Below are positions 1 to 64,000 of a DNA stretch of 64,000 bases, in pieces (position 1 is the stretch's first letter; every line of letters begins with the position of its first letter). The position numbers and the translations under genes were made by a program. The DNA is from Mumia sp. Pv4-285 (GTDB lineage Bacteria; Actinomycetota; Actinomycetes; Propionibacteriales; Nocardioidaceae). The stretch spans positions 806,001-870,000 of the forward strand of contig NZ_CP162023.1 of assembly GCF_041320275.1 (NCBI RefSeq), written 5' to 3'. A model generated the notes under the pieces. The model was given only the letters and a program-made list of their open reading frames with translations, did no database searches and was not told the origin of the DNA.

Positions 1-378
1 GCGATCGCCACGTTCGGCGAGATCCGCTGGCGGCTCGCGGACATCGCCGTCGCCGTCGACGGCCTCGACGAGATGGCCACGTTCACGTGGTTCCAAGTGC
101 GGCGGGACCGCGCGAGCGTCGCTGACGCCCTCGCTGTGCGGCTGGCGATGCTGGAGGCCGCGGGGAGCGTGCTGCGGAACGCGCACCAGGTCTTCGGCGC
201 GATCGGGCTGTGCGAGGAGCACGACCTGACGGTGGTCGACCGGCACCTGACACCGACGCTGATCCGACCATTCGGGCAGGGCAGGACCCTTGCCCTGCTC
301 GTCGAGGCGATCGACCGCTCCGGCTTCAGTGGGACCTTCGACGTAGCGTCGCGAGACGGTTCTATTCCAACCATCTAG
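1..378 (+). CDS. acyl-CoA dehydrogenase, C-terminal fragment
   Basis: This reading frame is open from the first base, so the gene begins outside the window; only the last 125 residues are seen. They look like the C-terminal helical domain of an acyl-CoA dehydrogenase: a helix-rich stretch followed by HQVFGAIGLCEEHDL, the counterpart of the usual HGGxGYTxEHDL segment near the FAD-binding end of the family, then a short tail. Such enzymes oxidise acyl-CoA thioesters to 2-enoyl-CoA with FAD. The stop codon TAG at 376-378 lies in the middle of a regulon operator that controls the next gene. The fold is fairly clear; the substrate is unknown. The glutamate of a YEGT-type motif is not visible here, as in heteromeric members. 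Confidence 0.75.
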   Translation, partial: AIATFGEIRWRLADIAVAVDGLDEMATFTWFQVRRDRASVADALAVRLAMLEAAGSVLRNAHQVFGAIGLCEEHDLTVVDRHLTPTLIRPFGQGRTLALLVEAIDRSGFSGTFDVASRDGSIPTI

Positions 379-383
379 TTGGT
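370..383. promoter_or_regulatory. regulon operator, site 1 (ACCATCTAGTTGGT)
   Basis: This 14-bp inverted repeat (ACCATCT/AGTTGGT, one mismatched pair) belongs to the family repeated through the first 40 kb. It lies directly before the SnoaL-like gene at 439 and overlaps the stop codon of the preceding dehydrogenase. A -10-like TAGGGT follows at 383-388, with a weak TTCTAT at 360-365 as the possible -35, which would put the operator in the spacer. Binding by a TetR protein is inferred. Confidence 0.65.
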
Positions 384-438
384 AGGGTACGCAGCAGCCG
401 AAGCGCTGACGGCGCGTTCCTTGACAGGCAGGTTGGCC

Positions 439-975
439 ATGGAAGACGAACTTGAGCAGCTGCGACGTGAGGTGGGGCAGCTGCGTGACCATGAAGAGAT
501 CCGACAGCTGCTCTTCCGCTACGCGAGAGGTGTCGACCGGGCCGATCTCGATCTCATCCGCTCGGTGTACGTCGCGGGTGGCACCGACCACCACGGTCCG
601 TTCGACGGCCCGGGTCGCGAGTTCGCGCAGGTCGTGGTCGACGGAGCGAAGGCGGTCTGGGACCACGTCGGCAACCACCACATCACCAACCACTACATCG
701 AGCTCGACGGCGACCGTGCTCGCGCCGAGGTCTACTTCCTTGCCTGCCATCCTCACGCCGACAACGGCCATCCCGAGCTGGCCGTCATGTCGGGCCGCTA
801 TCTCGACGAGCTCGAGCGTCGTGAGGGCGTCTGGGGAATCCTGCGACGTACCGTCGTCTCGGACTGGACGCGCAACCACTTCGGTGGTCCCGAGTGGGAG
901 AAGACGACCGAGCGCGGGGGCTACCCAGGTGGCCGGCGCGGTGATTCTGACCCCTCGTACGAGTTCTTCGGGTGA
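439..975 (+). CDS. SnoaL-like / NTF2-fold protein
   Basis: A 178-residue protein of the SnoaL-like (NTF2-fold) superfamily. Small cone-shaped members of this group act as hydratases, isomerases or cyclases on polyketide, terpenoid and steroid-like intermediates. The N-terminal half has the typical pattern: a charged helix, then EEIRQLLFRYARGVDRADLD, followed by a D/H-rich segment (GGTDHHGPFDG) and a histidine cluster HHITNHYIELDG. The ATG at 439 is preferred over an upstream TTG because it follows AGGCAGG and starts the family-like helix. It is the first gene of a four-gene run with a thioesterase and an LLM oxidoreductase, downstream of operator site 1. The reaction is not known. Confidence 0.75.
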   Translation: MEDELEQLRREVGQLRDHEEIRQLLFRYARGVDRADLDLIRSVYVAGGTDHHGPFDGPGREFAQVVVDGAKAVWDHVGNHHITNHYIELDGDRARAEVYFLACHPHADNGHPELAVMSGRYLDELERREGVWGILRRTVVSDWTRNHFGGPEWEKTTERGGYPGGRRGDSDPSYEFFG

Positions 976-982
976 CGCCGGC

Positions 983-1612
983 GTGAACGACGACAACCGG
1001 ATCGCAGTGCTGAGCCCCCACTGGAAGAGCTGGGCGGAGACGGCCATCCAGCAGATGGCGCCGGGGTGGCGCGAGATGACCGCCAGTCTGGGCAGACTTC
1101 AGGACGCGCTCGCCAGCGCGGTTCCGCCCGAGGACGTGGTCGCCGAGGCGACGGCGCTGATGGAGCGAGCGCGCGCACTGCTCGAGCCGTACGAGGTGTC
1201 CGGAAGCGAGCAGATCTTCGGTCGCCTCCTCACCTCCGCGACCAGGGGTCAGACCTTCAGCCCACCGTTGTGGGTCGACCGGTTCGAGGACGACGAGCTT
1301 GCGGCCACGACGAGGTTCGGCAGGTTCCATGCCGGGAACAACGGCGTCGTGCACGGTGGTGCCATTGCCTTGATGTTCGACGACGCCCTCGGTGTCACCT
1401 CGGACCTCGGCGGGCGTGAGCGCTCTCGTACGGCGTCCTTGACGGTGGACTTCCGCAGCCTGACGCCGCTGGACCGCGTGCTCGACGTCCGTGTCCGGCT
1501 CGCGCACCAGGAAGGCCGCAAGCGCACGCTGCGGGGGACCCTCAGCGACGGAGACCGGGTGTGCGCCGAAGCGACGGGACTGTTCATCGAGCTGCGACCG
1601 GACCAGCGATGA
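983..1612 (+). CDS. PaaI-like hotdog-fold thioesterase
   Basis: A 209-residue protein whose C-terminal two thirds form a hotdog-fold acyl-CoA thioesterase of the PaaI/4HBT kind: FHAGNNGVVHGGAIALMFDDALG carries the HGG signature with the family's acidic residue, followed by the beta strands TASLTVDFRSLTPLD. About 70 residues precede the hotdog and look helical. It would hydrolyse acyl-CoA intermediates and free CoA when the pathway stalls. The chosen start is GTG 983, seven bases after the stop of the SnoaL gene. The stop overlaps the next start (ATGA), which suggests translational coupling to the LLM oxidoreductase. Confidence 0.8.
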   Translation: MNDDNRIAVLSPHWKSWAETAIQQMAPGWREMTASLGRLQDALASAVPPEDVVAEATALMERARALLEPYEVSGSEQIFGRLLTSATRGQTFSPPLWVDRFEDDELAATTRFGRFHAGNNGVVHGGAIALMFDDALGVTSDLGGRERSRTASLTVDFRSLTPLDRVLDVRVRLAHQEGRKRTLRGTLSDGDRVCAEATGLFIELRPDQR

Positions 1613-2601
1613 GCGCCTTCGCGGATGTCTCGCGGCGACCGCAGCTGAGCGTATCGGTCCGCAACTACGCGTCATCGGCGCCGGACGACTGGCGGCACGT
1701 GCTGGATCAGGCGCGCGCCGCCGACGATGCGGGCGTCGACCGCATCTACGTCAGCGACCACGTCGTCTTCGGCAGTGACCTGGGCGACTACTCCGATCCC
1801 AGGCGTGGGGGGCGAGCCGGCGGCGCACAGCCGACGGGCCCGGACGGCGAGTGGATGGAGGCGCTCACCGTCGTCTCGGCCATGGCTGCCGTGACCTCGC
1901 GCGTCCGGATCGGCACCAACGTGCTGGTCGCGCCGCTGCGTCCGCCCGTGCTGCTCGCCAAGATGGCGGCCACGATCGACGCGATGTCGCACGGTCGGTT
2001 CGAGCTCGGCGTGGGGATCGGGTGGCAGGAGGCGGAGTACGCGGCGCTCGGCGTCGACTACGTGAGGCGAGGCAGCATCCTCGACGAGCAGCTGGCGGTC
2101 TGTCGAGAGCTGTGGACAGCTCCGGTCGCGAGCTTCGCGGGCCAGCACGTGAGCTTCGAGGGCATCCACATGATGCCGAAGCCGACGCGCGCGGGCGGTG
2201 TGCCGGTGTGGCTCGGCGGCAGCGTGAAGCCGTTCGTCGCGCGCCGTCTCGCCCAGTACGCGGACGGCTGGATCCCGTGGGGTGTGCCTGCAGAGGACTA
2301 TGCGTCGCACCTGAGTGAGATGCGAGCGCTCGTCGAGGCCGAGGGGGGCGATTTCGACCGGCTCCAGGTCGCCTACGCGTTGCCGCCGCGGTTCACCGAC
2401 GACCGCAAGATCGACCACGACGCGCTCTTCGCCGATGTGGCGAGCCTGGCCGCCGTCGGTGTCAGCGACTTCAGGACTGGTCTGCGGGTGCCGCCGAGCT
2501 ACGAGGCTGCGCACGCGATGTTCGCTGGGCTGGTGTCGACGTTCGAGCAGGCACTCGCGCCCACAGGGGTCGCGACGGACCAACCCTTGTCAACCAACTA
2601 G
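1609..2601 (+). CDS. LLM-class F420-dependent oxidoreductase
   Basis: A 330-residue luciferase-like TIM-barrel protein. The motifs DRIYVSDHVVFGSD near the N terminus, the RIGTNVLVAPLRPP strand, and SHGRFELGVGIGWQEAEY in the middle are typical of F420-dependent LLM oxidoreductases annotated in actinobacteria. Likely chemistry is hydride transfer to or from F420, or flavin-dependent oxygenation, on a pathway intermediate. The cofactor is inferred from family resemblance only. The gene starts at ATG 1609 inside the thioesterase stop (ATGA). Its own stop TAG at 2599-2601 falls in operator site 2. A second LLM gene of the same class lies at 20049-20936. Confidence 0.85.
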   Translation: MSAFADVSRRPQLSVSVRNYASSAPDDWRHVLDQARAADDAGVDRIYVSDHVVFGSDLGDYSDPRRGGRAGGAQPTGPDGEWMEALTVVSAMAAVTSRVRIGTNVLVAPLRPPVLLAKMAATIDAMSHGRFELGVGIGWQEAEYAALGVDYVRRGSILDEQLAVCRELWTAPVASFAGQHVSFEGIHMMPKPTRAGGVPVWLGGSVKPFVARRLAQYADGWIPWGVPAEDYASHLSEMRALVEAEGGDFDRLQVAYALPPRFTDDRKIDHDALFADVASLAAVGVSDFRTGLRVPPSYEAAHAMFAGLVSTFEQALAPTGVATDQPLSTN

Positions 2602-2616
2602 ACAGTTGGGTATACA
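2587..2616 (+). promoter_or_regulatory. promoter with regulon operator, site 2
   Basis: TTGTCA at 2587-2592 and TATACA at 2611-2616 form a good -35/-10 pair with an 18-bp spacer. The spacer holds the inverted repeat ACCAACT-AGAC-AGTTGGG (2593-2610), the same half-site as the other regulon operators but with four extra bases between the halves. Transcription would begin near 2623, upstream of the acyl-CoA dehydrogenase pair. The operator position implies repression by blocking RNA polymerase. Confidence 0.75.
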
Positions 2617-2664
2617 GATACCATGATCGAGGCCGCCGAGTCTCGGCACGACGAGGGAGTCGGC

Positions 2665-3681
2665 GTGGACTTTGAGCTCTCCGCGGAACAGCGCGACATC
2701 GTCGCCGCGTTCGAGAAAGCGCTCGGCCGTGAGTCCTCGAGTGCGCGGGTGCGAGCCGCGGAGAAGGCCGGGTTCGATCCCGAGCTCTGGTCGGTGCTCG
2801 TCGGAATGGGTGCGCTCGGGCTGGCGGAGGCCGTCGGAGAGGGTGGTTCGAGCGGTTTGCTCGATCTGGTCCTCGTCGCCGAGCGACTCGGAAGTCACTT
2901 GGCCAGTGTGCCGCTGACTGAGGCTGCCGTCGCCACGCTGACGATCGCAGAGGCCAGCCGTCTGGGGACGAGGCCCGAGCGCACGTCGGGCGTCGCGGGG
3001 ATGGTGACCTTCAGCCCGCGGCCCGTCCGCGGCGAGACCGCGTACGCAGTGAAGGGCGCAGCGGCAGCCGACGGTCTCGTCGTGCTCGACGGCGACGAGC
3101 TCGTCCTGGCGCGAGGCGCTGTCGTGGAACCCGTCGAAGACCTCGGGTTCACCGGTGCAGCGACCTGGCACCTCGGCGGCGACGCGGTCGAGATGCGGGT
3201 GCTGGCCCGCGGAGACGGCGCGGCCCACGCCTGGCGTCACGGTGTCGCCCGTTGGTACGCGATGACCGCTGCTGAGTGCGTGGGAGTCGCCGAGCGGTCC
3301 CTGAAGATCGCCGTCGACTACGCGATCGTGCGCGAGCAGTTCGGCGTCCCGATCGGTTCGTTCCAGGCGATCCAGCACGCGTTGGCCGAGGTGGCACTGG
3401 AGGTCGACGGAGCCCGGTTGCTGACCCGTGCGGCCGCGTGGCGGCACGACGAAGGCGTCTCGGACTGGACGACCTCGGCGACGGCGGCGTTCGCGAACGC
3501 CGCGGAGGTCGCCGTACGGACGGCGGAGGTCTGCTTGCACGTGCACGGCGGCTATGGCTACACGCTCGAGTACGACCCGCAGCTCTACCTGCGGCGCGCG
3601 AAGGGGTTGTCCCTGCATGGCGGCGATCCTGAAACGCTGTGGGCGTCGGTCGGCGCGGCGGCCCTGGCAGGGGTGGCGTGA
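2665..3681 (+). CDS. acyl-CoA dehydrogenase, small subunit of heteromeric pair 1
   Basis: About 338 residues from GTG 2665. This start has a good GAGGGAG site at 2654-2660 and gives the family-like N terminus DFELSAEQRD; an in-frame ATG at 2623 would be nearly leaderless and adds 14 residues. The protein shows the ACAD layout: helical N domain, a reduced beta domain, and a C domain with YAIVREQFGVPIGSFQAIQH and HVHGGYGYTLEYDPQLYLRRAKG. It lacks the YEGT glutamate motif. It is fused by a one-base stop-start overlap (TGATG) to a second ACAD, the arrangement of alpha2-beta2 heteromeric dehydrogenases that oxidise steroid-type acyl-CoAs. It is controlled from operator site 2. The substrate is unknown. 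Confidence 0.85.
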   Translation: MDFELSAEQRDIVAAFEKALGRESSSARVRAAEKAGFDPELWSVLVGMGALGLAEAVGEGGSSGLLDLVLVAERLGSHLASVPLTEAAVATLTIAEASRLGTRPERTSGVAGMVTFSPRPVRGETAYAVKGAAAADGLVVLDGDELVLARGAVVEPVEDLGFTGAATWHLGGDAVEMRVLARGDGAAHAWRHGVARWYAMTAAECVGVAERSLKIAVDYAIVREQFGVPIGSFQAIQHALAEVALEVDGARLLTRAAAWRHDEGVSDWTTSATAAFANAAEVAVRTAEVCLHVHGGYGYTLEYDPQLYLRRAKGLSLHGGDPETLWASVGAAALAGVA

Positions 3682-4844
3682 TGCACTTCGGAACCGACAC
3701 ACGCGCAGATCGGCTGCGCGCCGAGGCGCGGGACTTCGTCGCTGGGCACCTCACACCGGCGGTCAAGGCGCGTGTCGCCGAGTCCGGCAACTACCACGAC
3801 GACGAGTTCCATCAGGCGATGGCCGAGCGCGGATGGGTGGGTGCTCACTGGGCGCGGGAGGAGGGTGGCCAGGCGTGGCCCCGCGCGCTCAGCGACGTCG
3901 TCTACGAGGAGCTGGCAGCCGCTGGCGCGCCGGTCGAGGGCCTTGCGATCACACAGATCATCGGTGAGGCGATCCGACGAGTCGGGACTCCCGAGCAGAG
4001 AGCCGCGTTCCTGCGGCCGATCTGCCGGGGCGAGATCGTGCTTGCGCTCGGCTACAGCGAGCCAGGTGCAGGTTCGGACCTCGCGTCGGTACGAACCCGC
4101 GCCGTCCGTGACGGAGACCAGTGGGTCGTGAACGGCCAGAAGATCTTCACGACGATGGGCAGCGCCGCCGACTACGTCTTCCTCCTGGCGCGGACCGACC
4201 CGGACGCGCCGAAGCATGCCGGCCTGACCTTGTTCCTCGTGCCGACCGACTCGCCCGGCTTCTCCGCTTCACCGATCTTCACGCTCAGCGGACAGCGAAC
4301 GAACGTGACGTACTACTCCGACCTCCGCATCGACGACTCTGCCCGGCTCGGGGACGAGGGTCAGGGTTGGGAGATCGTCAACGTCGCTCTCGCCTTCGAA
4401 CGCGGAGGCGAGTTCGCCGCGCAGCTACGCCGCCTCGTGACCGCGGGCGTGCAGTGGGCCCGCGACGCGGGACGGTCTGACGATCCCAGCGTTCTGGCCC
4501 GACTCGGGCGCGCGGCGACGTCGTCGGAGGTCGCCCGGCTCCTCGGTGCGTACGCGTCGTGGTCGCGACAGTCGGTGGAGGCCGGCGCGGTCGAGGGGAC
4601 CATCGCCAAGGTCTACGGCACGGAGGCTCTCCAGCGCGCGAGCGGATCCCTGCTCGACGCAGCGGGGGTCGACGGTCTCGCGAACCCAGACAGCACTCGT
4701 GAGTCTGCGGCCGCTGCGCTGCAGCACCTCTACCGCGAGTCGCAGATCGCCACGATCTACGGCGGCACCTCCGAGGTGCTCAAGACCGTGATCGCCCAGC
4801 AACGCCTGGGACTACCCCGCCCGCCACGGACGTCGTCGCGCTGA
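3681..4844 (+). CDS. acyl-CoA dehydrogenase, large subunit of heteromeric pair 1
   Basis: A 387-residue acyl-CoA dehydrogenase. Visible are the middle-domain signature LGYSEPGAGSDLASVRTRA, the beta domain WVVNGQKIFTTMG, and the C-terminal ATIYGGTSEVLKTVIAQQRLGLP. In short-chain homotetrameric ACADs this last segment reads YEGT and supplies the catalytic glutamate; here that position is glycine, as in many subunits of heteromeric ACADs where the base is elsewhere. The start codon shares one base with the preceding small subunit's stop, so the two are probably made in equal amounts and assemble together. The next gene, an acyl-CoA ligase, starts 36 bases on, after its own AGGAGG. Confidence 0.88.
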   Translation: MHFGTDTRADRLRAEARDFVAGHLTPAVKARVAESGNYHDDEFHQAMAERGWVGAHWAREEGGQAWPRALSDVVYEELAAAGAPVEGLAITQIIGEAIRRVGTPEQRAAFLRPICRGEIVLALGYSEPGAGSDLASVRTRAVRDGDQWVVNGQKIFTTMGSAADYVFLLARTDPDAPKHAGLTLFLVPTDSPGFSASPIFTLSGQRTNVTYYSDLRIDDSARLGDEGQGWEIVNVALAFERGGEFAAQLRRLVTAGVQWARDAGRSDDPSVLARLGRAATSSEVARLLGAYASWSRQSVEAGAVEGTIAKVYGTEALQRASGSLLDAAGVDGLANPDSTRESAAAALQHLYRESQIATIYGGTSEVLKTVIAQQRLGLPRPPRTSSR

Positions 4845-4880
4845 CGGACCGATCGGCCCCATCTCGCAGGAGGATTCACC

Positions 4881-6509
4881 ATGGTTTCGCCCGAGCTCGA
4901 GAACATCGCGACCGTCTGGGAGACGATCGCCGCACACCTGCCCGACGCGTTGGCCCAAGCGCATGGCGACCGGACGTTCACGTGGTCCGAGTTCGAGACC
5001 CGCGCGAACGGCGTCGCACGCACGCTGCTCGACAGCAGTGCGAGCCATGACGACCGCGTCGCGCTCTATCTCCGCAACAGCCCCGAGTACCTGGAGGTCC
5101 AGCACGCGGCCTTCAAGATCGGCATCCCGGCGATCAATACCAACTACCGCTATCGCGACGAGGAGCTGCAGTACCTGTTCGAGGACGCCGACGTGACGTC
5201 GGTGGTCTTTCACGGCGCCTTCACGGAGACGATGGCGGCGCTGCGAGGGCGGCTGGGCAAGGTCCGTCAGTACCTCCACGTCGACGACGGCACCGAGGAG
5301 TGTCCCCCGTGGGCGGTCCCCTACGAGCAGGCGGCTGCGGCCGATGCGGGGCAGGTCCGGTCGTCGTGGGGTCGCTCGGGTGCCGACTTGTTCCTCCTCT
5401 ACACCGGCGGGACGACCGGCATGCCGAAGGGTGTCATGTGGCGGGTGATCGACATGCTCCGGCAGATCAACGACGTCGCGGGCATCTCGTTCGACCTCGA
5501 TGACCTCGAGGCGAGTATCCGGCGCACGCTCGTCGAGCCCGGTCCGGTCCACATCTCGTGCAGCCCGATGATGCACGGCAGTGGCTGGTTCGGCGCGACG
5601 ATGGCCATGCACAAGGGCGGTGCTGTGGCGTCGTTGGTCTCGCCCACGTTGGATCCCGTGGAGCTGCTCGACACGATCGACCGGCACCGAGTGCAGAGTC
5701 TCACCATCGCCGGCGAGGTCTTCGCGCGACGGATCCTCGCCACGCGCGCGGAGGATCCCGACCGCTGGGACGTGTCCTCGGTCCGTCACCTCCTCTCCTC
5801 GGGAGGCATGCTCAGCGAGGCGAGCAAGGAAGGCCTGCTCGAGCTCTGGCCGGAGGCGGCGATCCTTGACGGATTCTCGTCGTCAGAGGGCTTCGGCATG
5901 GGATGGTCGATGGCGACCAAGGGCAACATCCCGCCAACCGGTCGGTTCAGCCCGGGGGCGAACACGACGGTGCTCGACGATGACGGCGTGGCGGTCGAGC
6001 CCGGTTCCTCCGTCGTGGGGACGCTCGTCGTCACCGGACGGCTGCCGCTGGGCTACTACAAGGACCCGGAGAAGACCCAGCGGACGTTCCCCCTCGTCAA
6101 CGGCGAGCGCGCATCTGTGCCCGGTGACCGCGCCATCGTGCTCGAGGACGGCACGATCCAGCTGATGGGCCGCGACTCGCTGTGCATCACGTCAGGTGGG
6201 GAGAAGATCTTCACCGAGGAGGTCGAGGGAGTCATTCTCGACCACGAGAGCGTCGCCGACGTCCTGGTGATCGGGCTTCCGGATCCGGAATGGGGGCAGA
6301 CGGTGGCGGCGGTCGTCAGCCTTGATCCCGACGCCCCCGTGGCTGGCCTCGACGACCTGATCAGCCATGTGAAGCATCGCCTGGCGAGCTACAAGGCACC
6401 GCGGCACATCGCGATCGTGGAGACGGTGCCGCGCGGTCCGAACGGCAAGGCGGTCTACGCGGAGGCGCGCCGGATCGCAGAGGAGTCCCGGCAGGTGGCG
6501 CCGGCGTAG
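4881..6509 (+). CDS. AMP-forming acyl-CoA ligase
   Basis: A 542-residue ANL-superfamily ligase (acid + ATP + CoA to acyl-CoA + AMP + PPi). The phosphate-binding motif LLYTGGTTGMPKGVMWR sits near residue 170, the A5-type region SSSEGFGMGWS about 335, and a C-terminal domain with SGGEKIFTEEVEG and the final catalytic lysine segment PRGPNGKAVYAEARR. Family members of this subtype often act on bulky or steroid-like acids. The start ATG follows a clear AGGAGG at 4868-4873. It is the third gene after operator site 2, with the heteromeric ACAD pair before and a SnoaL-like gene after, so it probably activates an acid that the pair then dehydrogenates. Confidence 0.88.
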   Translation: MVSPELENIATVWETIAAHLPDALAQAHGDRTFTWSEFETRANGVARTLLDSSASHDDRVALYLRNSPEYLEVQHAAFKIGIPAINTNYRYRDEELQYLFEDADVTSVVFHGAFTETMAALRGRLGKVRQYLHVDDGTEECPPWAVPYEQAAAADAGQVRSSWGRSGADLFLLYTGGTTGMPKGVMWRVIDMLRQINDVAGISFDLDDLEASIRRTLVEPGPVHISCSPMMHGSGWFGATMAMHKGGAVASLVSPTLDPVELLDTIDRHRVQSLTIAGEVFARRILATRAEDPDRWDVSSVRHLLSSGGMLSEASKEGLLELWPEAAILDGFSSSEGFGMGWSMATKGNIPPTGRFSPGANTTVLDDDGVAVEPGSSVVGTLVVTGRLPLGYYKDPEKTQRTFPLVNGERASVPGDRAIVLEDGTIQLMGRDSLCITSGGEKIFTEEVEGVILDHESVADVLVIGLPDPEWGQTVAAVVSLDPDAPVAGLDDLISHVKHRLASYKAPRHIAIVETVPRGPNGKAVYAEARRIAEESRQVAPA

Positions 6510-6527
6510 GTCAGGGGGATCGGCACT

Positions 6528-7022
6528 GTGCCGAGCGACGAGCTGCTGATCCAGCAGCTCCTCAACCTGTACGGGCTCGCGGTCGACGGTCGGAGGTGGG
6601 ACCTGTTCGCCGACATCTTCGCCGAGGACGTGCGCGCGGACTACGGCGAGGGTGGGGTCTGGGACCTTCGGGAGACTTTCGTGTCGGACTTTGCCCGCCT
6701 GCACGAGCGGTACGACCACACCCTGCACGCCGTGTCGAACCACGTGATCACGGTCGACGGGGACGTGGCGGGCGCTTTCTCGTACGTGTCGTGGCGTCTG
6801 GCGTCCCTCTCGGACGACGGATGGCGGGGACGCGAGGGGAACGCCTGGTACGACGACGAGCTCGCTCGCACCGACGCTGGGTGGCGGATCACGAGTCGGC
6901 GATGCCGTGTGACCTGGTCGCGGCCGGTGACGGGCGAAGAACCACCCGCCCGCGCGCCTGACGTGCCTCGAGCATTCTTAGCGCTTCCTCGGCGCCCTCG
7001 AGGGGGAGTATCCGGTCGATGA
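6528..7022 (+). CDS. SnoaL-like / NTF2-fold protein with tail overlapping the opposite gene
   Basis: A 164-residue protein starting at GTG 6528 after CAGGGGG. The first about 130 residues are a SnoaL-like domain (LLIQQLLNLYGLAVDGRRWD, then DIFAEDVRADYG and the terminal strands GWRITSRRCRVTW). The last 30 or so residues are proline- and arginine-rich and are read over the 3' end of the convergent quinone-oxidoreductase gene, giving a 134-base tail-to-tail overlap. The domain itself is complete before the overlap, so the tail is probably read-through sequence without function. It is a distant relative of the SnoaL-like gene at 439 and likely acts as a small hydratase, isomerase or cyclase in the same pathway. 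Confidence 0.7.
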   Translation: MPSDELLIQQLLNLYGLAVDGRRWDLFADIFAEDVRADYGEGGVWDLRETFVSDFARLHERYDHTLHAVSNHVITVDGDVAGAFSYVSWRLASLSDDGWRGREGNAWYDDELARTDAGWRITSRRCRVTWSRPVTGEEPPARAPDVPRAFLALPRRPRGGVSGR

Positions 7023-7884
7023 CCGGCCGGATCGTCCGGTCCTCACGCATGAGGCCCATCAGCTGGTCCCATACCCGATGCAGCTCGTCGGGATTCCCTT
7101 CGAGGTAGCTGCCCCAGCCGACCCCGACGAGGTCGATGTTGCGCTCGAGGGCAGCGTCGACCGAGATCGTCGGGATCGTGCCTGCGGCGAAACCGATGAC
7201 CAGCGCACGGCCGCCGGCAGACATGCAGGCGAGCGACCGCGCCAGTCGTTCCCCGCCGACCGGATCGACGACCACGTCGACGCCGGCTCCGACGGTGAGC
7301 GCGTCCGTGTGCGCCGCGAACGACTCGGCCGGCACCACGTGAACGCGCGGGTCGAGCGCCGAGGGCAGGTTGGACGTGACGGCGATGACCTGCGACGCGC
7401 CCAGCGCCAGCGCCAGCTGGATCGCGGCCACACCGACACCGCCCGACGCGCCGTGCACCAGAACCCGCTCGCCGCGTTGCAGGCGACCTCGGTGGAGCAG
7501 CGCGAAGACCATCGTGAGGTAGTTCGCCGGCAGGCAGGCCCCGATCTCGTACGGCACCTCGGCCGGCAGCGGCATGACGCGCCCGCTCGGCACCGACACG
7601 AGCTCGGCGAATCCGCGATAGCTGGAGCAGACCACCCGGTCACCAACCTTGTGCCCGGATCCGTACGACGCCTTCCGGACGACGCCGGCGAACTCACCGC
7701 CGAGCACGAAGGGAAGGTCCGGGACTTCCTGGTAGCGCCCGTGGGTGAGCAACAGGTCGGGGAAGGTCACACCCGCCGCCTTGACCTCGACGAGGACGTG
7801 GCCCGGCTGGAGCTCGGGCTCGGGTACGTCGTGCACGCGCACGCCGGACGGTCCGGTCCGGTCCGTGACGAGGACTGCTCTCAT
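6889..7884 (-). CDS. NADPH:quinone reductase-like MDR oxidoreductase
   Basis: A 331-residue medium-chain dehydrogenase/reductase of the zinc-free quinone-oxidoreductase type. It has the GroES-like N domain (EVKAAGVTFPDLLLTHGRYQ, PFVLGGEFAGVV) and the nucleotide-binding signature VLVHGASGGVGVAAIQLA near residue 145. Zinc-ligand cysteines of classic alcohol dehydrogenases are absent. Such enzymes reduce quinones or the double bond of enones and enoyl-CoAs with NADPH. The stop lies inside the convergent SnoaL-like gene. It follows the thiolase by about 30 bases on the same strand, so the two probably form one transcript from the divergent promoter at 9147-9179. Confidence 0.88.
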   Translation of the reverse strand: MRAVLVTDRTGPSGVRVHDVPEPELQPGHVLVEVKAAGVTFPDLLLTHGRYQEVPDLPFVLGGEFAGVVRKASYGSGHKVGDRVVCSSYRGFAELVSVPSGRVMPLPAEVPYEIGACLPANYLTMVFALLHRGRLQRGERVLVHGASGGVGVAAIQLALALGASQVIAVTSNLPSALDPRVHVVPAESFAAHTDALTVGAGVDVVVDPVGGERLARSLACMSAGGRALVIGFAAGTIPTISVDAALERNIDLVGVGWGSYLEGNPDELHRVWDQLMGLMREDRTIRPVIDRILPLEGAEEALRMLEARQARGRVVLRPSPAATRSHGIADS

Positions 7885-7914
7885 GTCGTCGGTGGGCGCG
7901 CCGTCGGGCGCACT

Positions 7915-9138
<1,224 letters not shown>

Positions 9139-9146
9139 GTCCCAGG

Positions 9147-9179
9147 ACCTTACCTGCCGACCAGTTGGTTGGCTATACT
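9147..9179. promoter_or_regulatory. divergent promoters with regulon operator, site 3
   Basis: The operator ACCAGTTGGTTGGC occupies 9160-9173. For the plus strand, TTACCT (9150-9155) and TATACT (9174-9179) are 18 bp apart. For the minus strand, TAGCCA and TAAGGT (complement of 9147-9152) are 17 bp apart, the -10 ending about eight bases before the thiolase ATG. One operator would therefore silence both the thiolase and the SDR-ligase-MaoC operon. Confidence 0.72.
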
Positions 9180-9227
9180 CGGGCCAACTCGCGGTGACCT
9201 GACCGCAGCAGTGCCGAGGAGAGTGTG

Positions 9228-10094
9228 ATGTCAGAGCTTCGCTTCGACGACCGAGTGGCGATCGTGACCGGCGCCGGCGGAGGCCTGGGGAACGCCTACG
9301 CGAGACTGCTCGCCGACCGTGGCGCGAAGGTCGTGGTCAACGACCTGGACGTCAAGAACGACAGTGGTCAGACGCCCGCCGGGGTCGTGGTCGAGGCGAT
9401 CGAGTCTGCAGGGGGAACGGCGGTCGCCCACAACGCGGCCGCTGGTTCGCCTGGTGCGGGCGAGGCGATGGTCCAGACCGCCCTGGACGCATTCGGTCGC
9501 GTCGACATCGTCGTGAACAACGCCGGGGTCGTACGAGACCGCTCCTTCGCCAAGATGTCGGCCGACGAGCTGTCAGAGGTCCTGGCTGTCCACTTCCATG
9601 GTGCGTTCGACCTCACGCAGGCTGCATGGCCGCACCTGCGCCAGCAGGAGTACGGACGGGTCGTCCTCACGACGTCGGTCGCGGGGCTGTTCGGCAACCT
9701 CGGCCAGGCCAACTACTCCTCCGCGAAGGCGGCGGTCGTCGGGCTCGCGCGGACGCTCGCGGTCGAGGGGGCGCGCAAGGGGATCAAGGTCAACGTGATC
9801 TCCCCGGGAGCTGCGACGGACATGACCAGAGCAATGCTTCCCGAGAACCTCCACGACAAGATGTCGCCCGACCGTGTCGCGCCGATGGTCGGCTATCTGT
9901 GCCACGAGTCGTGCTCGGTGTCGGGCGAGATCTTCTTCGCGGTTGCCGGGAGCTTCGCCAGGAACTTCATCGCGGTCACCAAGGGCTACGAGAACCCGGA
10001 TGCGTCGATCGATGACATCGCCGAGCACGTCGACACGATCATGGACCTGTCGGAGTGGAGCATCCCGGGCCAAGCCGTCGAGATCCCGGAGTGA
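9228..10094 (+). CDS. SDR 3-hydroxyacyl-CoA dehydrogenase (MFE-2/Hsd4B-like)
   Basis: A 288-residue short-chain dehydrogenase. The cofactor motif TGAGGGLGNAY is at residue 15, NNAGV follows, and the catalytic tyrosine and lysine are in NYSSAKAA. The C-terminal region after ISPGAATDMT resembles the dehydrogenase domain of peroxisomal multifunctional enzyme 2 and actinobacterial (3R)-hydroxyacyl-CoA dehydrogenases. It likely oxidises a 3-hydroxyacyl-CoA to 3-ketoacyl-CoA. ATG 9228 is favoured over the GTG one codon earlier, since AGGAGAG then has normal spacing. Downstream on the same strand are an acyl-CoA ligase three bases on, a MaoC hydratase, a crotonase and a second ligase; the divergent thiolase completes a beta-oxidation set. 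Confidence 0.88.
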   Translation: MSELRFDDRVAIVTGAGGGLGNAYARLLADRGAKVVVNDLDVKNDSGQTPAGVVVEAIESAGGTAVAHNAAAGSPGAGEAMVQTALDAFGRVDIVVNNAGVVRDRSFAKMSADELSEVLAVHFHGAFDLTQAAWPHLRQQEYGRVVLTTSVAGLFGNLGQANYSSAKAAVVGLARTLAVEGARKGIKVNVISPGAATDMTRAMLPENLHDKMSPDRVAPMVGYLCHESCSVSGEIFFAVAGSFARNFIAVTKGYENPDASIDDIAEHVDTIMDLSEWSIPGQAVEIPE

Positions 10095-10097
10095 GCC

Positions 10098-11726
10098 ATG
10101 GGCCCGAGCAGACCCCGCACGAGCCTCGCTGATCAACGACAGGTCGGCCCGACGTCCTTGTGGACCGCCGACCTCCTGGGGGAGGTGGCCGAGGACACCA
10201 TTCCCGGCGTCCTCGCCCGTCGCCTCCCCGAGCTTGCGGACACCCCGGCCGTCACGTGGTGGGCGAACGACGCGTGGCAGCAGATGTCCTTCGCCCAGCT
10301 GGCAGATGACGCCGAGCTCGTGGCGCGGGCGATCGCCGGGTCGGTCGAACCAGGAAGTCGTGTCGCCGTGTGGGGGCGCAACTCCGTGCCCTACGTGGTC
10401 CTGCTGTACGGGTGCGCCCTCGCCGGCGCCGTGCTCACGCCGCTCAACACCGGGTGGAGCGACGACGAGGCAGTCCACGGGCTCCAGCTCACGACGCCCG
10501 GGCTGATGTTTGCTGGGAGGTTCGCGAACGGTGACGAGGTCCTCCCGAGGGCGTCGGCGTTGGCAGGCGCGATCCCGGTGCACAGTCTCGACGGGCTGCT
10601 GTCGTGGGCGCGCGATCAACCTCCGGGTCCGCTCCCCGAGCTTCGTCCCACGGATCCGTTCCTGATCCAGTTCACCTCGGGTACGACCGGGAGGGCGAAG
10701 GGTGCGGTCGTCAGCCACCGCGGCGCGATCAACGGTGCGCTTCAGCGCAACCTGCACGACGTGACCCCCCCGAACGACGTGTGGCTCAATCCCGTGCCGT
10801 ACCACCACGTCGGTGGCTCATGCTTCGTCATCCTCGGCGGGTTGATGACCGGTGGCGCGTTCGTGATGGTCGACCGCTGGGACCCTGTCGCGGCAACTGC
10901 GCTGCTTCGTACGGGAGTGGTCACCCGCGTCGGCGGTGTGCCGACGATGTTGGTCGACCTCCTCGACCGACTCGGCGACGAGGCCTCACAGACCGGGGTG
11001 GTGTCGGTCTCGCTGGGAGGGGCCACGGTCCGACGCTCGCTGGTCGAGCGGATCCGCAAGACCTTGGATGCACCGACCGTGATCTCGTACGGCCAGTCCG
11101 AGTGTCCGCTGATCTCGTCGACCTCGCTGGCCGACAACCCAGAGACGATCGCGCGGACCGTCGGTCGGCCGCTTCCGGGAGCGACCGTCCGGATCGCCGA
11201 CGTCGAGACCGGTGAGATCTGCCCGATCGGTGTCCCAGGGGAGATCCAGGTCCAGTCGCCCAACGTGATGAGCGGCTACTGGGACGATCCCGAGCAGACC
11301 TCGAAGACCATGACGGCCGACGGCTTCCTGCGCACGGGCGACCTCGCCGTCATGGACGAATGGGGTTACCTCGAGTTCCGAGACCGTGCGCGCGACGTGA
11401 TCATCCGAGGCGGTGAGAACATCTACCCCGCCGAGATCGAGGACCTCTTGGTCCAGCATCCGCAGGTGCTCAACGCGGTGCTCGTCGGCATCGACGACGA
11501 ACGACTCGGCGAGCGGGTGGGTGCCGCCGTCGTGCTCGCGCCAGACAGCAGCGCCTCCGGTGACGACCTCGCCGACTACCTCTCCGACAAGGTCGCGCGG
11601 TTCAAGATCCCGGTCGCCTGGCGGTTCGTCGACCAGCTGCCCATGACCGTCTCGGGAAAGGTCCGCAGGTTCGTCGTCCGGCAGGAGACGAACTCCGCTG
11701 CGTCAGAAGCTGCACCCACCCCCTGA
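10098..11726 (+). CDS. AMP-forming acyl-CoA ligase
   Basis: A 542-residue ANL-family acyl-CoA ligase. The nucleotide loop reads QFTSGTTGRAKGAV near residue 193, followed by VPYHHVGGSC, a GQSEC motif in the A5 region, GYWDDPEQT, the hinge aspartate in RTGDLAVMDE, and the C-terminal IRGGENIYPAEIED and SGKVRRF with the adenylation lysine. It starts three bases after the SDR stop and so belongs to the operon controlled by site 3. It closely resembles the ligase at 13419-15014 in layout and motifs, with only two genes between them, which suggests a local duplication with separated substrate range. The acid it activates is not known. Confidence 0.9.
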   Translation: MGPSRPRTSLADQRQVGPTSLWTADLLGEVAEDTIPGVLARRLPELADTPAVTWWANDAWQQMSFAQLADDAELVARAIAGSVEPGSRVAVWGRNSVPYVVLLYGCALAGAVLTPLNTGWSDDEAVHGLQLTTPGLMFAGRFANGDEVLPRASALAGAIPVHSLDGLLSWARDQPPGPLPELRPTDPFLIQFTSGTTGRAKGAVVSHRGAINGALQRNLHDVTPPNDVWLNPVPYHHVGGSCFVILGGLMTGGAFVMVDRWDPVAATALLRTGVVTRVGGVPTMLVDLLDRLGDEASQTGVVSVSLGGATVRRSLVERIRKTLDAPTVISYGQSECPLISSTSLADNPETIARTVGRPLPGATVRIADVETGEICPIGVPGEIQVQSPNVMSGYWDDPEQTSKTMTADGFLRTGDLAVMDEWGYLEFRDRARDVIIRGGENIYPAEIEDLLVQHPQVLNAVLVGIDDERLGERVGAAVVLAPDSSASGDDLADYLSDKVARFKIPVAWRFVDQLPMTVSGKVRRFVVRQETNSAASEAAPTP

Positions 11727-11752
11727 TCCGATCCACCCAAGGAGCCAAGCGC

Positions 11753-12631
11753 ATGCCGATCGACCCCGCCGCAGCCCTCGACGCTGCACCCACGGTCGAA
11801 CAGATCAGCTGGCAGGAGTCCGACGTCCTGCTCTACCATCTCGCCCTCGGAGCCGGGTCGGACCCGACTGACGAGCGTCAGCTCGCGTACGCGACCGAGA
11901 GCGGGGACGCGGTGCTCCCGACGTTCGCCGTCGTGGCGCCCACCTTGCGAGCCACCGCTCCACCGTTGATTCGGTTCCCTGGGGTCGACGTGGATCTGCG
12001 TACGATCCTGCACGCGAGCCAGCGTGTGGAAGTCCATCACCCGATCCCGCGCGACGGCAAGGCTGAGGTGTCGACCGGCGTGACGGCTCTGCACGACAAG
12101 GGTTCGGCCGCGGTCATCGTCGTCGACAGCCAGGCCGTCGACGCCGAAGGCGAGCCGCTGTGGACCTCGAGCATGCGGATGTACTCGCGAGGCGAGGGTG
12201 GGTTCGGTGGCGATCGCGGGCCCTCGGGGCCCCCCGGACCGCCGGACCGCGCGCCTGACCAGTGCATCGAGACGAGCACCTTGCCACAGCAGGCGCTGCT
12301 GTACCGCCTGCTCGGCGACCGCAATCCCCTGCACAGCGTCCCGGCTGTCGCCGCGGCGGCAGGGTTCCCGCAGCCGATCCTGCACGGCTTGTGCACCTAT
12401 GGACTGGTCTGTCGCGCGATCGTCGATCGAGTGCTTGGCGGACGCGTCGCGTCCGTGCGCTCGATGGAAGCGCGCTTCGCAGGTGTCGTCTTTCCCGGCG
12501 AGACTCTGCGAACGGCGGTCTGGGTGCAGTCGGACCGGATACTGTTCGCGACCAAGGTCGCCAGCCGGGACGACGCACCGGCGCTGACGGGCGGCGAGAT
12601 CGTCCTGACCGCCGAGGAGGAAGCACCATGA
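11753..12631 (+). CDS. MaoC-type double-hotdog enoyl-CoA hydratase
   Basis: A 292-residue protein of the MFE-2 hydratase-2 kind, with an N-terminal hotdog-like half without catalytic residues and a C-terminal active half. The signature YRLLGDRNPLHSVP near residue 180, with the Asp/His pair of the hydratase-2 motif, is followed by GFPQPILHGLCTYG. It would add water to a 2-enoyl-CoA to give the (3R)-hydroxyacyl-CoA, the substrate for the SDR encoded upstream in the same operon. A glycine/proline-rich linker (about residues 145-160) joins the halves. The stop overlaps the next start as ATGA. Related actinobacterial proteins act on steroid side chains; that role is only inferred here. Confidence 0.88.
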   Translation: MPIDPAAALDAAPTVEQISWQESDVLLYHLALGAGSDPTDERQLAYATESGDAVLPTFAVVAPTLRATAPPLIRFPGVDVDLRTILHASQRVEVHHPIPRDGKAEVSTGVTALHDKGSAAVIVVDSQAVDAEGEPLWTSSMRMYSRGEGGFGGDRGPSGPPGPPDRAPDQCIETSTLPQQALLYRLLGDRNPLHSVPAVAAAAGFPQPILHGLCTYGLVCRAIVDRVLGGRVASVRSMEARFAGVVFPGETLRTAVWVQSDRILFATKVASRDDAPALTGGEIVLTAEEEAP

Positions 12632-13392
12632 GTGTCGAAGTGGTGAGGGACGATGGTCTCGTCGAGATCACTCTCAGCGCGCCCGAGCGGCGCAACGCCC
12701 TCTCGCCGGCGGAGTTCGCCGACCTGGGTGAGGTCCTGCGACGGATCGCCAGCACCTCAGCCGATCGTGCGGTACTGATCACCGGGGCTGGCGGTGCCTT
12801 CTGCGCGGGCGCGTACCTCGCCGAGGAGGTGCCGGACGAGTCCACGGTGGCGATCATGGGTCGGATCCATGAGGCCGCGCTCGCGCTCCACCGAATTCCG
12901 CAGCCCGTGGTCGCCGCAGTCGACGGGCCTGCGTACGGCGCCGGGATGAGCATCGCGCTCGCTGCTGACCTGGTGCTGGCGTCAAGCCGGGCCACGTTCT
13001 GCCAGGTCTTCGTGAAGCGTGGGCTCGTTCCGGACTTCGGCAGCTCGTGGCTGCTGCCGCGGATCGTCGGCCTTCACGCCGCCAAGCGGCTTGCGCTGCT
13101 CGGCGAGCCCGTCGACGCGGTCGCGGCGCTGGATCTCGGCATCGCCACGGAGGTGCTCGACGAGAGCGAGCTCCTCGAAAGGGCACGCGCGCTCGCGCGA
13201 CAGCTGGCCGCCGGCCCGCCGATCGCGCAACGGCTGACCAAGCAGCTCCTGAACGCCTCGTTCAGCAGGGGGTTCGACGACCAGCTCGATGCCGAGGCGA
13301 GCGCGGCCGCGGTGGCGACCGGCACCGCCGACGTCGCCGAGGCGTTTGCAGCATTTGCCCAGAAGCGCTCCGCTGTCTTCAGCGGGCGCTGA
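12628..13392 (+). CDS. enoyl-CoA hydratase/isomerase family protein
   Basis: A 254-residue crotonase-fold protein. The oxyanion-hole segment reads FCAGAYL, where the common form is CAGADL; the aspartate is replaced by tyrosine. The second oxyanion block GPAYGAGMSIALAADL is normal, and the active-site loop reads KRGLVPDFGSSWLLPR. The usual paired catalytic glutamates are not both present, so it may be an isomerase or a C-C bond hydrolase/lyase and not a plain hydratase. It starts within the MaoC stop (ATGA) and precedes a CoA ligase by 26 bases, in the operon controlled by site 3. Confidence 0.85.
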   Translation: MSVEVVRDDGLVEITLSAPERRNALSPAEFADLGEVLRRIASTSADRAVLITGAGGAFCAGAYLAEEVPDESTVAIMGRIHEAALALHRIPQPVVAAVDGPAYGAGMSIALAADLVLASSRATFCQVFVKRGLVPDFGSSWLLPRIVGLHAAKRLALLGEPVDAVAALDLGIATEVLDESELLERARALARQLAAGPPIAQRLTKQLLNASFSRGFDDQLDAEASAAAVATGTADVAEAFAAFAQKRSAVFSGR

Positions 13393-13418
13393 CGAGTCAC
13401 ACGACCAGGGAGACGACG

Positions 13419-15014
13419 ATGACGGGAACGATGCAGTCGGAGCGGCGACGCGTGGGGCCGCTCTCGCAATGGGACGCCGACGAGAGCCCGGACCTTCTCG
13501 AGGAGTCGATCGGTGAGATTCTCCTGCGCCGTGCGGCCGAACAGGGTGAACGCCCGGCTGTGCACTGGCTCGTCGACGGCCAGGTGCGCTCGCTCAGCTA
13601 TGCCGATCTCGCTGCGCAGGCGACCCGGGCCGCCCATGCGATCGCCGGGTGCGTCGACAAGGGCGAGCGGATGGCGATCTGGTCTCGCAACGAGCTCTCG
13701 TGGATCGTTCTCGAGTACGCGGCTGCACTCGCTGGTGTCATCCTCACGCCGTTCAACACTGCATGGTCGGACGGCGAGGTGCGCCACGCGATCGCCTTGA
13801 CGACCCCGACCCTCGTCTTCGCGGGGACAGATGCGCGCGGTGACGACCTTTCGGAGCGCGTCAAGCCGCTCGCCGGAGGCATCGACGTCGTCGCCATGGG
13901 CGAGCTGGACGAGTGGGTAGCCGGCCAGCCGGAGCACCCGCTTCCCGAGGTCTCTGCCGAGGATCCGTTCCTGATCCAGTTCACCTCGGGGACGACTGGC
14001 CGCGCCAAGGGCGCGGTGCTCTCGCAGCGGTCCGCCCTCAACTGCGCCTATCAGCGGAACCGTGCCGAGGTGATCGTCGACGACGACTGCTACTGCAACC
14101 CGGTGCCGTACCACCACGTCGGCGGCTCGTGCTCGGTGATCCTGGGCGGCGTCTCGGACGGCGGAGCGATCGTCCTGCTCCAGCGTTGGATCCCCGAGGA
14201 CGTCGTACGGCTCCTCGAGTCAGGAGTCGCCACCCGGGTCGGCGGCGTGCCGACGATGATGATCGACCTTGTCGCGCGACTGAAGGAGGGTGGCGGGCAG
14301 CAGTACGGCCTGGCATCTGTCTCGGTGGGGGGCGCCCAGGTCCCGGAGTACCTCATCGAGGAGGTCGCCCAGCTGTTCGGAGCTCCGGTCGTGAACACCT
14401 ACGCGCAGTCGGAGAGCCCGATGATCACCACCACGTCGTCGACCGACGAGGCTTCGATCATCTCGACGACGGTGGGGCGGCCCGCAGGTGGAGTCAGCCT
14501 CAGGATCGTCGCCCCTGACAGCGGTGAGGTCGTCCCCGTGGGCGAGCCGGGAGAGATCGTCGTGAAGTCGCCGTACGTGATGATGGGGTACTGGGACATG
14601 CCCGAGCAGACTGCCGCTGCGTCCACGGCGGACGGCTACCTCAAGACCGGCGACCTCGCCTCGATGGACGAGTTCGGCAACATCTCGTTCCGCGGTCGCG
14701 CGCGAGACGTGATCATCCGAGGCGGCGAGAACATCTATCCCGCCGAGGTGGAGGAGATCGTCGCGCAGCATCCCGACGTGGCAGGTGTCGTGGTCGTCGG
14801 AGCACCTGACGAGCGGTACGGAGAGCGCCCGGTCGGCGTCGTCGTACGCCGTCCAGGGAGCTCGGTGACCGGCGAGGCGCTGTCGGAGTATCTCGCTGGC
14901 GAGCTGGCGCGGTTCAAGATCCCGACGTCGTGGAGGTTCGTCGACGAGTTCCCGATGACGGCCTCGGGCAAGGTTCGCCGGTTCCTGCTTCGCGAGGCGG
15001 CCGCCGAGGAGTGA
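13419..15014 (+). CDS. AMP-forming acyl-CoA ligase
   Basis: A 531-residue ANL-family ligase starting at ATG 13419 after AGGGAG. Motifs mirror those of the ligase at 10098: QFTSGTTGRAKGAV, VPYHHVGGSC, YAQSESPM in the A5 region, KTGDLASMDE, IRGGENIYPAEVEE and the terminal SGKVRRF. The two are clear paralogues inside one operon. This is the last gene of the five-gene operon from operator site 3; a hairpin at 15022-15052 lies just after its stop, between it and the convergent CoA-transferase gene. The exact acid is unknown; having two similar ligases suggests acids of different ring or chain length from one substrate. Confidence 0.9.
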   Translation: MTGTMQSERRRVGPLSQWDADESPDLLEESIGEILLRRAAEQGERPAVHWLVDGQVRSLSYADLAAQATRAAHAIAGCVDKGERMAIWSRNELSWIVLEYAAALAGVILTPFNTAWSDGEVRHAIALTTPTLVFAGTDARGDDLSERVKPLAGGIDVVAMGELDEWVAGQPEHPLPEVSAEDPFLIQFTSGTTGRAKGAVLSQRSALNCAYQRNRAEVIVDDDCYCNPVPYHHVGGSCSVILGGVSDGGAIVLLQRWIPEDVVRLLESGVATRVGGVPTMMIDLVARLKEGGGQQYGLASVSVGGAQVPEYLIEEVAQLFGAPVVNTYAQSESPMITTTSSTDEASIISTTVGRPAGGVSLRIVAPDSGEVVPVGEPGEIVVKSPYVMMGYWDMPEQTAAASTADGYLKTGDLASMDEFGNISFRGRARDVIIRGGENIYPAEVEEIVAQHPDVAGVVVVGAPDERYGERPVGVVVRRPGSSVTGEALSEYLAGELARFKIPTSWRFVDEFPMTASGKVRRFLLREAAAEE

Positions 15015-15021
15015 GACTCGC

Positions 15022-15052
15022 CGGCTACCGGAAGCCGCGCTTGCGGTAGCCG
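15022..15052. terminator. hairpin between convergent operons
   Basis: CGGCTACCG (15022-15030) and CGGTAGCCG (15044-15052) are perfect 9-bp arms around a 13-base loop. The hairpin starts eight bases after the ligase stop and covers the stop codon of the convergent CoA-transferase B gene. No clear U-run follows, as is common in high-GC actinobacteria. It may end transcription from both sides. Confidence 0.55.
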
Positions 15053-15828
15053 TGCGGGTCGATGGTGGTCCGGAGCAGGCTGACCTCTGCGGATGAGGGC
15101 GGGGGAGTCTCACCCAGATCGGCCGCGACCACTGGCTCGAACCCGGTCGCGTCGAGGACGTCCTCGAGCCCGACCCCAGGATGGAGGGTGCGCAGCCGCA
15201 TCCGCTGCGAGGTCGGCTCGAAGTCGAACACTGCGAGGTTGGTGATCACGATCTCGGGTCCGCCCGCGAGCCCGAGCTGGGCGCGCTCGCCGTGCCCGTC
15301 GAGATAGCCGATCGCTGACCGGAAGTCGACGCGCTCGACGAGGCTGCGGGGAGAGTGGTCGGGCACGAAGTAGATCAACCGCTTGCTCAGAGACCCCATG
15401 TCGGCCAGACCCGCCGAGCCGGGCAGCCGTACGCGGGGTTGATGGAAGTCGCCGATGACTGAGCTGTTGGCGTTGCCGAACGCATCGAGCTGTGCCGCAC
15501 CGACACAGAACGTACGGAACCGCCGTACGTCGGAGACCCAGTCCCACAGCTCGTCGGCGACATCGACGTACATCAGCGCGCTGTCCCACATGGGCCACTC
15601 GAAGGTTGACGCCGTCAGGCGTGGACTCGAAGGGTCCACGCCCGATCCGCCGGCGACCCACGCAAGATCCGGTGCATGCGTTCGCCGGGCGAGCTCGATG
15701 GCACACACCGGTACGAACGACGAGAGCCCGTTGAGCACCTGGTCGTCGTTGCGGAACTCGGCCGCCATCCTGCTCACCACGAGCTCGTCGACGGTGTAGT
15801 CGGCCGGATCGGGCACGAGAGTGGTCAT
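15025..15828 (-). CDS. CoA-transferase family protein, beta subunit (IpdB-like)
   Basis: A 267-residue protein of the class I CoA-transferase beta fold. By eye it resembles IpdB of the cholesterol pathway in its order of segments: an early SSFVPVCAIELARR helix, an AQLDAFGNANSSVIG stretch (GAxQxDxxGNxN form), and LRTLHPGVGLEDVLDATGFEP near the C terminus, a block shared by IpdB and 3-oxoadipate CoA-transferases. IpdAB is a ring-opening hydrolase and not a transferase, so this pair may cleave a ring beta-diketone CoA ester. ATG 15828 is preferred (four bases after the alpha subunit stop) over an in-frame start inside that gene. It is the last gene of the operon from site 4. Confidence 0.85.
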   Translation of the reverse strand: MTTLVPDPADYTVDELVVSRMAAEFRNDDQVLNGLSSFVPVCAIELARRTHAPDLAWVAGGSGVDPSSPRLTASTFEWPMWDSALMYVDVADELWDWVSDVRRFRTFCVGAAQLDAFGNANSSVIGDFHQPRVRLPGSAGLADMGSLSKRLIYFVPDHSPRSLVERVDFRSAIGYLDGHGERAQLGLAGGPEIVITNLAVFDFEPTSQRMRLRTLHPGVGLEDVLDATGFEPVVAADLGETPPPSSAEVSLLRTTIDPHGYRKRGFR

Positions 15829-15832
15829 CGAT

Positions 15833-16714
15833 TCACCGCCCGATGGTGAGGTCGGCGAGGCGGCGCTCACCGACGAGGGCCAGGTAGTCGTCGTGGGACG
15901 CCGGTGAGATCACCCAGCGCGCGAGAAACTCCGCGGCGCTCGCCTGGTCGGACGCGGCCGCGGTCCACGACTCGAAGAACGCGGTGTCGTAGTCGTAGAC
16001 CGGGAACAGCGAGGTCGGATGAGCCCCGTTCGGGGCCTCGACGACGGCGTCGACCGCGAAGCTCGGCAAGATCGTCTGCTGGGGCGTGCGCCGGAGCTGC
16101 TCGGTGTCGACGATCTCTTCGACACTCACGACGACGCGCTGCGAGGCACGCGGCAGCAGGACCGTCATCGGATGCCGTGGTCCGTGCTCGACCGCGATGT
16201 TGCCTCGTACGTCCCCGCGGTGCGCGTGAAGGATCGCGACATCGGGACGAAGCGCCTTGCACGCGACCACGGGGCCGCCGCCGAAGGGATCCTCGATCAC
16301 GGCGACGTTGGGGTTGCCGACCTTCAGCAGGTCCGTACCGAGCATGCCGCGCGTCGGCAGGAACGGCAGCCCTCGCGCAGCGGCGCCGAGCCGTGCGAGC
16401 AACGCTGTCTCGGACAGCTCCTCGACCGTGATGTCGCCGGCCTCGACAGCACGCCGGAACCTCTGGCACATCCCATGGCTCTCCATGGTGGCCGCGGCGA
16501 AGGTGGCCCGGTCGAGGGCGCCGGCGGTCGCCAACCAGTCCAGCGCCATCGAACCGCTGAGCGAGACGACCTGCAGGTTGCGCAGGCCCGCGGCGATGAC
16601 CGCACGCACCAGACTCATCGGGGCGCACTGGGTGGGCCCGGACTGGAGACCGACGACGTCGCCGTCACGGATGAGACCGACGGCGTCCTCCGCTGACATC
16701 ACCTTGCTGGACAT
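15833..16714 (-). CDS. CoA-transferase family protein, alpha subunit (IpdA-like)
   Basis: A 293-residue class I CoA-transferase alpha-fold protein. Features shared by eye with IpdA are the N-terminal helix and GxxxG-like turn (VVGLQSGPTQCAPMSLVRA), the segment GLPFLPTRGMLGTDLL after residue 115, PDVAILHAHRGDVRGN, and VVEAPNGAHPTS. Glu102 in ELSETALL lies about where the catalytic glutamate of IpdA falls relative to LPFLP; this is a by-eye placement. It lies seven bases after a crotonase gene and four bases before the beta subunit start. A role in hydrolytic ring opening of a CoA-linked cyclic ketone is inferred; simple CoA transfer is the alternative. Confidence 0.85.
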   Translation of the reverse strand: MSSKVMSAEDAVGLIRDGDVVGLQSGPTQCAPMSLVRAVIAAGLRNLQVVSLSGSMALDWLATAGALDRATFAAATMESHGMCQRFRRAVEAGDITVEELSETALLARLGAAARGLPFLPTRGMLGTDLLKVGNPNVAVIEDPFGGGPVVACKALRPDVAILHAHRGDVRGNIAVEHGPRHPMTVLLPRASQRVVVSVEEIVDTEQLRRTPQQTILPSFAVDAVVEAPNGAHPTSLFPVYDYDTAFFESWTAAASDQASAAEFLARWVISPASHDDYLALVGERRLADLTIGR

Positions 16715-16721
16715 CGCCGCC

Positions 16722-17618
16722 TCAGCGTCCTGTGATCGTCGGGGCCGCGTAGGCCGGTGCCGGCACGGCGGCGAAGACGTCGGGGAGGTCGGTGCTCACG
16801 CGGTCCGGGAACTGTGGAGCGCGCTTCTCGAAGAACGAGGCGACGCCTTCCTGGACGTCCAGGCTCGCGCTGCGAGACGCGAGGGCATGCGTCTCGATCT
16901 CGTGCGCCTGCATCGGGTGGGCGAGCTCGAGCGACCGCCACAGCATGCGGCGCGAGAGTGCGACGGAGACGGGGGCCACGCTCGCACTGAGACGACGGGC
17001 GATCGCGTACGTCTCCTCCATCAGTCGGTCTGCGGGGTGCACGGCGTGCAGCAGTCCCTTGGCCTGGGCTTCCTGCGCGGTGATCATGCGTGCTGTGAGC
17101 ACCCACTCCTGGGCGGTGGACATGCCGACGAGCCGGGGCAGGAACCAGCTCGAGCACGCTTCTGGGACAAGCCCGCGGGCGGTGAAGACGAAACCGATCT
17201 GTGCGGTGTCCGTCGACAGGCGGAGATCCGCCGCCAACGTGAACGAGATGCCTCCACCGACGGCGTGGCCGTTGAGGGCGACGATCACGGGCTTGAGAGA
17301 GTCGTAGATCCGCAGCGCGAGGATCCCGTTCGCGTCTCGACGTGGAGGGGCCGGAGGAGCCGCATCCGGCCGGGACGCGCCACTCGTGCCGAACCAGTCC
17401 GCGAACGTGTCTGCTCCCGCGCTGAGGTCCGCGCCGGCGCAGAACGCCCGACCGGCACCCGTGATCACGACGCAGCGCACCTCGTCGTCGGCGTCGCACC
17501 GGTCGAAGGCCGCGACGATGTCGTCGATCATCGTGTCGGTCAGCGCGTTGAGCCGGTCGGGACGCGACAGCGTGATGGTCGCGACGTGGTTCTCGAGGGC
17601 GAATGCGATGTCACTCAT
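16722..17618 (-). CDS. enoyl-CoA hydratase/isomerase family protein
   Basis: A 298-residue crotonase. The first oxyanion block is AFCAGADLSAG, the second is GHAVGGGISFTLAADLRL, and the active-site loop reads TARGLVPEACSSWFLPRLVG with a glutamate in the second catalytic position. There is a roughly 20-residue proline-rich insertion near residue 85 and a proline/alanine-rich C-terminal tail. It heads the minus-strand operon crotonase-CoA-transferase A-B. In the steroid HIP pathway a crotonase (EchA20) opens one ring just before IpdAB opens the last; the same gene neighbourhood here is suggestive, but the assignment is inferred. Confidence 0.88.
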   Translation of the reverse strand: MSDIAFALENHVATITLSRPDRLNALTDTMIDDIVAAFDRCDADDEVRCVVITGAGRAFCAGADLSAGADTFADWFGTSGASRPDAAPPAPPRRDANGILALRIYDSLKPVIVALNGHAVGGGISFTLAADLRLSTDTAQIGFVFTARGLVPEACSSWFLPRLVGMSTAQEWVLTARMITAQEAQAKGLLHAVHPADRLMEETYAIARRLSASVAPVSVALSRRMLWRSLELAHPMQAHEIETHALASRSASLDVQEGVASFFEKRAPQFPDRVSTDLPDVFAAVPAPAYAAPTITGR

Positions 17619-17656
17619 GGCTTCTCCCGCCCTCCGTGAGCAATCCCTCTCGTGAC

Positions 17657-17686
17657 ACCCTAGTCAACCGACTGGTTGGCTGGCAA
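17657..17686. promoter_or_regulatory. promoter with regulon operator, site 4
   Basis: The operator ACCGACTGGTTGGC lies at 17667-17680. On the minus strand TTGCCA (complement of 17681-17686) and TAGGGT (complement of 17657-17662) are 18 bp apart, so the operator fills the spacer of the promoter for the crotonase-CoA-transferase operon. The divergent ACAD at 17723 lies just downstream on the other side and may share this control, though no convincing plus-strand -10 is visible. Confidence 0.72.
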
Positions 17687-17722
17687 GGTGGAGGGCGTCA
17701 ACGCCGGTCAGAAGAGGTGGAC

Positions 17723-18877
17723 ATGGACTTCCGGGAATCACAGGAGCACGCAGCGATCCGTCAGGCGGTGTCGGAGATCGGCGCGAGCTTCGGCCACGAC
17801 TACTTCGTCGAGTGCAGCACGAAGGGAGTGTTCGTCGACGAGCTGTGGGACACCGTCTTCGGACAGGGCTTCGGCGGTGTCAACCTGCCCGAGGAGTACG
17901 GCGGCGGTGGTGGTGGCATCTATGAGATGGCGATCGTCATCGAGGAGCTGGCTGCCCAGGGATGCCCGTTGATCTTCCTGATCGTCGCCGGGATGTGCGG
18001 TCCGATCATCAACGACTTCGGGACCGACGCACAGAAGGCCCGCTGGTTGCCCACACTCGCCTCGGGCAGAGAGAAGATGTCGTTCGCGATCACCGAGTCC
18101 GGATCGGGATCGAACGCTCCGAACCTCGCGACCACAGCACGGCTCGAAGGCGGCTCCTGGCGGTTGTCGGGGGAGAAGCAGTACATCACCGGCATCGACG
18201 TCGCTGACGCCGTGCTGGTCGTCGCACGGACCGGGACCGGTGCGAATGGGCGAGCAGAGCTCGGCCTCTTCATCGTGGAGACCGATCGGCCGGGTCTGGA
18301 GTACCAGCCGATCCCGATGGAGATCAAGGAACCTGATCGCCAGTTCTCGGTGCTCCTCGACTCCGTAGAGGTCCCCGAGCAGAGCATCGTCGGAGGCGAG
18401 CCCGGGCGCGGGATGCTCCAGATCTTCTCCGGTCTCAACCCCGAGCGGATCAACGTGGCTGCGCAGGCGGTCGGGCTGGGCCGTTACTTCATGGGCAAGG
18501 CCGTCGCGTACGCGAAGGGTCGCGAGGTGTGGGGGCAGCCGATCGGCGCGCACCAGGGCGTGTCCCACCCACTGGCCGAGGCCAAGATCGGCCTCGAGCT
18601 CTCGCGCCTGATGGCGTACAAGGCGGCCTGGGAGTTCGACAACGGCGAGGCGAGCGTGGGCGAGTCGGCCTCGGTCGCGAAGCTCGCCGCGGCTGACGCC
18701 GTGCTCTTCGCCTTCGACCAGGCGGTGCAGGTCCACGGCGGCAACGCCTTCGCCAGCGAGTACGGCATCGCCGACCTCTGGGGCCTGACGCGGCTCATGC
18801 GCTCGGCGCCGGTGAGCCGCGAGATGGTGCTGAACTACGTCGCGCAACACACGCTCGGCCTGCCACGGTCGTACTGA
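17723..18877 (+). CDS. acyl-CoA dehydrogenase
   Basis: A 384-residue acyl-CoA dehydrogenase starting at ATG 17723 after AGAGG, with the usual family N terminus MDFRESQEHAAIRQAV. The middle domain has FAITESGSGSNAPNLATTA in place of the more common TEPxAGSD, followed by WRLSGEKQYITGID. The C domain carries QVHGGNAFASEYGIADLWGLTRLMRSAPVSREM and ends HTLGLPRSY. It stands alone, transcribed away from the crotonase-CoA-transferase operon, with operator site 4 between them. Unlike the three gene pairs, there is no adjacent partner on the same strand, so it is probably homomeric. Convergent with the DapB-like gene, 7 bases apart. Confidence 0.9.
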   Translation: MDFRESQEHAAIRQAVSEIGASFGHDYFVECSTKGVFVDELWDTVFGQGFGGVNLPEEYGGGGGGIYEMAIVIEELAAQGCPLIFLIVAGMCGPIINDFGTDAQKARWLPTLASGREKMSFAITESGSGSNAPNLATTARLEGGSWRLSGEKQYITGIDVADAVLVVARTGTGANGRAELGLFIVETDRPGLEYQPIPMEIKEPDRQFSVLLDSVEVPEQSIVGGEPGRGMLQIFSGLNPERINVAAQAVGLGRYFMGKAVAYAKGREVWGQPIGAHQGVSHPLAEAKIGLELSRLMAYKAAWEFDNGEASVGESASVAKLAAADAVLFAFDQAVQVHGGNAFASEYGIADLWGLTRLMRSAPVSREMVLNYVAQHTLGLPRSY

Positions 18878-18884
18878 CAGCTCG

Positions 18885-20018
18885 TCACCTGATGCTGGTA
18901 GGAACCGGGCGCGGTCGACGCGCGAGCGGGTCGCTGATCGTGCGGAGGTCTGCCGCCGGGTAGGCGAACCCCGGTGCCAGCAGAATCCCAGGTGGCGCCT
19001 CGACCACCGAAGGGACGGCCTGAACCAGCTGGACCGCGGTGGCCAGGTTGGCCGCAGACTGGCGGTCGTCGACCCCGAAGACGTCGTGAAGCTCGGAGGT
19101 GAACAGGTCGGCCCTGGTTCGGACGTCGACAGGAAGGCCCTTCACCTCCACCTCGTACATGTCGGGCGACACCAGCGTGATGTCCGGATCGACCAGCGCC
19201 GGGTCGAGGTACCAGAGCTCGCGGATCGAGATCACGGGCTCCCCGTCGACCACGCCGGCCCACGTGCCGTCGACCGCGCCGACGGTGCCCTCGGCTACGA
19301 CGACTCCCGCGGTCTCGAACGCGCGGGTGCTGGGGACGTACGAGATGTCGGCAGTGAGCTGGTCGAGCGCGAGACCGAGCTGGTGGGCGAGACCTGCGAT
19401 GCACTCGAAGTAGTAGCGGCTCAGGATCTCCTTGCGCGTGCGCGAGCCCAACGTGCGCGGGTCTCGGCCGAACCCGATGGCGGCGATGATCTCCCCGGCG
19501 TGGTGGCTCAGGTCGCAGATCTCCCGCACGCTGATCGACGAGACCGAGGTGCAGAGGCTGGCGCTGGTGAGCGCGAAGCGTTCGACGAACCACCCGGGGT
19601 GGACGCCAGTGCCGTGCAGTGTCGTGCCGCTCTGTGTGCACGCCTCCTCCAGCGGGCGGACGTACTCCTCGCCGTGCTGCCAGGGAAAGAAGAACGCGGT
19701 GGTGGTGACGACGTTCTTGCCCGAACGCAGAAGCCGGGTGATCTCGTCGTGGAGGGACGACTGGTCGGGCAGCGAGGCGCCCGCGTACAGGACGATGTCG
19801 GCATCGAGGGCGTACACCGCTTCCTTGTCGTCGGTGATGGTGATGCCGCACGGCTCCTCCCCGATGTAGGCCATCGCGTCCTTGCCCACCTTCGACGCGG
19901 AGTAGCCGAGGCATCCGACGAGCTCCAGCTCTGGGCGGCGCGAGATCTCACGCAGCGCCTGAGAGCCGGTGTATCCGGGTCCCCAGACCACCACGCGGTA
20001 CGGATCGGTGCGGGCCAT
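18885..20018 (-). CDS. DapB-like NAD(P)-binding oxidoreductase
   Basis: A 377-residue protein with an N-terminal Rossmann fold: RVVVWGPGYTGSQALREI (GxGxxG type) and, at about residue 85, LLRSGKNVVTTTAFFFPW, the layout of dihydrodipicolinate-reductase-like and 2,4-diaminopentanoate-dehydrogenase-like enzymes. A conserved GTGVHPGWFVERF and a histidine pair in DLSHHAGEII follow. Proteins of this size are found in actinobacterial catabolic gene sets; their substrate is not established to my knowledge. It is the third gene of the minus-strand operon SDR-LLM-DapB-like that starts at 21688. Likely role: NAD(P)-dependent oxidation or reduction of a carbonyl intermediate. Confidence 0.72.
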   Translation of the reverse strand: MARTDPYRVVVWGPGYTGSQALREISRRPELELVGCLGYSASKVGKDAMAYIGEEPCGITITDDKEAVYALDADIVLYAGASLPDQSSLHDEITRLLRSGKNVVTTTAFFFPWQHGEEYVRPLEEACTQSGTTLHGTGVHPGWFVERFALTSASLCTSVSSISVREICDLSHHAGEIIAAIGFGRDPRTLGSRTRKEILSRYYFECIAGLAHQLGLALDQLTADISYVPSTRAFETAGVVVAEGTVGAVDGTWAGVVDGEPVISIRELWYLDPALVDPDITLVSPDMYEVEVKGLPVDVRTRADLFTSELHDVFGVDDRQSAANLATAVQLVQAVPSVVEAPPGILLAPGFAYPAADLRTISDPLARRPRPVPTSIR

Positions 20019-20048
20019 GAGCGGTCTCGCTCTCTCTCGACGGTGCTC

Positions 20049-20936
20049 TCAGCGGAGGATCTGCTCGGCGAGCAGATCGATGGTTGCTCGGTAGGACTCG
20101 CGGTGCGCGGGAATGTCCACGATCACCTCGCTGACACCGAGGGCATTGATGCGGTCGAGCTGCTCACGCGCCTCGGCGGGATCCAGCCGAGGTCGGCGCA
20201 GCTCGCCGCGGTGCGGGATCGGCGGGCGTGGGGCACCGGCCACGATCGGGTGGATCAGCCATCGCGCGACGACCGGGGGACACGGTGCGCCGGCGTCGCT
20301 CGCCATGGCGCGAAGCTGGTCGATCTTGTGCTCGAGCTGGTCGACCGTGCCTTGCCCGGGCGCCCAACCGGCTCCGTGCTGGAGCGCGCGCCGCATCGAA
20401 CGAGGCCCGTCACCGCCGACGAGGATGGGAAGGGGCTGCTGGACGGGGCGGGTCAGCGGGCAGACGTCGCGGAAGCTGACCCATCTGCCCTGGTAGGTGG
20501 CGCAGTCCTGCTCCCACAGGACACGCATCGCCTCCAGGTACTCGTCGGTGCGTCGTCCGCGTTCGTCGAACGGGACGCCGAGCGCGTCGAACTCACCGCG
20601 GACGTGCCCGACACCGATGCCCAGGACGAGCCGTCCGGCCGACAGCTGGTCCACGGTCGCGACCTCCTTCGCCGTCACGATCGGGTTCCGGTACGGGGTC
20701 ACGAGGACGTTGGTGCCGAGGGTGATCCGGTCGGTGAGCGCGGCCACGTGGCCGAGGAGGGGGAAGACGTCGAGGTAGGCGTTTCCGAAGACGTCGGCTT
20801 CGGCCCGCGGCAGGACGACGTGGTCGCCGAACCAGAGACTGTCGAAGCCGACCTGCTCCGCGTGGGTGCAGACGTCGGCGATCGCGGTCCGGTCGAACCA
20901 GCGCGCGTAGTTCGGCGGCGCGAGTCCGAACCTCAC
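20049..20936 (-). CDS. LLM-class F420-dependent oxidoreductase
   Basis: A 295-residue luciferase-like protein of the TIGR03619-like kind: RFGLAPPNYARWFDR at the start, FDSLWFGDHVVLPR, TLGTNVLVTPYRNP, LSAGRLVLGIGVGHVRGEF and PILVGGDGPRSMRRAL. The start is GTG 20934-20936 with GGGGAGG eight bases before. It overlaps the SDR stop by four bases (GTGA). The frame stays open far upstream, but that extension runs through the SDR and the divergent ligase and is not part of the gene. It is the second LLM gene in the window (the other is at 1609-2601), so at least two F420- or flavin-dependent steps may serve the pathway. Confidence 0.85.
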   Translation of the reverse strand: MRFGLAPPNYARWFDRTAIADVCTHAEQVGFDSLWFGDHVVLPRAEADVFGNAYLDVFPLLGHVAALTDRITLGTNVLVTPYRNPIVTAKEVATVDQLSAGRLVLGIGVGHVRGEFDALGVPFDERGRRTDEYLEAMRVLWEQDCATYQGRWVSFRDVCPLTRPVQQPLPILVGGDGPRSMRRALQHGAGWAPGQGTVDQLEHKIDQLRAMASDAGAPCPPVVARWLIHPIVAGAPRPPIPHRGELRRPRLDPAEAREQLDRINALGVSEVIVDIPAHRESYRATIDLLAEQILR

Positions 20937-21688
20937 GGGGCGCCTCCCCGGTAGTGGCGTGCGCCGCCGTCGACGACAAGCATCGTCCCGGTGATCCACG
21001 CGGCGCTCTCCGACAGCAGGAACGACACCGCGGCCGCGACGTCCTCCGGTCGTCCCAGCCGACCGAGCGGGACCTGGCCCGTCAGCGCGGCTCGGTCGTC
21101 GGCCGGGATCCGGCTTGCCATCTCGGTGTCGATCAGCCCAGGCGCCACCGCGTTGACACGGACCTTCGGTGACATCTCGACGGCGAGTGCATCGGAGAGA
21201 TGGTTGAGCGCCGCCTTGGTGGCGTTGTAGTAGCCGGTGCTCGGTGTGGTGACGAGTGCACCGAGCGACGTCACGTTGACGATGGCTCCGCCGTGCTCGC
21301 GCATGCTCGCCTCGTGGACGAGCCGGGACCACCACAGCGGTGCCCACAGGTTGACCTCGGCCATCTTCGCGGCCATGCCGACGTCGACGCCCAGCGTCGG
21401 CCCCCACTGCGGGTTGACGGCCACGTTGTTGACCAGCAGGTCGATGCGTCCGTGCTGCGCAACCACCGAGCGGACGCATTCCTGCGCCGCACCCTGGTCC
21501 GCCACATGGCACACAATCGCGGTGCAGTCCTCGCCGAGGGCGTCCGCGGTCTCCTGGAGCGCCTCTGGTCTGCGGCCCGTGATGGTGACGTGTGCGCCGC
21601 TCGTGACGAGCTCTTGCGCGACGGCGCGGCCGATCCCTCGCGATCCGCCGGTCACGAGGGCGACCCTGCCGGTGTGCCGGACGTCCAT
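20933..21688 (-). CDS. short-chain dehydrogenase/reductase
   Basis: A 251-residue classical SDR. The cofactor motif TGGSRGIGRA is at residue 14, the NNVAVN strand near 87 (a variant of NNAG), and the catalytic YYNATK near 155. The C terminus has APGLIDTEMASRI, GRPEDVAAAVSFLLS and GTMLVVDGGA. It is FabG-like in layout and probably oxidises a ring or side-chain alcohol. It leads the operon SDR-LLM-DapB-like on the minus strand, divergent from the ligase at 21777, with operator site 5 between them. Translation of the LLM gene is coupled by a GTGA overlap. Confidence 0.9.
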   Translation of the reverse strand: MDVRHTGRVALVTGGSRGIGRAVAQELVTSGAHVTITGRRPEALQETADALGEDCTAIVCHVADQGAAQECVRSVVAQHGRIDLLVNNVAVNPQWGPTLGVDVGMAAKMAEVNLWAPLWWSRLVHEASMREHGGAIVNVTSLGALVTTPSTGYYNATKAALNHLSDALAVEMSPKVRVNAVAPGLIDTEMASRIPADDRAALTGQVPLGRLGRPEDVAAAVSFLLSESAAWITGTMLVVDGGARHYRGGAP

Positions 21689-21704
21689 GGGCGCCTCTTT
21701 CCGG

Positions 21705-21761
21705 GCTGGCTGGTTGGCTGATCTCGCCGGTTGCGGTAGCGTACCCCACCAACCGGTTGGT
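21705..21761. promoter_or_regulatory. regulon operator, site 5 (perfect palindrome plus half-like second site)
   Basis: ACCAACCGGTTGGT at 21748-21761 is a perfect 14-bp palindrome and the best copy in the window. A weaker copy, GCTGGCTGGTTGGC, lies at 21705-21718 with only its right half conserved. TAGCGT (21737-21742) and TGTACG (21761-21766) are 18 bp apart on the plus strand; on the minus strand a -10-like TACGCT follows the palindrome. The site lies between the SDR operon and the long ligase-to-ACAD operon. Confidence 0.75.
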
Positions 21762-21776
21762 GTACGAGGAGGATCT

Positions 21777-23357
21777 GTGAGTCATTCCGGAGCGGGCATC
21801 GTCGCAGCGCGACTGTCGGAGCGGGTCGACGCCGATCCCGCTGCCCACCTGGTGGGGATCGACGGCCGGTGGATCTCGGTCGGCCAGGTGCAGACCAACG
21901 CCCAGCGGCTGGCGAACGGGTTGTACGGCCTGGGCGTCCGGGCGGGCGACCGCGTGGCCTCGATCATGGCCAACCGTGCCGAGGCGATCGACCTCTTCTT
22001 CGCGTGCGCCGAGCTCGGGGCGATCCAGGTGCCGCTGAACGTCTTTCTCAAGGGAGAGTTCCTGCGCTACCAGCTCACCGACGCCGACCCGTCGGTCCTG
22101 GTCGTCGATGCCGCCGCCTTCGAGATGGCGCGCAAGCTCATCGCGGACTCGGGGATGTCGACCACCGTCGTGGCGCTCGACGAGACCGACGCCGACGTCG
22201 CGCGACTGACTGAGCTCTACACCGACGGTGACCGACGTTGGGACAGCCCGACTCCCGACTCGTTGCTGAGCATCCTCTACACCTCCGGCACGACGGGCCT
22301 GCCGAAGGGCTGCATGATCAACCAGGGCTACTTCCTGCACATGCCCAAGGCCCACATGATGTTCGACTGGTTCAAGCCGACCGACACCTCGATCACGACC
22401 CTTCCGATCTACCACGGGTTCGGCATGAGCGCGCTCATGGACGCGCTCGTCGCCGAGTGCCGCGTGAACTTCGAGGCTGCGTTCAGTGCCTCGACGCTGA
22501 TCGCTCGTGCACGTGAGATCGAGGCGACTCAGCTGTGGGCGGTCGGCGCGATCGGTGCAGCCCTGCTGGCCACGCCGCCGAGCGAGGACGACCGCCGTCA
22601 CCGGCTGGAGCGGGCCGTGTTCATCCCGATGGCACCTCAGGCACAGCACGCGTTCGAGCAGCGCTTCGGCGTGGACGTCCTTGCCGAGGGCTACGGTCAG
22701 ACCGAGGTGCTCCCGGCGACGATGGGGGGCGTTCGTCCAGGTCGCGACCAGCCGAGCTGCGGCAAGGGACTCCCGTGGCTCGACGTCGAGGTCGTCGACG
22801 ACACCGACACGGTGCTCCCGGCGGGCGAGTCCGGTGAGATCGTCGTGCGTCCGCGGGAGCCGTACTCGCTGTTCTCCGGCTACTGGCGCAAGGAGGCAGA
22901 GACTCTCCACGCATGGCGCAACCTGTGGCACCACACCGGTGACCTGGGGCGTTTCGACGATGACGGGATGCTCTACTTCGTCGACCGCAAGAAGGACGCC
23001 CTGCGCCGGCGTGGTGAGAACGTCTCGTCGGTCGAGCTCGAGCTGGCGATCGTGGCGCACCCGGGCATCGCCCAGGTCGCGGTCCACGCTGTCCCCTCCG
23101 CCCTTTCGGAAGACGACATCAAGGCCTGTCTGGTCCTCGCCGACGGCTACGACCTCGACGCGGCAGAGCTGTTCGCGTACCTGCGCGAGCACCTGCCGTA
23201 CTACGCCATCCCGCGCTACGTGGAGGTGATCGACGCCCTCCCGGTCAACGCTGTGGGCCGCATCCTCAAGCACAAGCTGCGTGAGGAGTGGGACACCGAG
23301 GCGACGATCGACTTCGATGCCCTCGGCTTGACGCTCGGCCGGGGTGATCGGCGATGA
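21777..23357 (+). CDS. AMP-forming acyl-CoA ligase (CaiC-like)
   Basis: A 526-residue ANL ligase. The start is GTG 21777 with GAGGAGG at 21766-21772. Motifs are YTSGTTGLPKGCMIN near residue 172, LPIYHGFGMSALMDA, EGYGQTEVLPATM, HHTGDLGRFDDDG, DRKKDALRRRGENVSSVELE and the C-terminal VNAVGRILKHKLREE. The GCMxN form and the DRKKDxLRRRGEN segment recall crotonobetaine/carnitine-CoA ligases and related FadD3-like enzymes. It opens the longest operon in the window, seven further genes joined almost throughout by four-base overlaps. It is paralogous to the ligase at 24505, two genes downstream. Confidence 0.9.
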   Translation: MSHSGAGIVAARLSERVDADPAAHLVGIDGRWISVGQVQTNAQRLANGLYGLGVRAGDRVASIMANRAEAIDLFFACAELGAIQVPLNVFLKGEFLRYQLTDADPSVLVVDAAAFEMARKLIADSGMSTTVVALDETDADVARLTELYTDGDRRWDSPTPDSLLSILYTSGTTGLPKGCMINQGYFLHMPKAHMMFDWFKPTDTSITTLPIYHGFGMSALMDALVAECRVNFEAAFSASTLIARAREIEATQLWAVGAIGAALLATPPSEDDRRHRLERAVFIPMAPQAQHAFEQRFGVDVLAEGYGQTEVLPATMGGVRPGRDQPSCGKGLPWLDVEVVDDTDTVLPAGESGEIVVRPREPYSLFSGYWRKEAETLHAWRNLWHHTGDLGRFDDDGMLYFVDRKKDALRRRGENVSSVELELAIVAHPGIAQVAVHAVPSALSEDDIKACLVLADGYDLDAAELFAYLREHLPYYAIPRYVEVIDALPVNAVGRILKHKLREEWDTEATIDFDALGLTLGRGDRR

Positions 23358-24508
23358 GCGCCGTTGCAGCGGGCCCGCTGGGCGGAGTCAAGGTCCTGGA
23401 GGTCCAGGGTCTTGGTCCGGGGCCGTTCTGCGGGATGATCCTCAGCGACTTCGGCGCCGACGTCGTGCGGGTCGAGCGGGTCGAGAACGTGACGTCCGAG
23501 ACCCCGCCATCGGCCGCCGTCGACGTGCTGAGCCGGGGCCGGCGCTCGGTCGGGGTGAATCTCAAGAGCGACGAAGGCGTCGCGCTCGTCCTGAAGATGG
23601 TCGAGCAGGCCGACGTGCTGATCGAGGGCTTCCGGCCCGGCGTGATGGAGCGCCTCGGTCTCGGACCCGACGTGTGTCTCGCGCGCAACCCGCGCCTCGT
23701 GTACGGCCGGGTCACGGGCTACGGACAGGAGGGCCCCTGGGCGTCGTACGCCGGCCACGACATCAACTACATCGCACTGTCCGGGGCGCTGTGGTCGATC
23801 GGACGTGACGGCGAGGCGCCCGTGCCGCCGCTGACGTACGTCGGAGACTTCGGCGGCGGTGGCATGTTCCTCGCACTCGGGGTCTGCGCCGCCCTGACCG
23901 AACGTGCTGCCTCCGGACGGGGGCAGGTGGTCGACGCGGCGATGATCGACGGATCCGCGACGCTCAACGCGTTCCTGTACGGGATGCGTGCGGCGGGCCT
24001 CTGGGGCGAGGAGCGGGGCAACAACCTGCTCGACACGGGTACGCCGTACTACGAGGCGTACGAGACCGCGGACGGGAAGTGGATCGCCGTCGGCGCGATG
24101 GAACCGAAGTTCTTCGCCAACCTCGTCGCGGCGCTGGGCCTCGACTTCGACCCCAGCGACCAGGCGGACGAGCAGACCTGGACAGGCCTGCGGGCGGACC
24201 TCGCCGCCACGTTCATCACGCGTGCGCGTGATGAGTGGTGCAAGGTCCTCGAGTCTGCCGAAGCATGCTTCGCGCCAGTGCTCTCGCCGTGGGAGGCGCC
24301 GAACCATCCGCACCACGTCGCACGCGAGACGTTCACGGAGAGCTTCGGCGTGGTGCAGCCGAGCCCCGCACCACGGTTCGGGCGGACACCCGCACGCATC
24401 GCCGGACCGCCGCCCCAGCCGGGGGAGCACACCGAGACCGTGCTCACCGAATGGGGCGTTGCCCCTGAGGAGATCTTCAGGTTGAAGGCGACAGGGGACG
24501 TGGCATGA
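23354..24508 (+). CDS. CaiB/BaiF family protein, alpha-methylacyl-CoA racemase-like
   Basis: A 384-residue class III CoA-transferase-fold protein of the AMACR branch. The active-site histidine and aspartate segments of 2-methylacyl-CoA racemases are recognisable as YAGHDINYIALSGAL near residue 135 and YVGDFGGGGMFLA near 160, followed by DAAMIDGSATLNAF. The N-terminal block GPFCGMILSDFGADVVRVE is standard. AMACR enzymes interconvert (2R)- and (2S)-methylacyl-CoA, needed before dehydrogenation of steroid or isoprenoid side chains. Its position between two CoA ligases and upstream of a heteromeric ACAD pair fits this. Start and stop both overlap neighbours (ATGA). Confidence 0.87.
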   Translation: MSAVAAGPLGGVKVLEVQGLGPGPFCGMILSDFGADVVRVERVENVTSETPPSAAVDVLSRGRRSVGVNLKSDEGVALVLKMVEQADVLIEGFRPGVMERLGLGPDVCLARNPRLVYGRVTGYGQEGPWASYAGHDINYIALSGALWSIGRDGEAPVPPLTYVGDFGGGGMFLALGVCAALTERAASGRGQVVDAAMIDGSATLNAFLYGMRAAGLWGEERGNNLLDTGTPYYEAYETADGKWIAVGAMEPKFFANLVAALGLDFDPSDQADEQTWTGLRADLAATFITRARDEWCKVLESAEACFAPVLSPWEAPNHPHHVARETFTESFGVVQPSPAPRFGRTPARIAGPPPQPGEHTETVLTEWGVAPEEIFRLKATGDVA

Positions 24509-26094
24509 CGACACCGATGACCGTGGTCGAGGCATTCCAGCGGCGGCTGGACGCTGACCCCGACGCCGAATTCGTCCGGTGCGGTGGCGCGTGGATGAGT
24601 CTCGCCAGTCTTGACGACAGGACCGATCGGCTGGCGGCCGGCTTCGCGGACCTGGGGATCGGGCGAGGAGACAAGGTCGCCACGATCCTGCCGAACCGGA
24701 TCGAGACGGTGGAGATCCTGCTCGCGGTCGCGAAGCTCGGCGCCGTCCAGGTGCCGCTGAACTACTACCTCAAGGGCGACTTCCTCGAGTACCAGCTGGC
24801 CGACTGCGGTGCCGAGGTGCTCGTCGCCGACGCGAGCGGCGACGAGGCGGCGCGCAGCCTGCTGGACGCGACGCCCGTCAGACACCAGGTGCTCGTCGAC
24901 GACGCACGGACGGGGACGGTCGCGTACGAGGAGCTGTTCGGCAGGCGCGAGGTCACGCGTGCGCCTTCGACGCCCGGCGACCTCGTCTCGATCATGTACA
25001 CCTCCGGAACCACGGCTGCGGCAAAGGGTTGCATGCTCAGCACCGGCTACTACGTGTCGGTCGGGCAGGCGTACGGCATGCGTGGCTGGGTCGTTCCAGG
25101 CGACCGGATGTTCACCGGTTTTCCGATGTTCCACACCAGCGGCCAGATGGTCGCGTTCATGTCCGTGCTGGTCAACGACGCGTCGATCAGCATCGCGCCA
25201 GAGTTCCACCCCTCGACCTTCATCGCCGAGGCGGCTGCCGACGACGCATCGATGCTCGTCGGCGTCGGCCCGATGGCGCACATGCTTCTCGCGCAGCCTG
25301 AGCGGCCCGAGGACGCGGCTCACCCGTTCCGGCTGGCGGTGTGGGTGCCGCTGGGAGAGTCGGAGCAGCGTGCGTTCGAGCAGCGGTTCGCGACCCCGGT
25401 CATGTCAGAGGGGTACGGGCAGACCGAGTGCGTCCCGATCACGAACAGCGCACCGGACGGTTTCCGTGACAGGGCGACGTCCGGCCAGGTCTCACCCCTC
25501 CTGGAGGTCCGCATCGTCGACGACGACGACAACGAGGTGCCACTCGGTGAGGCCGGTGAGATCGCGGTACGACCGCGCGTGCCCCACGCGATGTACAGCG
25601 GCTACTGGAACAAGCCCGAGATCACCGTCAGCACCTGGGCGAACCTGTGGCACCACACCGGAGACCACGGTCGCCTGGACGAGAACGGATGTGTGACCTT
25701 CGTCGACCGGAAGAAGGACGTCCTGCGTCGGCGGGGAGAGAACGTGTCCGCCCTCGCACTCGAAGGAGTCTTCCGGAGCCATCCAGCCGTCAGGGACGTC
25801 GCCATCTCCGGGGTCCCCGCCGACGTGGGTGACGACGAGATCAAGGCGAGCCTCGTCCTCGAGGACGAGGCGACGCTCACGCCCGAGGAGTTCTTCGCCT
25901 TCGCGACCTCCAAGCTGCCGTACTTCGCTGTGCCTCGCTACGTCGACCTGCGCACCGACCTCCCCGTCAACGCGCTGAGCCGCGTGATGAAGCACGTGCT
26001 GCGCGACGAAGGGGTGACGGACGCGATGTGGGACCTGCACGCCCGAGGGCTGGTGGCGACCCGCCGCGGGCGCCGGGAGCAGGTGGGTTCGTGA
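24505..26094 (+). CDS. AMP-forming acyl-CoA ligase (CaiC-like)
   Basis: A 529-residue ANL ligase closely similar in layout to the one at 21777: YTSGTTAAAKGCMLS in the nucleotide loop (with the unusual TAAAK in place of TGxxK), FPMFHTSGQMVAFM, EGYGQTECVPIT, WHHTGDHGRLDENG, DRKKDVLRRRGENVSA and VNALSRVMKHVL. It overlaps the CaiB gene before and the crotonase gene after by four bases each, so it is translated within the coupled operon. The two ligases flanking the racemase probably arose by duplication. Confidence 0.9.
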   Translation: MTTPMTVVEAFQRRLDADPDAEFVRCGGAWMSLASLDDRTDRLAAGFADLGIGRGDKVATILPNRIETVEILLAVAKLGAVQVPLNYYLKGDFLEYQLADCGAEVLVADASGDEAARSLLDATPVRHQVLVDDARTGTVAYEELFGRREVTRAPSTPGDLVSIMYTSGTTAAAKGCMLSTGYYVSVGQAYGMRGWVVPGDRMFTGFPMFHTSGQMVAFMSVLVNDASISIAPEFHPSTFIAEAAADDASMLVGVGPMAHMLLAQPERPEDAAHPFRLAVWVPLGESEQRAFEQRFATPVMSEGYGQTECVPITNSAPDGFRDRATSGQVSPLLEVRIVDDDDNEVPLGEAGEIAVRPRVPHAMYSGYWNKPEITVSTWANLWHHTGDHGRLDENGCVTFVDRKKDVLRRRGENVSALALEGVFRSHPAVRDVAISGVPADVGDDEIKASLVLEDEATLTPEEFFAFATSKLPYFAVPRYVDLRTDLPVNALSRVMKHVLRDEGVTDAMWDLHARGLVATRRGRREQVGS

Positions 26095-26930
26095 GCACGC
26101 ACGGTGACGTCCTGGTCGAACGGCGCGGGTCGATCATGCTGCTCACGCTCAATCGCCCCGAGCGGCACAACGCGATCGGCGGGACGATGCTCCAGGAGCT
26201 GGCGGCCGCGTTCACGGAGGCGGCGAACGACGACTCGGTGCACGTGGTCGTCACCGCGGCCACAGGAGCGAGCTTCTGTGTCGGTGCCGATGCGGCCGAT
26301 CTCGGTGACATGGGTGAGACGGGTGCTCGCGAGCTCCTCTCCGGCACCGAGCTCGGCGGCAAGAAGGGCCTGCCGCAGCTGACGGCGTACGAGCGAGACC
26401 TGGACGATCTGGGCAACGCCGGACGCTGGACCGACCTGATGTGGCGGCTGGAGAAGCCCACGATCGCAGCCGTCAACGGTGCCGCGGTCGGCGGTGGGTT
26501 CGGCATCGCACTGCTGCACGACCTGAGGGTCGCGTCGCAGCAGGCGCGTCTGGGTGCCGGCTTCGCCCCTCTCGGGCTGGCCCCCGAGCTCGGCATCAGC
26601 CTGCTCCTTCCGAGGCTCGTGGGGCTGTCGGCCGCGTCAGACCTCCTGTACACGGGACGCGTGGTCGGCGCCGACGAGGCTCTCTCTCTCGGCCTGGTCA
26701 ACGAGGTCGCGCCCGAGGACACGTTGCTCGACCGTACGCTCGAGCTCGCCGACCGGGTGGCGGCGATGCCGCCGATGGGGCTCAGGGCGACCAAGCGTCT
26801 CCTACGGCGATCGATGACGAGCCTGATGGCAGAACAGCTGCGGGCCGAGCACGCCACGCACCTCGTGCTGTTCGATCATCCCGAGACGCATGCGGCGCTC
26901 GGTCGACTGGCCGAGAGGTTGACCCGGTGA
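26091..26930 (+). CDS. enoyl-CoA hydratase/isomerase family protein
   Basis: A 279-residue crotonase starting at GTG 26091 inside the ligase stop (GTGA). The first oxyanion block is SFCVGADAADLG, the second NGAAVGGGFGIALLHDLRV, and the loop GFAPLGLAPELGISLLLPRLVG carries one glutamate. A charged insertion of about 30 residues follows the first block (GTELGGKKGLPQLT). It probably hydrates an enoyl-CoA formed by the ACAD pair encoded next, whose first start overlaps its stop. Confidence 0.88.
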   Translation: MSTHGDVLVERRGSIMLLTLNRPERHNAIGGTMLQELAAAFTEAANDDSVHVVVTAATGASFCVGADAADLGDMGETGARELLSGTELGGKKGLPQLTAYERDLDDLGNAGRWTDLMWRLEKPTIAAVNGAAVGGGFGIALLHDLRVASQQARLGAGFAPLGLAPELGISLLLPRLVGLSAASDLLYTGRVVGADEALSLGLVNEVAPEDTLLDRTLELADRVAAMPPMGLRATKRLLRRSMTSLMAEQLRAEHATHLVLFDHPETHAALGRLAERLTR

Positions 26931-28006
26931 GCGCGGCCGTCGCGTCGTCGCCCGACGTCGCCGACCCGAGCCGGTGGCACGAGCTCGTGCACTCTTCGGA
27001 CCGGCGTGAGTTCGTGGCGGCGGCTCGTGGGCACCTCTCGTCGCGGTTCGGCCTCGACTCCGTCCGTGCCTGCTACGACGCGGAGCAGCCGATCACGTCG
27101 TGGAAGGAGCTCGCGGGGGCGGACTACCCGCTCATCGGACTGCCCGAGTCCATGGGCGGAGCGGGCACCTTCGTCGACACCGTGGCCTTGATGGAGGCGG
27201 CCGGCCGTGAGCTGCTTCCGCTGCCGTTGCTGAGCACGGTGATGGCGTGGCAGACGCTCGCAGCCGCCGGCGCAGGCGAGATCAACCGCGAGCGGATGGC
27301 CGCGCTGGCCGTCGTCGGCGACCCGACCCTCGAGCGGGCTGCCGACCGCACGGTGACCGTCTTGGACGGCGTCGTCGCTCAAGACCTCGTGCTCGTCGAC
27401 GTCACGGGAGCCGGGGTCGTGGTCGCACGCGGCGACCTCACGGCCCACGCCGCCGTCGCTCACCGCCACGTCGACCCGAGCCGTCCGCTGGCGGTATTCC
27501 GTCGCGACGACGTGGCGGTGGAGGTCGTCACCGAGCTGGCGATCCCCACCGACGACGTCCTGGCGCGTGCTCGGACGGTGCTCGGCGCCGACCTGACCGG
27601 CGTGGCTGCGGCAGCGCTCGACCGGGCAGTCGAGCACGCGGTGGAGCGTGAGCAGTTCGGCAAGAAGATCGGTGCCTTCCAGGGTGTCAAGCACCGGCTC
27701 GCCGACGTGTACGTCGCCGTAGAGCGGGCGCGCTCATTGACGAGAGCGGCCGCCGTGACGCTCGCGGACGGGGCCGCCGACGACGTCTCGGGCGCCGAGC
27801 TCTCCCTGCTCGCCAAGGCCGCAGCCACGGACGCAGCGGTCGAGGCCACGCGGGCGTACGTGCAGGTGCTCGGGGCGATGGGGATGACGTTCGAGGCCGA
27901 CGCCCATCTCTACTTCCGGCGGGCGCAGCAGACCGCGCCGGTCCTGGGATCGGCTGCCGCCTGCTACCGCCGCGCGGCGGCCACCCGGCGAGAGGCACTG
28001 CGATGA
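26927..28006 (+). CDS. acyl-CoA dehydrogenase, small subunit of heteromeric pair 2
   Basis: A 359-residue ACAD-like protein starting at GTG 26927 (GTGA overlap). Its beta domain is reduced and the middle TExxGSD signature is missing. The C domain is clear: HAVEREQFGKKIGAFQGVKHRLADVY near residue 240 and QVLGAMGMTFEADAHLYFRRAQQ near 310. Such degenerate subunits do not work alone; they pair with an FAD-binding partner, here the gene that follows with an ATGA overlap. The arrangement matches heteromeric dehydrogenases of steroid side-chain breakdown. It is the fifth gene of the coupled operon. Confidence 0.85.
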   Translation: MSAAVASSPDVADPSRWHELVHSSDRREFVAAARGHLSSRFGLDSVRACYDAEQPITSWKELAGADYPLIGLPESMGGAGTFVDTVALMEAAGRELLPLPLLSTVMAWQTLAAAGAGEINRERMAALAVVGDPTLERAADRTVTVLDGVVAQDLVLVDVTGAGVVVARGDLTAHAAVAHRHVDPSRPLAVFRRDDVAVEVVTELAIPTDDVLARARTVLGADLTGVAAAALDRAVEHAVEREQFGKKIGAFQGVKHRLADVYVAVERARSLTRAAAVTLADGAADDVSGAELSLLAKAAATDAAVEATRAYVQVLGAMGMTFEADAHLYFRRAQQTAPVLGSAAACYRRAAATRREALR

Positions 28007-29106
28007 ACGACGTGCTCCAGGCGTACGACGCGTTCCTCCGGAACGTGCTCCCCGAGGACTACGCCGGCCGTACGAACCACTATCGGCACGACGACCGACT
28101 GCGTACCGACTTCCAGGTCGCGGCCTTCGAGGCGGGCTGGCTCGTCCCCGACTGGGAGCCGGGGCTGGGCGGGCAGAGCCTGTCCGCCGGTGACTCTCTG
28201 GCGGTGCGCATCGAGGGTGCGCGCCGACGTGTCCCCGTGATCCACAACGTGCAGGGCGTCGGCGTCGTCGCGCCGGGCCTGCGCCGGTTCGGTACGCCCG
28301 CTCAGCAGGACCGCTTGCTCCGGCCTGTGCTGCGCGGAGACGAGTGGTGGGCGCTCGGGATGTCCGAGCCCGGCGCGGGGTCCGACCTCGCCTCGCTGCG
28401 GACGCAGGCCCGACGAGACGGTGACCGGTTCATCGTCAACGGGTCGAAGATCTGGACGACGCAGGCGAAGGAGTCCCGCTGGGCGACGCTGTACGTGCGG
28501 ACCGACCCCGAGGCGCGCCGCCATGCCGGCATCTCCTGCCTGATCCTGGACCTGCAGAGTCCCGGGGTCGAGGTCCGCCCGATCAGGCGTGCCGCGGAGT
28601 CGGTCGACGCCTTCTGCGAGGTCTTCCTCGACGACGTCGAGATCCCCGTCGAGAACCTGCTCGGTCCGCTGAACGGCGGCTGGCGGGTCGCGTCGGAGAG
28701 CCTGGAGCACGAGCGCGACATGATCTGGGTGAACAACTGGGTCGAGATCGCTCAGGTGGTCGATCCATCGCTGCGGCGGACCGATCTCGACGACGAGGAG
28801 ATGACGGCGTTGGGCCGGCTCCTGGCCGACGCCGAGGCCGTACGCTTCACCGGCCTGCGCACGGTGTTCGAGCGGCTCGAGGGCAACGAACCGGCCGAGT
28901 TCTTCCTCCTGAAGCTGCTCGGATCCGAGGCGGCGCAGCGGGCGACGCGGTTCGCGATGGAGACGTCCGGTCTCGCGGGACTGTGCGAGCCGCAGCTGAT
29001 GGAGGACAGGATCGAGTCGCTGGCCGCGACGATCTACGGCGGCACCTCCGAGGTGCAGCGCAACATCATCGGCGAGCGCGTGCTCGGGCTTCCGCGTGAC
29101 CGCTGA
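28003..29106 (+). CDS. acyl-CoA dehydrogenase, large subunit of heteromeric pair 2
   Basis: A 367-residue ACAD with the middle signature GMSEPGAGSDLASLRTQA, the beta strand FIVNGSKIWTTQAKES and the C-terminal ATIYGGTSEVQRNIIGERVLGLP. Glycine stands where the short-chain enzymes have the catalytic glutamate (YEGT), as in large subunits 1 and 3. The N-terminal helical domain is short. Together with the preceding small subunit it should introduce a 2,3 double bond into a bulky acyl-CoA. A crotonase follows after 28 bases. Confidence 0.88.
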   Translation: MNDVLQAYDAFLRNVLPEDYAGRTNHYRHDDRLRTDFQVAAFEAGWLVPDWEPGLGGQSLSAGDSLAVRIEGARRRVPVIHNVQGVGVVAPGLRRFGTPAQQDRLLRPVLRGDEWWALGMSEPGAGSDLASLRTQARRDGDRFIVNGSKIWTTQAKESRWATLYVRTDPEARRHAGISCLILDLQSPGVEVRPIRRAAESVDAFCEVFLDDVEIPVENLLGPLNGGWRVASESLEHERDMIWVNNWVEIAQVVDPSLRRTDLDDEEMTALGRLLADAEAVRFTGLRTVFERLEGNEPAEFFLLKLLGSEAAQRATRFAMETSGLAGLCEPQLMEDRIESLAATIYGGTSEVQRNIIGERVLGLPRDR

Positions 29107-29134
29107 GCACGTTCGGACGACGAGAGGGCGACGG

Positions 29135-29908
29135 GTGACCTGGCAGACGATGGAGGTCGTACGCGACGGTGCGGTGCTGGAGGTGCGGCTGAACCGGCCG
29201 GCGCAGCTGAACGCGTTCGACTGGGAGATGACCGGCGAGCTGACTGAGCTGTGGAAGCAGACGGCGCAGGACCGTTCGGTGCGCGTGGTGGTCCTGACCG
29301 GGGCGGGGCGCGCGTTCTGCGCCGGCGCGGACGTCTCCGACCTCGCCGGTGCGCGGCGACCGCGCGGCGACGGCGTCGGCGACGAGCTGGCGTTCCTTCC
29401 CGGGCCGCACCTCGACGTCCCGGTGATCGTCGCCGTGAACGGCGTGTGCGCGGGTGGCGGTCTGCACTTCGTCGCGGACGGGGACATCGTGATCGCGAGC
29501 GAAGCGGCGTCGTTCGTCGACCCCCACGTCAGCGTCGGCCAGGTCAGCGCCCTCGAGCCCGTCTCCCTCGCGTTCCGGGTGCCGGTCCCGCGGCTGCTAC
29601 GGCTGGCGCTCCTGGGCAAGACCGAGCGGCTCACCGCGAAGGACGCGCTGAGCATCGACCTGGTCACCGAGGTCGTCGCGGCCGACGACCTGGACGTCCG
29701 CGCGCGCGAGCTCGCCGCGCAGATCGTCGCAGCGTCGCCCGCGGCCGTCGCCGCGACGCGGCGCGCGATCCGCGACGTCGAGGCCGCGCTCCTGGGGCCG
29801 TTCATGGAACGCGGGTGGACCGCCGTACAGGCCCACTGGGACCACCCGGACTCCAGCGAGGGTCCGGTCGCGTTCGCGGAGCGGCGCCCTCCACGCTGGC
29901 AGGCGTGA
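29135..29908 (+). CDS. enoyl-CoA hydratase/isomerase family protein
   Basis: A 257-residue crotonase from GTG 29135, chosen because GAGAGGG lies six bases before it; a GTG at 29096 would overlap the ACAD gene and has no site. The first oxyanion block AFCAGADVSDLAG and the second NGVCAGGGLHFVADGDIV are regular, but the loop reads VSVGQVSALEPVSLAFRVP, without the paired glutamates of true hydratases. It could be an isomerase or a C-C hydrolase. It is the last gene of the long operon; a strong hairpin covers its stop codon. Confidence 0.85.
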   Translation: MTWQTMEVVRDGAVLEVRLNRPAQLNAFDWEMTGELTELWKQTAQDRSVRVVVLTGAGRAFCAGADVSDLAGARRPRGDGVGDELAFLPGPHLDVPVIVAVNGVCAGGGLHFVADGDIVIASEAASFVDPHVSVGQVSALEPVSLAFRVPVPRLLRLALLGKTERLTAKDALSIDLVTEVVAADDLDVRARELAAQIVAASPAAVAATRRAIRDVEAALLGPFMERGWTAVQAHWDHPDSSEGPVAFAERRPPRWQA

Positions 29909-29930
29909 GAGGGCGGCCGCCCTGCTCACG
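29904..29930. terminator. bidirectional hairpin terminator
   Basis: CGTGAG (29904-29909) pairs with CTCACG (29925-29930), and between them AGGGCGGCCGCCCT is itself a palindrome, giving one long stem with a single bulged G. It includes the stop codons of both convergent genes. It probably separates the ligase-to-crotonase operon from the carboxylase genes. Confidence 0.65.
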
Positions 29931-32040
29931 TCGCGATGACGATGCTGTCGTACGGGTCGACCATCGCCCGCTGACCCTGGCGGAGGACGAGCGTCGTGTC
30001 GACGAACTCCACGATCGCCGGCCCGGTGACGCACGACCCCTTCACGAGGGCGTCGCCGCGATAGACCGGCGTCGGGACCGGCTGCGGACCGAGCTCGTAC
30101 CAGATGACGTCGCGTACGCCCTCCGGCGCCGCGTCGTGCGGCGTACCCGCCTCTGCCGCGGTCAGCTCGACCGCGGTGAGCCGGGCCCTCGCGCTCACGC
30201 GCAGGGAAGTGATCATGAAGCCGGCGAGGGGATATCCGCTTCCCTGACCGTAGAGCCGCTCGTACTCCTCCTCGAACGTCCTCAGCACCTGGGCGACCTC
30301 GTCCGGGCCGTAGACGCCGTCGGGCGCCGGGATGCGCAGCTGGTTGACCTGCATCGTGAAGCGCAGCTCGACCGAGCGTTCGAGGATCGGGTCCGACTCC
30401 CGCATCGCCGCCGGCATCGCTGAGCGGACGTCGTCCTCGAGCTGCTTCCACGCCTTGTTCAGGGCGTCGGGGTCGAACGGCGACGCGAGCGTCAGGGGCA
30501 TGTCCTGAACGAGCACGGCGTCGGAGGCGGCGACCCCGAACGCCGACCAGCCGGCAGCCAGGTCGCCCAGCGGGACCACCAACGTACGGATCCCGAGGCT
30601 GCGGGCGACCTGCGGACCGTGGACGGCGCCGGCTCCGCCGTACGCGTACATCACGCAGGAGCGCGGATCGTATCCCTGCTGGATGCTAGACAGCCGGATC
30701 GCGTCGGCCATCTGGTCGTCGACGATGCGGGCGGCCGCCGCGGCCGTCTGCTCGACGGAGAAGCCGAGCGGTCGGCCGGCGCTCTCGAGTGCGTCGCGTG
30801 CCGCCTGCACCCCCAGCGCGAGATCACCTCCGAGGAAGTACTCGGGGTTGAGGTAGCCGAGCACCAGGTCCGCATCCGTGACCGTGGCCTGTTCCCCGCC
30901 GCGGAGGTACGCGGCGGGCCCGGGGACGGCGCCGGCGCTCTGCGGACCGACGCGCAGGCTCTGCGTGGCGTCGTCGAACGCGACGATGCTGCCCCCGCCC
31001 GAGCCGACCGAGCGGACGTCCAGCGTGGGCACGAAGTACTCGTACTGGCCGTGGCGGGTCTCCGCCCGGCTGACGGGCTGGCCTCGGCGGATGACGCCGA
31101 CGTCGAAGGTGGTGCCGCCCATGTCGCCGGTGATGACGTTGATCTGGCTCTCGTCCCGACCGTCGGCCGAGGCGCGGGCCAGACGGCCGGCTCCGATCAG
31201 CCCGGCCACGGGCCCCGATCCGATCGTGAGCAGGGGCAGGGAGCTTGCCAGGTCGGCGTCGATCAGGCCGCCCGTGCAGCTCATCACCGACAGTGCGCCG
31301 TCGTACCCGTGCGCCTGCAGGCGCGCGTCGAGCTGCTTGAGATAGGTGCTTGTGACAGGACCGATCATGGCGTTGATCACCGTCGCGACAGTGCGCTGGT
31401 ACTCGCCGGGGCGGGGACTGACGTCGCAGCTGAGCGACAGGAACGCGTCCGGCGCCTCCTCGGCGATGATCTGCCCGAGGAGCCGTTCGTGCCGGTCGTT
31501 GGCCGTCGCCCACAGGAGCGTGACGGCGAACGACTCGACGCCCTGGGCGACCAGGTCGCGGACGAGCTCTCTCGCGCGTGACTCGTCGAGCTCGACGACG
31601 ACCGTGCCGTCGGCGGCGACGCGCTCGTCGACCTCGACCACCAACGACTTCGGGACGAGGGACTCGGGCTTGGTGTGGCCCGCGAGGTGCGCGATCTCGC
31701 GGGCGTCGAGGCTCGCGAGGCGATGACCTGCCTGCATGAAGAAGAGCGTGTCGCCGTGGCCTGCCGTCGTCAGGAGCGCGGTCTTCGACGTCCGCTTCTC
31801 GACCAGCGCGTTCGTGGCGACCGTGCATCCGTGCACGATCGCTCGGGCACGCGCGATCAGCTCGTCGGCGCTGATCCCGATGCGCGTCGCCGCGACGCCG
31901 ATGGCGTTGATGAAGCCCTCGTGGAAGTCCGGAGGCGTGGACGCCGCCTTGCCGATCGTGATCCGGCCGTCGTCGTCGACGACGACGCAGTCGGTGAACG
32001 TGCCGCCGATGTCGACGCCGATCACATAGCGGTCCTTCAT
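29926..32040 (-). CDS. hydantoinase A / acetone carboxylase beta-like ATPase subunit
   Basis: A 704-residue HyuA-type protein. The N terminus has the ASKHA phosphate loop GVDIGGTFTDCVVV; further on come GCTVATNALVEKRTSKTALLTT, MSCTGGLIDADLA, TGDMGGTTFDVGV (second phosphate motif) and YAYGGAGAVHG. Relatives include N-methylhydantoinase A, 5-oxoprolinase N domain and the ATP-using subunits of acetone and acetophenone carboxylases, which phosphorylate the substrate enol and bicarbonate. The gene overlaps its partner HyuB by four bases (ATGA), with AGGAGG inside the partner's end. In this CoA-catabolic setting, ATP-dependent carboxylation of a ketone intermediate is the most interesting reading; lactam or hydantoin hydrolysis is the alternative. 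Confidence 0.87.
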   Translation of the reverse strand: MKDRYVIGVDIGGTFTDCVVVDDDGRITIGKAASTPPDFHEGFINAIGVAATRIGISADELIARARAIVHGCTVATNALVEKRTSKTALLTTAGHGDTLFFMQAGHRLASLDAREIAHLAGHTKPESLVPKSLVVEVDERVAADGTVVVELDESRARELVRDLVAQGVESFAVTLLWATANDRHERLLGQIIAEEAPDAFLSLSCDVSPRPGEYQRTVATVINAMIGPVTSTYLKQLDARLQAHGYDGALSVMSCTGGLIDADLASSLPLLTIGSGPVAGLIGAGRLARASADGRDESQINVITGDMGGTTFDVGVIRRGQPVSRAETRHGQYEYFVPTLDVRSVGSGGGSIVAFDDATQSLRVGPQSAGAVPGPAAYLRGGEQATVTDADLVLGYLNPEYFLGGDLALGVQAARDALESAGRPLGFSVEQTAAAAARIVDDQMADAIRLSSIQQGYDPRSCVMYAYGGAGAVHGPQVARSLGIRTLVVPLGDLAAGWSAFGVAASDAVLVQDMPLTLASPFDPDALNKAWKQLEDDVRSAMPAAMRESDPILERSVELRFTMQVNQLRIPAPDGVYGPDEVAQVLRTFEEEYERLYGQGSGYPLAGFMITSLRVSARARLTAVELTAAEAGTPHDAAPEGVRDVIWYELGPQPVPTPVYRGDALVKGSCVTGPAIVEFVDTTLVLRQGQRAMVDPYDSIVIAT

Positions 32041-34379
32041 CGTGATCCCTCCTGGGTGAACACCATCTCGGCCAGCACCGGCTCGGTCGCGCGCGCGACC
32101 TCGACGGTCATCAGGGTCTGGCATCCCGGGCAGCAGTACCGACGCAGGACCATGTCCTCGTCGAGCAGCACCCGTGGGTCCTCGACCCGCGGAAGCGTCG
32201 TGAGCTCGGCCTGGTCGACCAGCAGCCCCAGCTTGTAGTTGTCGCGGTAGTCGGTGAGGACGCGATCGCACCTCGCGCAGGCCAGCACCCGCCGTTCGCC
32301 CTCGTCGCGTACGGCGACGGACTCGTGGACGAGCCTGGTCGGCTCCCCGGTCGACGGCGAGGTGTCTGCGCTCGTCCCGGGGCCGAAGACGTCCGCGACC
32401 GTCCGCCACCGCGCCCGCTCCGCCCGGATCGCCTCGCGCCGAGCCGCCGTCGCGGCGGCGTCGAGCGCCGCGCTGTCATCGACTGCGACGCCGTACAGCT
32501 CGGACGCCGCGGCCCGGGACACGTATCCCTGAGCCACGTCGTCGGCGACGCGTTCGGGCTCGCGGTCGAGCGGGTCGCCGTAGCCACCGCCGCCGCAGAC
32601 GATGAGCAGGAGCACGTCTTCGGCGTTCAGCGGCGTGCCGTTGGACTTGCCGCGCAGGCGGAGGGTCTCGCGACGGGACAGGTCGGCGACGTCTCTCGGC
32701 ACCTGCTGCTGCGCCCAGTGGTCACGGACGTCCGTGCCGACGAGTACCTGGTAGGAGGCCGTCGGCGACGGAAGGCCACCGAAGACCCCGACCGCCTGAT
32801 TGGTCGAGACTCCCTGGCCGCCGGCGTTCGTCACGATGTCGATCGCGTGCGACCGGTACGGCGTGATCGCGACCTCCATGCCGACGCCGCCGCGCCACCG
32901 CCCGGCACCACCGGTGTCGGGCGCCTCCTTCCGGTACATCACGAGGAACGGGTAGAACTGCTCGCTCGACTCGATGTTGGGCATGCGGATGAGCGGGATG
33001 TACGACGCGCCGCTGGTCTCGACCCCGTCGGTGTACGACCGGGCGCCGCCACCGAAGCCGGACGCCTCCGTCAGGGCCGTGCCGAACGGGTAGCCGCGTT
33101 CGTCGCTGCCCGAGATGACCGTCAACGGGATGTCAGGGCCGGACACGACGACGTCGCCCACGAGGTCGGGGTCGCAGGCCATGAGGCGGGAGAACATGTT
33201 CATCAGTCGCATGTAGGCGCTGCTGACGTTGAGGACGCTGCCGCTGACAGCCGCGGGGTAGTCGCAACAGCTGAGCGTGCCGGGGATCGGGCGGAAGTCG
33301 ATCTGGCGCTCGGCGCCGCCGATGGCGAACGTCTGCTCGTAGAGCGTCGTCTGGGCGATCACCCCCAGCACGATCCCGGCGAAGTTCATGTAGGTGAACC
33401 CGTTCGGGCCCTCGCTCTGGTCCTCCGTGCCGACGTTGTCGATGATCAGGCGAGAGCCCTGCTTGGTGATGTTGAACTGCACGCGGTGGGTCGTCCGGTC
33501 ACCCGGCAGCTTCTCGTCGAAGTACAGGACATCGCTCAACGTGCAGTCCGGGATCCGCTCCAGCTTGCGCGCGAACGCGGACTGGGCGTTGTCCAGGATC
33601 TTGCGCATGGCGGCCTTGACCGTCGGCGCACCGAACTCCTCGCAGGTCTCCTGGAGACGCTGGGCCGCGAACCGGCACCCGGCGAGCTGCGCACGCAGGT
33701 CCAGCGCCACCATGTCGGGCAGGCGCGACTGCCGCCGGTACATCTCCTCGAGGTCGGGGCGCAGGACGCCGCGCTCGACGAGCTTGAACGGTCGGAAGAT
33801 GATCGGGTCGCTGAAGATGTCCGGAGCGTTCTGCGGCCAGCCGCCGGGCACGATGCCGCCGAGGTCGTACTGCTGCGCCGCGTTCGACACCCAGGCGAAC
33901 AGCTTCCCGTCGACGAACACCGGCGCTGCGATGCACACGTCCATCTGGTGCGACGCGCCGATCCAGGGGTCGCTCGCGAGGAAGATGTCGCCCTCCTCGA
34001 TCCCGGGGCTGTCGCTCAGCCGCTCCATGAGGTAGCGCACGAGGAGTGGGGAGCCCGTGTTCAGGTACTGGATGAACGGCCCGCTCATCAGGTTCTCGCC
34101 GTCCTCGGTGAGGATCGACATGTTGAAGTCGTACGCCTGGAAGATCGGGGACCCCGACATCCGTGTGAGGGTGTCAGCGTGGGCGAGGTTGATCGTCCAT
34201 AGCCGGTTGCGGAGGACCTCGAACGTCACCGGGTCGAGGTCCTCGTCCACCCGGGTGTCGAAGACGAGGGAGGGGGAGACCCGGGTCTGCCAGTCCGGGG
34301 CGGGCCGGTAGCTGTGCTGGACTCCGTCCCAGACGATGTCGTCGTAGGAGTCTCGCTGTTCCGGTCGTACGGCCGTCAT
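32037..34379 (-). CDS. hydantoinase B / acetone carboxylase alpha-like subunit with C-terminal zinc-ribbon domain
   Basis: A 780-residue HyuB-type protein: DPVTFEVLRNRLWTI at about residue 32, then MSGPFIQYLNTGSPLL, DIFLASDPWIGASHQMD, and GGAGRWRGGVGMEV, all typical of the family. About 130 residues extend beyond the usual HyuB end. This extension holds CARC near residues 701-704 and YCCPGCQTLMTVEVA near 748-762, resembling the small zinc-binding gamma subunit of acetone/acetophenone carboxylases (PF08882-like). A fused gamma-like domain supports a ketone-carboxylase role over hydantoin hydrolysis. ATG 34379 lies about 50 bases below the site 6 promoter. It is cotranscribed with the ATPase subunit. 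Confidence 0.85.
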   Translation of the reverse strand: MTAVRPEQRDSYDDIVWDGVQHSYRPAPDWQTRVSPSLVFDTRVDEDLDPVTFEVLRNRLWTINLAHADTLTRMSGSPIFQAYDFNMSILTEDGENLMSGPFIQYLNTGSPLLVRYLMERLSDSPGIEEGDIFLASDPWIGASHQMDVCIAAPVFVDGKLFAWVSNAAQQYDLGGIVPGGWPQNAPDIFSDPIIFRPFKLVERGVLRPDLEEMYRRQSRLPDMVALDLRAQLAGCRFAAQRLQETCEEFGAPTVKAAMRKILDNAQSAFARKLERIPDCTLSDVLYFDEKLPGDRTTHRVQFNITKQGSRLIIDNVGTEDQSEGPNGFTYMNFAGIVLGVIAQTTLYEQTFAIGGAERQIDFRPIPGTLSCCDYPAAVSGSVLNVSSAYMRLMNMFSRLMACDPDLVGDVVVSGPDIPLTVISGSDERGYPFGTALTEASGFGGGARSYTDGVETSGASYIPLIRMPNIESSEQFYPFLVMYRKEAPDTGGAGRWRGGVGMEVAITPYRSHAIDIVTNAGGQGVSTNQAVGVFGGLPSPTASYQVLVGTDVRDHWAQQQVPRDVADLSRRETLRLRGKSNGTPLNAEDVLLLIVCGGGGYGDPLDREPERVADDVAQGYVSRAAASELYGVAVDDSAALDAAATAARREAIRAERARWRTVADVFGPGTSADTSPSTGEPTRLVHESVAVRDEGERRVLACARCDRVLTDYRDNYKLGLLVDQAELTTLPRVEDPRVLLDEDMVLRRYCCPGCQTLMTVEVARATEPVLAEMVFTQEGSR

Positions 34380-34432
34380 CTCTGATCCCGCCTCCAGTCG
34401 TGCGTCGAACCGCTCGCGCGATGCCTGGCGCG

Positions 34433-34461
34433 ACCGTACAACCAACCAACTGGATGGTCAA
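34433..34461 (-). promoter_or_regulatory. promoter with regulon operator, site 6
   Basis: On the minus strand TTGACC (complement of 34456-34461) and TACGGT (complement of 34433-34438) are 17 bp apart. The operator ACCAACTGGATGGT (34445-34458) fills most of the spacer and overlaps the -35. The promoter faces the carboxylase-like hyuB-hyuA genes, so these belong to the same regulon as the ACAD and ligase operons. Confidence 0.75.
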
Positions 34462-34480
34462 TATCAGTGTGTGATCGCGC

Positions 34481-35521
34481 TCACAGTCGTACGAACGGGA
34501 AGTTGCCTGCCTGGGTTCCCCACTCGTGGACGGCCTCGCCCTCGAGGCGGGTGAGCGCGCCCCAGTGGTGGATCTCTGCCTCGATGCGTCCGGCCTGGCG
34601 GCAGTAGTACGCCCCGGCGACGCCGTTCAGCTCGAACTGGTCGCTGACCTGGCCGTCGACGAGGCGTGCGAAGAAGTCGCGCTGTCCGTCCGACGCCTTC
34701 AGAGTCACGACCTGCGGGAGCGGGAGCCCCGTGCTCGGCTGCGTCACGAAGCGCTCGACGCTGCTGGAGAACGCGAACGTGCTCAGGACGGGCTCGCTCC
34801 CGCGGTAAAGAACGAAGGGTGTGAAGTGCCGGTAGCCGAGCTGGGCCGAGGCCGCCGAGTCCGTCCAGATCCCCGTGTAGTCACCGCAGGTGAAGTGGCC
34901 CCACGTCCATACGGACTGGGCTGAGGGGGCGCCCGGCCTGCCCGCCAGCGGCAGCGACGACAGCTGCTTCTCCAGGTGGGCGGCGCCGGTCACCTCCACC
35001 TCCTCGCCGCCGACGGCGAGCCGCCCGGTGACGTCGGTACGAGGTGCGACGGGCCACCAGCCGACCGCCGTGCCGGTCTCCGCGCGGTGGTGCGTGTAGC
35101 CAGGCGTCGCGGACGTGAACTTCACGCCAGAGCAGACCACCGGGCCGGCGAGCTCGATCTGTACGCCGTCGATCGCGACCGACAGGCGTACGGACTCGGG
35201 CCTCCCGAGGGAGTCGAGCTCACCCACCAGGACGTTGCCGTCGCCCCACTGCCCGCCGAACTCCGTCGGTGTGAAGGCGCCTGCGTCGTACGTCTCATGG
35301 ACCTCCACGTACTCCTTGCCCGGCCGTACGACGTTGACGGTGATCGCCGGCCGGCCGTCGTCGTGAGGTCGGCTGCGGTAGAAGCCGATGCCGACCTGCC
35401 AGCCGTTGTCCAGGGCCGCATCGAGCCAGAACAGTTCGACGAAGTCGGGGTCGTTCGCTCCGAGGTCGAGCTGCCAGGCGATCTCGGCTGGAGTGATGTG
35501 GTGGAACCCGCGGTCTCTCAC
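34481..35521 (-). CDS. lipocalin-like protein, AttH/CrtC or DUF7064-like
   Basis: A 346-residue, mostly beta protein, starting at GTG 35519-35521, seven bases below a -10-like TAGCCT, so perhaps leaderless. Two halves of beta strands can be read: one around VNVVRPGKEYVEVHETYD and GVQIELAG, the other around WTWGHFTCGDYTGIW, RHFTPFVLYRG and EIHHWG. The tryptophan/histidine pattern recalls the AttH/CrtC lipocalin-like family and the DUF7064-type proteins of actinobacteria; CrtC adds water to an isoprenoid double bond. The match is by eye and weak. It is divergent from ACAD pair 3 and shares operator site 7 with it, so it belongs to the regulon. The role is unknown. Confidence 0.55.
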   Translation of the reverse strand: MRDRGFHHITPAEIAWQLDLGANDPDFVELFWLDAALDNGWQVGIGFYRSRPHDDGRPAITVNVVRPGKEYVEVHETYDAGAFTPTEFGGQWGDGNVLVGELDSLGRPESVRLSVAIDGVQIELAGPVVCSGVKFTSATPGYTHHRAETGTAVGWWPVAPRTDVTGRLAVGGEEVEVTGAAHLEKQLSSLPLAGRPGAPSAQSVWTWGHFTCGDYTGIWTDSAASAQLGYRHFTPFVLYRGSEPVLSTFAFSSSVERFVTQPSTGLPLPQVVTLKASDGQRDFFARLVDGQVSDQFELNGVAGAYYCRQAGRIEAEIHHWGALTRLEGEAVHEWGTQAGNFPFVRL

Positions 35522-35528
35522 GCGGCCG

Positions 35529-35581
35529 AGGCTACACAACCGACCAGTTGGTTGACTAGGGCTGCATCCCCCCTCTAGCCT
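35529..35581. promoter_or_regulatory. divergent promoters with regulon operator, site 7
   Basis: The operator ACCGACCAGTTGGT lies at 35539-35552. On the plus strand TTGACT (35552-35557) and TAGCCT (35576-35581) are 18 bp apart and point to ACAD pair 3; the operator abuts the -35. On the minus strand TAGCCT (complement of 35529-35534) lies seven bases before the lipocalin-like start, with the operator just upstream of it. One site can therefore control both genes. Confidence 0.72.
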
Positions 35582-35611
35582 GACGTGTATCGAGCAGTCG
35601 TGGAGGCGCAC

Positions 35612-36781
35612 TTGAAGACGGTCATCGGTCCGACGCAGCGGCAGTTCCTCGCTGACCTCAGGTCCTATCTCGACGGGCTCGACCCAGAGCTGGTCGCGGC
35701 CACGCGGGCGGAGAACATCGAAGACCCCATGCAGCCGCGCGAGAACGGCCGTCGGTTCCTGCGCCGGCTCGCCGCAGACGGATGGCTCGGGGTGTCCTGG
35801 CCCACCGAGTACGGCGGCCAGGGTCGTACCGAGATCGAGCACTGGCTCTTCGCCGAGGAGCTCTACAGCCGCCGGCTGCCGAACGGCCTCCTCACCCTCA
35901 ACGTGATCGGTCCGACGCTGATGCTGATGGGGAGCGAGGCGCAGAAGGCGGACTATCTCCCCAGGATCATCAACGGCGATCAGGTGTTCGCGATCGGCTA
36001 CAGCGAGCCCGACGCAGGGAGCGATCTCGCGTCGTTGCGGACGCGAGCCGTGCGCGACGGCGACGAGTACGTGGTGAACGGGCAGAAGATCTGGACGACC
36101 GGGGGCGACGTCGCCACGCACTACTGGCTGGCGGCTCGCACGGGCAGGCCCGAGGACAAGCACCGCGGCGTCAGCCTCTTCATCGTCCCGATGGACGCGC
36201 CCGGAATCTCCATCACACCGATCATCACCCAGGGAGGCGAGCGGACCACCTCGGTCTTCCTCGACGACGTTCGCATCCCCGCCAGCCAGCGCATCGGCGA
36301 GGAGAACGAAGGCTGGGCGGCGATCGTCTGCGCGCTCAACTTCGAGCGGATGTTCTTTCACAACGAGCCCCGCTGGGAGCTCGAGCAGCTCGCGGGCTGG
36401 GCGGACGCGCAAGGGCTGCTGGAAGGCGAGACCCCGCAGGCGTACGCCCTGCAGGAGCGGATGGGTGAGCACGCCGTCGACGTGGAGATCTGCCGGCTGT
36501 TCGCGCTGCGGGGCGCAGGCATGCTTGCCGCAGGCCAGGTGCCGAGAGCCGAGGCTTCGGCCAACAAGATCTGGTGGGGCGAGCTGCGGCAGCGGATCTG
36601 CAACACCGGACTGGACCTCGTCGGGGAGGACGGGACGATCGCGACGGGCTCGCCCTACGCGCCCGCGGGTGGCCACCTCGAGCACGGCCTCCAGTCGTCG
36701 CCGGTGTGGCGCTTCGGGGGCGGGACCAACGAGATCCAGCTCGACATCATTGCCAACCACGGGCTGGGGATGCCGCGATGA
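35612..36781 (+). CDS. acyl-CoA dehydrogenase, large subunit of heteromeric pair 3
   Basis: About 389 residues from TTG 35612, which follows GGAGG (35602-35606) by five bases; an in-frame GTG at 35585 would lie upstream of the transcription start predicted from the promoter at 35552-35581. Signatures are IGYSEPDAGSDLASLRTRA, YVVNGQKIWTTGGDV and the C-terminal WRFGGGTNEIQLDIIANHGLGMP. The catalytic-glutamate position of YEGT is glycine, as in the other large subunits. In this pair the large subunit comes first, the reverse of pairs 1 and 2. The small subunit start overlaps its stop (ATGA). Controlled by site 7. Confidence 0.88.
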   Translation: MKTVIGPTQRQFLADLRSYLDGLDPELVAATRAENIEDPMQPRENGRRFLRRLAADGWLGVSWPTEYGGQGRTEIEHWLFAEELYSRRLPNGLLTLNVIGPTLMLMGSEAQKADYLPRIINGDQVFAIGYSEPDAGSDLASLRTRAVRDGDEYVVNGQKIWTTGGDVATHYWLAARTGRPEDKHRGVSLFIVPMDAPGISITPIITQGGERTTSVFLDDVRIPASQRIGEENEGWAAIVCALNFERMFFHNEPRWELEQLAGWADAQGLLEGETPQAYALQERMGEHAVDVEICRLFALRGAGMLAAGQVPRAEASANKIWWGELRQRICNTGLDLVGEDGTIATGSPYAPAGGHLEHGLQSSPVWRFGGGTNEIQLDIIANHGLGMPR

Positions 36782-37896
36782 CCGCGTTCACGCTCTCGCC
36801 GGAGGAGGCTCAGGTCCAGGCGACCGCGCGTGCCTTCCTGCGCGACTTCGTCGACAACAGCTACCTGAACGAGCAGGAGGAGTCCGCGACGGGATTCGAG
36901 CCGCTCCGGTGGGTCCGGATGCGCGACCTGGGTTGGAGCAGTGTGCATCTGCCCGACCGTGTCGGTGGCGCCGACGGCAGCCTCGTCGATGCGGCGCTCA
37001 TCACTCGCGAGTGCGGCAGGGCCGCGTACGCGAGCCCGCTGCTCCAGACGCTGCGTGCGGCGACCACCATGTCCGCCCTCGGCGCTGACAAGACGTACGA
37101 CGACGTGCTGTCGCGCATCGGCGACGGAGAGATCGCGACTTTGGTCGCGCCCCCTGACCGGGCGGTCGTCGCTGACGTGGCCGCAGGCGGCTTCGTCCTC
37201 AGTGGGCGTCCGGTTGTCGTCGAGTGGCTCGCGCAGGCGGACTGGGTCGTGCTCGTACTCCCGACCGTCGGGCAGGACTGTATCGGCGCAGTCGTGCCGG
37301 CGGACTTCCTCGGCGACCGAGCCGTCGAAGTCCCGAGCATCGACAACGAGCGGATCGTCAGGCTCGACCTCGACGGACTGGAGCTCCCGGAGGATGTCGT
37401 GCGGTCGACGAACGTCTCGGCGACGGAGGCCGCGTACGCTCTCGCGCGTGCGGACCTGCTGCGGGCCAGTGCGATGGTCGGCGGTGCGCAGGACGTCGTC
37501 GAGCGTACGGCGAAGTACGCGCTCGAGCGTCACCAGTTCGGTCAGCCGCTCGGCAGGTTCCAGGCGGTTCGCCACCACCTCGCGCGGATGGTGATCGCCG
37601 CCGACGGTGCTCAGCTGCTCTGCGACGATGCGTTGGACCGGGCGCAGCCTGGGGCTGACGAGACGGCCATCGCGCAGGCGGCGGTCTTTGCTGCCGGCAG
37701 GGCGTACGTCGACGTGGTGCTGACAGCAGCGCAGGTGCACGGCGGCGTCGGGACGACCGTCGAGCACATCCTTCACCACCACTTCAGGCGCGCAAAGGCG
37801 ATGCAGCTGCGGTCGGGTCAGCGGTCTGCTCGCCTGCGGGAGCTTCACCATGCACTGGTCGTGCGCAAAGAAGGCGTCGAAGGGAGCTTGTGGTGA
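36778..37896 (+). CDS. acyl-CoA dehydrogenase, small subunit of heteromeric pair 3
   Basis: A 372-residue ACAD-like protein. It keeps the helical N domain (SPEEAQVQATARAFL) and the C domain (YALERHQFGQPLGRFQAVRHHLA near residue 245, then QVHGGVGTTVEHILHHHFRRAKAM), while the middle domain lacks the TEPxAGSD signature. That pattern fits a structural or partly active subunit of a heteromeric enzyme. Both ends overlap its neighbours: ATGA with the large subunit and GTGA with the SDR that follows. The three genes should be made together. Confidence 0.86.
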   Translation: MTAFTLSPEEAQVQATARAFLRDFVDNSYLNEQEESATGFEPLRWVRMRDLGWSSVHLPDRVGGADGSLVDAALITRECGRAAYASPLLQTLRAATTMSALGADKTYDDVLSRIGDGEIATLVAPPDRAVVADVAAGGFVLSGRPVVVEWLAQADWVVLVLPTVGQDCIGAVVPADFLGDRAVEVPSIDNERIVRLDLDGLELPEDVVRSTNVSATEAAYALARADLLRASAMVGGAQDVVERTAKYALERHQFGQPLGRFQAVRHHLARMVIAADGAQLLCDDALDRAQPGADETAIAQAAVFAAGRAYVDVVLTAAQVHGGVGTTVEHILHHHFRRAKAMQLRSGQRSARLRELHHALVVRKEGVEGSLW

Positions 37897-38678
37897 CGAC
37901 TGCGCGCGTGGCCGTGGTCACGGGAGGCGGCAGAGGACTCGGTCGAGCCACGGCCCTCCGGCTTGCGCGCGAAGGGATCGACGTCGCCGTGGTCGCCCGC
38001 TCGCTCGACGAGGTCTCGGCGGTGGCCGACGAAGCGAAGTCCTGCGGCGTGCGGGCTCGTGGTCTGTCCGTCGACGTCACGTCGACGGAGGCGGTCGACG
38101 CTGCGCGCGACGAGATCGAACGCGATCTCGGCCGGGTCGTCATCCTCGTGAACAACGCGGGCAACCTGCTCTACAAACCTTTCGTCCCGCTTCCGGGCCA
38201 AGAGGGGGCATACCCCGGATTCGACTCGCCGATCGGCGATGACGAGTGGGCGAGCGTCATGGAGGTCCACCTGGGCGGCGCGATGCGGATGCTTCGTGCG
38301 TTCGGCCCGGGGATGCTCGAACGAAGGACTGGGCGGGTCGTCAACGTCGTCAGCAACGTCGTGCGTCGATCCGTGCCGTTCACGGTCGGGTACGACACCG
38401 CGAAGGGTGCGCTCGTCCAGCTGACGCGTTCGCTCGCGCGAGAGTGGGGGCGATATGGCGTCACCGTCAACGCGGTGGCCGCCGGGCACTTCAAGACCGA
38501 GATGACCCGCGAGCAGTTCGAGAACGTACGTGCTCACGAGAAGATGATCCAACGGGTCGCCGTGCGGCGGACCGGCGAGCTGGAGGAGTTCGCTGACCTC
38601 GTCGCCTACCTGTGCAGCGAGACGGCCGGCTTCGTCACCGGCGAGGTGATCGCGATCGACGGCGGCGAGACTCTCTGA
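37893..38678 (+). CDS. short-chain dehydrogenase/reductase
   Basis: A 261-residue classical SDR. TGGGRGLGRATA is the cofactor loop, NNAGN follows, and the catalytic tyrosine and lysine lie in GYDTAKGALVQL. The C terminus has GHFKTEMTREQF and GFVTGEVIAIDGGE. There is a loop of about 15 residues after NNAGN (PLPGQEGAYPGFD) that may shape the substrate pocket. GTG 37893 is taken as the start because AGGGAG then has six-base spacing; a GTG one codon earlier is possible. It probably oxidises the hydroxyacyl-CoA or ring alcohol formed after ACAD pair 3. Last gene of the operon from site 7. Confidence 0.9.
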   Translation: MTTARVAVVTGGGRGLGRATALRLAREGIDVAVVARSLDEVSAVADEAKSCGVRARGLSVDVTSTEAVDAARDEIERDLGRVVILVNNAGNLLYKPFVPLPGQEGAYPGFDSPIGDDEWASVMEVHLGGAMRMLRAFGPGMLERRTGRVVNVVSNVVRRSVPFTVGYDTAKGALVQLTRSLAREWGRYGVTVNAVAAGHFKTEMTREQFENVRAHEKMIQRVAVRRTGELEEFADLVAYLCSETAGFVTGEVIAIDGGETL

Positions 38679-38696
38679 GGTTGCGCGGTCAGCCGG

Positions 38697-39287
38697 TCAG
38701 TCTCGGGTCGCGAGCACCCCGGCCAGGACGAACTCGGTCAGCTCCTCGACGAGCGCGGCCTTGCCTCGTCCGGAGCGCGGGCGGAACCAGTTGGGGATGT
38801 AGGCCAGCACGCCGACGATCGAGTAGTGCACGATGCTGACGTTGACGGGCCGGAACTCGCCCGCGTCGATGCCCTCCTTCAGAAGCTTCTGGGAGAAGCT
38901 GCGGTACTTGTCGACCCGCCGGAGGACGTCGCTCGCTTGCTCGGCAGGGAGATTCCGCTCCACCCAGGGCAGCTCTTGGAAGAACACCACGAGCTCGTCC
39001 GACGCTCCTGCCGCTTGAGTCACCTCCAGCCGGATGAGCTCGCGGAACCGCTCCGTCGGCGTGCCTGTCGCGGGGACCTTCGCGAGCAGCTCCATCGTCG
39101 TGTCGAGCTGGTCGGCCAGCAGCTCGAACAGAATCGCGCTCTTCGAGGGGTAGTAGTGGTAGAGCGTGCCCTTGTTCAGCCCGACCGTGTCGGCGATCAG
39201 GTCCATGGTCGCGGAGCTGTAGCCGTGCTCACGAAACAGCTGGGCAGCGGTCGAGCGCACATCGGCACGTCGTGAAACTCTCGGCAT
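38697..39287 (-). CDS. TetR-family repressor (paralogue 1)
   Basis: A 196-residue TetR-family regulator. The N-terminal helix-turn-helix reads GYSSATMDLIADTVGLNKGTLYHYYPSKSAIL at about residues 22-53. The ligand-binding domain has SDELVVFFQELPWVERNLP, as in the KstR2-like group of acyl-CoA-responsive repressors. The start ATG 39287 follows AGGAAAGGA. Nearly the same protein is encoded at 39524-40123, divergently. The operator-like repeat at 39448-39469 lies between the two. I infer that one or both bind the repeated ACCAACYRGTTGGT sites in this window and are released by a CoA thioester from the pathway. Confidence 0.9.
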   Translation of the reverse strand: MPRVSRRADVRSTAAQLFREHGYSSATMDLIADTVGLNKGTLYHYYPSKSAILFELLADQLDTTMELLAKVPATGTPTERFRELIRLEVTQAAGASDELVVFFQELPWVERNLPAEQASDVLRRVDKYRSFSQKLLKEGIDAGEFRPVNVSIVHYSIVGVLAYIPNWFRPRSGRGKAALVEELTEFVLAGVLATRD

Positions 39288-39447
39288 GTCGTTCCTTTCC
39301 TCGGGGTCACTGCGGATGTGCGAGCTGCCACGTTGCGCGGGTTGGCCGCGTCGCCGCCGTCCGCGATCGTATCGCCGGATTGGGGAGCCGTCGTCTCGAC
39401 AGTCTGACGCCGCCCATCCTGGTCTCAAGTCTTGGTAGGGTATTTGT

Positions 39448-39469
39448 ACCAGCCGAACAGTCGGTTGGT
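39448..39469. promoter_or_regulatory. regulon operator, site 8, between the paired TetR genes
   Basis: ACCAGCCGA (39448-39456) and TCGGTTGGT (39461-39469) form 9-bp arms with one mismatch around ACAG. The half-site and the four-base spacer match site 2. It lies 55 bases before the TetR paralogue 2 start and about 160 bases from the start of paralogue 1, so autoregulation is likely. The rest of the 236-base interval (39288-39523) shows no other clear feature. Confidence 0.7.
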
Positions 39470-39523
39470 TTCACGGAGTGGCGCGGTGGACCTGCCCGTC
39501 ACCAGACGACCAGGTGCAAGCAG

Positions 39524-40123
39524 ATGCCCAGGATCTCCCGGCGTGACGACGTGCGCGCGACCGCTGCCCGGATCTTTCGCGAGTACGGCTACAGCTCCGC
39601 GACCATGGACCTGATCGCTGACGCCGTGGGCCTGAACAAGGGCACGCTCTACCACTACTACCCGTCGAAGAGTGCGATCCTCTACGAGCTGCTGTCTGAT
39701 CAGGTCGACGAGACGATCGCCCTCGCTGCCCGAGTGTCCTCCGACGCGCGGCCGTACGAGCGCCTGCGCGAGCTCATCCGGCTGCAGGTTGAGCGCGTGG
39801 CAGGTGTCTCTGACGAGCTGGCGGTCTTCTTTCACGAGATTCCGTGGATCGAGAAGAACCTCTCGGACGAACAGGTCAAGGACCTTCGTCAGCGGATCGA
39901 CACCTATCGCGACATCACCGAGGGGTTGCTGAGCGAAGGGGCCGTCGCAGGAGAGCTGCGGGAGATGGACGTCACGATGATCCAGTACTCGATCATCGGC
40001 GTCCTTGCCTACGTCCCGGAGTGGTTCCGGCTCCGCTCGGCGGAGGCGACGGCGGAGGTGGTCGACGAGCTCTCGACGTTCGTGATGGCCGGCGTGCTGC
40101 GTTCCGGACTCGGGTCACCGTGA
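39524..40123 (+). CDS. TetR-family repressor (paralogue 2)
   Basis: A 199-residue TetR regulator. Its recognition region is almost the same as that of paralogue 1 (GYSSATMDLIADAVGLNKGTLYHYYPSKSAIL), so both should read the same DNA site. The ligand domain is also similar (SDELAVFFHEIPWIEKNLSDEQ) but differs enough to respond to a different inducer. ATG 39524 starts the MPRISRRDDVRATAA helix shared with paralogue 1; the open frame upstream is not coding. Site 8 lies in its promoter region. Its 3' end overlaps the third, unrelated TetR gene by nine bases. Confidence 0.9.
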   Translation: MPRISRRDDVRATAARIFREYGYSSATMDLIADAVGLNKGTLYHYYPSKSAILYELLSDQVDETIALAARVSSDARPYERLRELIRLQVERVAGVSDELAVFFHEIPWIEKNLSDEQVKDLRQRIDTYRDITEGLLSEGAVAGELREMDVTMIQYSIIGVLAYVPEWFRLRSAEATAEVVDELSTFVMAGVLRSGLGSP

Positions 40124-40708
40124 CTTCCGGTCGGGCTGAGCCGCGATGCCCTTGACGATCAGGTCGGCAAGGAGGTGGTAGGCGGTCGCGTCGTCAAGTC
40201 CGGTCATGGCCTCCATCTCGCCTCGCTGGATGCTCTCCATGACTTGTGCGGTCACCATCCCGACGAAGGCAGCGTTGACCGGTGTGTCGGGCACCGTGGC
40301 CTCCCGGACGAGACCCTGGACGCGCCGAGCGGCGATCGCAGTGTTCTCTGAGTAGAGGTCGCGTGCCGGAGCGAACTGCTGGAGGTTGGCGAAGAACTCG
40401 TCCGTTGCGGGTGCCAGCTCGCGCGCGATCGCGTCGAGATAGGTGCCGATCCTGGCGACCGGATCGGACTCTTGTGCGACCTCGGCCTCCACCCGCGCCG
40501 TGGCGCGCTTGAAGAAGGCTCGAACCACCGCAGTGATCAGCTGCTCCTTGCTCGGAGCGATCTCGTACAGCGTGGACTTCGAGCACTGGAGCCGGCTGGC
40601 GAGATCACCGATGTTGAACCCGAGGAATCCCTCGGCAAGGAACAGGTCCACGAGGCCGTCCATGACCGCCTCGCGACGGCGGCCGCGGGTGACAGCAGGT
40701 TTGGCCAT
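40115..40708 (-). CDS. TetR-family regulator (unrelated to the paired repressors)
   Basis: A 197-residue TetR regulator with the helix-turn-helix GFLGFNIGDLASRLQCSKSTLYEIAPSKEQLI at about residues 27-58. The recognition helix (QCSKSTLYEIA) differs from that of the paired TetR proteins, so its DNA target should differ too. The C-terminal domain is AcrR-like and poorly conserved. It is divergent from the ACAD at 40761, and the inverted repeat at 40718-40743 lies between the two starts, which points to control of the ACAD-SDR operon and of itself. Confidence 0.9.
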   Translation of the reverse strand: MAKPAVTRGRRREAVMDGLVDLFLAEGFLGFNIGDLASRLQCSKSTLYEIAPSKEQLITAVVRAFFKRATARVEAEVAQESDPVARIGTYLDAIARELAPATDEFFANLQQFAPARDLYSENTAIAARRVQGLVREATVPDTPVNAAFVGMVTAQVMESIQRGEMEAMTGLDDATAYHLLADLIVKGIAAQPDRKSR

Positions 40709-40717
40709 ACTCTAGAC

Positions 40718-40743
40718 TGTACCAAGTTATCCGATCTGGTACA
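40718..40743. promoter_or_regulatory. inverted repeat, likely operator of the TetR at 40115-40708
   Basis: TGTACCA (40718-40724) and TGGTACA (40737-40743) are perfect 7-bp arms with a 12-base spacer. The repeat fills the short gap between the divergent TetR and ACAD genes, ten bases before the TetR ATG and 17 bases before the ACAD ATG. It is unlike the ACCAACYRGTTGGT family, in line with the different recognition helix. Confidence 0.7.
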
Positions 40744-40760
40744 CCACCGTGGAGGACGTC

Positions 40761-41903
40761 ATGCCTGTTGAGCGGTTGATGCCGACGGAGGAGTCGGCAG
40801 ACCTGATCGCGTTGACGCGTGACATCGTGGCGCGGGAGCTGCGTCCGCGGGTGGACGAGGCGGAGCGCACGGCATCGTTCCCGCGTGAGGTGTTCCGGAC
40901 TCTGGGTCGGGCGGGCCTGCTGGGGTTGCCGTATCCGGAGGAGTACGGCGGTGGTGGTCAGCCGTACGAGGTGTATCTGCAGGTCGTCGAGGAGATCGCG
41001 TCGGCGTGGGCGTCGGTGGGGGTCGGCACGAGCGTGCATGCGTTGTCGTGCTTCGGCCTGTTCACCGCAGGCACCGAGGGACAGAAGCAGCAGTGGCTGC
41101 CCGACATGCTCGGAGGCGAGCTGCTGGGTGCGTACTGCTTGTCGGAGGCGCACGCCGGTTCGGACCCGGCGGCGATGCGGACCCGCGCGGTACGCCATGG
41201 TGACGAGTACGTGATCGACGGTGCGAAGGCCTGGACCACCCACGGCGGGCAGGCCGACTTCTACAAGGTGATGGCGCGCACCAGCGACGACGGCGGCCGC
41301 GGGATCTCGTGCTTCCTGGTCCCGGCCGACACGCCGGGGCTGGTCGCGGACAACCCCGAGGACAAGATGGGCCTGATGGGCTCGACCACGACCACGATGC
41401 TGTTCGACGGCGTCCGAGTGCCGCTCGAGCGTCGCCTCGGCGACGAGGGTCAGGGTCTGCCGATCGCGCTGGCGGGGTTGGACTCCGGGCGGCTGGGCAT
41501 CGCCGCCGTCGCGACCGGGGTCGCCCAGGGGGCGCTGGACGTCGCCGTCGCCTATGCCCGCGAGCGTGAGTCGTTCGGCAGGCCGATCATCGAGCACCAG
41601 GGACTGGCGTTCCTGCTCGCCGACATGGCTGCTGCGGTCGAGTCGGCCCGGGCGACCTACCTGGCCGCGGCCCGGCTCAAGGACGCCGGGCGACCGTTCG
41701 GCCGGCAGGCGGCGATCGCGAAGCTGGTCGCGACCGACAACGCGATGCGAGTGACGACCGACGCGGTGCAGGTCCTCGGCGGCGCCGGCTACACCAAGGA
41801 CTTCCCCGTCGAGCGCTACATGCGCGAGGTGAAGGTCATGCAGATCTTCGAGGGGACCAACCAGATCCAGCGGCTCGTGATCAGCCGCACACTCGCCCGC
41901 TAG
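40761..41903 (+). CDS. acyl-CoA dehydrogenase (homotetrameric short-chain type)
   Basis: A 380-residue acyl-CoA dehydrogenase with complete signatures: CLSEAHAGSDPAAMRTRA, YVIDGAKAWTTHGG, RESFGRPIIEHQGLAFLLADM and the C-terminal QIFEGTNQIQRLVISRTLAR. Here the EGT glutamate of the classic homotetrameric enzymes is present, unlike in the heteromeric large subunits. ATG 40761 follows GGAGG (40751-40755) by five bases. It forms an operon with the SDR seven bases downstream and is divergent from a TetR gene. It probably oxidises a short or branched acyl-CoA; whether it serves the main pathway is unclear. Confidence 0.93.
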   Translation: MPVERLMPTEESADLIALTRDIVARELRPRVDEAERTASFPREVFRTLGRAGLLGLPYPEEYGGGGQPYEVYLQVVEEIASAWASVGVGTSVHALSCFGLFTAGTEGQKQQWLPDMLGGELLGAYCLSEAHAGSDPAAMRTRAVRHGDEYVIDGAKAWTTHGGQADFYKVMARTSDDGGRGISCFLVPADTPGLVADNPEDKMGLMGSTTTTMLFDGVRVPLERRLGDEGQGLPIALAGLDSGRLGIAAVATGVAQGALDVAVAYARERESFGRPIIEHQGLAFLLADMAAAVESARATYLAAARLKDAGRPFGRQAAIAKLVATDNAMRVTTDAVQVLGGAGYTKDFPVERYMREVKVMQIFEGTNQIQRLVISRTLAR

Positions 41904-41910
41904 GAGCATC

Positions 41911-42669
41911 ATGGAACTCGCCCACACCGCTGCCGTCGTCACCGGAGGCGCCTCCGGCCTCGGCGCCGCCACCGCCGCCGCGCTCGCCGCCCGCGGAGCG
42001 GCCGTCTACGCGCTCGACCTCGCCGGTGCGATCGACAAGGCGGCCGACGTGGCCGGGGTGACCTACGTCGAGACCGACGTCACCGACCCCGCCTCGGTCC
42101 GCAATGCCATCACGGCGGCCACCTCCGGCGGCGCGCCGCTGCGTACCGTCGTGTCCTGCGCCGGCATCGGACCCTCGGCTCGGATCCTGTCCAAGCGCGG
42201 CACCCACGACCTCGACCTGTACGCGAAGGTCGTCCAGGTCAACCTGATCGGCACCTTCAACGTCATGACGCTTGCCGCCGAAGCGATCGTCGCGACCGAC
42301 CCTGACACTGACGGCCAACGCGGCGTCGTCGTCAACACCGCCTCCATCGCCGCATACGACGGCCAGGTCGGTCAGGTCGCCTACGCCTCCTCCAAGGGCG
42401 GCATCGTCGGACTCACCCTGCCTGCCGCCCGCGACCTCGCCCAGTACGGGATCCGCGTGTGCGCCATCGCACCCGGCATCGTCGACACCCCGATGCTCGC
42501 CACTGTCTCCGATGACTTCCGCGCCGGCCTCGCCGCCGGCGTGCCGTTCCCCCAACGACTCGCCCACCCCTCCGAGTTCGCCGACCTCGTCACCATGATC
42601 ATCGACCACGACTACCTCAACGGCGAAGTCATCCGCATGGACGGCGCCCTCCGCATGCCACCCCGCTGA
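41911..42669 (+). CDS. short-chain dehydrogenase (3-hydroxyacyl-CoA dehydrogenase type II-like)
   Basis: A 252-residue SDR resembling type II 3-hydroxyacyl-CoA dehydrogenases (HSD10-like). The cofactor loop is TGGASGLGAATA, the catalytic residues are in AYASSKGGIVGLTLPAARDLA, and the C terminus has PGIVDTPMLATV, FPQRLAHPSEFADLV and GEVIRMDGALRMPPR. The insertion around KRGTHDLDLYAKVVQVN is also typical. Starts after AGGAG at the ACAD stop, so the two form one operon under the third TetR. Together they carry out the two oxidations of a short-chain beta-oxidation turn. Confidence 0.92.
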   Translation: MELAHTAAVVTGGASGLGAATAAALAARGAAVYALDLAGAIDKAADVAGVTYVETDVTDPASVRNAITAATSGGAPLRTVVSCAGIGPSARILSKRGTHDLDLYAKVVQVNLIGTFNVMTLAAEAIVATDPDTDGQRGVVVNTASIAAYDGQVGQVAYASSKGGIVGLTLPAARDLAQYGIRVCAIAPGIVDTPMLATVSDDFRAGLAAGVPFPQRLAHPSEFADLVTMIIDHDYLNGEVIRMDGALRMPPR

Positions 42670-42758
42670 CACCGCTGGCACGACGAACCCGACCATGAGC
42701 GTCGCTCGGGAGTCCGCAGTCGTGCGGCCTGCGCTGCTCACATCGACGGTGGCCGTGG

Positions 42759-42768
42759 TCACATGTGA
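42759..42768. promoter_or_regulatory. palindrome TCACATGTGA before the AraC-type gene
   Basis: TCACATGTGA is a perfect 10-bp palindrome in the 157-base gap between the SDR stop and the GlxA-type regulator start at 42827. Flanking bases extend it imperfectly (GTCACATGTGAAC). It could be a binding site for the regulator or for a CRP-like protein; no promoter boxes are clear. Confidence 0.35.
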
Positions 42769-42826
42769 ACGACCGCCTTGCGACGCGGGTCGGAGCACGA
42801 CGAGCTCCGGAGGCATCATTTCCGGA

Positions 42827-43903
42827 ATGAGGCCCTCGAGTTCCGGTCGTCGAGTCGGGTTGCTGGCATTCGACGGCGTGATGCTCCTCGACCTGAGCGG
42901 GCCGGCGGAGGTCTTCGTCGCCGCGAACCGTCAGGTTCCCGGCGCGTACGAGACCGCGGTTCTCACCGCGGCCGGCGGCTACTTCGAGACGTCGGTGGGT
43001 GCCCGGATGGAAGCGCAGCCGGTGCTCGGCTCCGGGAGCTACGACACAGTCATCGTGGTCGGGAGCGCGTTGCCTGCCATCCGGTTCGTCACACCCGAGC
43101 TTGTCGCGGCAACGCTCGACCTGTCACGCCGAACCCGCCGCCTCGCGTCTATCTGCACCGGCGCGTTCGTCCTCGCGGAGGCGGGCCTGCTCGACGGACG
43201 CGTTGCGACGACGCACTGGAAGTACACCGAGGACCTGGCCCGTCGCTACCCCCGCATCTCGGTCAAGCACGACGCGATCTACGTACGGGACGAGCTGACC
43301 TACAGCTCCGGGGGTGCCTCCGCCGGCATCGATCTGGCCCTCGCGCTGGTCGAGGAGGACCACGGTGTCGAGGTCGCGCAGGCCGTCGCCCGCGACCTGT
43401 TGGTCTACCTCCAGCGAGGAGGCGGTCAGTCGCAGTTCTCGCCCTCCGCGAGGGTCAAGGTCACCGAGTCGCACGTGGTGCGCCGCGTCACCGATCACGT
43501 GCGCGCCAACCCGCAGCTGTCTCACACGGTCAGGTCGATGGCGTCCTTCGCCAACGTCAGCGAGCGGCAGCTGACCCGCCTCTTCCGAGACGAGCTCGCC
43601 AACACTCCGGCCTCGTACGTGGCCGACGTGCGCTTCGGCATCGCCTGCGACTGGCTCCGCGCAGGCTCATCGGTCGCGGAGGCCGCCGCGGCGGCGGGCT
43701 TCTCCAGCAGCGAGATGATGCGCCGAGCCTTCCTGGCCCGGCTGGGTTGCTCGCCTCGCGCCTTCCGCAACGAGGCCCGCGCCGCAGACGCGACCCGTCT
43801 CGGACGGTCAGCTCGCGGGCAACGGCCGGTCCACCCCGGCGGTGACGCAAACCGAGGGATTCCTGTCGTACGAGGTGCAGGTGCGAGTTCGCCCGTTCGA
43901 TAG
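42827..43903 (+). CDS. GlxA-type AraC-family regulator
   Basis: About 358 residues from ATG 42827; the frame is open further upstream but without family-like sequence. The N-terminal half is a DJ-1/PfpI-like domain (VGLLAFDGVMLLDLSGPAEVF; the nucleophile-elbow region ASICTGAFVLAEAGLLDGR; ATTHWKYTEDLA), and the C-terminal half has two AraC helix-turn-helix motifs (MASFANVSERQLTRLFRDE and VAEAAAAAGFSSSEMMRRAF). This is the build of GlxA-type transcription regulators. It lies upstream of an alpha/beta hydrolase, 59 bases away, and may control it. Two more regulators of the same class lie at 46082-48123. Confidence 0.9.
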   Translation: MRPSSSGRRVGLLAFDGVMLLDLSGPAEVFVAANRQVPGAYETAVLTAAGGYFETSVGARMEAQPVLGSGSYDTVIVVGSALPAIRFVTPELVAATLDLSRRTRRLASICTGAFVLAEAGLLDGRVATTHWKYTEDLARRYPRISVKHDAIYVRDELTYSSGGASAGIDLALALVEEDHGVEVAQAVARDLLVYLQRGGGQSQFSPSARVKVTESHVVRRVTDHVRANPQLSHTVRSMASFANVSERQLTRLFRDELANTPASYVADVRFGIACDWLRAGSSVAEAAAAAGFSSSEMMRRAFLARLGCSPRAFRNEARAADATRLGRSARGQRPVHPGGDANRGIPVVRGAGASSPVR

Positions 43904-43962
43904 AGAATCGAACCACCACGCCCGATCGGCGTGTCACCCTTCCGAGCTTCCCAGGAGAACCC

Positions 43963-44787
43963 ATGCCCGTGCTCACCACCTCCGACGGCGTCGAGATCTT
44001 CTACAAGGACTGGGGCAGCGGGCAGCCTGTCGTCTTCAGCCACGGCTGGCCCCTGTCGTCCGACGACTGGGATGCCCAGATGATGTTCTTCCTCAACGAG
44101 GGCTTCCGCGTCGTCGCTCATGACCGCCGCGGACACGGTCGGTCCGAGCAGGTCGCCACGGGTCACGACATGGACCACTACGCCGACGACCTCGCGGCCG
44201 TCGTCCAGCACCTCGACCTTCGCGACGCCATCCACGTCGGCCACTCCACCGGTGGCGGCGAAGTGGTGCACTACCTCGCCCGCCACGGCCAGGACCGCGC
44301 CGCCAAGGCCGTCCTGGTCAGCGCCGTCCCGCCGATCATGGTCAAGACCGAGAACAACCCCGGCGGGCTGCCGAAGGAGTTCTTCGACGGCGTCCAGCAC
44401 GAGGTCGCCACCCGCCGGGCGGACTTCTTCCGCGAGTTCGCCGAGGGGCCGTTCTACGGCTACAACCGCCCCGACGCCGAGCCCAAGGAGGGCATCATCG
44501 CCAACTGGTGGCGCCAGGGCATGCAGGGCGGCGCCAAGGCCCACTACGACGGTGTCGTCGCCTTCTCGCAGACCGACTTCACCGCTGACCTGAAGGCCGT
44601 GACCCTCCCGACTCTCGTCCTTCACGGTGAGGACGACCAGGTCGTGCCCATCGCCGACTCCGCGGAGCTGTCGGCGAAGATCCTGCCCGACGGGACGTTG
44701 AAGACCTACCCGGGCTTCCCGCACGGCATGCCCACCACCCATGCCAGCGTCATCAACGCCGACATCCTGGAGTTCATCCGCGCATGA
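43963..44787 (+). CDS. alpha/beta hydrolase, non-heme chloroperoxidase-like
   Basis: A 274-residue alpha/beta hydrolase of the cofactor-free haloperoxidase/esterase group. The oxyanion segment is FSHGWPLSSDDW, the nucleophile elbow GHSTGGGEVVHY with the serine near residue 97, the acid LHGEDDQVVP and the histidine in FPHGMPTTHA. Such enzymes hydrolyse esters or lactones and perhydrolyse short acids; the chloroperoxidase name reflects a side activity. It ends in a strong terminator hairpin shared with the convergent MFS gene. Regulation by the preceding AraC-type protein is plausible. Confidence 0.92.
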   Translation: MPVLTTSDGVEIFYKDWGSGQPVVFSHGWPLSSDDWDAQMMFFLNEGFRVVAHDRRGHGRSEQVATGHDMDHYADDLAAVVQHLDLRDAIHVGHSTGGGEVVHYLARHGQDRAAKAVLVSAVPPIMVKTENNPGGLPKEFFDGVQHEVATRRADFFREFAEGPFYGYNRPDAEPKEGIIANWWRQGMQGGAKAHYDGVVAFSQTDFTADLKAVTLPTLVLHGEDDQVVPIADSAELSAKILPDGTLKTYPGFPHGMPTTHASVINADILEFIRA

Positions 44788-44834
44788 CACAAGGCGGCGG
44801 TCGGCCTACCCGCACAGGCCGACCGCCGCGTGTC
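44786..44834. terminator. bidirectional hairpin terminator
   Basis: GCGGCGGTCGGCCT (44794-44807) and AGGCCGACCGCCGC (44816-44829) are perfect 14-bp arms around an eight-base loop, extended by GACAC (44786-44790) and GTGTC (44830-44834). It spans the hydrolase stop region and the stop codon of the convergent MFS gene. It is the most stable hairpin noticed in the window. Confidence 0.8.
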
Positions 44835-45984
44835 GGGGCGGCTGAAGCCGATTCGTCGCCCACGCGACGGGAATGGCGACGGCGGCGAGCACGAGCCCGC
44901 TGAGGATCGCCGCGGACGGGCCGAGCTCCGCGAGCGAGATCCCTCCGACGGCGGATCCGAGCGCGACACCCAGATTGATGGCAGAGGCGGGAAGGGACTG
45001 GGCCAGCTGCCCCCCGCGACCGGCGAGCGCCACGACGCGATGCTGGAGCGACGGGCCCATCCCCATGGCGCAGACACCGAGCAGCAGGAGGAACACGGCG
45101 ACGAGGACCGCGCTGTCGCCGAAGACGTAGAGGGCACCCAGCGATCCTGCAGCCGCGATGCTCCCCGCGATCAGCGTTCGGCCGGCATGACGGTCGGCGT
45201 ACCGGCCCCCCGCGAACGCCCCCACTGCCGTCGCGATGCCGTAGGCGAGAAGAAAGACGCTGATCAAGGCGTCGGGTACGCCGGTGACCTCACTGAGGAA
45301 CGGCACGATGTAGGTCAGCGCAGCGTACGTCGAGGCGAAGACCAGGGCGCACAGGAGCAGCACGGAGAGCACCCTCGGGGCGAAGGCGTACCTTGCCTGG
45401 TCCCCGGCGCCGCCGCCGGTGCTCGGCACACCCGGCACGAGTGCAGCCGTCATGGCGAGCGCGATCGCCATGAGTACGACGACCGCGGCGTACGCCCCGC
45501 GCCAGCCCACTGCCTGACCGAGGAGGGTGCCGAGGGGGACACCGACCGCTGTGGACACCGCGACGCCTGAGATGACGACAGCCAAGGCTCGTCCGGTCCG
45601 CTCCGGTGGGACGACGGCCACGGCCACGGCGAAGGCTGCCGCGTCGAACAGTCCCGCGAGCGCACCGGTGAGGATGCGAGCGACAAGAACGACCTCGTAG
45701 CTGGTGCTCATCGTCACGACGAGATTGCACGCGACGGCCACGGCGAGGATGGCGCAAAGGATCGTCCGTCTGTCCAGCCGGATGGTCAGGGCGGTGAGGA
45801 GCGGGCCGCCGAAGGCCAGCCCCAGCGCGTACCCGGTGACGAGGCTTCCGGCCGAAGAGACGGATACGGCGAGGTCGTCGGCGACGAGAGTCAGCACGCC
45901 GACGACGAGCAGCTCCGAGCTGCCCATCACGAAGGCACCCACGAAGAGGACGCCCAAGGTACGGGTGGAGCTGGGGAGGGTCAC
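44806..45984 (-). CDS. MFS transporter, DHA1-type exporter
   Basis: A 392-residue major facilitator with about twelve hydrophobic segments, e.g. LGVLFVGAFVMGSSELLVVGVL, SLVTGYALGLAFGGPLLTAL and the loop RLDRRTILCAILAVAVACNLV. It resembles arabinose-efflux/AraJ- and Cmx-type exporters. GTG 45984 is preferred over a TTG 33 bases upstream. The gene follows an AraC-type regulator on the same strand across an about 100-base gap. Substrate unknown; small-molecule or drug export is likely. Confidence 0.88.
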   Translation of the reverse strand: MTLPSSTRTLGVLFVGAFVMGSSELLVVGVLTLVADDLAVSVSSAGSLVTGYALGLAFGGPLLTALTIRLDRRTILCAILAVAVACNLVVTMSTSYEVVLVARILTGALAGLFDAAAFAVAVAVVPPERTGRALAVVISGVAVSTAVGVPLGTLLGQAVGWRGAYAAVVVLMAIALAMTAALVPGVPSTGGGAGDQARYAFAPRVLSVLLLCALVFASTYAALTYIVPFLSEVTGVPDALISVFLLAYGIATAVGAFAGGRYADRHAGRTLIAGSIAAAGSLGALYVFGDSAVLVAVFLLLLGVCAMGMGPSLQHRVVALAGRGGQLAQSLPASAINLGVALGSAVGGISLAELGPSAAILSGLVLAAVAIPVAWATNRLQPPRHAAVGLCG

Positions 45985-46081
45985 AGCTGACGTTCTACCC
46001 CTCAGGCCGGGACGCAACGGGTCGACGAGAGACGGTGTCCGTTGCGCGGGGCAAGACGGCCGATATGACGCGGACAGCGAC

Positions 46082-47083
46082 CTAACCGGCGACGGGAGTG
46101 TGCTCCGACCCGTCCGTGGGCTGAGACCCGGGACCCTCCAGGCGGTACTGCCTCGGGCTCATCCCGAACCTCGAGACGAACGCTTGTCTCATGTGCTCGA
46201 CCCCCGAGAACCCGCATCGATCGGCGATCTGCCCGATGTCCCGGTCGGTCGAGCGCAGCATGCGGACGGCGAGCTCCAGGCGTACGTTTCGAACCGCCAT
46301 GGCCGGAGGTTGGCCCAGGTGCTCGCGGAAGACCCGCGTGAGCTGACGCTGGGACACGTTCGCCCTCGCTGCCAACGCGGCTGGTCGCAGGTCGCCGCCC
46401 GGATTGGCCAGGATGTGGTCGATGAGCTGGCGCATCAGGTGATCGCCCTGCCGTGGAGAGGCGGTGAACATGCTCACCTGGGGCTGCGACCCTGGCCGTT
46501 GCAGGTAGGTGACCATCGCCTTGGCCACCAGACGAGCGGTCTCGGCGCCGTGATCGTCCTCGATCAGAGCGAGCGTCAGATCGAGCGATGCCATGAGCCC
46601 ACCGGAGGTGGCCACCGGTCCGTCCTTGATGTAGATCGGTCCAGCGTCGACAAGCACCTTCGGGAACCGATCGGCCAGGCCGGCCGCATAGTTCCAGTGC
46701 GTGGTGGCGCGACGACCGTCAAGCAGGCCGGCCGCGGCAAGGACGGTAGCTCCCGTGCACACGGAGACCACCCGTCGCGCTGTCTTCGCGAGGCGGCGAA
46801 CCTGCTCCACCAAGCCGGCGTCGTTCGAGGCGTCCTCGTGCCCCGACCCGCCCGCGACGATGATCGTGTCGCAGCGCTCGACGTCCGGCAGAGCAGCCTG
46901 CGCGACGAGCTCGAGGCCGTTCGAGCAGCGCACGACCTCGCCGTCGATCGAGGCGAGCACGACCTCGTACGGAGGATGCGCCCACGTGGCAGCGATCGAC
47001 AACGCGCTCGTGACGCAGGCGATGTCGGCGATCTCGGCATCGGGGTACGCCACGACGACGACGCTGGAGTCTGGCTCGGTCAA
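46082..47083 (-). CDS. GlxA-type AraC-family regulator
   Basis: A 333-residue regulator with an N-terminal DJ-1/PfpI-like domain (VVVVAYPDAEIADIACVTSAL, VVSVCTGATVLAAAGLLDGRR, ATTHWNYAAGLA) and a C-terminal AraC DNA-binding domain (ALAARANVSQRQLTRVFREHL and IGQIADRCGFSGVEHMRQAFVSRFG read across two motifs). The start is TTG 47083 after GGGGTGA. It lies upstream of the MFS exporter on the same strand and 53 bases downstream of another GlxA-type gene; the two share the same layout and about the same length. Confidence 0.9.
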   Translation of the reverse strand: MTEPDSSVVVVAYPDAEIADIACVTSALSIAATWAHPPYEVVLASIDGEVVRCSNGLELVAQAALPDVERCDTIIVAGGSGHEDASNDAGLVEQVRRLAKTARRVVSVCTGATVLAAAGLLDGRRATTHWNYAAGLADRFPKVLVDAGPIYIKDGPVATSGGLMASLDLTLALIEDDHGAETARLVAKAMVTYLQRPGSQPQVSMFTASPRQGDHLMRQLIDHILANPGGDLRPAALAARANVSQRQLTRVFREHLGQPPAMAVRNVRLELAVRMLRSTDRDIGQIADRCGFSGVEHMRQAFVSRFGMSPRQYRLEGPGSQPTDGSEHTPVAG

Positions 47084-47136
47084 TCTTCACCCCGCTGGTC
47101 CGGTGTGACCCACCTCACATTGTATCTGGCGCCGTG

Positions 47137-48123
47137 TCACGCGCGGGCTTGGCAGGAGATTGCTTGCGACTGGGTCCGTCGGTAGTGCGAGGGCGCGGTG
47201 CCGTAGATGGCGACGAAGACCTGACGCAGCGACTCCGCGCCGCTGAAACCACAACGCGTGGCGACGGCTGCGAGCGTGAGGGTCGTGCTGGTGAGCAGGT
47301 GCGCGGCCGCCTGGGCGCGTGCTTGCCGGACGAATCGGGCCGGGGTCTGGTCGAACTCCCGCAGGAAGAGCCTGCTGAGGTGCCGTTCGCTCAGCCCGAC
47401 GGCTTCGGCGATGCGGGAGGCGGACAAGTCGTCGTCGAGATGGGTCACGACATAGTTGCTTGCCTGTTGAGCGACCGATGCCGTGGGTGCCGGCGCAGAG
47501 GTGAACACGCTCATCTGTGCTTGGTTGCCCGGACGCTGCATGTAGGTGACCAGCTGGCGCGCCACATCGCGCGCCAGGGCTGGGCCGTGGTCCTCCTCCA
47601 GCAGGGCGAGGCTGAGGTCCAACGACGCCGTGACTCCCGCTGATGTGGCGACCTTTCCGTCGCGGACATAGATCGGTCTGGGATCGAAGACGACTGCCGG
47701 ATAGCGGTGAGCGAGGGTCCGGGCGTACTGCCAGTGCGTCGCTACGCGTCGCCCGTCGAGGAGGCCCGCCGCGGCAAGCACCCCCGCGCCCGTGCACAAT
47801 GACGCGACCCGGGTGCTGTCGCGGGACAGCCGCCTGACGTGGGCGACGAGGTGGATGTCCTCCGCCGCGCGATCGTGCCCGAATCCCCCCGAGACGACCA
47901 GTGTGTCCACAGGACCTTTCTCCCGCTCCAGGAGGTCGTGAGCGTTCACCGACAGTCCCGACGGGCTGGTGACCGGGGCGCCGCCCTGAGTGACGACGCG
48001 GGACGCGTACAGATGCCTGCCCGCGACATGGTTGGCCAGTGCCAGCGTCGTCGTGACGGAAGCAATGTCGAGAAGCTCAGCGCCGGGATAGCCGACGACG
48101 ACGAATGTCCGAGTTGCGTTCAC
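47137..48123 (-). CDS. GlxA-type AraC-family regulator
   Basis: A 328-residue regulator with the same two-part build: N-terminal DJ-1/PfpI-like domain (FVVVGYPGAELLDIASVTTTL, VASLCTGAGVLAAAGLLDGRR, ATHWQYARTLAHRYP) and C-terminal AraC domain (IAEAVGLSERHLSRLFLRE, then VATRCGFSGAESLRQVF). GTG 48123 is the likely start. It is the third regulator of this class in 5.3 kb, and the pair at 46082-48123 looks like a tandem duplication. The 112-base gap up to the MMPL gene stop at 48236 shows nothing distinct. Confidence 0.9.
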   Translation of the reverse strand: MNATRTFVVVGYPGAELLDIASVTTTLALANHVAGRHLYASRVVTQGGAPVTSPSGLSVNAHDLLEREKGPVDTLVVSGGFGHDRAAEDIHLVAHVRRLSRDSTRVASLCTGAGVLAAAGLLDGRRVATHWQYARTLAHRYPAVVFDPRPIYVRDGKVATSAGVTASLDLSLALLEEDHGPALARDVARQLVTYMQRPGNQAQMSVFTSAPAPTASVAQQASNYVVTHLDDDLSASRIAEAVGLSERHLSRLFLREFDQTPARFVRQARAQAAAHLLTSTTLTLAAVATRCGFSGAESLRQVFVAIYGTAPSHYRRTQSQAISCQARA

Positions 48124-48235
48124 CCCCTGAACCTAAGAAGGCGCAGTGGGCGATGACCAGTGTCCCGCTGGACGAGTAGGCAGGATTCCAGGACAGGACC
48201 ATGGTGGTTCGCGCTTGTGACCAGGTGACTACCGC

Positions 48236-50383
48236 CTATCTCTCCCGTACGCCCACGGTTCGATGAAGACGTCGCAGGGGGCGCGGGGCCCACCACGTGA
48301 AGCGACCTGTCACGCGCATCGCGGCGGGGAGGAGAACCCCTCGGACGAGCGTGGCGTCGATGAGGATCGCCAGACCGGTCCCGAGTCCGAACATCTGGAT
48401 GAAGCTCACGCCGCTGGTCATGAAGGCGAAGAAGTTGACGGCGAGCAGGGCCGCCGCGGTCGTCACGATCCGGCCGGTGCGCGCCAGACCGTCGGACACG
48501 GATTCCTGAAGAGAAGCGCCAGCGTCACTCAGCTCCTTGATGCGGCTGATCACGAAGAGCTCGTAGTCCATCGACAGGCCGAAGGTGATGCACAGCAGGA
48601 GTACGAGCATGGCGAGGTCGAGCGGTCGCGCAGTGAATCCCAGGACCTGGTCGAACCATCCTTCTTGAAACACCATGACCATGAGGCCCAACGTCGCAGA
48701 CAGACTGACGGCGTTCAGCAGCAGTGCTCGGACCGGTTGCACGACGCTGCCGGTGAACAGGAAGAGCAGGACAAGGGTCATCCCGGTGATGAGACCCACA
48801 GCAAGGGGCAGCCGGCTTCCGACGGTGTCCTTGGTGTCGACGAGCCGTGCCGACGCGCCGCCGACGTAGACATCGGTCGCCGCGGGGGAAGGAACCGCCC
48901 GCACGTCACCGACCAGCGCTTGGCTGTCGGTCGAATCGGCGTGGACGTCTGCGCCGATCAGCAGCAGCTCCGTGTCCTCTGCGCCCAGGGCCGGAGTCTC
49001 GGTGCGATCGGTGACAGTCCCGTCGACGTAGACACCGGCGCGTGAGCGGACGAGTGCAACGCCAGACGTCTGGGACACCGACGCCGCGTAGTCGTCGAGC
49101 TCGGCGTCGGTCAGGTCACCGCTGAGCACCGCCTGCAGGGAGGTCGCCTCGTTGGCGGGGAACTCCTCGCGCATGAGGTCGCCCACCACTCGAGCATCGT
49201 TCTCGCTGGTCAGGACCCGGTCGTCGGGCATGCCGAACTGGACCGACAGCAGCGGGGTTGCAGCCAGAAGCAGCAGGGCAAGGACCGGTGCGGCTGTCGC
49301 CAACGGGTGTCGCATGGCCGTGCCGCCGACGCGGCCCCAGAACCTCGAGGTCGGCGGCGGAGGCGCCAGCCAGGGAAGGCGGCCCCGTTCGATTCGCGGT
49401 CCCAGGAGTGCGAGCGCCGCAGGGAGCACCACCAGGGCCGCTGCCATGGCGATCAGCACGACGGCGACGCCGGCATAGGCGAAGGACCTCAGGAAGTACA
49501 ACGGGAACACGAGAAGAACGGCGAGCGCAGCGGCAACGGTGATCGCGCTGAACGCGATCGTGCGGCCGGCGGACGACACGCATCGCCTCACGGCTTCTGG
49601 TGCTGAGTGCCCGGCGCCGAGCTCCTCTCGGAAGCGGCTGACCATCAGCAGCGCGTAGTCGACCGCGAGACCGAGGCCCAGCGCGGTCGTCAGGTTGAGC
49701 GCGAAGACAGAGACGTCGGTGACCGATCCGATCACCGTGAGCACGGCGAAGGTACCGAGTACGGCGATCCCGCCGATGACGAGGGGAACGAGCGCCGCGG
49801 CCACCGTGCGAAACGCAAGGAGGAGCAGAACCATGATGAGTGGGACGGCGATGGATTCGGCGAGAGCCAGGTCCTTGCCGACCTGTTCGGTGATGTCGAC
49901 CCCGACTGCGGCAGCGCCCCCCATGGTGATGTGGAACGGTCCACGGTCGCCGGAGAACCGGCTGCGAAGGTCCGTGATCGTCTCGTTGCTGTCGTCGGAG
50001 GCGTGCGCGAGAACCAGTGCGTGGCGGCCGTCGGTCGACAGCAGGGCTGGAGAGCGGGTCTCGAACCAGGAGGTGACCTCGTCGATCGCGGGATCGGCAC
50101 GCAGCGACTCGGTCAGCTCGACGCCAGCACCCACGACTTCTCTGGAGTCCATGTCGTCGGAGGGGATCTCGGCGACGAAGACGAGGTTCGTGGTCCCGCC
50201 CAGGCGCTCGTCGATGAGCTGTTCCGCGACGCTCGACTCCGCTCGCGGGTCGGTGAAACCTTCGGTCTGGAGCTTGGTGAACACCGTCACGCCAGCAGCG
50301 GTCGCGCCCACCATGAGGATGGCGGTGAGCAGCAGGATCGTGCGTGCGTGCTTGACGGTGACGTGGCCCAGACGCGTGAACAC
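48236..50383 (-). CDS. MMPL-family RND transporter
   Basis: A 715-residue MMPL/RND-type membrane protein. GTG 50383 follows CAGGAGG by seven bases. The N-terminal membrane segment (TILLLTAILMVGATAAGVTVF) is followed by an outside domain, a first block of five membrane helices (SIAVPLIMVLLLLAFRTV, TALGLGLAVDYALLMVSRF with the motif-4-type aspartate), a second outside domain, and a second helix block with ITFGLSMDYELFVISRI. Actinobacterial members export lipids, siderophores or drugs by proton motive force. It is divergent from a DHA2 exporter across a 297-base gap. Confidence 0.92.
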   Translation of the reverse strand: MFTRLGHVTVKHARTILLLTAILMVGATAAGVTVFTKLQTEGFTDPRAESSVAEQLIDERLGGTTNLVFVAEIPSDDMDSREVVGAGVELTESLRADPAIDEVTSWFETRSPALLSTDGRHALVLAHASDDSNETITDLRSRFSGDRGPFHITMGGAAAVGVDITEQVGKDLALAESIAVPLIMVLLLLAFRTVAAALVPLVIGGIAVLGTFAVLTVIGSVTDVSVFALNLTTALGLGLAVDYALLMVSRFREELGAGHSAPEAVRRCVSSAGRTIAFSAITVAAALAVLLVFPLYFLRSFAYAGVAVVLIAMAAALVVLPAALALLGPRIERGRLPWLAPPPPTSRFWGRVGGTAMRHPLATAAPVLALLLLAATPLLSVQFGMPDDRVLTSENDARVVGDLMREEFPANEATSLQAVLSGDLTDAELDDYAASVSQTSGVALVRSRAGVYVDGTVTDRTETPALGAEDTELLLIGADVHADSTDSQALVGDVRAVPSPAATDVYVGGASARLVDTKDTVGSRLPLAVGLITGMTLVLLFLFTGSVVQPVRALLLNAVSLSATLGLMVMVFQEGWFDQVLGFTARPLDLAMLVLLLCITFGLSMDYELFVISRIKELSDAGASLQESVSDGLARTGRIVTTAAALLAVNFFAFMTSGVSFIQMFGLGTGLAILIDATLVRGVLLPAAMRVTGRFTWWAPRPLRRLHRTVGVRER

Positions 50384-50680
50384 AGTGGAGCCTCCTGTTT
50401 GGAGCGGTCCCCGATGACGCTCCCGGCCACGGGGACGCGCGGCCACGTCAACGCGCGGTCGTGTCCGAGTTCCTGGCCGAGATGTCTCGAACGCCCCATC
50501 GGACGGCTTGGGACAGCGTGTCCGTTCCGGTGCTCCGCCTTGCCCGGAATCCCGCCATGTACCTCACGTTTCCGGACACGTCCGACGAATGCTGACGACG
50601 CCTGACGCGCCCCGTGGCTCGATCGGTATCACCAACCCGTCGTGCTGAGACGGATCAGACGAAGTGACCAGGAGGGGCCG
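50384..50680. other. intergenic region between divergent transporters, with GTGTCCG repeats
   Basis: This 297-base gap holds no plausible gene. The heptamer GTGTCCG occurs at 50461-50467 and 50518-50524 and in inverted form (CGGACAC) at 50573-50579, where it forms CGGACACGTCCG (50573-50584), a near-palindrome. These could be binding sites for a regulator of the MMPL and MFS genes, but no regulator gene is adjacent. Confidence 0.4.
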
Positions 50681-52099
50681 ATGACGCAGAGGGACTCCCA
50701 GCAGGCCGACTCGACCGCACTCCCGCGCCGGTGGCAGGCTCTGGCGCTGCTTGCCGTTGCGCAGTTCATGCTCATCCTCGACATCACGGTCGTGACCGTG
50801 GCGATGCCCGACCTGGGCGCGGACCTTGACATGGGTCGCGAGGCACTGACCTGGGTCATGAGCGCCTACACGCTGAGCTTCGGCGGCTTCTTGCTGCTCG
50901 CCGGCCGGGCCGCTGACATGGTCGGCCCGCGCCTCCTGATGTTCAGCGGGCTCGGACTGTTCACACTCGCCTCGCTGCTCATCCCTCTGGCGTCCTCGGG
51001 CGGGATGGTGATCGCCGGGCGGGTGGCGCAGGGCATCGGGGCCGCCATGCTGTCGCCTGCGGCGCTGTCGGTCGTGGTCCGGCTCTTCGAGGGCGAGGAA
51101 CGCAACAAGGCGCTCGCGATCTGGTCGTCGCTCGGCGGCGTCGGTGCTGCCGTTGGTGTGCTGCTCGGTGGTCTCCTCACCGCCGGGCCCGGGTGGGAGT
51201 GGGTGTTCCTGGTCAATGTGCCCGTCGGCGCTGTGCTGCTGATCGGGCTGGCCCGTCTGCTGCCCCCGATGCCGCCTTGGTCTGCAGGCGGGAGGCTCGA
51301 CGTGGTCGGCGCGGTGCTGGTGACCGCCGCGACCCTGTTGGTGACCTACGCCTTCATCGGCGCGGGCGCCCACGGCTGGTCCAGCGCCCGGACACTGGGG
51401 CTGCTGGCCGCCGGTCTCGCGACGTACGCAGGGTTCATCGCGTGGCTCCTCCTCAGCCGGCGTCGCGGCCGGGCGCCTCTCGTCGACCCGGCTCTGCTGT
51501 CCCGACGGCCTGTGGTGGCCGGGACCTTCGTCCTCTTCGTGACCACCGGTTTGATGGTGGCAGTGTTCTTCCTCGGCACGTTCTACTTCCAGGAGGTCCG
51601 TGGCCACGGTCCGATGGCCACCGGACTGCTCTTCCTGCCGGTCGCACTGGCGACCATGGCGGGAGCGCAGATCGGCGGACGGCTGCTTGCCTCCGTGGGT
51701 CCGCGCACCCTGGGGGTCCTCGGACTGCTGACCGCGGCCGCCGGCTTGGCAGTCTTCGCGCTCAGCCTCACCACGGAAGCGAGTGTCATCGCTGTGAGCT
51801 TCGGCTCAGCCGGGCTCGGTGCGATGTTCGTGGTCGCGGCTGCCACGGCCCTCGGGCAAGTCTCGCCCGAAGAGGCTGGGATCGCTTCGGGCGTTCTGAG
51901 CACCAGCCACGAGCTCGGCTCCTCTCTTGGAGCAGCGGTCGTCTCAGGGGTGGTGGCGACAAGCCTGATCGCGGGTGACGTGAACGGCTTCGAGCGCGGC
52001 TACCTGGTCGCTGCCGCCGTTGCCGTCGCTGCCGCCGTCATGGCGGGCATCCTCATCCCGGGGAAGCCACGGGACGAGCTCGACCCGGCCTTCGGTTGA
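50681..52099 (+). CDS. MFS transporter, DHA2 (EmrB/QacA) drug exporter
   Basis: A 472-residue drug:proton antiporter of the 14-helix DHA2 class. ATG 50681 follows AGGAGGGG. Typical segments are FMLILDITVVTVAMPDLGADL in the first helix, WVMSAYTLSFGGFLLLAGRAADMVGPR, and QGIGAAMLSPAALSVVVRLF, with GVAxG-like glycine-rich motif C as AAVGVLLGGLLTAGPGWEWVFLVNVPVG. It probably exports toxic organic compounds. It is divergent from the MMPL transporter and convergent with a DinB-like gene. Confidence 0.93.
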   Translation: MTQRDSQQADSTALPRRWQALALLAVAQFMLILDITVVTVAMPDLGADLDMGREALTWVMSAYTLSFGGFLLLAGRAADMVGPRLLMFSGLGLFTLASLLIPLASSGGMVIAGRVAQGIGAAMLSPAALSVVVRLFEGEERNKALAIWSSLGGVGAAVGVLLGGLLTAGPGWEWVFLVNVPVGAVLLIGLARLLPPMPPWSAGGRLDVVGAVLVTAATLLVTYAFIGAGAHGWSSARTLGLLAAGLATYAGFIAWLLLSRRRGRAPLVDPALLSRRPVVAGTFVLFVTTGLMVAVFFLGTFYFQEVRGHGPMATGLLFLPVALATMAGAQIGGRLLASVGPRTLGVLGLLTAAAGLAVFALSLTTEASVIAVSFGSAGLGAMFVVAAATALGQVSPEEAGIASGVLSTSHELGSSLGAAVVSGVVATSLIAGDVNGFERGYLVAAAVAVAAAVMAGILIPGKPRDELDPAFG

Positions 52100-52144
52100 G
52101 GCGAGACGCCGCGGTCGCACTCCCGAACTCATGGAACCCGAGCG

Positions 52145-52627
52145 CTAGACCACGAGGTGCTGCCGTCCGTCGATCCGTTCCCGAGCGAGGTCGAGATGGC
52201 CTGCATGGGTGGCCGTCTCCACCAGCAGCCTCAGCACGCAGCCGCGTGCGTCGGCGAACGGCGGGAAGGGGAAGATCTCCTCGGGAGGCCACCAGCGAGG
52301 AGGCGCATCGAGATCTGTCTCGGTGAGTACGGAGTCGCTGCGCCGGACCCAGCGACGATAGCGTGCCACGGCATCCGCACCGGTCGTGACGGGGACGCTC
52401 CACCCGTCTCGGATCAGCTCGATGCACTCCTCGTCGCCACCGAGGATCGCGCCCGCCCAGAAAATTTCGACGTCGTACGAGAGGGGGTTGAGCAGCTGCG
52501 CGATCGACCAGCCGGAAGGCGCAGCAGGGCGTACCAGGTCGGACTCGCTCAGGCCGGCGACAGCCGACAGGACGTGCCTGCGTTCGGCGTCGAGGTGAGC
52601 CAGGAGCGCAGCACGTTCGCGTGTCAT
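52145..52627 (-). CDS. DinB-like (DUF664) protein
   Basis: A 160-residue four-helix DinB/DUF664-type protein. The N-terminal helix has LLAHLDAERRHVLSAVAGLSESDLVRP, the middle GWSIAQLLNPLSYDVEIFW, and the C terminus the family hallmark ETATHAGHLDLARERIDGR. In metal-binding members the first histidine comes from an HLxxxE motif after helix 2; here that position reads LLNPLSYDVE, so metal binding may be lost. Some relatives are thiol-dependent (bacillithiol or mycothiol) transferases. Function unknown. Confidence 0.85.
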   Translation of the reverse strand: MTRERAALLAHLDAERRHVLSAVAGLSESDLVRPAAPSGWSIAQLLNPLSYDVEIFWAGAILGGDEECIELIRDGWSVPVTTGADAVARYRRWVRRSDSVLTETDLDAPPRWWPPEEIFPFPPFADARGCVLRLLVETATHAGHLDLARERIDGRQHLVV

Positions 52628-52714
52628 GCCAGCACCCTAGGTCGACGCCGACGCGCGCGGACCCCTCGGGCAGGACGTCACCGTACGGTGCTCCCGCCCG
52701 AGGGGGCGCTCAAA

Positions 52715-52741
52715 CTGACAGGCCGAAGGGCCTGATGTCAG
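52715..52741 (-). terminator. hairpin at the end of the SRPBCC gene
   Basis: CTGACAGGCC pairs with GGCC-TGA-TGTCAG around GAAG, a stem of about ten pairs with a small bulge. It overlaps the stop of the SRPBCC gene at 52738 and lies about 90 bases upstream of the DinB-like start on the same strand. It may end the SRPBCC transcript. Confidence 0.5.
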
Positions 52742-53211
52742 CGCTCGACCTCGCCCGTGGGCTTGACGTCGCCACGCCACGCACCGGTCTCCGCGCCGCG
52801 GGACTCGATGAACTCCTTGAAGCGCTCGAGGTCTCCCTCGACCCGCCGCTCGACGATGTTCAGTGCGTCACCGGTCTTCTCGACGATGCCTTCGGGCTCG
52901 TAGTCCAACCGCAGCGTCACGCGCGTCGAACGGCCCAGGTCGTCGGACGCGAACGACACCGTGCCGGCGTTCTTCGTTCCTTCCACAGCACGCCAGGTGA
53001 CGCGCTCGTCAGGCGTCTGGTCGACGATCTCGGCGTCCCACTCGCGGGTGACACCGGCGATGTCGGCCTTCCAGTGCAGACGCTTGTCGTCCAGCTGCGT
53101 GACCGACTCCACTCCTTCCATGAACCGGGGGAATGACTCGAACTGCGTCCACTGGTCGTACGCGGTGCGCACGGGGACGGAGACGTCGACTGTCTTCTGG
53201 ATGGTGCTCAT
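52738..53211 (-). CDS. SRPBCC (polyketide cyclase/dehydrase-like) protein
   Basis: A 157-residue START-like SRPBCC protein: TVDVSVPVRTAYDQWTQFESFPRFMEGVESV at the N terminus, RVTWRAVEGTKNAGTVSF in the middle and a long C-terminal helix NIVERRVEGDLERFKEFIESRG. This is the common stress-linked actinobacterial type, annotated as cyclase/dehydrase, with no proven enzyme activity. ATG 53211 follows GGGAG. The tail beyond the last helix is hydrophilic. Confidence 0.88.
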   Translation of the reverse strand: MSTIQKTVDVSVPVRTAYDQWTQFESFPRFMEGVESVTQLDDKRLHWKADIAGVTREWDAEIVDQTPDERVTWRAVEGTKNAGTVSFASDDLGRSTRVTLRLDYEPEGIVEKTGDALNIVERRVEGDLERFKEFIESRGAETGAWRGDVKPTGEVER

Positions 53212-53270
53212 GTCGGTTGCTGCTCCCTTCACTCGGATATCTGTCCCGTACCCGATCGTGCGGAAGGCAT

Positions 53271-53465
53271 TCACAAGGCCGGGGGCGGCACTGCCGGAGG
53301 CTGCGTCGGGGTGAACTCCGCGATCGGTCGTGCGCCAACGCCGGCGGCCGGCTGGCCTGTCACGATGCGGCGGGCGCCGCAGGCACACCGCTGGTAGACG
53401 ATCAAGCCCTCGCTCGTGACGTGACGTGAATCGGTGGTCCAGACGTGTACGTGCGTGGTGTCCAT
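53271..53465 (-). CDS. small cysteine-containing conserved-type protein
   Basis: A 64-residue protein beginning MDTTHVHVWTTDSRHVTSEG, then YQRCACGARRIVTG. The CxC within RCACGA and the HVHVW start recall small actinobacterial proteins of unknown role that keep this layout; metal binding is possible but only two cysteines are present. The C-terminal part is proline-rich. It lies 59 bases upstream of the SRPBCC gene on the same strand and is divergent from the CGNR gene. Confidence 0.6.
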   Translation of the reverse strand: MDTTHVHVWTTDSRHVTSEGLIVYQRCACGARRIVTGQPAAGVGARPIAEFTPTQPPAVPPPAL

Positions 53466-53490
53466 GCCTCTACCGTGATGTAATGGCCTT

Positions 53491-54021
53491 GTGCAGTTCA
53501 ACCATTACGGACGAGATCCGATCCTGCTCGGCGTGAGCCTGTTGAACGACCCGTGCGCCACCCCGGCCGAGCTGGCGGATCGTTGTGAGGAGGCGGGCCT
53601 CGACCTCGCGGCCGCGCCGACGTCGTCCGACCTCGAGGCGGTGGGTGCGTTCATGGCGCAGTGGCGGCGCGTGGTCGCGTGCTCGGAGCACGAACCGCGT
53701 GCGGCGACGTTGAATGCGTTGATGCTCGAGTACGCCTCCGCTCCCTGGCTCACCGACCATGCCGGGACGGGCTGGCACCTGCACTTCAGGGAGCCGGACG
53801 TGGATGTGCCGCGTCAGATCGCCGCGCTCATCAGCGTGGGGACCGCCCTTCACCTCAGCGGGCTCGGCATGGACCGTCTGGGCATCTGCGCGGCAGGCGA
53901 GTGCTCGAAGGCGTACGCCGACATCTCCCGCAACGGCCGCCAGCGCTACTGCAGCACGACCTGCGCCAACCGCGAAGCCGTACGCCGGCACCGCGCGACA
54001 CGAGCCTCAGCGACGGTCTAG
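53491..54021 (+). CDS. CGNR zinc-finger regulator
   Basis: A 176-residue protein of the CGNR/ABATE family. The N-terminal domain (LLGVSLLNDPCATPAELADRCEEAGL) is the stress-sensing ABATE-like part; the C-terminal zinc finger is CAAGECSKAYADI followed by RQRYCSTTCANREAVRRHR, where CANR stands for the usual CGNR. Such proteins are thought to be DNA-binding regulators. The start is GTG 53491. Its stop overlaps that of the convergent small membrane-like gene by three bases. Confidence 0.85.
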   Translation: MQFNHYGRDPILLGVSLLNDPCATPAELADRCEEAGLDLAAAPTSSDLEAVGAFMAQWRRVVACSEHEPRAATLNALMLEYASAPWLTDHAGTGWHLHFREPDVDVPRQIAALISVGTALHLSGLGMDRLGICAAGECSKAYADISRNGRQRYCSTTCANREAVRRHRATRASATV

Positions 54022-54362
54022 CGGCCGCGCGCGTGCAGGGTCCTGGCGGCGCGGCTGTCGACCAGCGTCACGGCGAGCAAGCTCGCGGCCGTCACTCGAC
54101 CCGCCCGGCCACCGCGACCGACGACGACCGCGGTCCCCACGTTGGCAACGGCCCGCGCCGCCAGCCAGGGCCATCTGGGCGTACCGACGAGCAGGCCCGG
54201 CGCCAGTGCAAGATCGAGCAGGCCGATCTTGCGCGCAGTCCCCGGATCACCGATGCCGGTCAGCGCTCCCGCGCGACGGGGATCGACCACGAGTGCCGAG
54301 CCGGTGACGAGGGTGACGAGCCCCGCGATCCGGCTCGCCTGCAGCGCTGCCTTCTCATCCAT
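54018..54362 (-). CDS. small hydrophobic protein of unknown function
   Basis: A 114-residue protein with alternating hydrophobic stretches (IAGLVTLVTGSALVVDP, KIGLLDLALAPGLLVG, WLAARAVANVGTAVVVG, VTAASLLAVTLVDSRAA) that could be three or four membrane helices. It resembles DUF4267-like small membrane proteins only in general form. It overlaps the lipoprotein gene upstream by eight bases, so the two are probably cotranscribed. Confidence 0.6.
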   Translation of the reverse strand: MDEKAALQASRIAGLVTLVTGSALVVDPRRAGALTGIGDPGTARKIGLLDLALAPGLLVGTPRWPWLAARAVANVGTAVVVGRGGRAGRVTAASLLAVTLVDSRAARTLHARGR

Positions 54363-54918
54363 CTGCCGATCCTAGGTCGCGGGCGCCCCTGATGGTGCCC
54401 AGATTGCCCCGCACCGTCTGCAAGAGCTCGCCCCACACGACGACGACAGCGACATCGATGCCGAGCACTTCCGCCGGATCCGGTGACAGCATCAGAAGCG
54501 GTGACTGGGTCCCTACCTCCAGCGCATCGTTGTCGCCATGCGTGCCGGCCGAGATGACGGCCGGATGGCCGATGGCACGCTCGATCGCTGCTTCCAGCTC
54601 GGCCTGGCTGTAGCGGCACGTACGCACGGTCACCGTCAAGTAGTCGGGTGCATCGTTGACGACCGCACGAACGGCTGGCGGGATCGTTCCGGCAAACGCC
54701 ACGTCGAGCTTCCAGCGAGAGGTGCGTTCGATGTAGCCGAAGGAGTCGAAGCGTTCCGTCACATCATGGAGCCGGTCCGTGTAGTCGGACTCTTCGGCGG
54801 AATAGACGACCTCGCCCTCGCCGCCGTCCTGCTGTGTCGACATCAACGAACAGCCTGACAACATCAACACCGCCACGAAGAACGTGACCAGCGGCAGAGA
54901 GCGCGAGCTGGGTGACAT
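54355..54918 (-). CDS. predicted lipoprotein of unknown function
   Basis: A 187-residue protein with a signal peptide and lipobox: hydrophobic LPLVTFFVAVLMLSGC, with the lipidated cysteine at about residue 23. The mature part begins with a serine/glutamine/glycine-rich linker, then a small alpha/beta domain (WKLDVAFAGTIPPAVRAVV, YLTVTVRTCRYSQAELEAAIERAIG). No family is recognised. It should be anchored on the outer face of the membrane. Confidence 0.75.
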   Translation of the reverse strand: MSPSSRSLPLVTFFVAVLMLSGCSLMSTQQDGGEGEVVYSAEESDYTDRLHDVTERFDSFGYIERTSRWKLDVAFAGTIPPAVRAVVNDAPDYLTVTVRTCRYSQAELEAAIERAIGHPAVISAGTHGDNDALEVGTQSPLLMLSPDPAEVLGIDVAVVVVWGELLQTVRGNLGTIRGARDLGSADG

Positions 54919-54956
54919 GTGCAGAAGGTATCGGCCTGGGTCGGCCGTTGGCGCCG

Positions 54957-55259
54957 CTACGAGGGGAGCCGCTCACCTGTGCCGTGGGCGGAGCTGGTGA
55001 GCTCGGCACCTCGGGTGGGCTGGCTGATCTCGGCCCACACCGCGTCCAGGGAGAGGCCCAGGACCCCGGCGATCGCTGCGATGGTCGGGAAGGCAGGAGT
55101 GGCGACGCGACCCGACTCGATCTTGCGGAGAGTCTCCGGTGAGACGCGGGCGTCGAGAGCGGTCTCCAGGATCGAGCGGTCCCCTCTGGCCAGACGTAGC
55201 AGGGCCCCGAGGCGCTGCCCGCGCTCGACCTCCGCGGGGGTGAGGGGCAACCTGACCAT
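54957..55259 (-). CDS. XRE-family helix-turn-helix regulator
   Basis: A 100-residue protein with a Cro/C1-type helix-turn-helix: RGQRLGALLRLARGDRSIL, then LDARVSPETLRKIESGRVATPAFPTIAAIAGVLGLSLDAVW. It is divergent from the methionine aminopeptidase gene, and the CCGGGATA repeats at 55275-55296 lie between them. It may control both genes. Confidence 0.88.
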   Translation of the reverse strand: MVRLPLTPAEVERGQRLGALLRLARGDRSILETALDARVSPETLRKIESGRVATPAFPTIAAIAGVLGLSLDAVWAEISQPTRGAELTSSAHGTGERLPS

Positions 55260-55274
55260 GGAGGGATTCTAGTA

Positions 55275-55296
55275 CCGGGATAATATGGCCGGGATA
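55275..55296. repeat. CCGGGATA direct repeats between divergent genes
   Basis: CCGGGATA occurs at 55275-55282 and again at 55289-55296, a 14-base period, in the 63-base gap between the XRE regulator and the aminopeptidase gene. The first copy ends in GATAAT (55279-55284), which could be a -10 box. The spacing suggests binding of two protein units on nearly the same helical face; the XRE protein is the natural candidate. Confidence 0.55.
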
Positions 55297-55322
55297 GTTA
55301 TTGGCCGGCGAGGAGGCGCTGC

Positions 55323-56111
55323 ATGATCGAGATCCTGAACCCCCACGAACTCCCTCGAGCGAAGGAGGCAGGGACTCTGGTCGCCGACATCCTGCAGTCG
55401 GTGAAGAGCCGCACCGCAGTCGGCACCAACCTCCTCGACATCGACCGATGGGTCCAGGCGATGATCGTCGACGCCGGCGGGCTGTCCTGCTACGTCGACT
55501 ACGAACCCTCTTTCGGCCGCGGGCCTTTCGGGCACTACATCTGTACGTCGGTCAACGACGCCGTGCTCCACGGCCTGCCGCACGACTACACGCTCGCCGA
55601 CGGCGACCTCCTGACGCTCGACCTCGCGGTCTCCAAGGCAGGCCTCGTTGCGGACTCCGCCATCAGCTTCATCGTGGGAGACCTGCGGCCTCCCGAGAGC
55701 GTCGCGATGATCGACGCCACCGAGCGCGCGCTGCATGCAGGGATCACCGCTGCTCAGCCAGGAGCTCGCATCGGCGACATCTCGTACGCCATCGGGGAGG
55801 TCCTCAGCGAGGCCGGTTATCCGATCAACACCGAGTTCGGCGGTCACGGCGTCGGATCCACGATGCATCAGGATCCGCACGTCGCGAACACCGGCCGCCC
55901 TGGTCGTGGATACAAGCTTCGGCCGGGGCTCCTGCTGGCGCTGGAGCCCTGGATCATGGCAGACACCGCTGAGCTCGTCACCGACTCCGACGGCTGGACG
56001 CTCAGGAGCGCGACCGGATGCCGGACGGCGCACAGCGAGCACACCATCGCGATCACCGGGGACGGAGCCGAGATCCTGACCCTGCCCACGCAGGCGCAGT
56101 CGGTCGCCTAG
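55323..56111 (+). CDS. map: type I methionine aminopeptidase
   Basis: A 262-residue pita-bread-fold aminopeptidase that removes the initiator methionine. The metal ligands can be placed: the two aspartates in TLDLAVSKAGLVADSA, the histidine in GGHGVGSTMHQDP, and the glutamates in LALEPW and SEHTIAIT; AVLHGLP gives the substrate-binding histidine. It lacks the N-terminal SH3-binding extension of some actinobacterial forms. As most actinomycetes have more than one map gene, and the context is not ribosomal, this is probably an accessory copy. Divergent from an XRE regulator. Confidence 0.93.
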   Translation: MIEILNPHELPRAKEAGTLVADILQSVKSRTAVGTNLLDIDRWVQAMIVDAGGLSCYVDYEPSFGRGPFGHYICTSVNDAVLHGLPHDYTLADGDLLTLDLAVSKAGLVADSAISFIVGDLRPPESVAMIDATERALHAGITAAQPGARIGDISYAIGEVLSEAGYPINTEFGGHGVGSTMHQDPHVANTGRPGRGYKLRPGLLLALEPWIMADTAELVTDSDGWTLRSATGCRTAHSEHTIAITGDGAEILTLPTQAQSVA

Positions 56112-56165
56112 GTGAACCTGTGGAAGGGTCGTCTTCAGAGGTCAGACATTTCCCAGGGGAGAGAC

Positions 56166-57248
56166 ATGACTGAGACCCAGACTTTCCGCATTGCCTCGAT
56201 CCCCGCCGACGGCGTCGGCGCAGAAGTCGTCGCTGCCGGCCACAGTGTCCTAGACGCGCTCGAGTCCGCGTCCGGCGGCGCGTACCGGTTCGCCTGGGAG
56301 GAGTTCCCATGGGGCTGCGGGTACTACACGAAGACCGGCAAGATGATCGCCGACGACGGGCCCGAGCAGCTCGAGTCGTTCGACGCGATCTACTTCGGTG
56401 CAGTCGGCTGGCCGACGGTCCCTGACCACATCAGCCTCTGGGGCCTGCGCCTACGCCTGTGCCAGGGCTTCGACCAGTGGGCCAACGTCCGCCCCGTCAA
56501 CTTCCTCCCCGGCATCACGAGTCCGCTCCGCAAGGCGGACAGCACCGACCTCGACTGGGTCGTCGTACGAGAGAACTCCGAGGGTGAGTACGCGGGGTTC
56601 GGAGGCCGCAACTTCGCGGGTCGTGACGGGCGGGGCCAGATCGCGACCCAGTCGGCGGTGTTCACCGAGGTCGGATGCGATCGGATCATGCGCTTCGCCT
56701 TCGAGCTGGCACGCACCCGGGCGCACAAGAAGGTCTCGAGCGTGACCAAGAGCAACGCCCAGCAGTACGGGATGGTGCTGTGGGACGAGGTCTTCGCCGA
56801 CGTCTCGAGGGACTACCCGGACGTCGAGACGGAGAGCGTGCTCGTCGACGCGATGTCGGCGAAGTTCGTCCTGCGCCCGGAGGACCTGTCCGTCGTCGTC
56901 GCCTCGAACCTCAACGCCGACATCTTGTCCGATCTCGGCAGTGCTCTCGCAGGCAGTCTCGGCCTCGCAGCGAGCGCGAACCTCAATCCGGAGCGCCGTT
57001 ATCCGAGCATGTTCGAACCCGTCCACGGGTCCGCCCCGGACATCGCGGGCCAGGGCATCTGCAACCCGATCGGTGCGATCGGCAGTGCTGCGCTGATGCT
57101 CGACCACCTCGGGCTGCACGACGAGGCGAAGCGGGTCCAGCGCGCGATCGAGGCCACCTGCGCCCAGGGCGTCCTCACCCGTGACGTCGGGGGCGACGCG
57201 TCGACCGAAACGGTCACCGGCGCGGTGATCGACAACTTGGCGGGCTGA
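56166..57248 (+). CDS. tartrate dehydrogenase / beta-decarboxylating dehydrogenase family
   Basis: A 360-residue enzyme of the isopropylmalate/isocitrate/tartrate dehydrogenase family. ATG 56166 follows AGGGGAGAG. Seen are ASIPADGVGAEVVAAG, the ring of arginines around NVRPVNFLPG, VRENSEGEYAGFGG (the VRENxEGEY form of tartrate/D-malate dehydrogenases), TKSNAQQYGMVLWDEVF and EPVHGSAPDIAGQGICNPIGAIG. It oxidises a 2-hydroxy acid with NAD and may decarboxylate it. A paralogue lies at 63117-64000. Its local partners do not point to a pathway. Confidence 0.92.
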   Translation: MTETQTFRIASIPADGVGAEVVAAGHSVLDALESASGGAYRFAWEEFPWGCGYYTKTGKMIADDGPEQLESFDAIYFGAVGWPTVPDHISLWGLRLRLCQGFDQWANVRPVNFLPGITSPLRKADSTDLDWVVVRENSEGEYAGFGGRNFAGRDGRGQIATQSAVFTEVGCDRIMRFAFELARTRAHKKVSSVTKSNAQQYGMVLWDEVFADVSRDYPDVETESVLVDAMSAKFVLRPEDLSVVVASNLNADILSDLGSALAGSLGLAASANLNPERRYPSMFEPVHGSAPDIAGQGICNPIGAIGSAALMLDHLGLHDEAKRVQRAIEATCAQGVLTRDVGGDASTETVTGAVIDNLAG

Positions 57249-57254
57249 GCCGCG

Positions 57255-57962
57255 TCACGGCCCAGTCCCGTGCCGGTCGGGGATCCGTCGGGTGGCGACG
57301 ACGTGCTCGGCCACAGTGAGGAGTCGCGTGTTGGTGATCGACGAGACGCGCTGGAGGAACTGGAAGGCGCGGGTGGTGTCAAGGCCGTATCTCTCCATCA
57401 CGATCCCCATCGCCTGGCCGATGGTCGTGCGGGTGTGTGCTGACCGGCTGCGGTGCTCGATCTCGCGTGAGGACGCGAGGGCGACCGCGACGTGTGCGGC
57501 CATGGCGATACCGACCACCTGGTCGTGCTCGTCGAAGGCGTCGACGCGTTCGGAGTACATGGTGAGCGCCCCGTAGTCGTCGGCGGTGGTGAATAGCTGG
57601 AAACAGAGGACGCTGCCGAACCCCAGGTCGTGGTGGACGCGCCGGCTCCAGGACGGCCATCGTTCCTCGTGGGCCAGGTCGCGTACCAACGTGGTCTCCT
57701 GATCGACGATCGTGTCAAGAGAGGGGCCCTCGCCGACCTCGTACTGCAGCAGATCTGCGTCACGGGCCCGCGGGCCGGTGGTGTTGAGAGTCTCGATCCG
57801 GCCGCCCCGCAGGATGAGGCTGACCGTGGCCTCGCTGCAGCCGGCGATGGTCTCCAGCGCCATGGCGAGTGCCTGATCGATCGTGTCGGACTCGTTGCTC
57901 TGGTCGCGGAGGGATCGCGCCAGCTCGGCGAAACGGTCTTCGGGATCTTGCTCGCGCGACAT
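57255..57962 (-). CDS. GAF-ANTAR RNA-binding antiterminator
   Basis: A 235-residue protein with an N-terminal GAF sensor domain (LAMALETIAGCSEATVSLILRG, VGEGPSLDTIVDQE, FGSVLCFQLF, GALTMYSERVDAFDEHD) and a C-terminal ANTAR domain at about residues 170-225 (TTIGQAMGIVMERYGLDTTRAFQFL, TNTRLLTVAEHVV). ANTAR domains bind paired hairpins in mRNA leaders and prevent termination. The GAF pocket suggests a small-molecule signal. Convergent with the tartrate-dehydrogenase-family gene, six bases apart. Confidence 0.92.
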   Translation of the reverse strand: MSREQDPEDRFAELARSLRDQSNESDTIDQALAMALETIAGCSEATVSLILRGGRIETLNTTGPRARDADLLQYEVGEGPSLDTIVDQETTLVRDLAHEERWPSWSRRVHHDLGFGSVLCFQLFTTADDYGALTMYSERVDAFDEHDQVVGIAMAAHVAVALASSREIEHRSRSAHTRTTIGQAMGIVMERYGLDTTRAFQFLQRVSSITNTRLLTVAEHVVATRRIPDRHGTGP

Positions 57963-57998
57963 CTCGCCACACTAGTCGTGAAGCGCGCGGGGGAGATC

Positions 57999-58394
57999 TC
58001 ACCGAGCCGGCCGGCTGAGGCGGCTCTCTAGGCTGCTGATGAACTCGTCCGCCATCGCGAGCTGTGCCTCGAGCCGGGCGCGCCGCTCGGCAGCGTCTTC
58101 GAGGACGGCGACCAGCCGGCGCGTCGCCTCGTCGGCCGCGTCGGTGTCGGCCGCGGGATCGGCCAGGGTCTCGATGTCGCGCATGGCAACGCTCATCTGG
58201 TCGAGACTGAACCCGAGCGGCTTCATCCGGCGGATCGCGAGGATCTTCTCGACGTCGTCCTCGGTGTACAGCCGGAACCCGCCCTCGGTGCGGCCGGACG
58301 GACGTAGCAGCCCGACCTCGTCCCAGTGACGCAGCGACCGGAGCGAGAGCTCGGTGCGTGCGGCGACCTCGCCGATGTGCATGGCGGATCCCAT
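57999..58394 (-). CDS. MerR-family regulator
   Basis: A 131-residue MerR regulator: MHIGEVAARTELSLRSLRHWDEVGLLRPSGR is the winged-helix DNA-binding domain, followed by GGFRLYTEDDVEKILAIRRMKPLGFSLDQM and a coiled-coil dimer helix from about residue 85. No cysteine pattern for metal sensing is present and there is no large effector domain, so the signal is unknown. The start ATG 58394 follows AAAGAGG. It is divergent from the SulP transporter with a typical MerR operator between them. Confidence 0.92.
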   Translation of the reverse strand: MGSAMHIGEVAARTELSLRSLRHWDEVGLLRPSGRTEGGFRLYTEDDVEKILAIRRMKPLGFSLDQMSVAMRDIETLADPAADTDAADEATRRLVAVLEDAAERRARLEAQLAMADEFISSLESRLSRPAR

Positions 58395-58419
58395 GGTGAC
58401 CTCTTTCACTGGGCGACGA

Positions 58420-58450
58420 TTCCAACTCTACCCTTACGTGAGGGTAGGGT
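58420..58450 (+). promoter_or_regulatory. MerR-type promoter and operator for the SulP gene
   Basis: TTCCAA (58420-58425) and TAGGGT (58445-58450) are separated by 19 bp, the over-long spacer that MerR proteins correct by bending DNA. Within it lies CTACCCT-TACGTG-AGGGTAG (58428-58447) with perfect 7-bp arms, extending to 9 of 10 matched pairs (58425-58450). The position and form strongly suggest activation of sulP by the divergent MerR. Confidence 0.85.
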
Positions 58451-58483
58451 TGGCGCGGCCGACCAGTCCGAACGGAGCACTTC

Positions 58484-59992
58484 TTGACCACGCTCACCAG
58501 CCGCACGACCGGCCCTGAGCCGACCGTGCGCGAGGCCCTGCGGTCCCCGAGGCTGCTCCGTACGGAGGTGCTCGCCGGCCTCGTCGTCGCCCTGGCCTTG
58601 ATCCCCGAGGCGATCTCCTTCTCCATCATCGCCGGGGTCGACCCGCGGGTCGGGCTGTTCGCCTCGTTCACGATGGCGGTCGCGATCTCGTTCCTCGGTG
58701 GGCGTCCAGCCATGATCTCCGCGGCGACCGGTGCCGTCGCGCTCGTCATCGCACCGGTGATGCGGGACCACGGCTACGACTACCTGATCGCCACCGTGCT
58801 GCTGGGCGGCCTCATCCAGGTCGTCCTCGCGCTCGGCGGGGTCGCGAGGCTGATGCGGTTCATCCCGCGCTCGGTGATGGTCGGGTTCGTGAACGCCCTG
58901 GCGATCCTGATCTTCGAGGCACAGATCGACCACCTGATCGACGTGCCGTGGATGGTCTACCCGATGATCGCGGTCGGGATCGCCGTCATCGTCGGCTTCC
59001 CCCGCGTCAACAAGGTCATCCCCGCCCCGCTCGTCGCGATCGTCGCCCTCACTGCCTTCACGCTGCTGGCCGCGGTCAACGTCCCGAACGTCGGTGACGA
59101 GGGCGACTTGCCCGACAGCCTGCCGTCATGGTTCGTCCCCGACGTCCCGTTCAGCCTCGAGACCCTGCAGATCGTCGCGCCGTACGCCCTCGCGATGGCG
59201 CTGGTCGGCCTCCTCGAGTCGCTGCTCACCGCCAAGCTCGTCGACGACATCACCGACACCCGCTCCGACAAGACCCGCGAGGCCCTCGGTCAGGGTGCGG
59301 CCAACGTCATCACCGGATTCTTCGGCGGTATGGGCGGCTGCGCCATGATCGGCCAGACCATGATCAACGTGAAGGCGTCCGGTGCTCGCACCCGGATCTC
59401 CACGTTCCTCGCGGGCGTGCTCCTCCTCATCCTGGTCGTGGGGTTCGGCGACGTGGTCGCGCTCATCCCGATGGCGGCCCTGGTGGCGGTGATGATCATG
59501 GTCTCGGTCGGCACCTTCGACTGGCACTCCGTCCGCCCCGCCACCCTGCGGCGGATGCCGAAGTCCGAGACCGCGGTCATGGTCGTCACCGTCCTCGTCA
59601 CTGTCTTCACGCACAACCTCGCGATCGGGGTGGTGGTGGGGGTCCTGGTCGCGATGACCCTCTTCGCTCGACGCGTCGCTCGCCTGACCGAGACGGAGCG
59701 AGACCTCGTCGAGGACGGGCACGGCGCCGCGACGGCGGTCTACCGGGTCACGGGCGAGCTGTTCTTCGCCTCCAGCAACGACCTCTACACCCAGTTCGAC
59801 TACGCCGGCGACCCGGACACGGTCGTCATCGACCTCTCCGGCGCACACGTGTGGGACGCGTCGACGGTCGCCTCGCTCGACGCGATCGCGACCAAGTACG
59901 CACGCAAGGGCAAGTCCGTCACGATCACCGGCCTCAACCGGGCGAGCGCCGAGCGTCATCGCCGCTTGACGGGTCAGCTCTCGGCGCGCTGA
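58484..59992 (+). CDS. SulP-family anion transporter with STAS domain
   Basis: A 502-residue SulP/SLC26-type transporter starting at TTG 58484 after GGAG. The membrane part shows the SulP N-terminal motif region (LAGLVVALALIPEAISFSIIAGVDPRVGLFA, as separate helices), GGMGGCAMIGQTMINVKASG, and about 11-14 helices. A C-terminal STAS domain (TVVIDLSGAHVWDASTVASLDAIATKY) follows from about residue 400. Substrate may be sulfate, bicarbonate or a dicarboxylate; the sequence does not tell. Controlled by the MerR promoter just upstream. Ends close to the convergent GntR gene. Confidence 0.93.
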   Translation: MTTLTSRTTGPEPTVREALRSPRLLRTEVLAGLVVALALIPEAISFSIIAGVDPRVGLFASFTMAVAISFLGGRPAMISAATGAVALVIAPVMRDHGYDYLIATVLLGGLIQVVLALGGVARLMRFIPRSVMVGFVNALAILIFEAQIDHLIDVPWMVYPMIAVGIAVIVGFPRVNKVIPAPLVAIVALTAFTLLAAVNVPNVGDEGDLPDSLPSWFVPDVPFSLETLQIVAPYALAMALVGLLESLLTAKLVDDITDTRSDKTREALGQGAANVITGFFGGMGGCAMIGQTMINVKASGARTRISTFLAGVLLLILVVGFGDVVALIPMAALVAVMIMVSVGTFDWHSVRPATLRRMPKSETAVMVVTVLVTVFTHNLAIGVVVGVLVAMTLFARRVARLTETERDLVEDGHGAATAVYRVTGELFFASSNDLYTQFDYAGDPDTVVIDLSGAHVWDASTVASLDAIATKYARKGKSVTITGLNRASAERHRRLTGQLSAR

Positions 59993-59994
59993 CG

Positions 59995-60019
59995 GCCGCT
60001 CAGCCGCAGGATCAGCGGC
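59995..60019. terminator. short hairpin between convergent genes
   Basis: GCCGCT (59995-60000) and AGCGGC (60014-60019) are 6-bp arms with a 13-base loop, located between the SulP stop and the GntR stop. It is short and has no U-run; a weak bidirectional terminator is possible. Confidence 0.4.
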
Positions 60020-60728
60020 GACCTTCGGCCAGCAGGTCGGCGAGCCCGCCGCGCGCATCCTCGGTCATGAGCCGCTCTGCCTCGGCGCCGTCGCCCCCGC
60101 GGAGCGCGACGACCAGCGCCCGGTGGCTGTCGTACCGGTCGCGCCCGAAGTCGGGGTCGTGGTCGATCGCCTCGAGGATCCGGGCGTGGCGTTCGGGACG
60201 GGAGAAGACGCGTGCCTGGTCGAGGAGGCGTACGAGGACGGGGTTCCCGGCGCACGCGTCGAGCGCGTCGTTGAAGCGCTGCATCGCGTCCAGGAGCAGG
60301 TCGACGTAGCGGTCGAGCGGCTCGCCGTTGCGATTCCTCTGGACGAGGAGGATCAGCAGGTCGTCGGCCTCGTCGAGGATCCTGTCGAGGGCGTCGAGCT
60401 GGTCGGGCGTCGCGTGCCGTGCGGCGAACCGCGCCACCATCCCGCGTAGGGCGACCTCCACCTCGGCGAGGTCCGAGATGGCTCCGTCGCCGATCTGCGC
60501 GACCTCGACCGTGCGCGGGCCGGTCCGTTCGAGGAGGCCGTCCTGCTCGAGCCGGCGGATCGCCTCGCGGATCGGCGTCGGGCTGACGGACAGGCGCTCG
60601 GCGAGACCCCGCTCGGTGACCTTCTGTCCGGGGCGCAGCTCGCCCGTCGTCACAGCAGCGCGGATGGACCGGTACGCACGGTCGGCCAGCGTGTCGGAAG
60701 CGAGGTGGGTGGAGAGCTCGGAGGGCAC
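60012..60728 (-). CDS. GntR-family regulator (FadR/FCD type)
   Basis: A 238-residue GntR regulator. The winged helix-turn-helix reads LADRAYRSIRAAVTTGELRPGQKVTERGLAERLSVSPTPIREAIRRLEQDG as consecutive helices at about residues 14-65; the C-terminal FCD domain is all-helical and has aspartate and histidine positions for metal and organic acid binding (DLAEVEVALRGM, RYDSHRALVVALR). GTG 60728 is the start. It is divergent from an MFS-hydroxyacid dehydrogenase-tartrate dehydrogenase operon, with a perfect palindrome in that promoter. The inducer is likely a hydroxy acid. Confidence 0.92.
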   Translation of the reverse strand: MPSELSTHLASDTLADRAYRSIRAAVTTGELRPGQKVTERGLAERLSVSPTPIREAIRRLEQDGLLERTGPRTVEVAQIGDGAISDLAEVEVALRGMVARFAARHATPDQLDALDRILDEADDLLILLVQRNRNGEPLDRYVDLLLDAMQRFNDALDACAGNPVLVRLLDQARVFSRPERHARILEAIDHDPDFGRDRYDSHRALVVALRGGDGAEAERLMTEDARGGLADLLAEGRR

Positions 60729-60774
60729 GAGGTCAGCCTAGCCGGATACGCCATCGCATGTGGCTTTGCAACTC

Positions 60775-60803
60775 TTGACAGTCTTGCTATAGCAAAATAG
60801 TGT
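60775..60803 (+). promoter_or_regulatory. promoter with GntR operator palindrome
   Basis: TTGACA (60775-60780) is a consensus -35 and TAGTGT (60798-60803) the -10, 17 bp apart. The spacer holds TTGCTATAGCAA (60784-60795), a perfect 12-bp palindrome. The GntR regulator next to it is the expected binder, acting as repressor of the MFS-dehydrogenase operon. Confidence 0.85.
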
Positions 60804-60856
60804 GACGCGAGCCACGTACGGGCGTCCCCCTACTGTTTCCGTTGAGGAGCCACCGC

Positions 60857-62143
60857 ATGTCGACAACGGCGTCAAAGACACCAAGGTCCCAGCGTTCGAC
60901 AGAACGACGCATCACGTTCTTCGTCGCGCTCGCGGTGTTCGCGCAGGAGTCCACGTGGAACTTCTACGACAGCCAGGTGCCGCCCCTCCTGCGCGAGCAC
61001 ATCACCAGCGCCGCGATCGTCGGCCTGTGCATGGGCATGGACAACCTCTTCGGCATCTTCATCCAGCCGTGGATGGGCAACCGGTCCGACAACACCCGGA
61101 CGTCGTGGGGTCGGCGCATGCCTTACCTGGTCGTCGGCATGCCGCTCGCTGCGATCCTCTTCGTCGTCATCCCGCACGCCGACGCCTCGCTGCCGATGCT
61201 GCTCGCCGTGATCTTCGCGTACGCCCTGGTCGCCAACTCGTTCAAGCCGATCGCCGAGTCGCTCATGCCGGACTTCATCGCGCCGGAGCGACGCAGCCGC
61301 GCCAACGCGGCCGTCAAGATCGCCTCTGCGCTGACCGTCATCGTCGCGGCGCTCATCAGCATCCTCGTCGTGGACGAGCATCCGAAGGGAGCGTTCGCGA
61401 TCCCGGCGGCGCTGATGCTGGTCTCGATCGCCGTGCTCGCGTGGAAGGTGCGCGACAGCAGGTCCGCGGGCTACCAGGCCGCTCTCGAGGAGGACGCCGC
61501 CGGCGAGAACGGGAAGGCGCCGCGTGTCCTCGTCCGTGACGTCATCCGCGACATCGTCCGAGACGAGGACCGCAGCCGGCTCCTCCTGGTCGCGTCGATC
61601 TTCCTCTTCGGCTGCGCCTGGGCCGCATCGCGGGCGCTCCTCACGCCGTACGGCCAGGAGGTGCTCGGCCTGTCCCGTGGCGACGCCGGTGGGCTCACCC
61701 TCCCGGCGGGCGTGGCCTACATCGTGGCGGCCTACCCCGCGGCGCTGATCGCCGAGAAGGTCGGCCGGATCAGAGTGATGCTCTGGGGAATGGCGGTGTT
61801 CGCAGGAGCGATGGTGTTCGGCGGCATCGTCCAGACACCGACCGCGACGGTCGTCGCGTTCTGCGTCGGAGCGGCGGGTGCGGCGGGGTTCATGATCAAC
61901 GCCGTGGTCGTCCTCTGGAACCTCGCACCCTCGGCCCGGGTCCTGGGGACGTACGCCGGGATCTACACCGTGGGCTGGGCCTCCGGCGGCTTCCTCGGCC
62001 CGGCGATCGTCGGCGGCGCCGTCGACCTCACGAGCTGGTCGAGCATGCTGTTCGACATCGCTGTGCTCACCGCGTTCGCCCTGCTCGTCGTCAGCCGGGT
62101 CAGCATGCTCCAGCGGCGCCGGACGGACGGGGTGGCACTGTGA
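60857..62143 (+). CDS. MFS transporter (GPH/SLC45-like)
   Basis: A 428-residue major facilitator with about 12 membrane segments. ATG 60857 follows GAGGAG. The loop GNRSDNTRTSWGRRMPYLVVG after helix 2 is the form seen in glycoside-pentoside-hexuronide and SLC45-type symporters. A central hydrophilic loop carries EEDAAGENGKAPR. It is the first gene of the GntR-controlled operon and overlaps the next by four bases, so it is probably the uptake system for the hydroxy acid or sugar acid oxidised by the two dehydrogenases. Confidence 0.88.
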   Translation: MSTTASKTPRSQRSTERRITFFVALAVFAQESTWNFYDSQVPPLLREHITSAAIVGLCMGMDNLFGIFIQPWMGNRSDNTRTSWGRRMPYLVVGMPLAAILFVVIPHADASLPMLLAVIFAYALVANSFKPIAESLMPDFIAPERRSRANAAVKIASALTVIVAALISILVVDEHPKGAFAIPAALMLVSIAVLAWKVRDSRSAGYQAALEEDAAGENGKAPRVLVRDVIRDIVRDEDRSRLLLVASIFLFGCAWAASRALLTPYGQEVLGLSRGDAGGLTLPAGVAYIVAAYPAALIAEKVGRIRVMLWGMAVFAGAMVFGGIVQTPTATVVAFCVGAAGAAGFMINAVVVLWNLAPSARVLGTYAGIYTVGWASGGFLGPAIVGGAVDLTSWSSMLFDIAVLTAFALLVVSRVSMLQRRRTDGVAL

Positions 62144-63116
62144 CCACGCGGGTCCTGATCACCACCGACTACCTGCGGCCGGGCGACGCGGTCGACGACT
62201 ACCTCCGCGACGCAGGGATGCAGACCCTCCATCTTCCGATGCACGGCGCGCGTGACCCGCGGGAGCTCGTCGCCGCCCTCGCCGGCGTCGATGCCGCGCT
62301 GATCGCGAACGAGCCGATGACGGACGGCGTGCTCCGTCACGCCGACCGCCTCCGCGTCGTCGTCCGGACGGGTGTCGGCTACGACTCGGTCGACGTCGTG
62401 GCCGCCGCTCAGCACGGCATCAGCGTCAGCAACCTGCCGGGGATCAACGCGAACGCGGTCGCGGAGTTCACGCTCGGGTTGCTCCTCACGTCGGCGCGAC
62501 GCCTCGTGCAGCTGAGCGCCGGTGTCGCCGCGGGCGGCTGGCCGCGCGGTGACGGCCACGAGCTGCGCGGATCAACCCTCGGCTTGATCGGCCTGGGCGC
62601 CTCGGCCCGCGCCGTCGTCCCGCTGGCTCGCGCGTTCGGCATGGAAGTGCTGTGCACGACGCGCGTGCCGGCCGACGAGCGCACGGACGTGGCGGCCACG
62701 GTCGTCGGCCTCGACGAGCTCCTGGCCCGCTCCGACTACGTCTCGATCCACACCGCGCTCGACGAGACCACCCGCGGGCTCATCGACGCCGCAGCCCTGG
62801 CACGCATGAAGCCGACCGCCGTCCTCCTCAACACGGCGCGCGGCGGCATCGTCGACGAGCCCGCCCTGGCCGACGCCGTACGACGCGGCGTGATCGCGGG
62901 CGCCGCACTCGACGTGGTCGCCGCCGAGCCGCTCCCCGCCGACAGCGTGCTCCGGGGGATCGACGGGATCGTCATCACGTCACACATGGCCGGCCAGACC
63001 GCCGAGGCGCGCGCCGCCGCCGGCATCCGAGGAGCGGAGGAGCTCGTCGCCGCGCTCGCCGGCCGCGCCCAGCACCGCGTCAACGCTCACCTGCTCGACG
63101 CGAGAGGAGTGTCAGC

Positions 63117-63120
<4 letters not shown>
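62140..63120 (+). CDS. D-isomer-specific 2-hydroxyacid dehydrogenase
   Basis: A 326-residue NAD-dependent D-2-hydroxyacid dehydrogenase. The cofactor loop GLIGLGASARAVVPLARAFG lies near residue 145; catalytic arginine, glutamate and histidine are in NTARGGIVDEPAL, DVVAAEPLP and SHMAGQTAEA. The N-terminal substrate domain has VVVRTGVGYDSVDV. It reduces or oxidises phosphoglycerate-, glyoxylate- or hydroxypyruvate-like acids. The start (GTGA) and stop (ATGA) both overlap neighbours, so it is tightly coupled to the transporter and the tartrate-dehydrogenase-family gene. Confidence 0.93.

Positions 63121-64000
<880 letters not shown>

What the first reader, a model, noticed from the sequence alone, without database searches (positions are those of the whole stretch)
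370..39469. One repeated operator defines a 39-kb TetR regulon
Eight intergenic sites carry variants of ACCAACYRGTTGGT: 370-383, 2593-2610, 9160-9173, 17667-17680, 21748-21761 (perfect), 34445-34458, 35539-35552 and 39448-39469, plus a weaker copy at 21705. Each lies at an operon start, and all lie within the first 40 kb; I saw no copy after 40 kb. This ties ligases, dehydrogenases, CoA-transferase, carboxylase-like and lipocalin-like genes into one substrate pathway. The core AACnnGTT recalls the KstR site, but the flanks differ.
Basis: partly seen in the sequence, partly recalled or inferred. Interest (0 to 1): 0.8.

Follow-up and report, generated by a model that had tools for sequence, protein, structure and literature searches.

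The report
Shared switch for a catabolic gene cluster
One short DNA sign, repeated in front of the operons of a large degradation gene cluster, appears to let a pair of sister repressor proteins switch the cluster on and off together, and the same protein-and-sign pairing recurs in distant soil bacteria, so an unnamed breakdown pathway can now be tested as one unit.

Summary
The palindrome ACCAACYRGTTGGT recurs in eight promoter regions of the window (17 places at up to 3 mismatches against 2.7 expected); no copy with up to 2 mismatches lies after 40 kb. The '39 kb' is only the window edge: more copies lie up to 37 kb upstream, so the regulon spans about 769.3-845.5 kb. An 18-bp extension occurs 12 times in the 4.65-Mb genome at up to 3 mismatches, all 12 inside this cluster; the reversed control gives 0. 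The two divergent TetR genes share their DNA-reading region. Orthologs (50-61% identical) in Dactylosporangium, Nocardia, Actinomadura, Actinophytocola and Nakamurella sit among homologous pathway genes, and 11 of 14 such loci have the palindrome within 300 bp upstream of the TetR gene, against 9% of random stretches. Operators lie against -10-like hexamers, which fits repression. The nearest known site is that of KstR2, with the inner base pair exchanged; the proteins are not KstR2. The substrate is unknown; IpdA/B-like, KshA-like and acetophenone-carboxylase-like genes suggest a cyclic or polycyclic compound. Binding is untested. A new member of a known kind.

The parts
370..383 (.). operator before the SnoaL-like gene
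   Evidence: 1 mismatch; identical over 18 bp in G001
2593..2610 (.). 18-bp operator form before the acyl-CoA dehydrogenase pair and CoA ligase
   Evidence: 3 mismatches as 14-mer; 94% over 18 bp in G001; found by the 18-mer scan
9156..9173 (.). operator with two overlapping registers, between a thiolase (-) and an SDR (+)
   Evidence: 2 and 3 mismatches; 72% over 18 bp in G001
17667..17680 (.). operator between the hydratase/IpdA-like/IpdB-like operon (-) and an acyl-CoA dehydrogenase (+)
   Evidence: 2 mismatches; 94% over 18 bp in G001
21748..21761 (.). perfect operator between an SDR (-) and the CoA-ligase operon (+)
   Evidence: 0 mismatches; 83% over 18 bp in G001
34445..34458 (.). operator before the HyuB-HyuA operon (-)
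   Evidence: 1 mismatch; no counterpart found in G001, where a second HyuA/HyuB-like stretch lies at this place
35539..35552 (.). operator before an acyl-CoA dehydrogenase operon (+)
   Evidence: 1 mismatch; identical over 18 bp in G001
39448..39469 (.). 22-bp operator form between the two divergent TetR genes
   Evidence: 3 mismatches as 14-mer; 21 of 22 bases kept in G001; not found by the 18-mer scan
38697..39287 (-). TetR-A, candidate regulator
   Evidence: TetR_N and TetR_C_24 over their cut-offs (on the longer frame 38697-39428); 62% identical to TetR-B
39524..40123 (+). TetR-B, candidate regulator
   Evidence: TetR_N and TetR_C_24 over their cut-offs (on the longer frame 39272-40123); 86% identical to its G001 ortholog
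15025..17618 (-). enoyl-CoA hydratase and two CoA-transferase subunits (IpdA/IpdB-like)
   Evidence: PF00378, PF01144 twice; alpha-like subunit matches glutaconate CoA-transferase 1.6e-36 and 6co6 1.8e-35; the name IpdAB for 6co6 is recalled
29926..34445 (-). HyuA and HyuB; HyuB ends in an acetone-carboxylase-gamma-like domain
   Evidence: PF01968, PF02538, PF08882; acetophenone carboxylase delta 2.2e-53; below the NCBIfam equivalog cut-offs
2623..6509 (+). two acyl-CoA dehydrogenases and a CoA ligase behind the 2593 operator
   Evidence: Pfam
21753..29908 (+). CoA ligases, family III CoA-transferase, hydratases and acyl-CoA dehydrogenases behind the 21748 operator
   Evidence: Pfam; operon extent inferred from spacing
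35585..38678 (+). two acyl-CoA dehydrogenases and an SDR behind the 35539 operator
   Evidence: Pfam

Best explanation
The palindrome is the operator of a TetR family represented here by the divergent pair TetR-A and TetR-B. Without inducer, dimers sit on operators that lie against the -10 elements and keep about a dozen promoters of one catabolic cluster (769.3-845.5 kb) silent, including the regulators' own. A pathway intermediate, most likely an acyl-CoA thioester, releases them. Shown by computation: the operator set, its confinement to this cluster, its conservation, its place at promoters, and its presence upstream of orthologous TetR genes in other genera. Inferred: binding, repression rather than activation, the kind of inducer, and that both paralogs read the same site.
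For: 18-mer confined to the cluster, 12 of 12 matches genome-wide, reversed control 0. 11 of 41 places of the 14-mer in 1.7% of the genome. In G001 nine operators align to conserved counterparts; for eight of them, chosen because G001 also scored there, 18-mers are 91% and flanks 51% identical. TetR-A and TetR-B are 62% identical with a nearly unchanged helix-turn-helix region. In 14 loci of other genera, 11 have the motif at up to 3 mismatches and 7 at up to 2 within 300 bp upstream of the TetR gene; random stretches of the same loci 9% and 4%, inside the TetR genes 2 of 13, 3 kb upstream 1 of 14. Of all 16,384 palindromes ACCAACCGGTTGGT ranks first in those upstream regions. 22 of 38 operator places there lie upstream of homologs of Mumia cluster genes, random positions 9.3%. 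TANNNT at an operator edge in 27 of 38 picked sites, background 1.1% and 0.6%. Model of TetR-B resembles AibR with isovaleryl-CoA and KstR2.
Against: No binding or expression data. 3 of 14 TetR loci (L024, L025, L035) lack the motif near the TetR gene, and two loci (L028, L035) have no place scoring 14 or more. The palindrome counts (9 and 5 of 14) exceed shuffles (5-8, 2-3) but a control 3 kb upstream reaches the same counts with other palindromes (9 and 5), so only the identity of the winner tells. At 3 mismatches it shares first place with another palindrome. Sites 34445 and 783816 have no clear counterpart in G001, and 797986 aligns poorly. The site between the TetR genes themselves is weak as a 14-mer. 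Several loci are close relatives, not independent.
Confidence: 0.85

Rival explanations
1. The operator belongs to another regulator of the neighbourhood (third TetR at 40115-40708, GntR at 801.5 kb, PucR at 767 kb or the AraC-type genes), and the TetR pair is only a neighbour.
For: These genes exist near the cluster; the GntR has homologs in 2 of the 14 TetR loci.
Against: The third TetR, the PucR and the two AraC-type genes tested have no match over 100 bits in the 14 loci that carry TetR and operator (loci were chosen by the TetR pair, so this is biased). The palindrome sits upstream of the TetR orthologs in 11 of 14.
Confidence: 0.06
2. The TetR pair binds the operator but mainly activates transcription.
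For: TetR-type activators such as FasR exist (recalled; a FasR model is among the weak NCBIfam matches of both proteins, 42-44 bits against a cut-off of 330).
Against: Operators lie on or against -10-like hexamers (27 of 38), where a bound dimer would block RNA polymerase.
Confidence: 0.07
3. The sites are KstR or KstR2 operators of a classical steroid regulon.
For: Same 14-bp plan and TAnCA-ACCAA flank as listed KstR2 sites (PMC3068626); KshA-like and IpdA-like genes.
Against: No KstR over cut-off in the genome, best 43.9 bits against 280; no AnCAAGnnCTTGnT in the genome; the TetR pair is only 24-25% identical to KstR2 by structure alignment, whereas KstR2 orthologs in the paper share over 50%.
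Confidence: 0.01
4. Chance or composition of a GC-rich genome.
For: The 14-mer at up to 2 mismatches is no commoner genome-wide than its reversed control (41 against 42).
Against: Concentration in the cluster, conservation and recurrence upstream of TetR orthologs in other genera.
Confidence: 0.01

Closest known systems
KstR2 regulon of mycobacteria and rhodococci (PMC3068626, passages seen)
   Same: TetR repressor with TetR_C_24-like neighbours in structure (TM 0.81); 14-bp palindrome AnCAAGnnCTTGnT with the same outer bases and the TAnCA-ACCAA flank in listed sites; controls CoA-transferase (IpdA/B), FadE, FadD and SDR genes around itself.
   Different: Inner base pair exchanged (CAAC..GTTG instead of CAAG..CTTG); proteins 24-25% identical; about 13 operators over 77 kb instead of three; two TetR paralogs; HyuAB, KshA-like and transporter genes included.
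KstR regulon
   Same: AACnnGTT core (KstR consensus recalled, not seen in a call); TetR repressor of a catabolic regulon.
   Different: Outer bases differ; no KstR over cut-off in this genome; the pair scores 24-29 bits against a cut-off of 280.
AibR of Myxococcus (5k7z, isovaleryl-CoA and operator DNA)
   Same: Best structural match of the TetR-B model by E-value (TM 0.77); ligand is an acyl-CoA.
   Different: 26% identical; different pathway; operator not compared.
Mce3R of M. tuberculosis (PMC11667970, passages seen)
   Same: Two TetR units linked with sterol-related genes; a half of it matches TetR-B at 6e-11.
   Different: Both units fused in one chain, binding a 25-bp non-palindromic site; here two separate genes and a palindrome.

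Membership tests
TetR family transcriptional regulators | TetR_N DNA-binding domain over the Pfam cut-off | tested here: met
   57.0 and 51.6 bits against 24; TetR_C_24 70.3 and 65.6 against 26.4
TetR family transcriptional regulators | all-helical fold of known TetR regulators | tested here: met
   TetR-B model, mean pLDDT 85.3, matches AibR and KstR2 with TM about 0.8; TetR-A was not modelled
TetR family transcriptional regulators | binds a palindromic operator | not testable with these tools
   needs gel shift; only co-occurrence shown
KstR2 | ortholog of Mtb KstR2 (over 50% identity in the paper) | tested here: not met
   24-25% over aligned structures; phmmer 4e-13 and 2e-11, behind 3dcf
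KstR2 | operator AnCAAGnnCTTGnT | tested here: not met
   0 exact matches in the genome, reversed control 7
KstR | NCBIfam NF033703 over its cut-off | tested here: not met
   29.2 and 24.2 bits against 280; best in genome 43.9
Classical steroid ring pathway | IpdE2 (NF050027) over its cut-off | tested here: not met
   best 142.8 bits against 450
Classical steroid ring pathway | KshA-type oxygenase | tested here: inconclusive
   one KshA_C match in the genome, in this cluster upstream of the window, 82.2 bits against 23.3; best solved relative KshA at 5e-30, orthology not shown
Acetophenone carboxylase / caprolactamase | NCBIfam equivalog score over cut-off | tested here: not met
   HyuB 205 against 1500 and HyuA 314 against 1500 for the carboxylase; HyuA 465 against 1000 for caprolactamase

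The most novel reading that the evidence does not exclude
An undescribed third type of actinobacterial ring-catabolism regulon, parallel to KstR and KstR2: two TetR sisters with the same DNA-reading region but diverged ligand domains share one composite operator (two registers 4 bp apart), so that two different pathway intermediates are read at the same promoters, for a pathway that joins a KshA-like oxygenase, IpdA/IpdB-like ring opening and HyuAB-type ATP-dependent carboxylation or hydrolysis.
Probability: 0.3. Interest if true: 0.65.

Novelty: new member of a known kind. Interest (0 to 1): 0.5.

Why it matters
The operator is a sequence tag that delimits an unknown catabolic pathway of roughly 50 called genes and finds its relatives in other genera, which makes the substrate question testable by simple induction experiments. 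It adds a sister operator to the KstR2 type that differs by one exchanged base pair per arm, and offers a natural case of two repressor paralogs on one operator set.

Tried and rejected
Considered and rejected: chance; KstR or KstR2 proper; the site at 21705; the copies at 5933 and 778832 as operators (5933 lies inside a CoA-ligase gene; the 778832 sequence recurs in L024 and L025 in a stretch matched by an amidohydrolase-like protein); the two 1-mismatch copies outside the cluster at 1283630 and 4070111 (both inside long open frames).

Led nowhere: viral contigs hold no relative of TetR-B. Of 394 genomes of the class only the window's own matched the TetR alignment at 1e-35. Of 58 relatives, the own genome, G001 and, at 33%, G018 matched at 1e-20; none of the five G018 motif hits scoring 11 or more lies within 500 bp upstream of its TetR. 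NCBIfam named no enzyme well enough to fix the substrate. No paper found prints the operator in a bacterial context: 0 papers; 7 papers; by title and start of abstract none on a bacterial regulator. Listings showed no description of this regulon; one search found 0 papers; one search was too unspecific.
Full report
Where it lies. The window is bases 806001-870000 of a single-contig 4.65-Mb genome with 69% GC. A genome of the same genus, G001, has a contig of the same length as Mumia xiangluensis NEAU-KD1 Scaffold3 with the same TetR at the same place, so the window most likely comes from another Mumia species (inference).

The observation. At up to 3 mismatches ACCAACYRGTTGGT has 17 places in the window against 2.74 expected. 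All eight lie in promoter regions. No place with up to 2 mismatches lies between 40 kb and the window end. The copy at 21705 does not hold up. A matrix scan of 726-890 kb finds more sites upstream of the window: 769307 before a peptide-type ABC transporter; 783816 before a second HyuA/HyuB pair; 790193 between a DUF7064/7065 gene and a metallo-beta-lactamase-fold gene; 793658 (two weak registers) before a KshA-like Rieske oxygenase followed by a thiolase; and a weak one at 797986 before a branched-chain-type ABC transporter. The regulon thus spans about 769.3-845.5 kb.

More than chance. Genome-wide, 11 of 41 places with up to 2 mismatches fall in this 77 kb (5e-11), although the total equals that of the reversed control (41 and 42). 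The 18-bp extension CAACCAACYRGTTGGTTG at up to 3 mismatches has 12 matches in the whole genome, all between 769 and 842 kb; the reversed control has none. Two of the 12 overlap, so there are 11 places: 10 in promoter regions and one (778830) in a stretch that seems coding. The 18-mer misses 793658, 797986 and 39448. It was derived partly from these sites, so the telling number is the zero outside. A matrix built from 17 sites of other genera, themselves first found with the window's matrix, gives 17 hits scoring 12 or more in this region against 1.8 expected; 12 are at the operators above, 5 are not (744358, 772399, 778832, 811933, 863510). Two other 20-kb stretches, chosen because they hold the two 1-mismatch sites outside the cluster, give 4 such hits; the two sites lie inside long open frames.

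Conservation. G001 keeps the cluster in the same order, reversed, with one extra HyuA/HyuB-like stretch. Nine operators align to clear counterparts (806370, 808593, 815156, 823667, 827748, 841539, 845448, 790193, 793658). For eight of them, picked because G001 also scored there, 18-mers are 91% identical and flanks at 11-40 bp 51%; the choice raises the first figure and the lack of gaps lowers the second. Sites 783816 and 840445 (window 34445) have no clear counterpart, 797986 aligns poorly although G001 has a good site nearby, and 769307 lies beyond the end of the G001 contig.

Which regulator. Two divergent TetR genes, 38697-39287 and 39524-40123, are 62% identical, and the helix-turn-helix region is nearly unchanged between them. 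One scan of the 84,980-species collection gave 17 loci: one is G001, two are distant proteins (35-37%) without any motif place scoring 14 or more, and 14 are relatives at 50-61% (L035, a fragment, 75% over 106 residues): Dactylosporangium (4 loci, two copies per genome about 41 kb apart), Nocardia (3), Actinomadura (3), Actinophytocola, Nakamurella and two metagenome-assembled genomes. The scan needed one of two exact peptides in or near the recognition helix, so it is a lower bound and biased towards conserved helices. In the 300 bp upstream of the 14 TetR genes, 11 have the motif with up to 3 mismatches and 7 with up to 2; L024, L025 and L035 have none. Random 310-bp stretches of the same loci, which hold other operators, reach this in 9.0% and 4.4% (n 4200); stretches inside the TetR genes in 2 of 13, and 3 kb upstream in 1 of 14. 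Ranking all 16,384 14-bp palindromes blindly, ACCAACCGGTTGGT comes first at 2 mismatches (5 of 14; 20 shuffles 2-3) and shares first place at 3 (9 of 14; shuffles 5-8). The same counts (5 and 9) are reached by other palindromes 3 kb upstream, and higher ones (9 and 13 of 13) inside the conserved TetR genes, so the count alone is not special; that the winner is the window's motif is. Within the 14 loci, 38 operator places score 14 or more; 12 loci have at least one, L028 and L035 none. 22 of the 38 lie within 200 bp upstream of a homolog of a Mumia cluster gene, against 9.3% of random positions. The third TetR, the PucR and the two AraC-type regulators tested have no match over 100 bits in these loci; the GntR has in two. 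The same gene stands behind the same operator for the KshA-like gene and the thiolase (L030, L031), the FadE of 35585 and the branched-chain-type permease (L027), SnoaL (L032), the SDR of 20933 (L024) and HyuB (L034).

How it works. For the next two analyses I picked 38 operators by hand: 9 from G000, 9 from G001 and 20 from other genera, leaving out near-duplicate loci and places that looked coding; they are not the same 38 as above. The symmetrised logo extends to about TAnyCA-ACCAACYRGTTGGT-TGrnTA, and 27 of 38 have TANNNT at an edge, against 1.1% of random positions in the region and 0.6% at 45-140 bp from the G000 operators. An operator on the -10 region fits steric repression. A second 14-bp register exactly 4 bp away is far above random flanks (z 11.3; 20 of 38 score 8 or more; none at any other offset from 1 to 10), so many sites could take two overlapping dimers or either of two positions; this is unexplained. 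The predicted TetR-B structure (pLDDT 85) is closest by E-value to AibR with isovaleryl-CoA, and resembles KstR2 (TM 0.81), hence the guess of an acyl-CoA inducer. There is no direct evidence on the inducer. A tree of 18 TetRs puts the two Mumia copies and the two Dactylosporangium copies in separate lineages, with the deep branching unresolved.

What it controls. Acyl-CoA dehydrogenases, CoA ligases, hydratases, SDRs, luciferase-like monooxygenases and SnoaL-like proteins; a hydratase with a CoA-transferase pair in the order of EchA20-IpdA-IpdB (order and names recalled; the A subunit matches glutaconate CoA-transferase and 6co6 about equally); HyuA/HyuB with an acetone-carboxylase-gamma-like end. 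Upstream of the window lie a Rieske ferredoxin and a flavin/iron-sulfur reductase-like protein that could serve the KshA-like oxygenase; no operator stands directly before them, and they are included by position and because homologs lie in L024 and L025. The KshA_C match is the only one in the genome; no KstR or IpdE2 reaches its cut-off. The substrate is not settled; a cyclic ketone or a polycyclic terpenoid- or steroid-like compound is my best guess.

Comparison. KstR2's published motif AnCAAGnnCTTGnT and listed sites (PMC3068626, passages) share length, outer bases and the TAnCA-ACCAA flank with the sites here; the constant difference is the inner pair. The proteins are not KstR2 orthologs (24-25%) and the genome has no KstR2 motif. 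The Nocardioides simplex study (PMC7807495, passages and its motif section) names other new motifs without printing them in the text I read, and SRTF1 (PMC7062782, passages) has a 22-bp palindrome whose letters I did not see; identity with those is not excluded from the text.

Verdict. A real regulon, well supported in silico and larger than reported; ordinary in kind, new in its members, with an untested regulator-operator pair and an unknown substrate.

Noticed in passing
38 hand-picked operators in window, L007, L008, G001 and other genera: 20 of 38 carry a second overlapping palindrome register exactly 4 bp away (z 11.3); some sites (2593, 39448) keep only widened forms with 4 or 8 bp more between the arms.
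   Followed up: partly
L024/L031 and L025/L030: Dactylosporangium clusters also hold two TetR paralogs, about 41 kb apart on one contig, so two sister regulators per cluster is not peculiar to Mumia.
   Followed up: partly
window 40115-42669: A third, unrelated TetR gene stands divergent to an acyl-CoA dehydrogenase/SDR operon without the operator; it looks like a separate small regulon.
   Followed up: no
window 42695-48123: Three DJ-1/PfpI-AraC-type regulators lie within 5.5 kb.
   Followed up: no
G000 775129-776979 (L007): Two alpha/beta-hydrolase genes in tandem match each other's G001 counterparts at about 93% DNA identity, a recent tandem duplication.
   Followed up: no
G001 contig C3 518209-522453 (L016): A stretch 72-74% identical to the upstream HyuA/HyuB pair lies next to the window-type HyuB/HyuA operon; HyuAB genes seem to move or duplicate within the regulon.
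   Followed up: no
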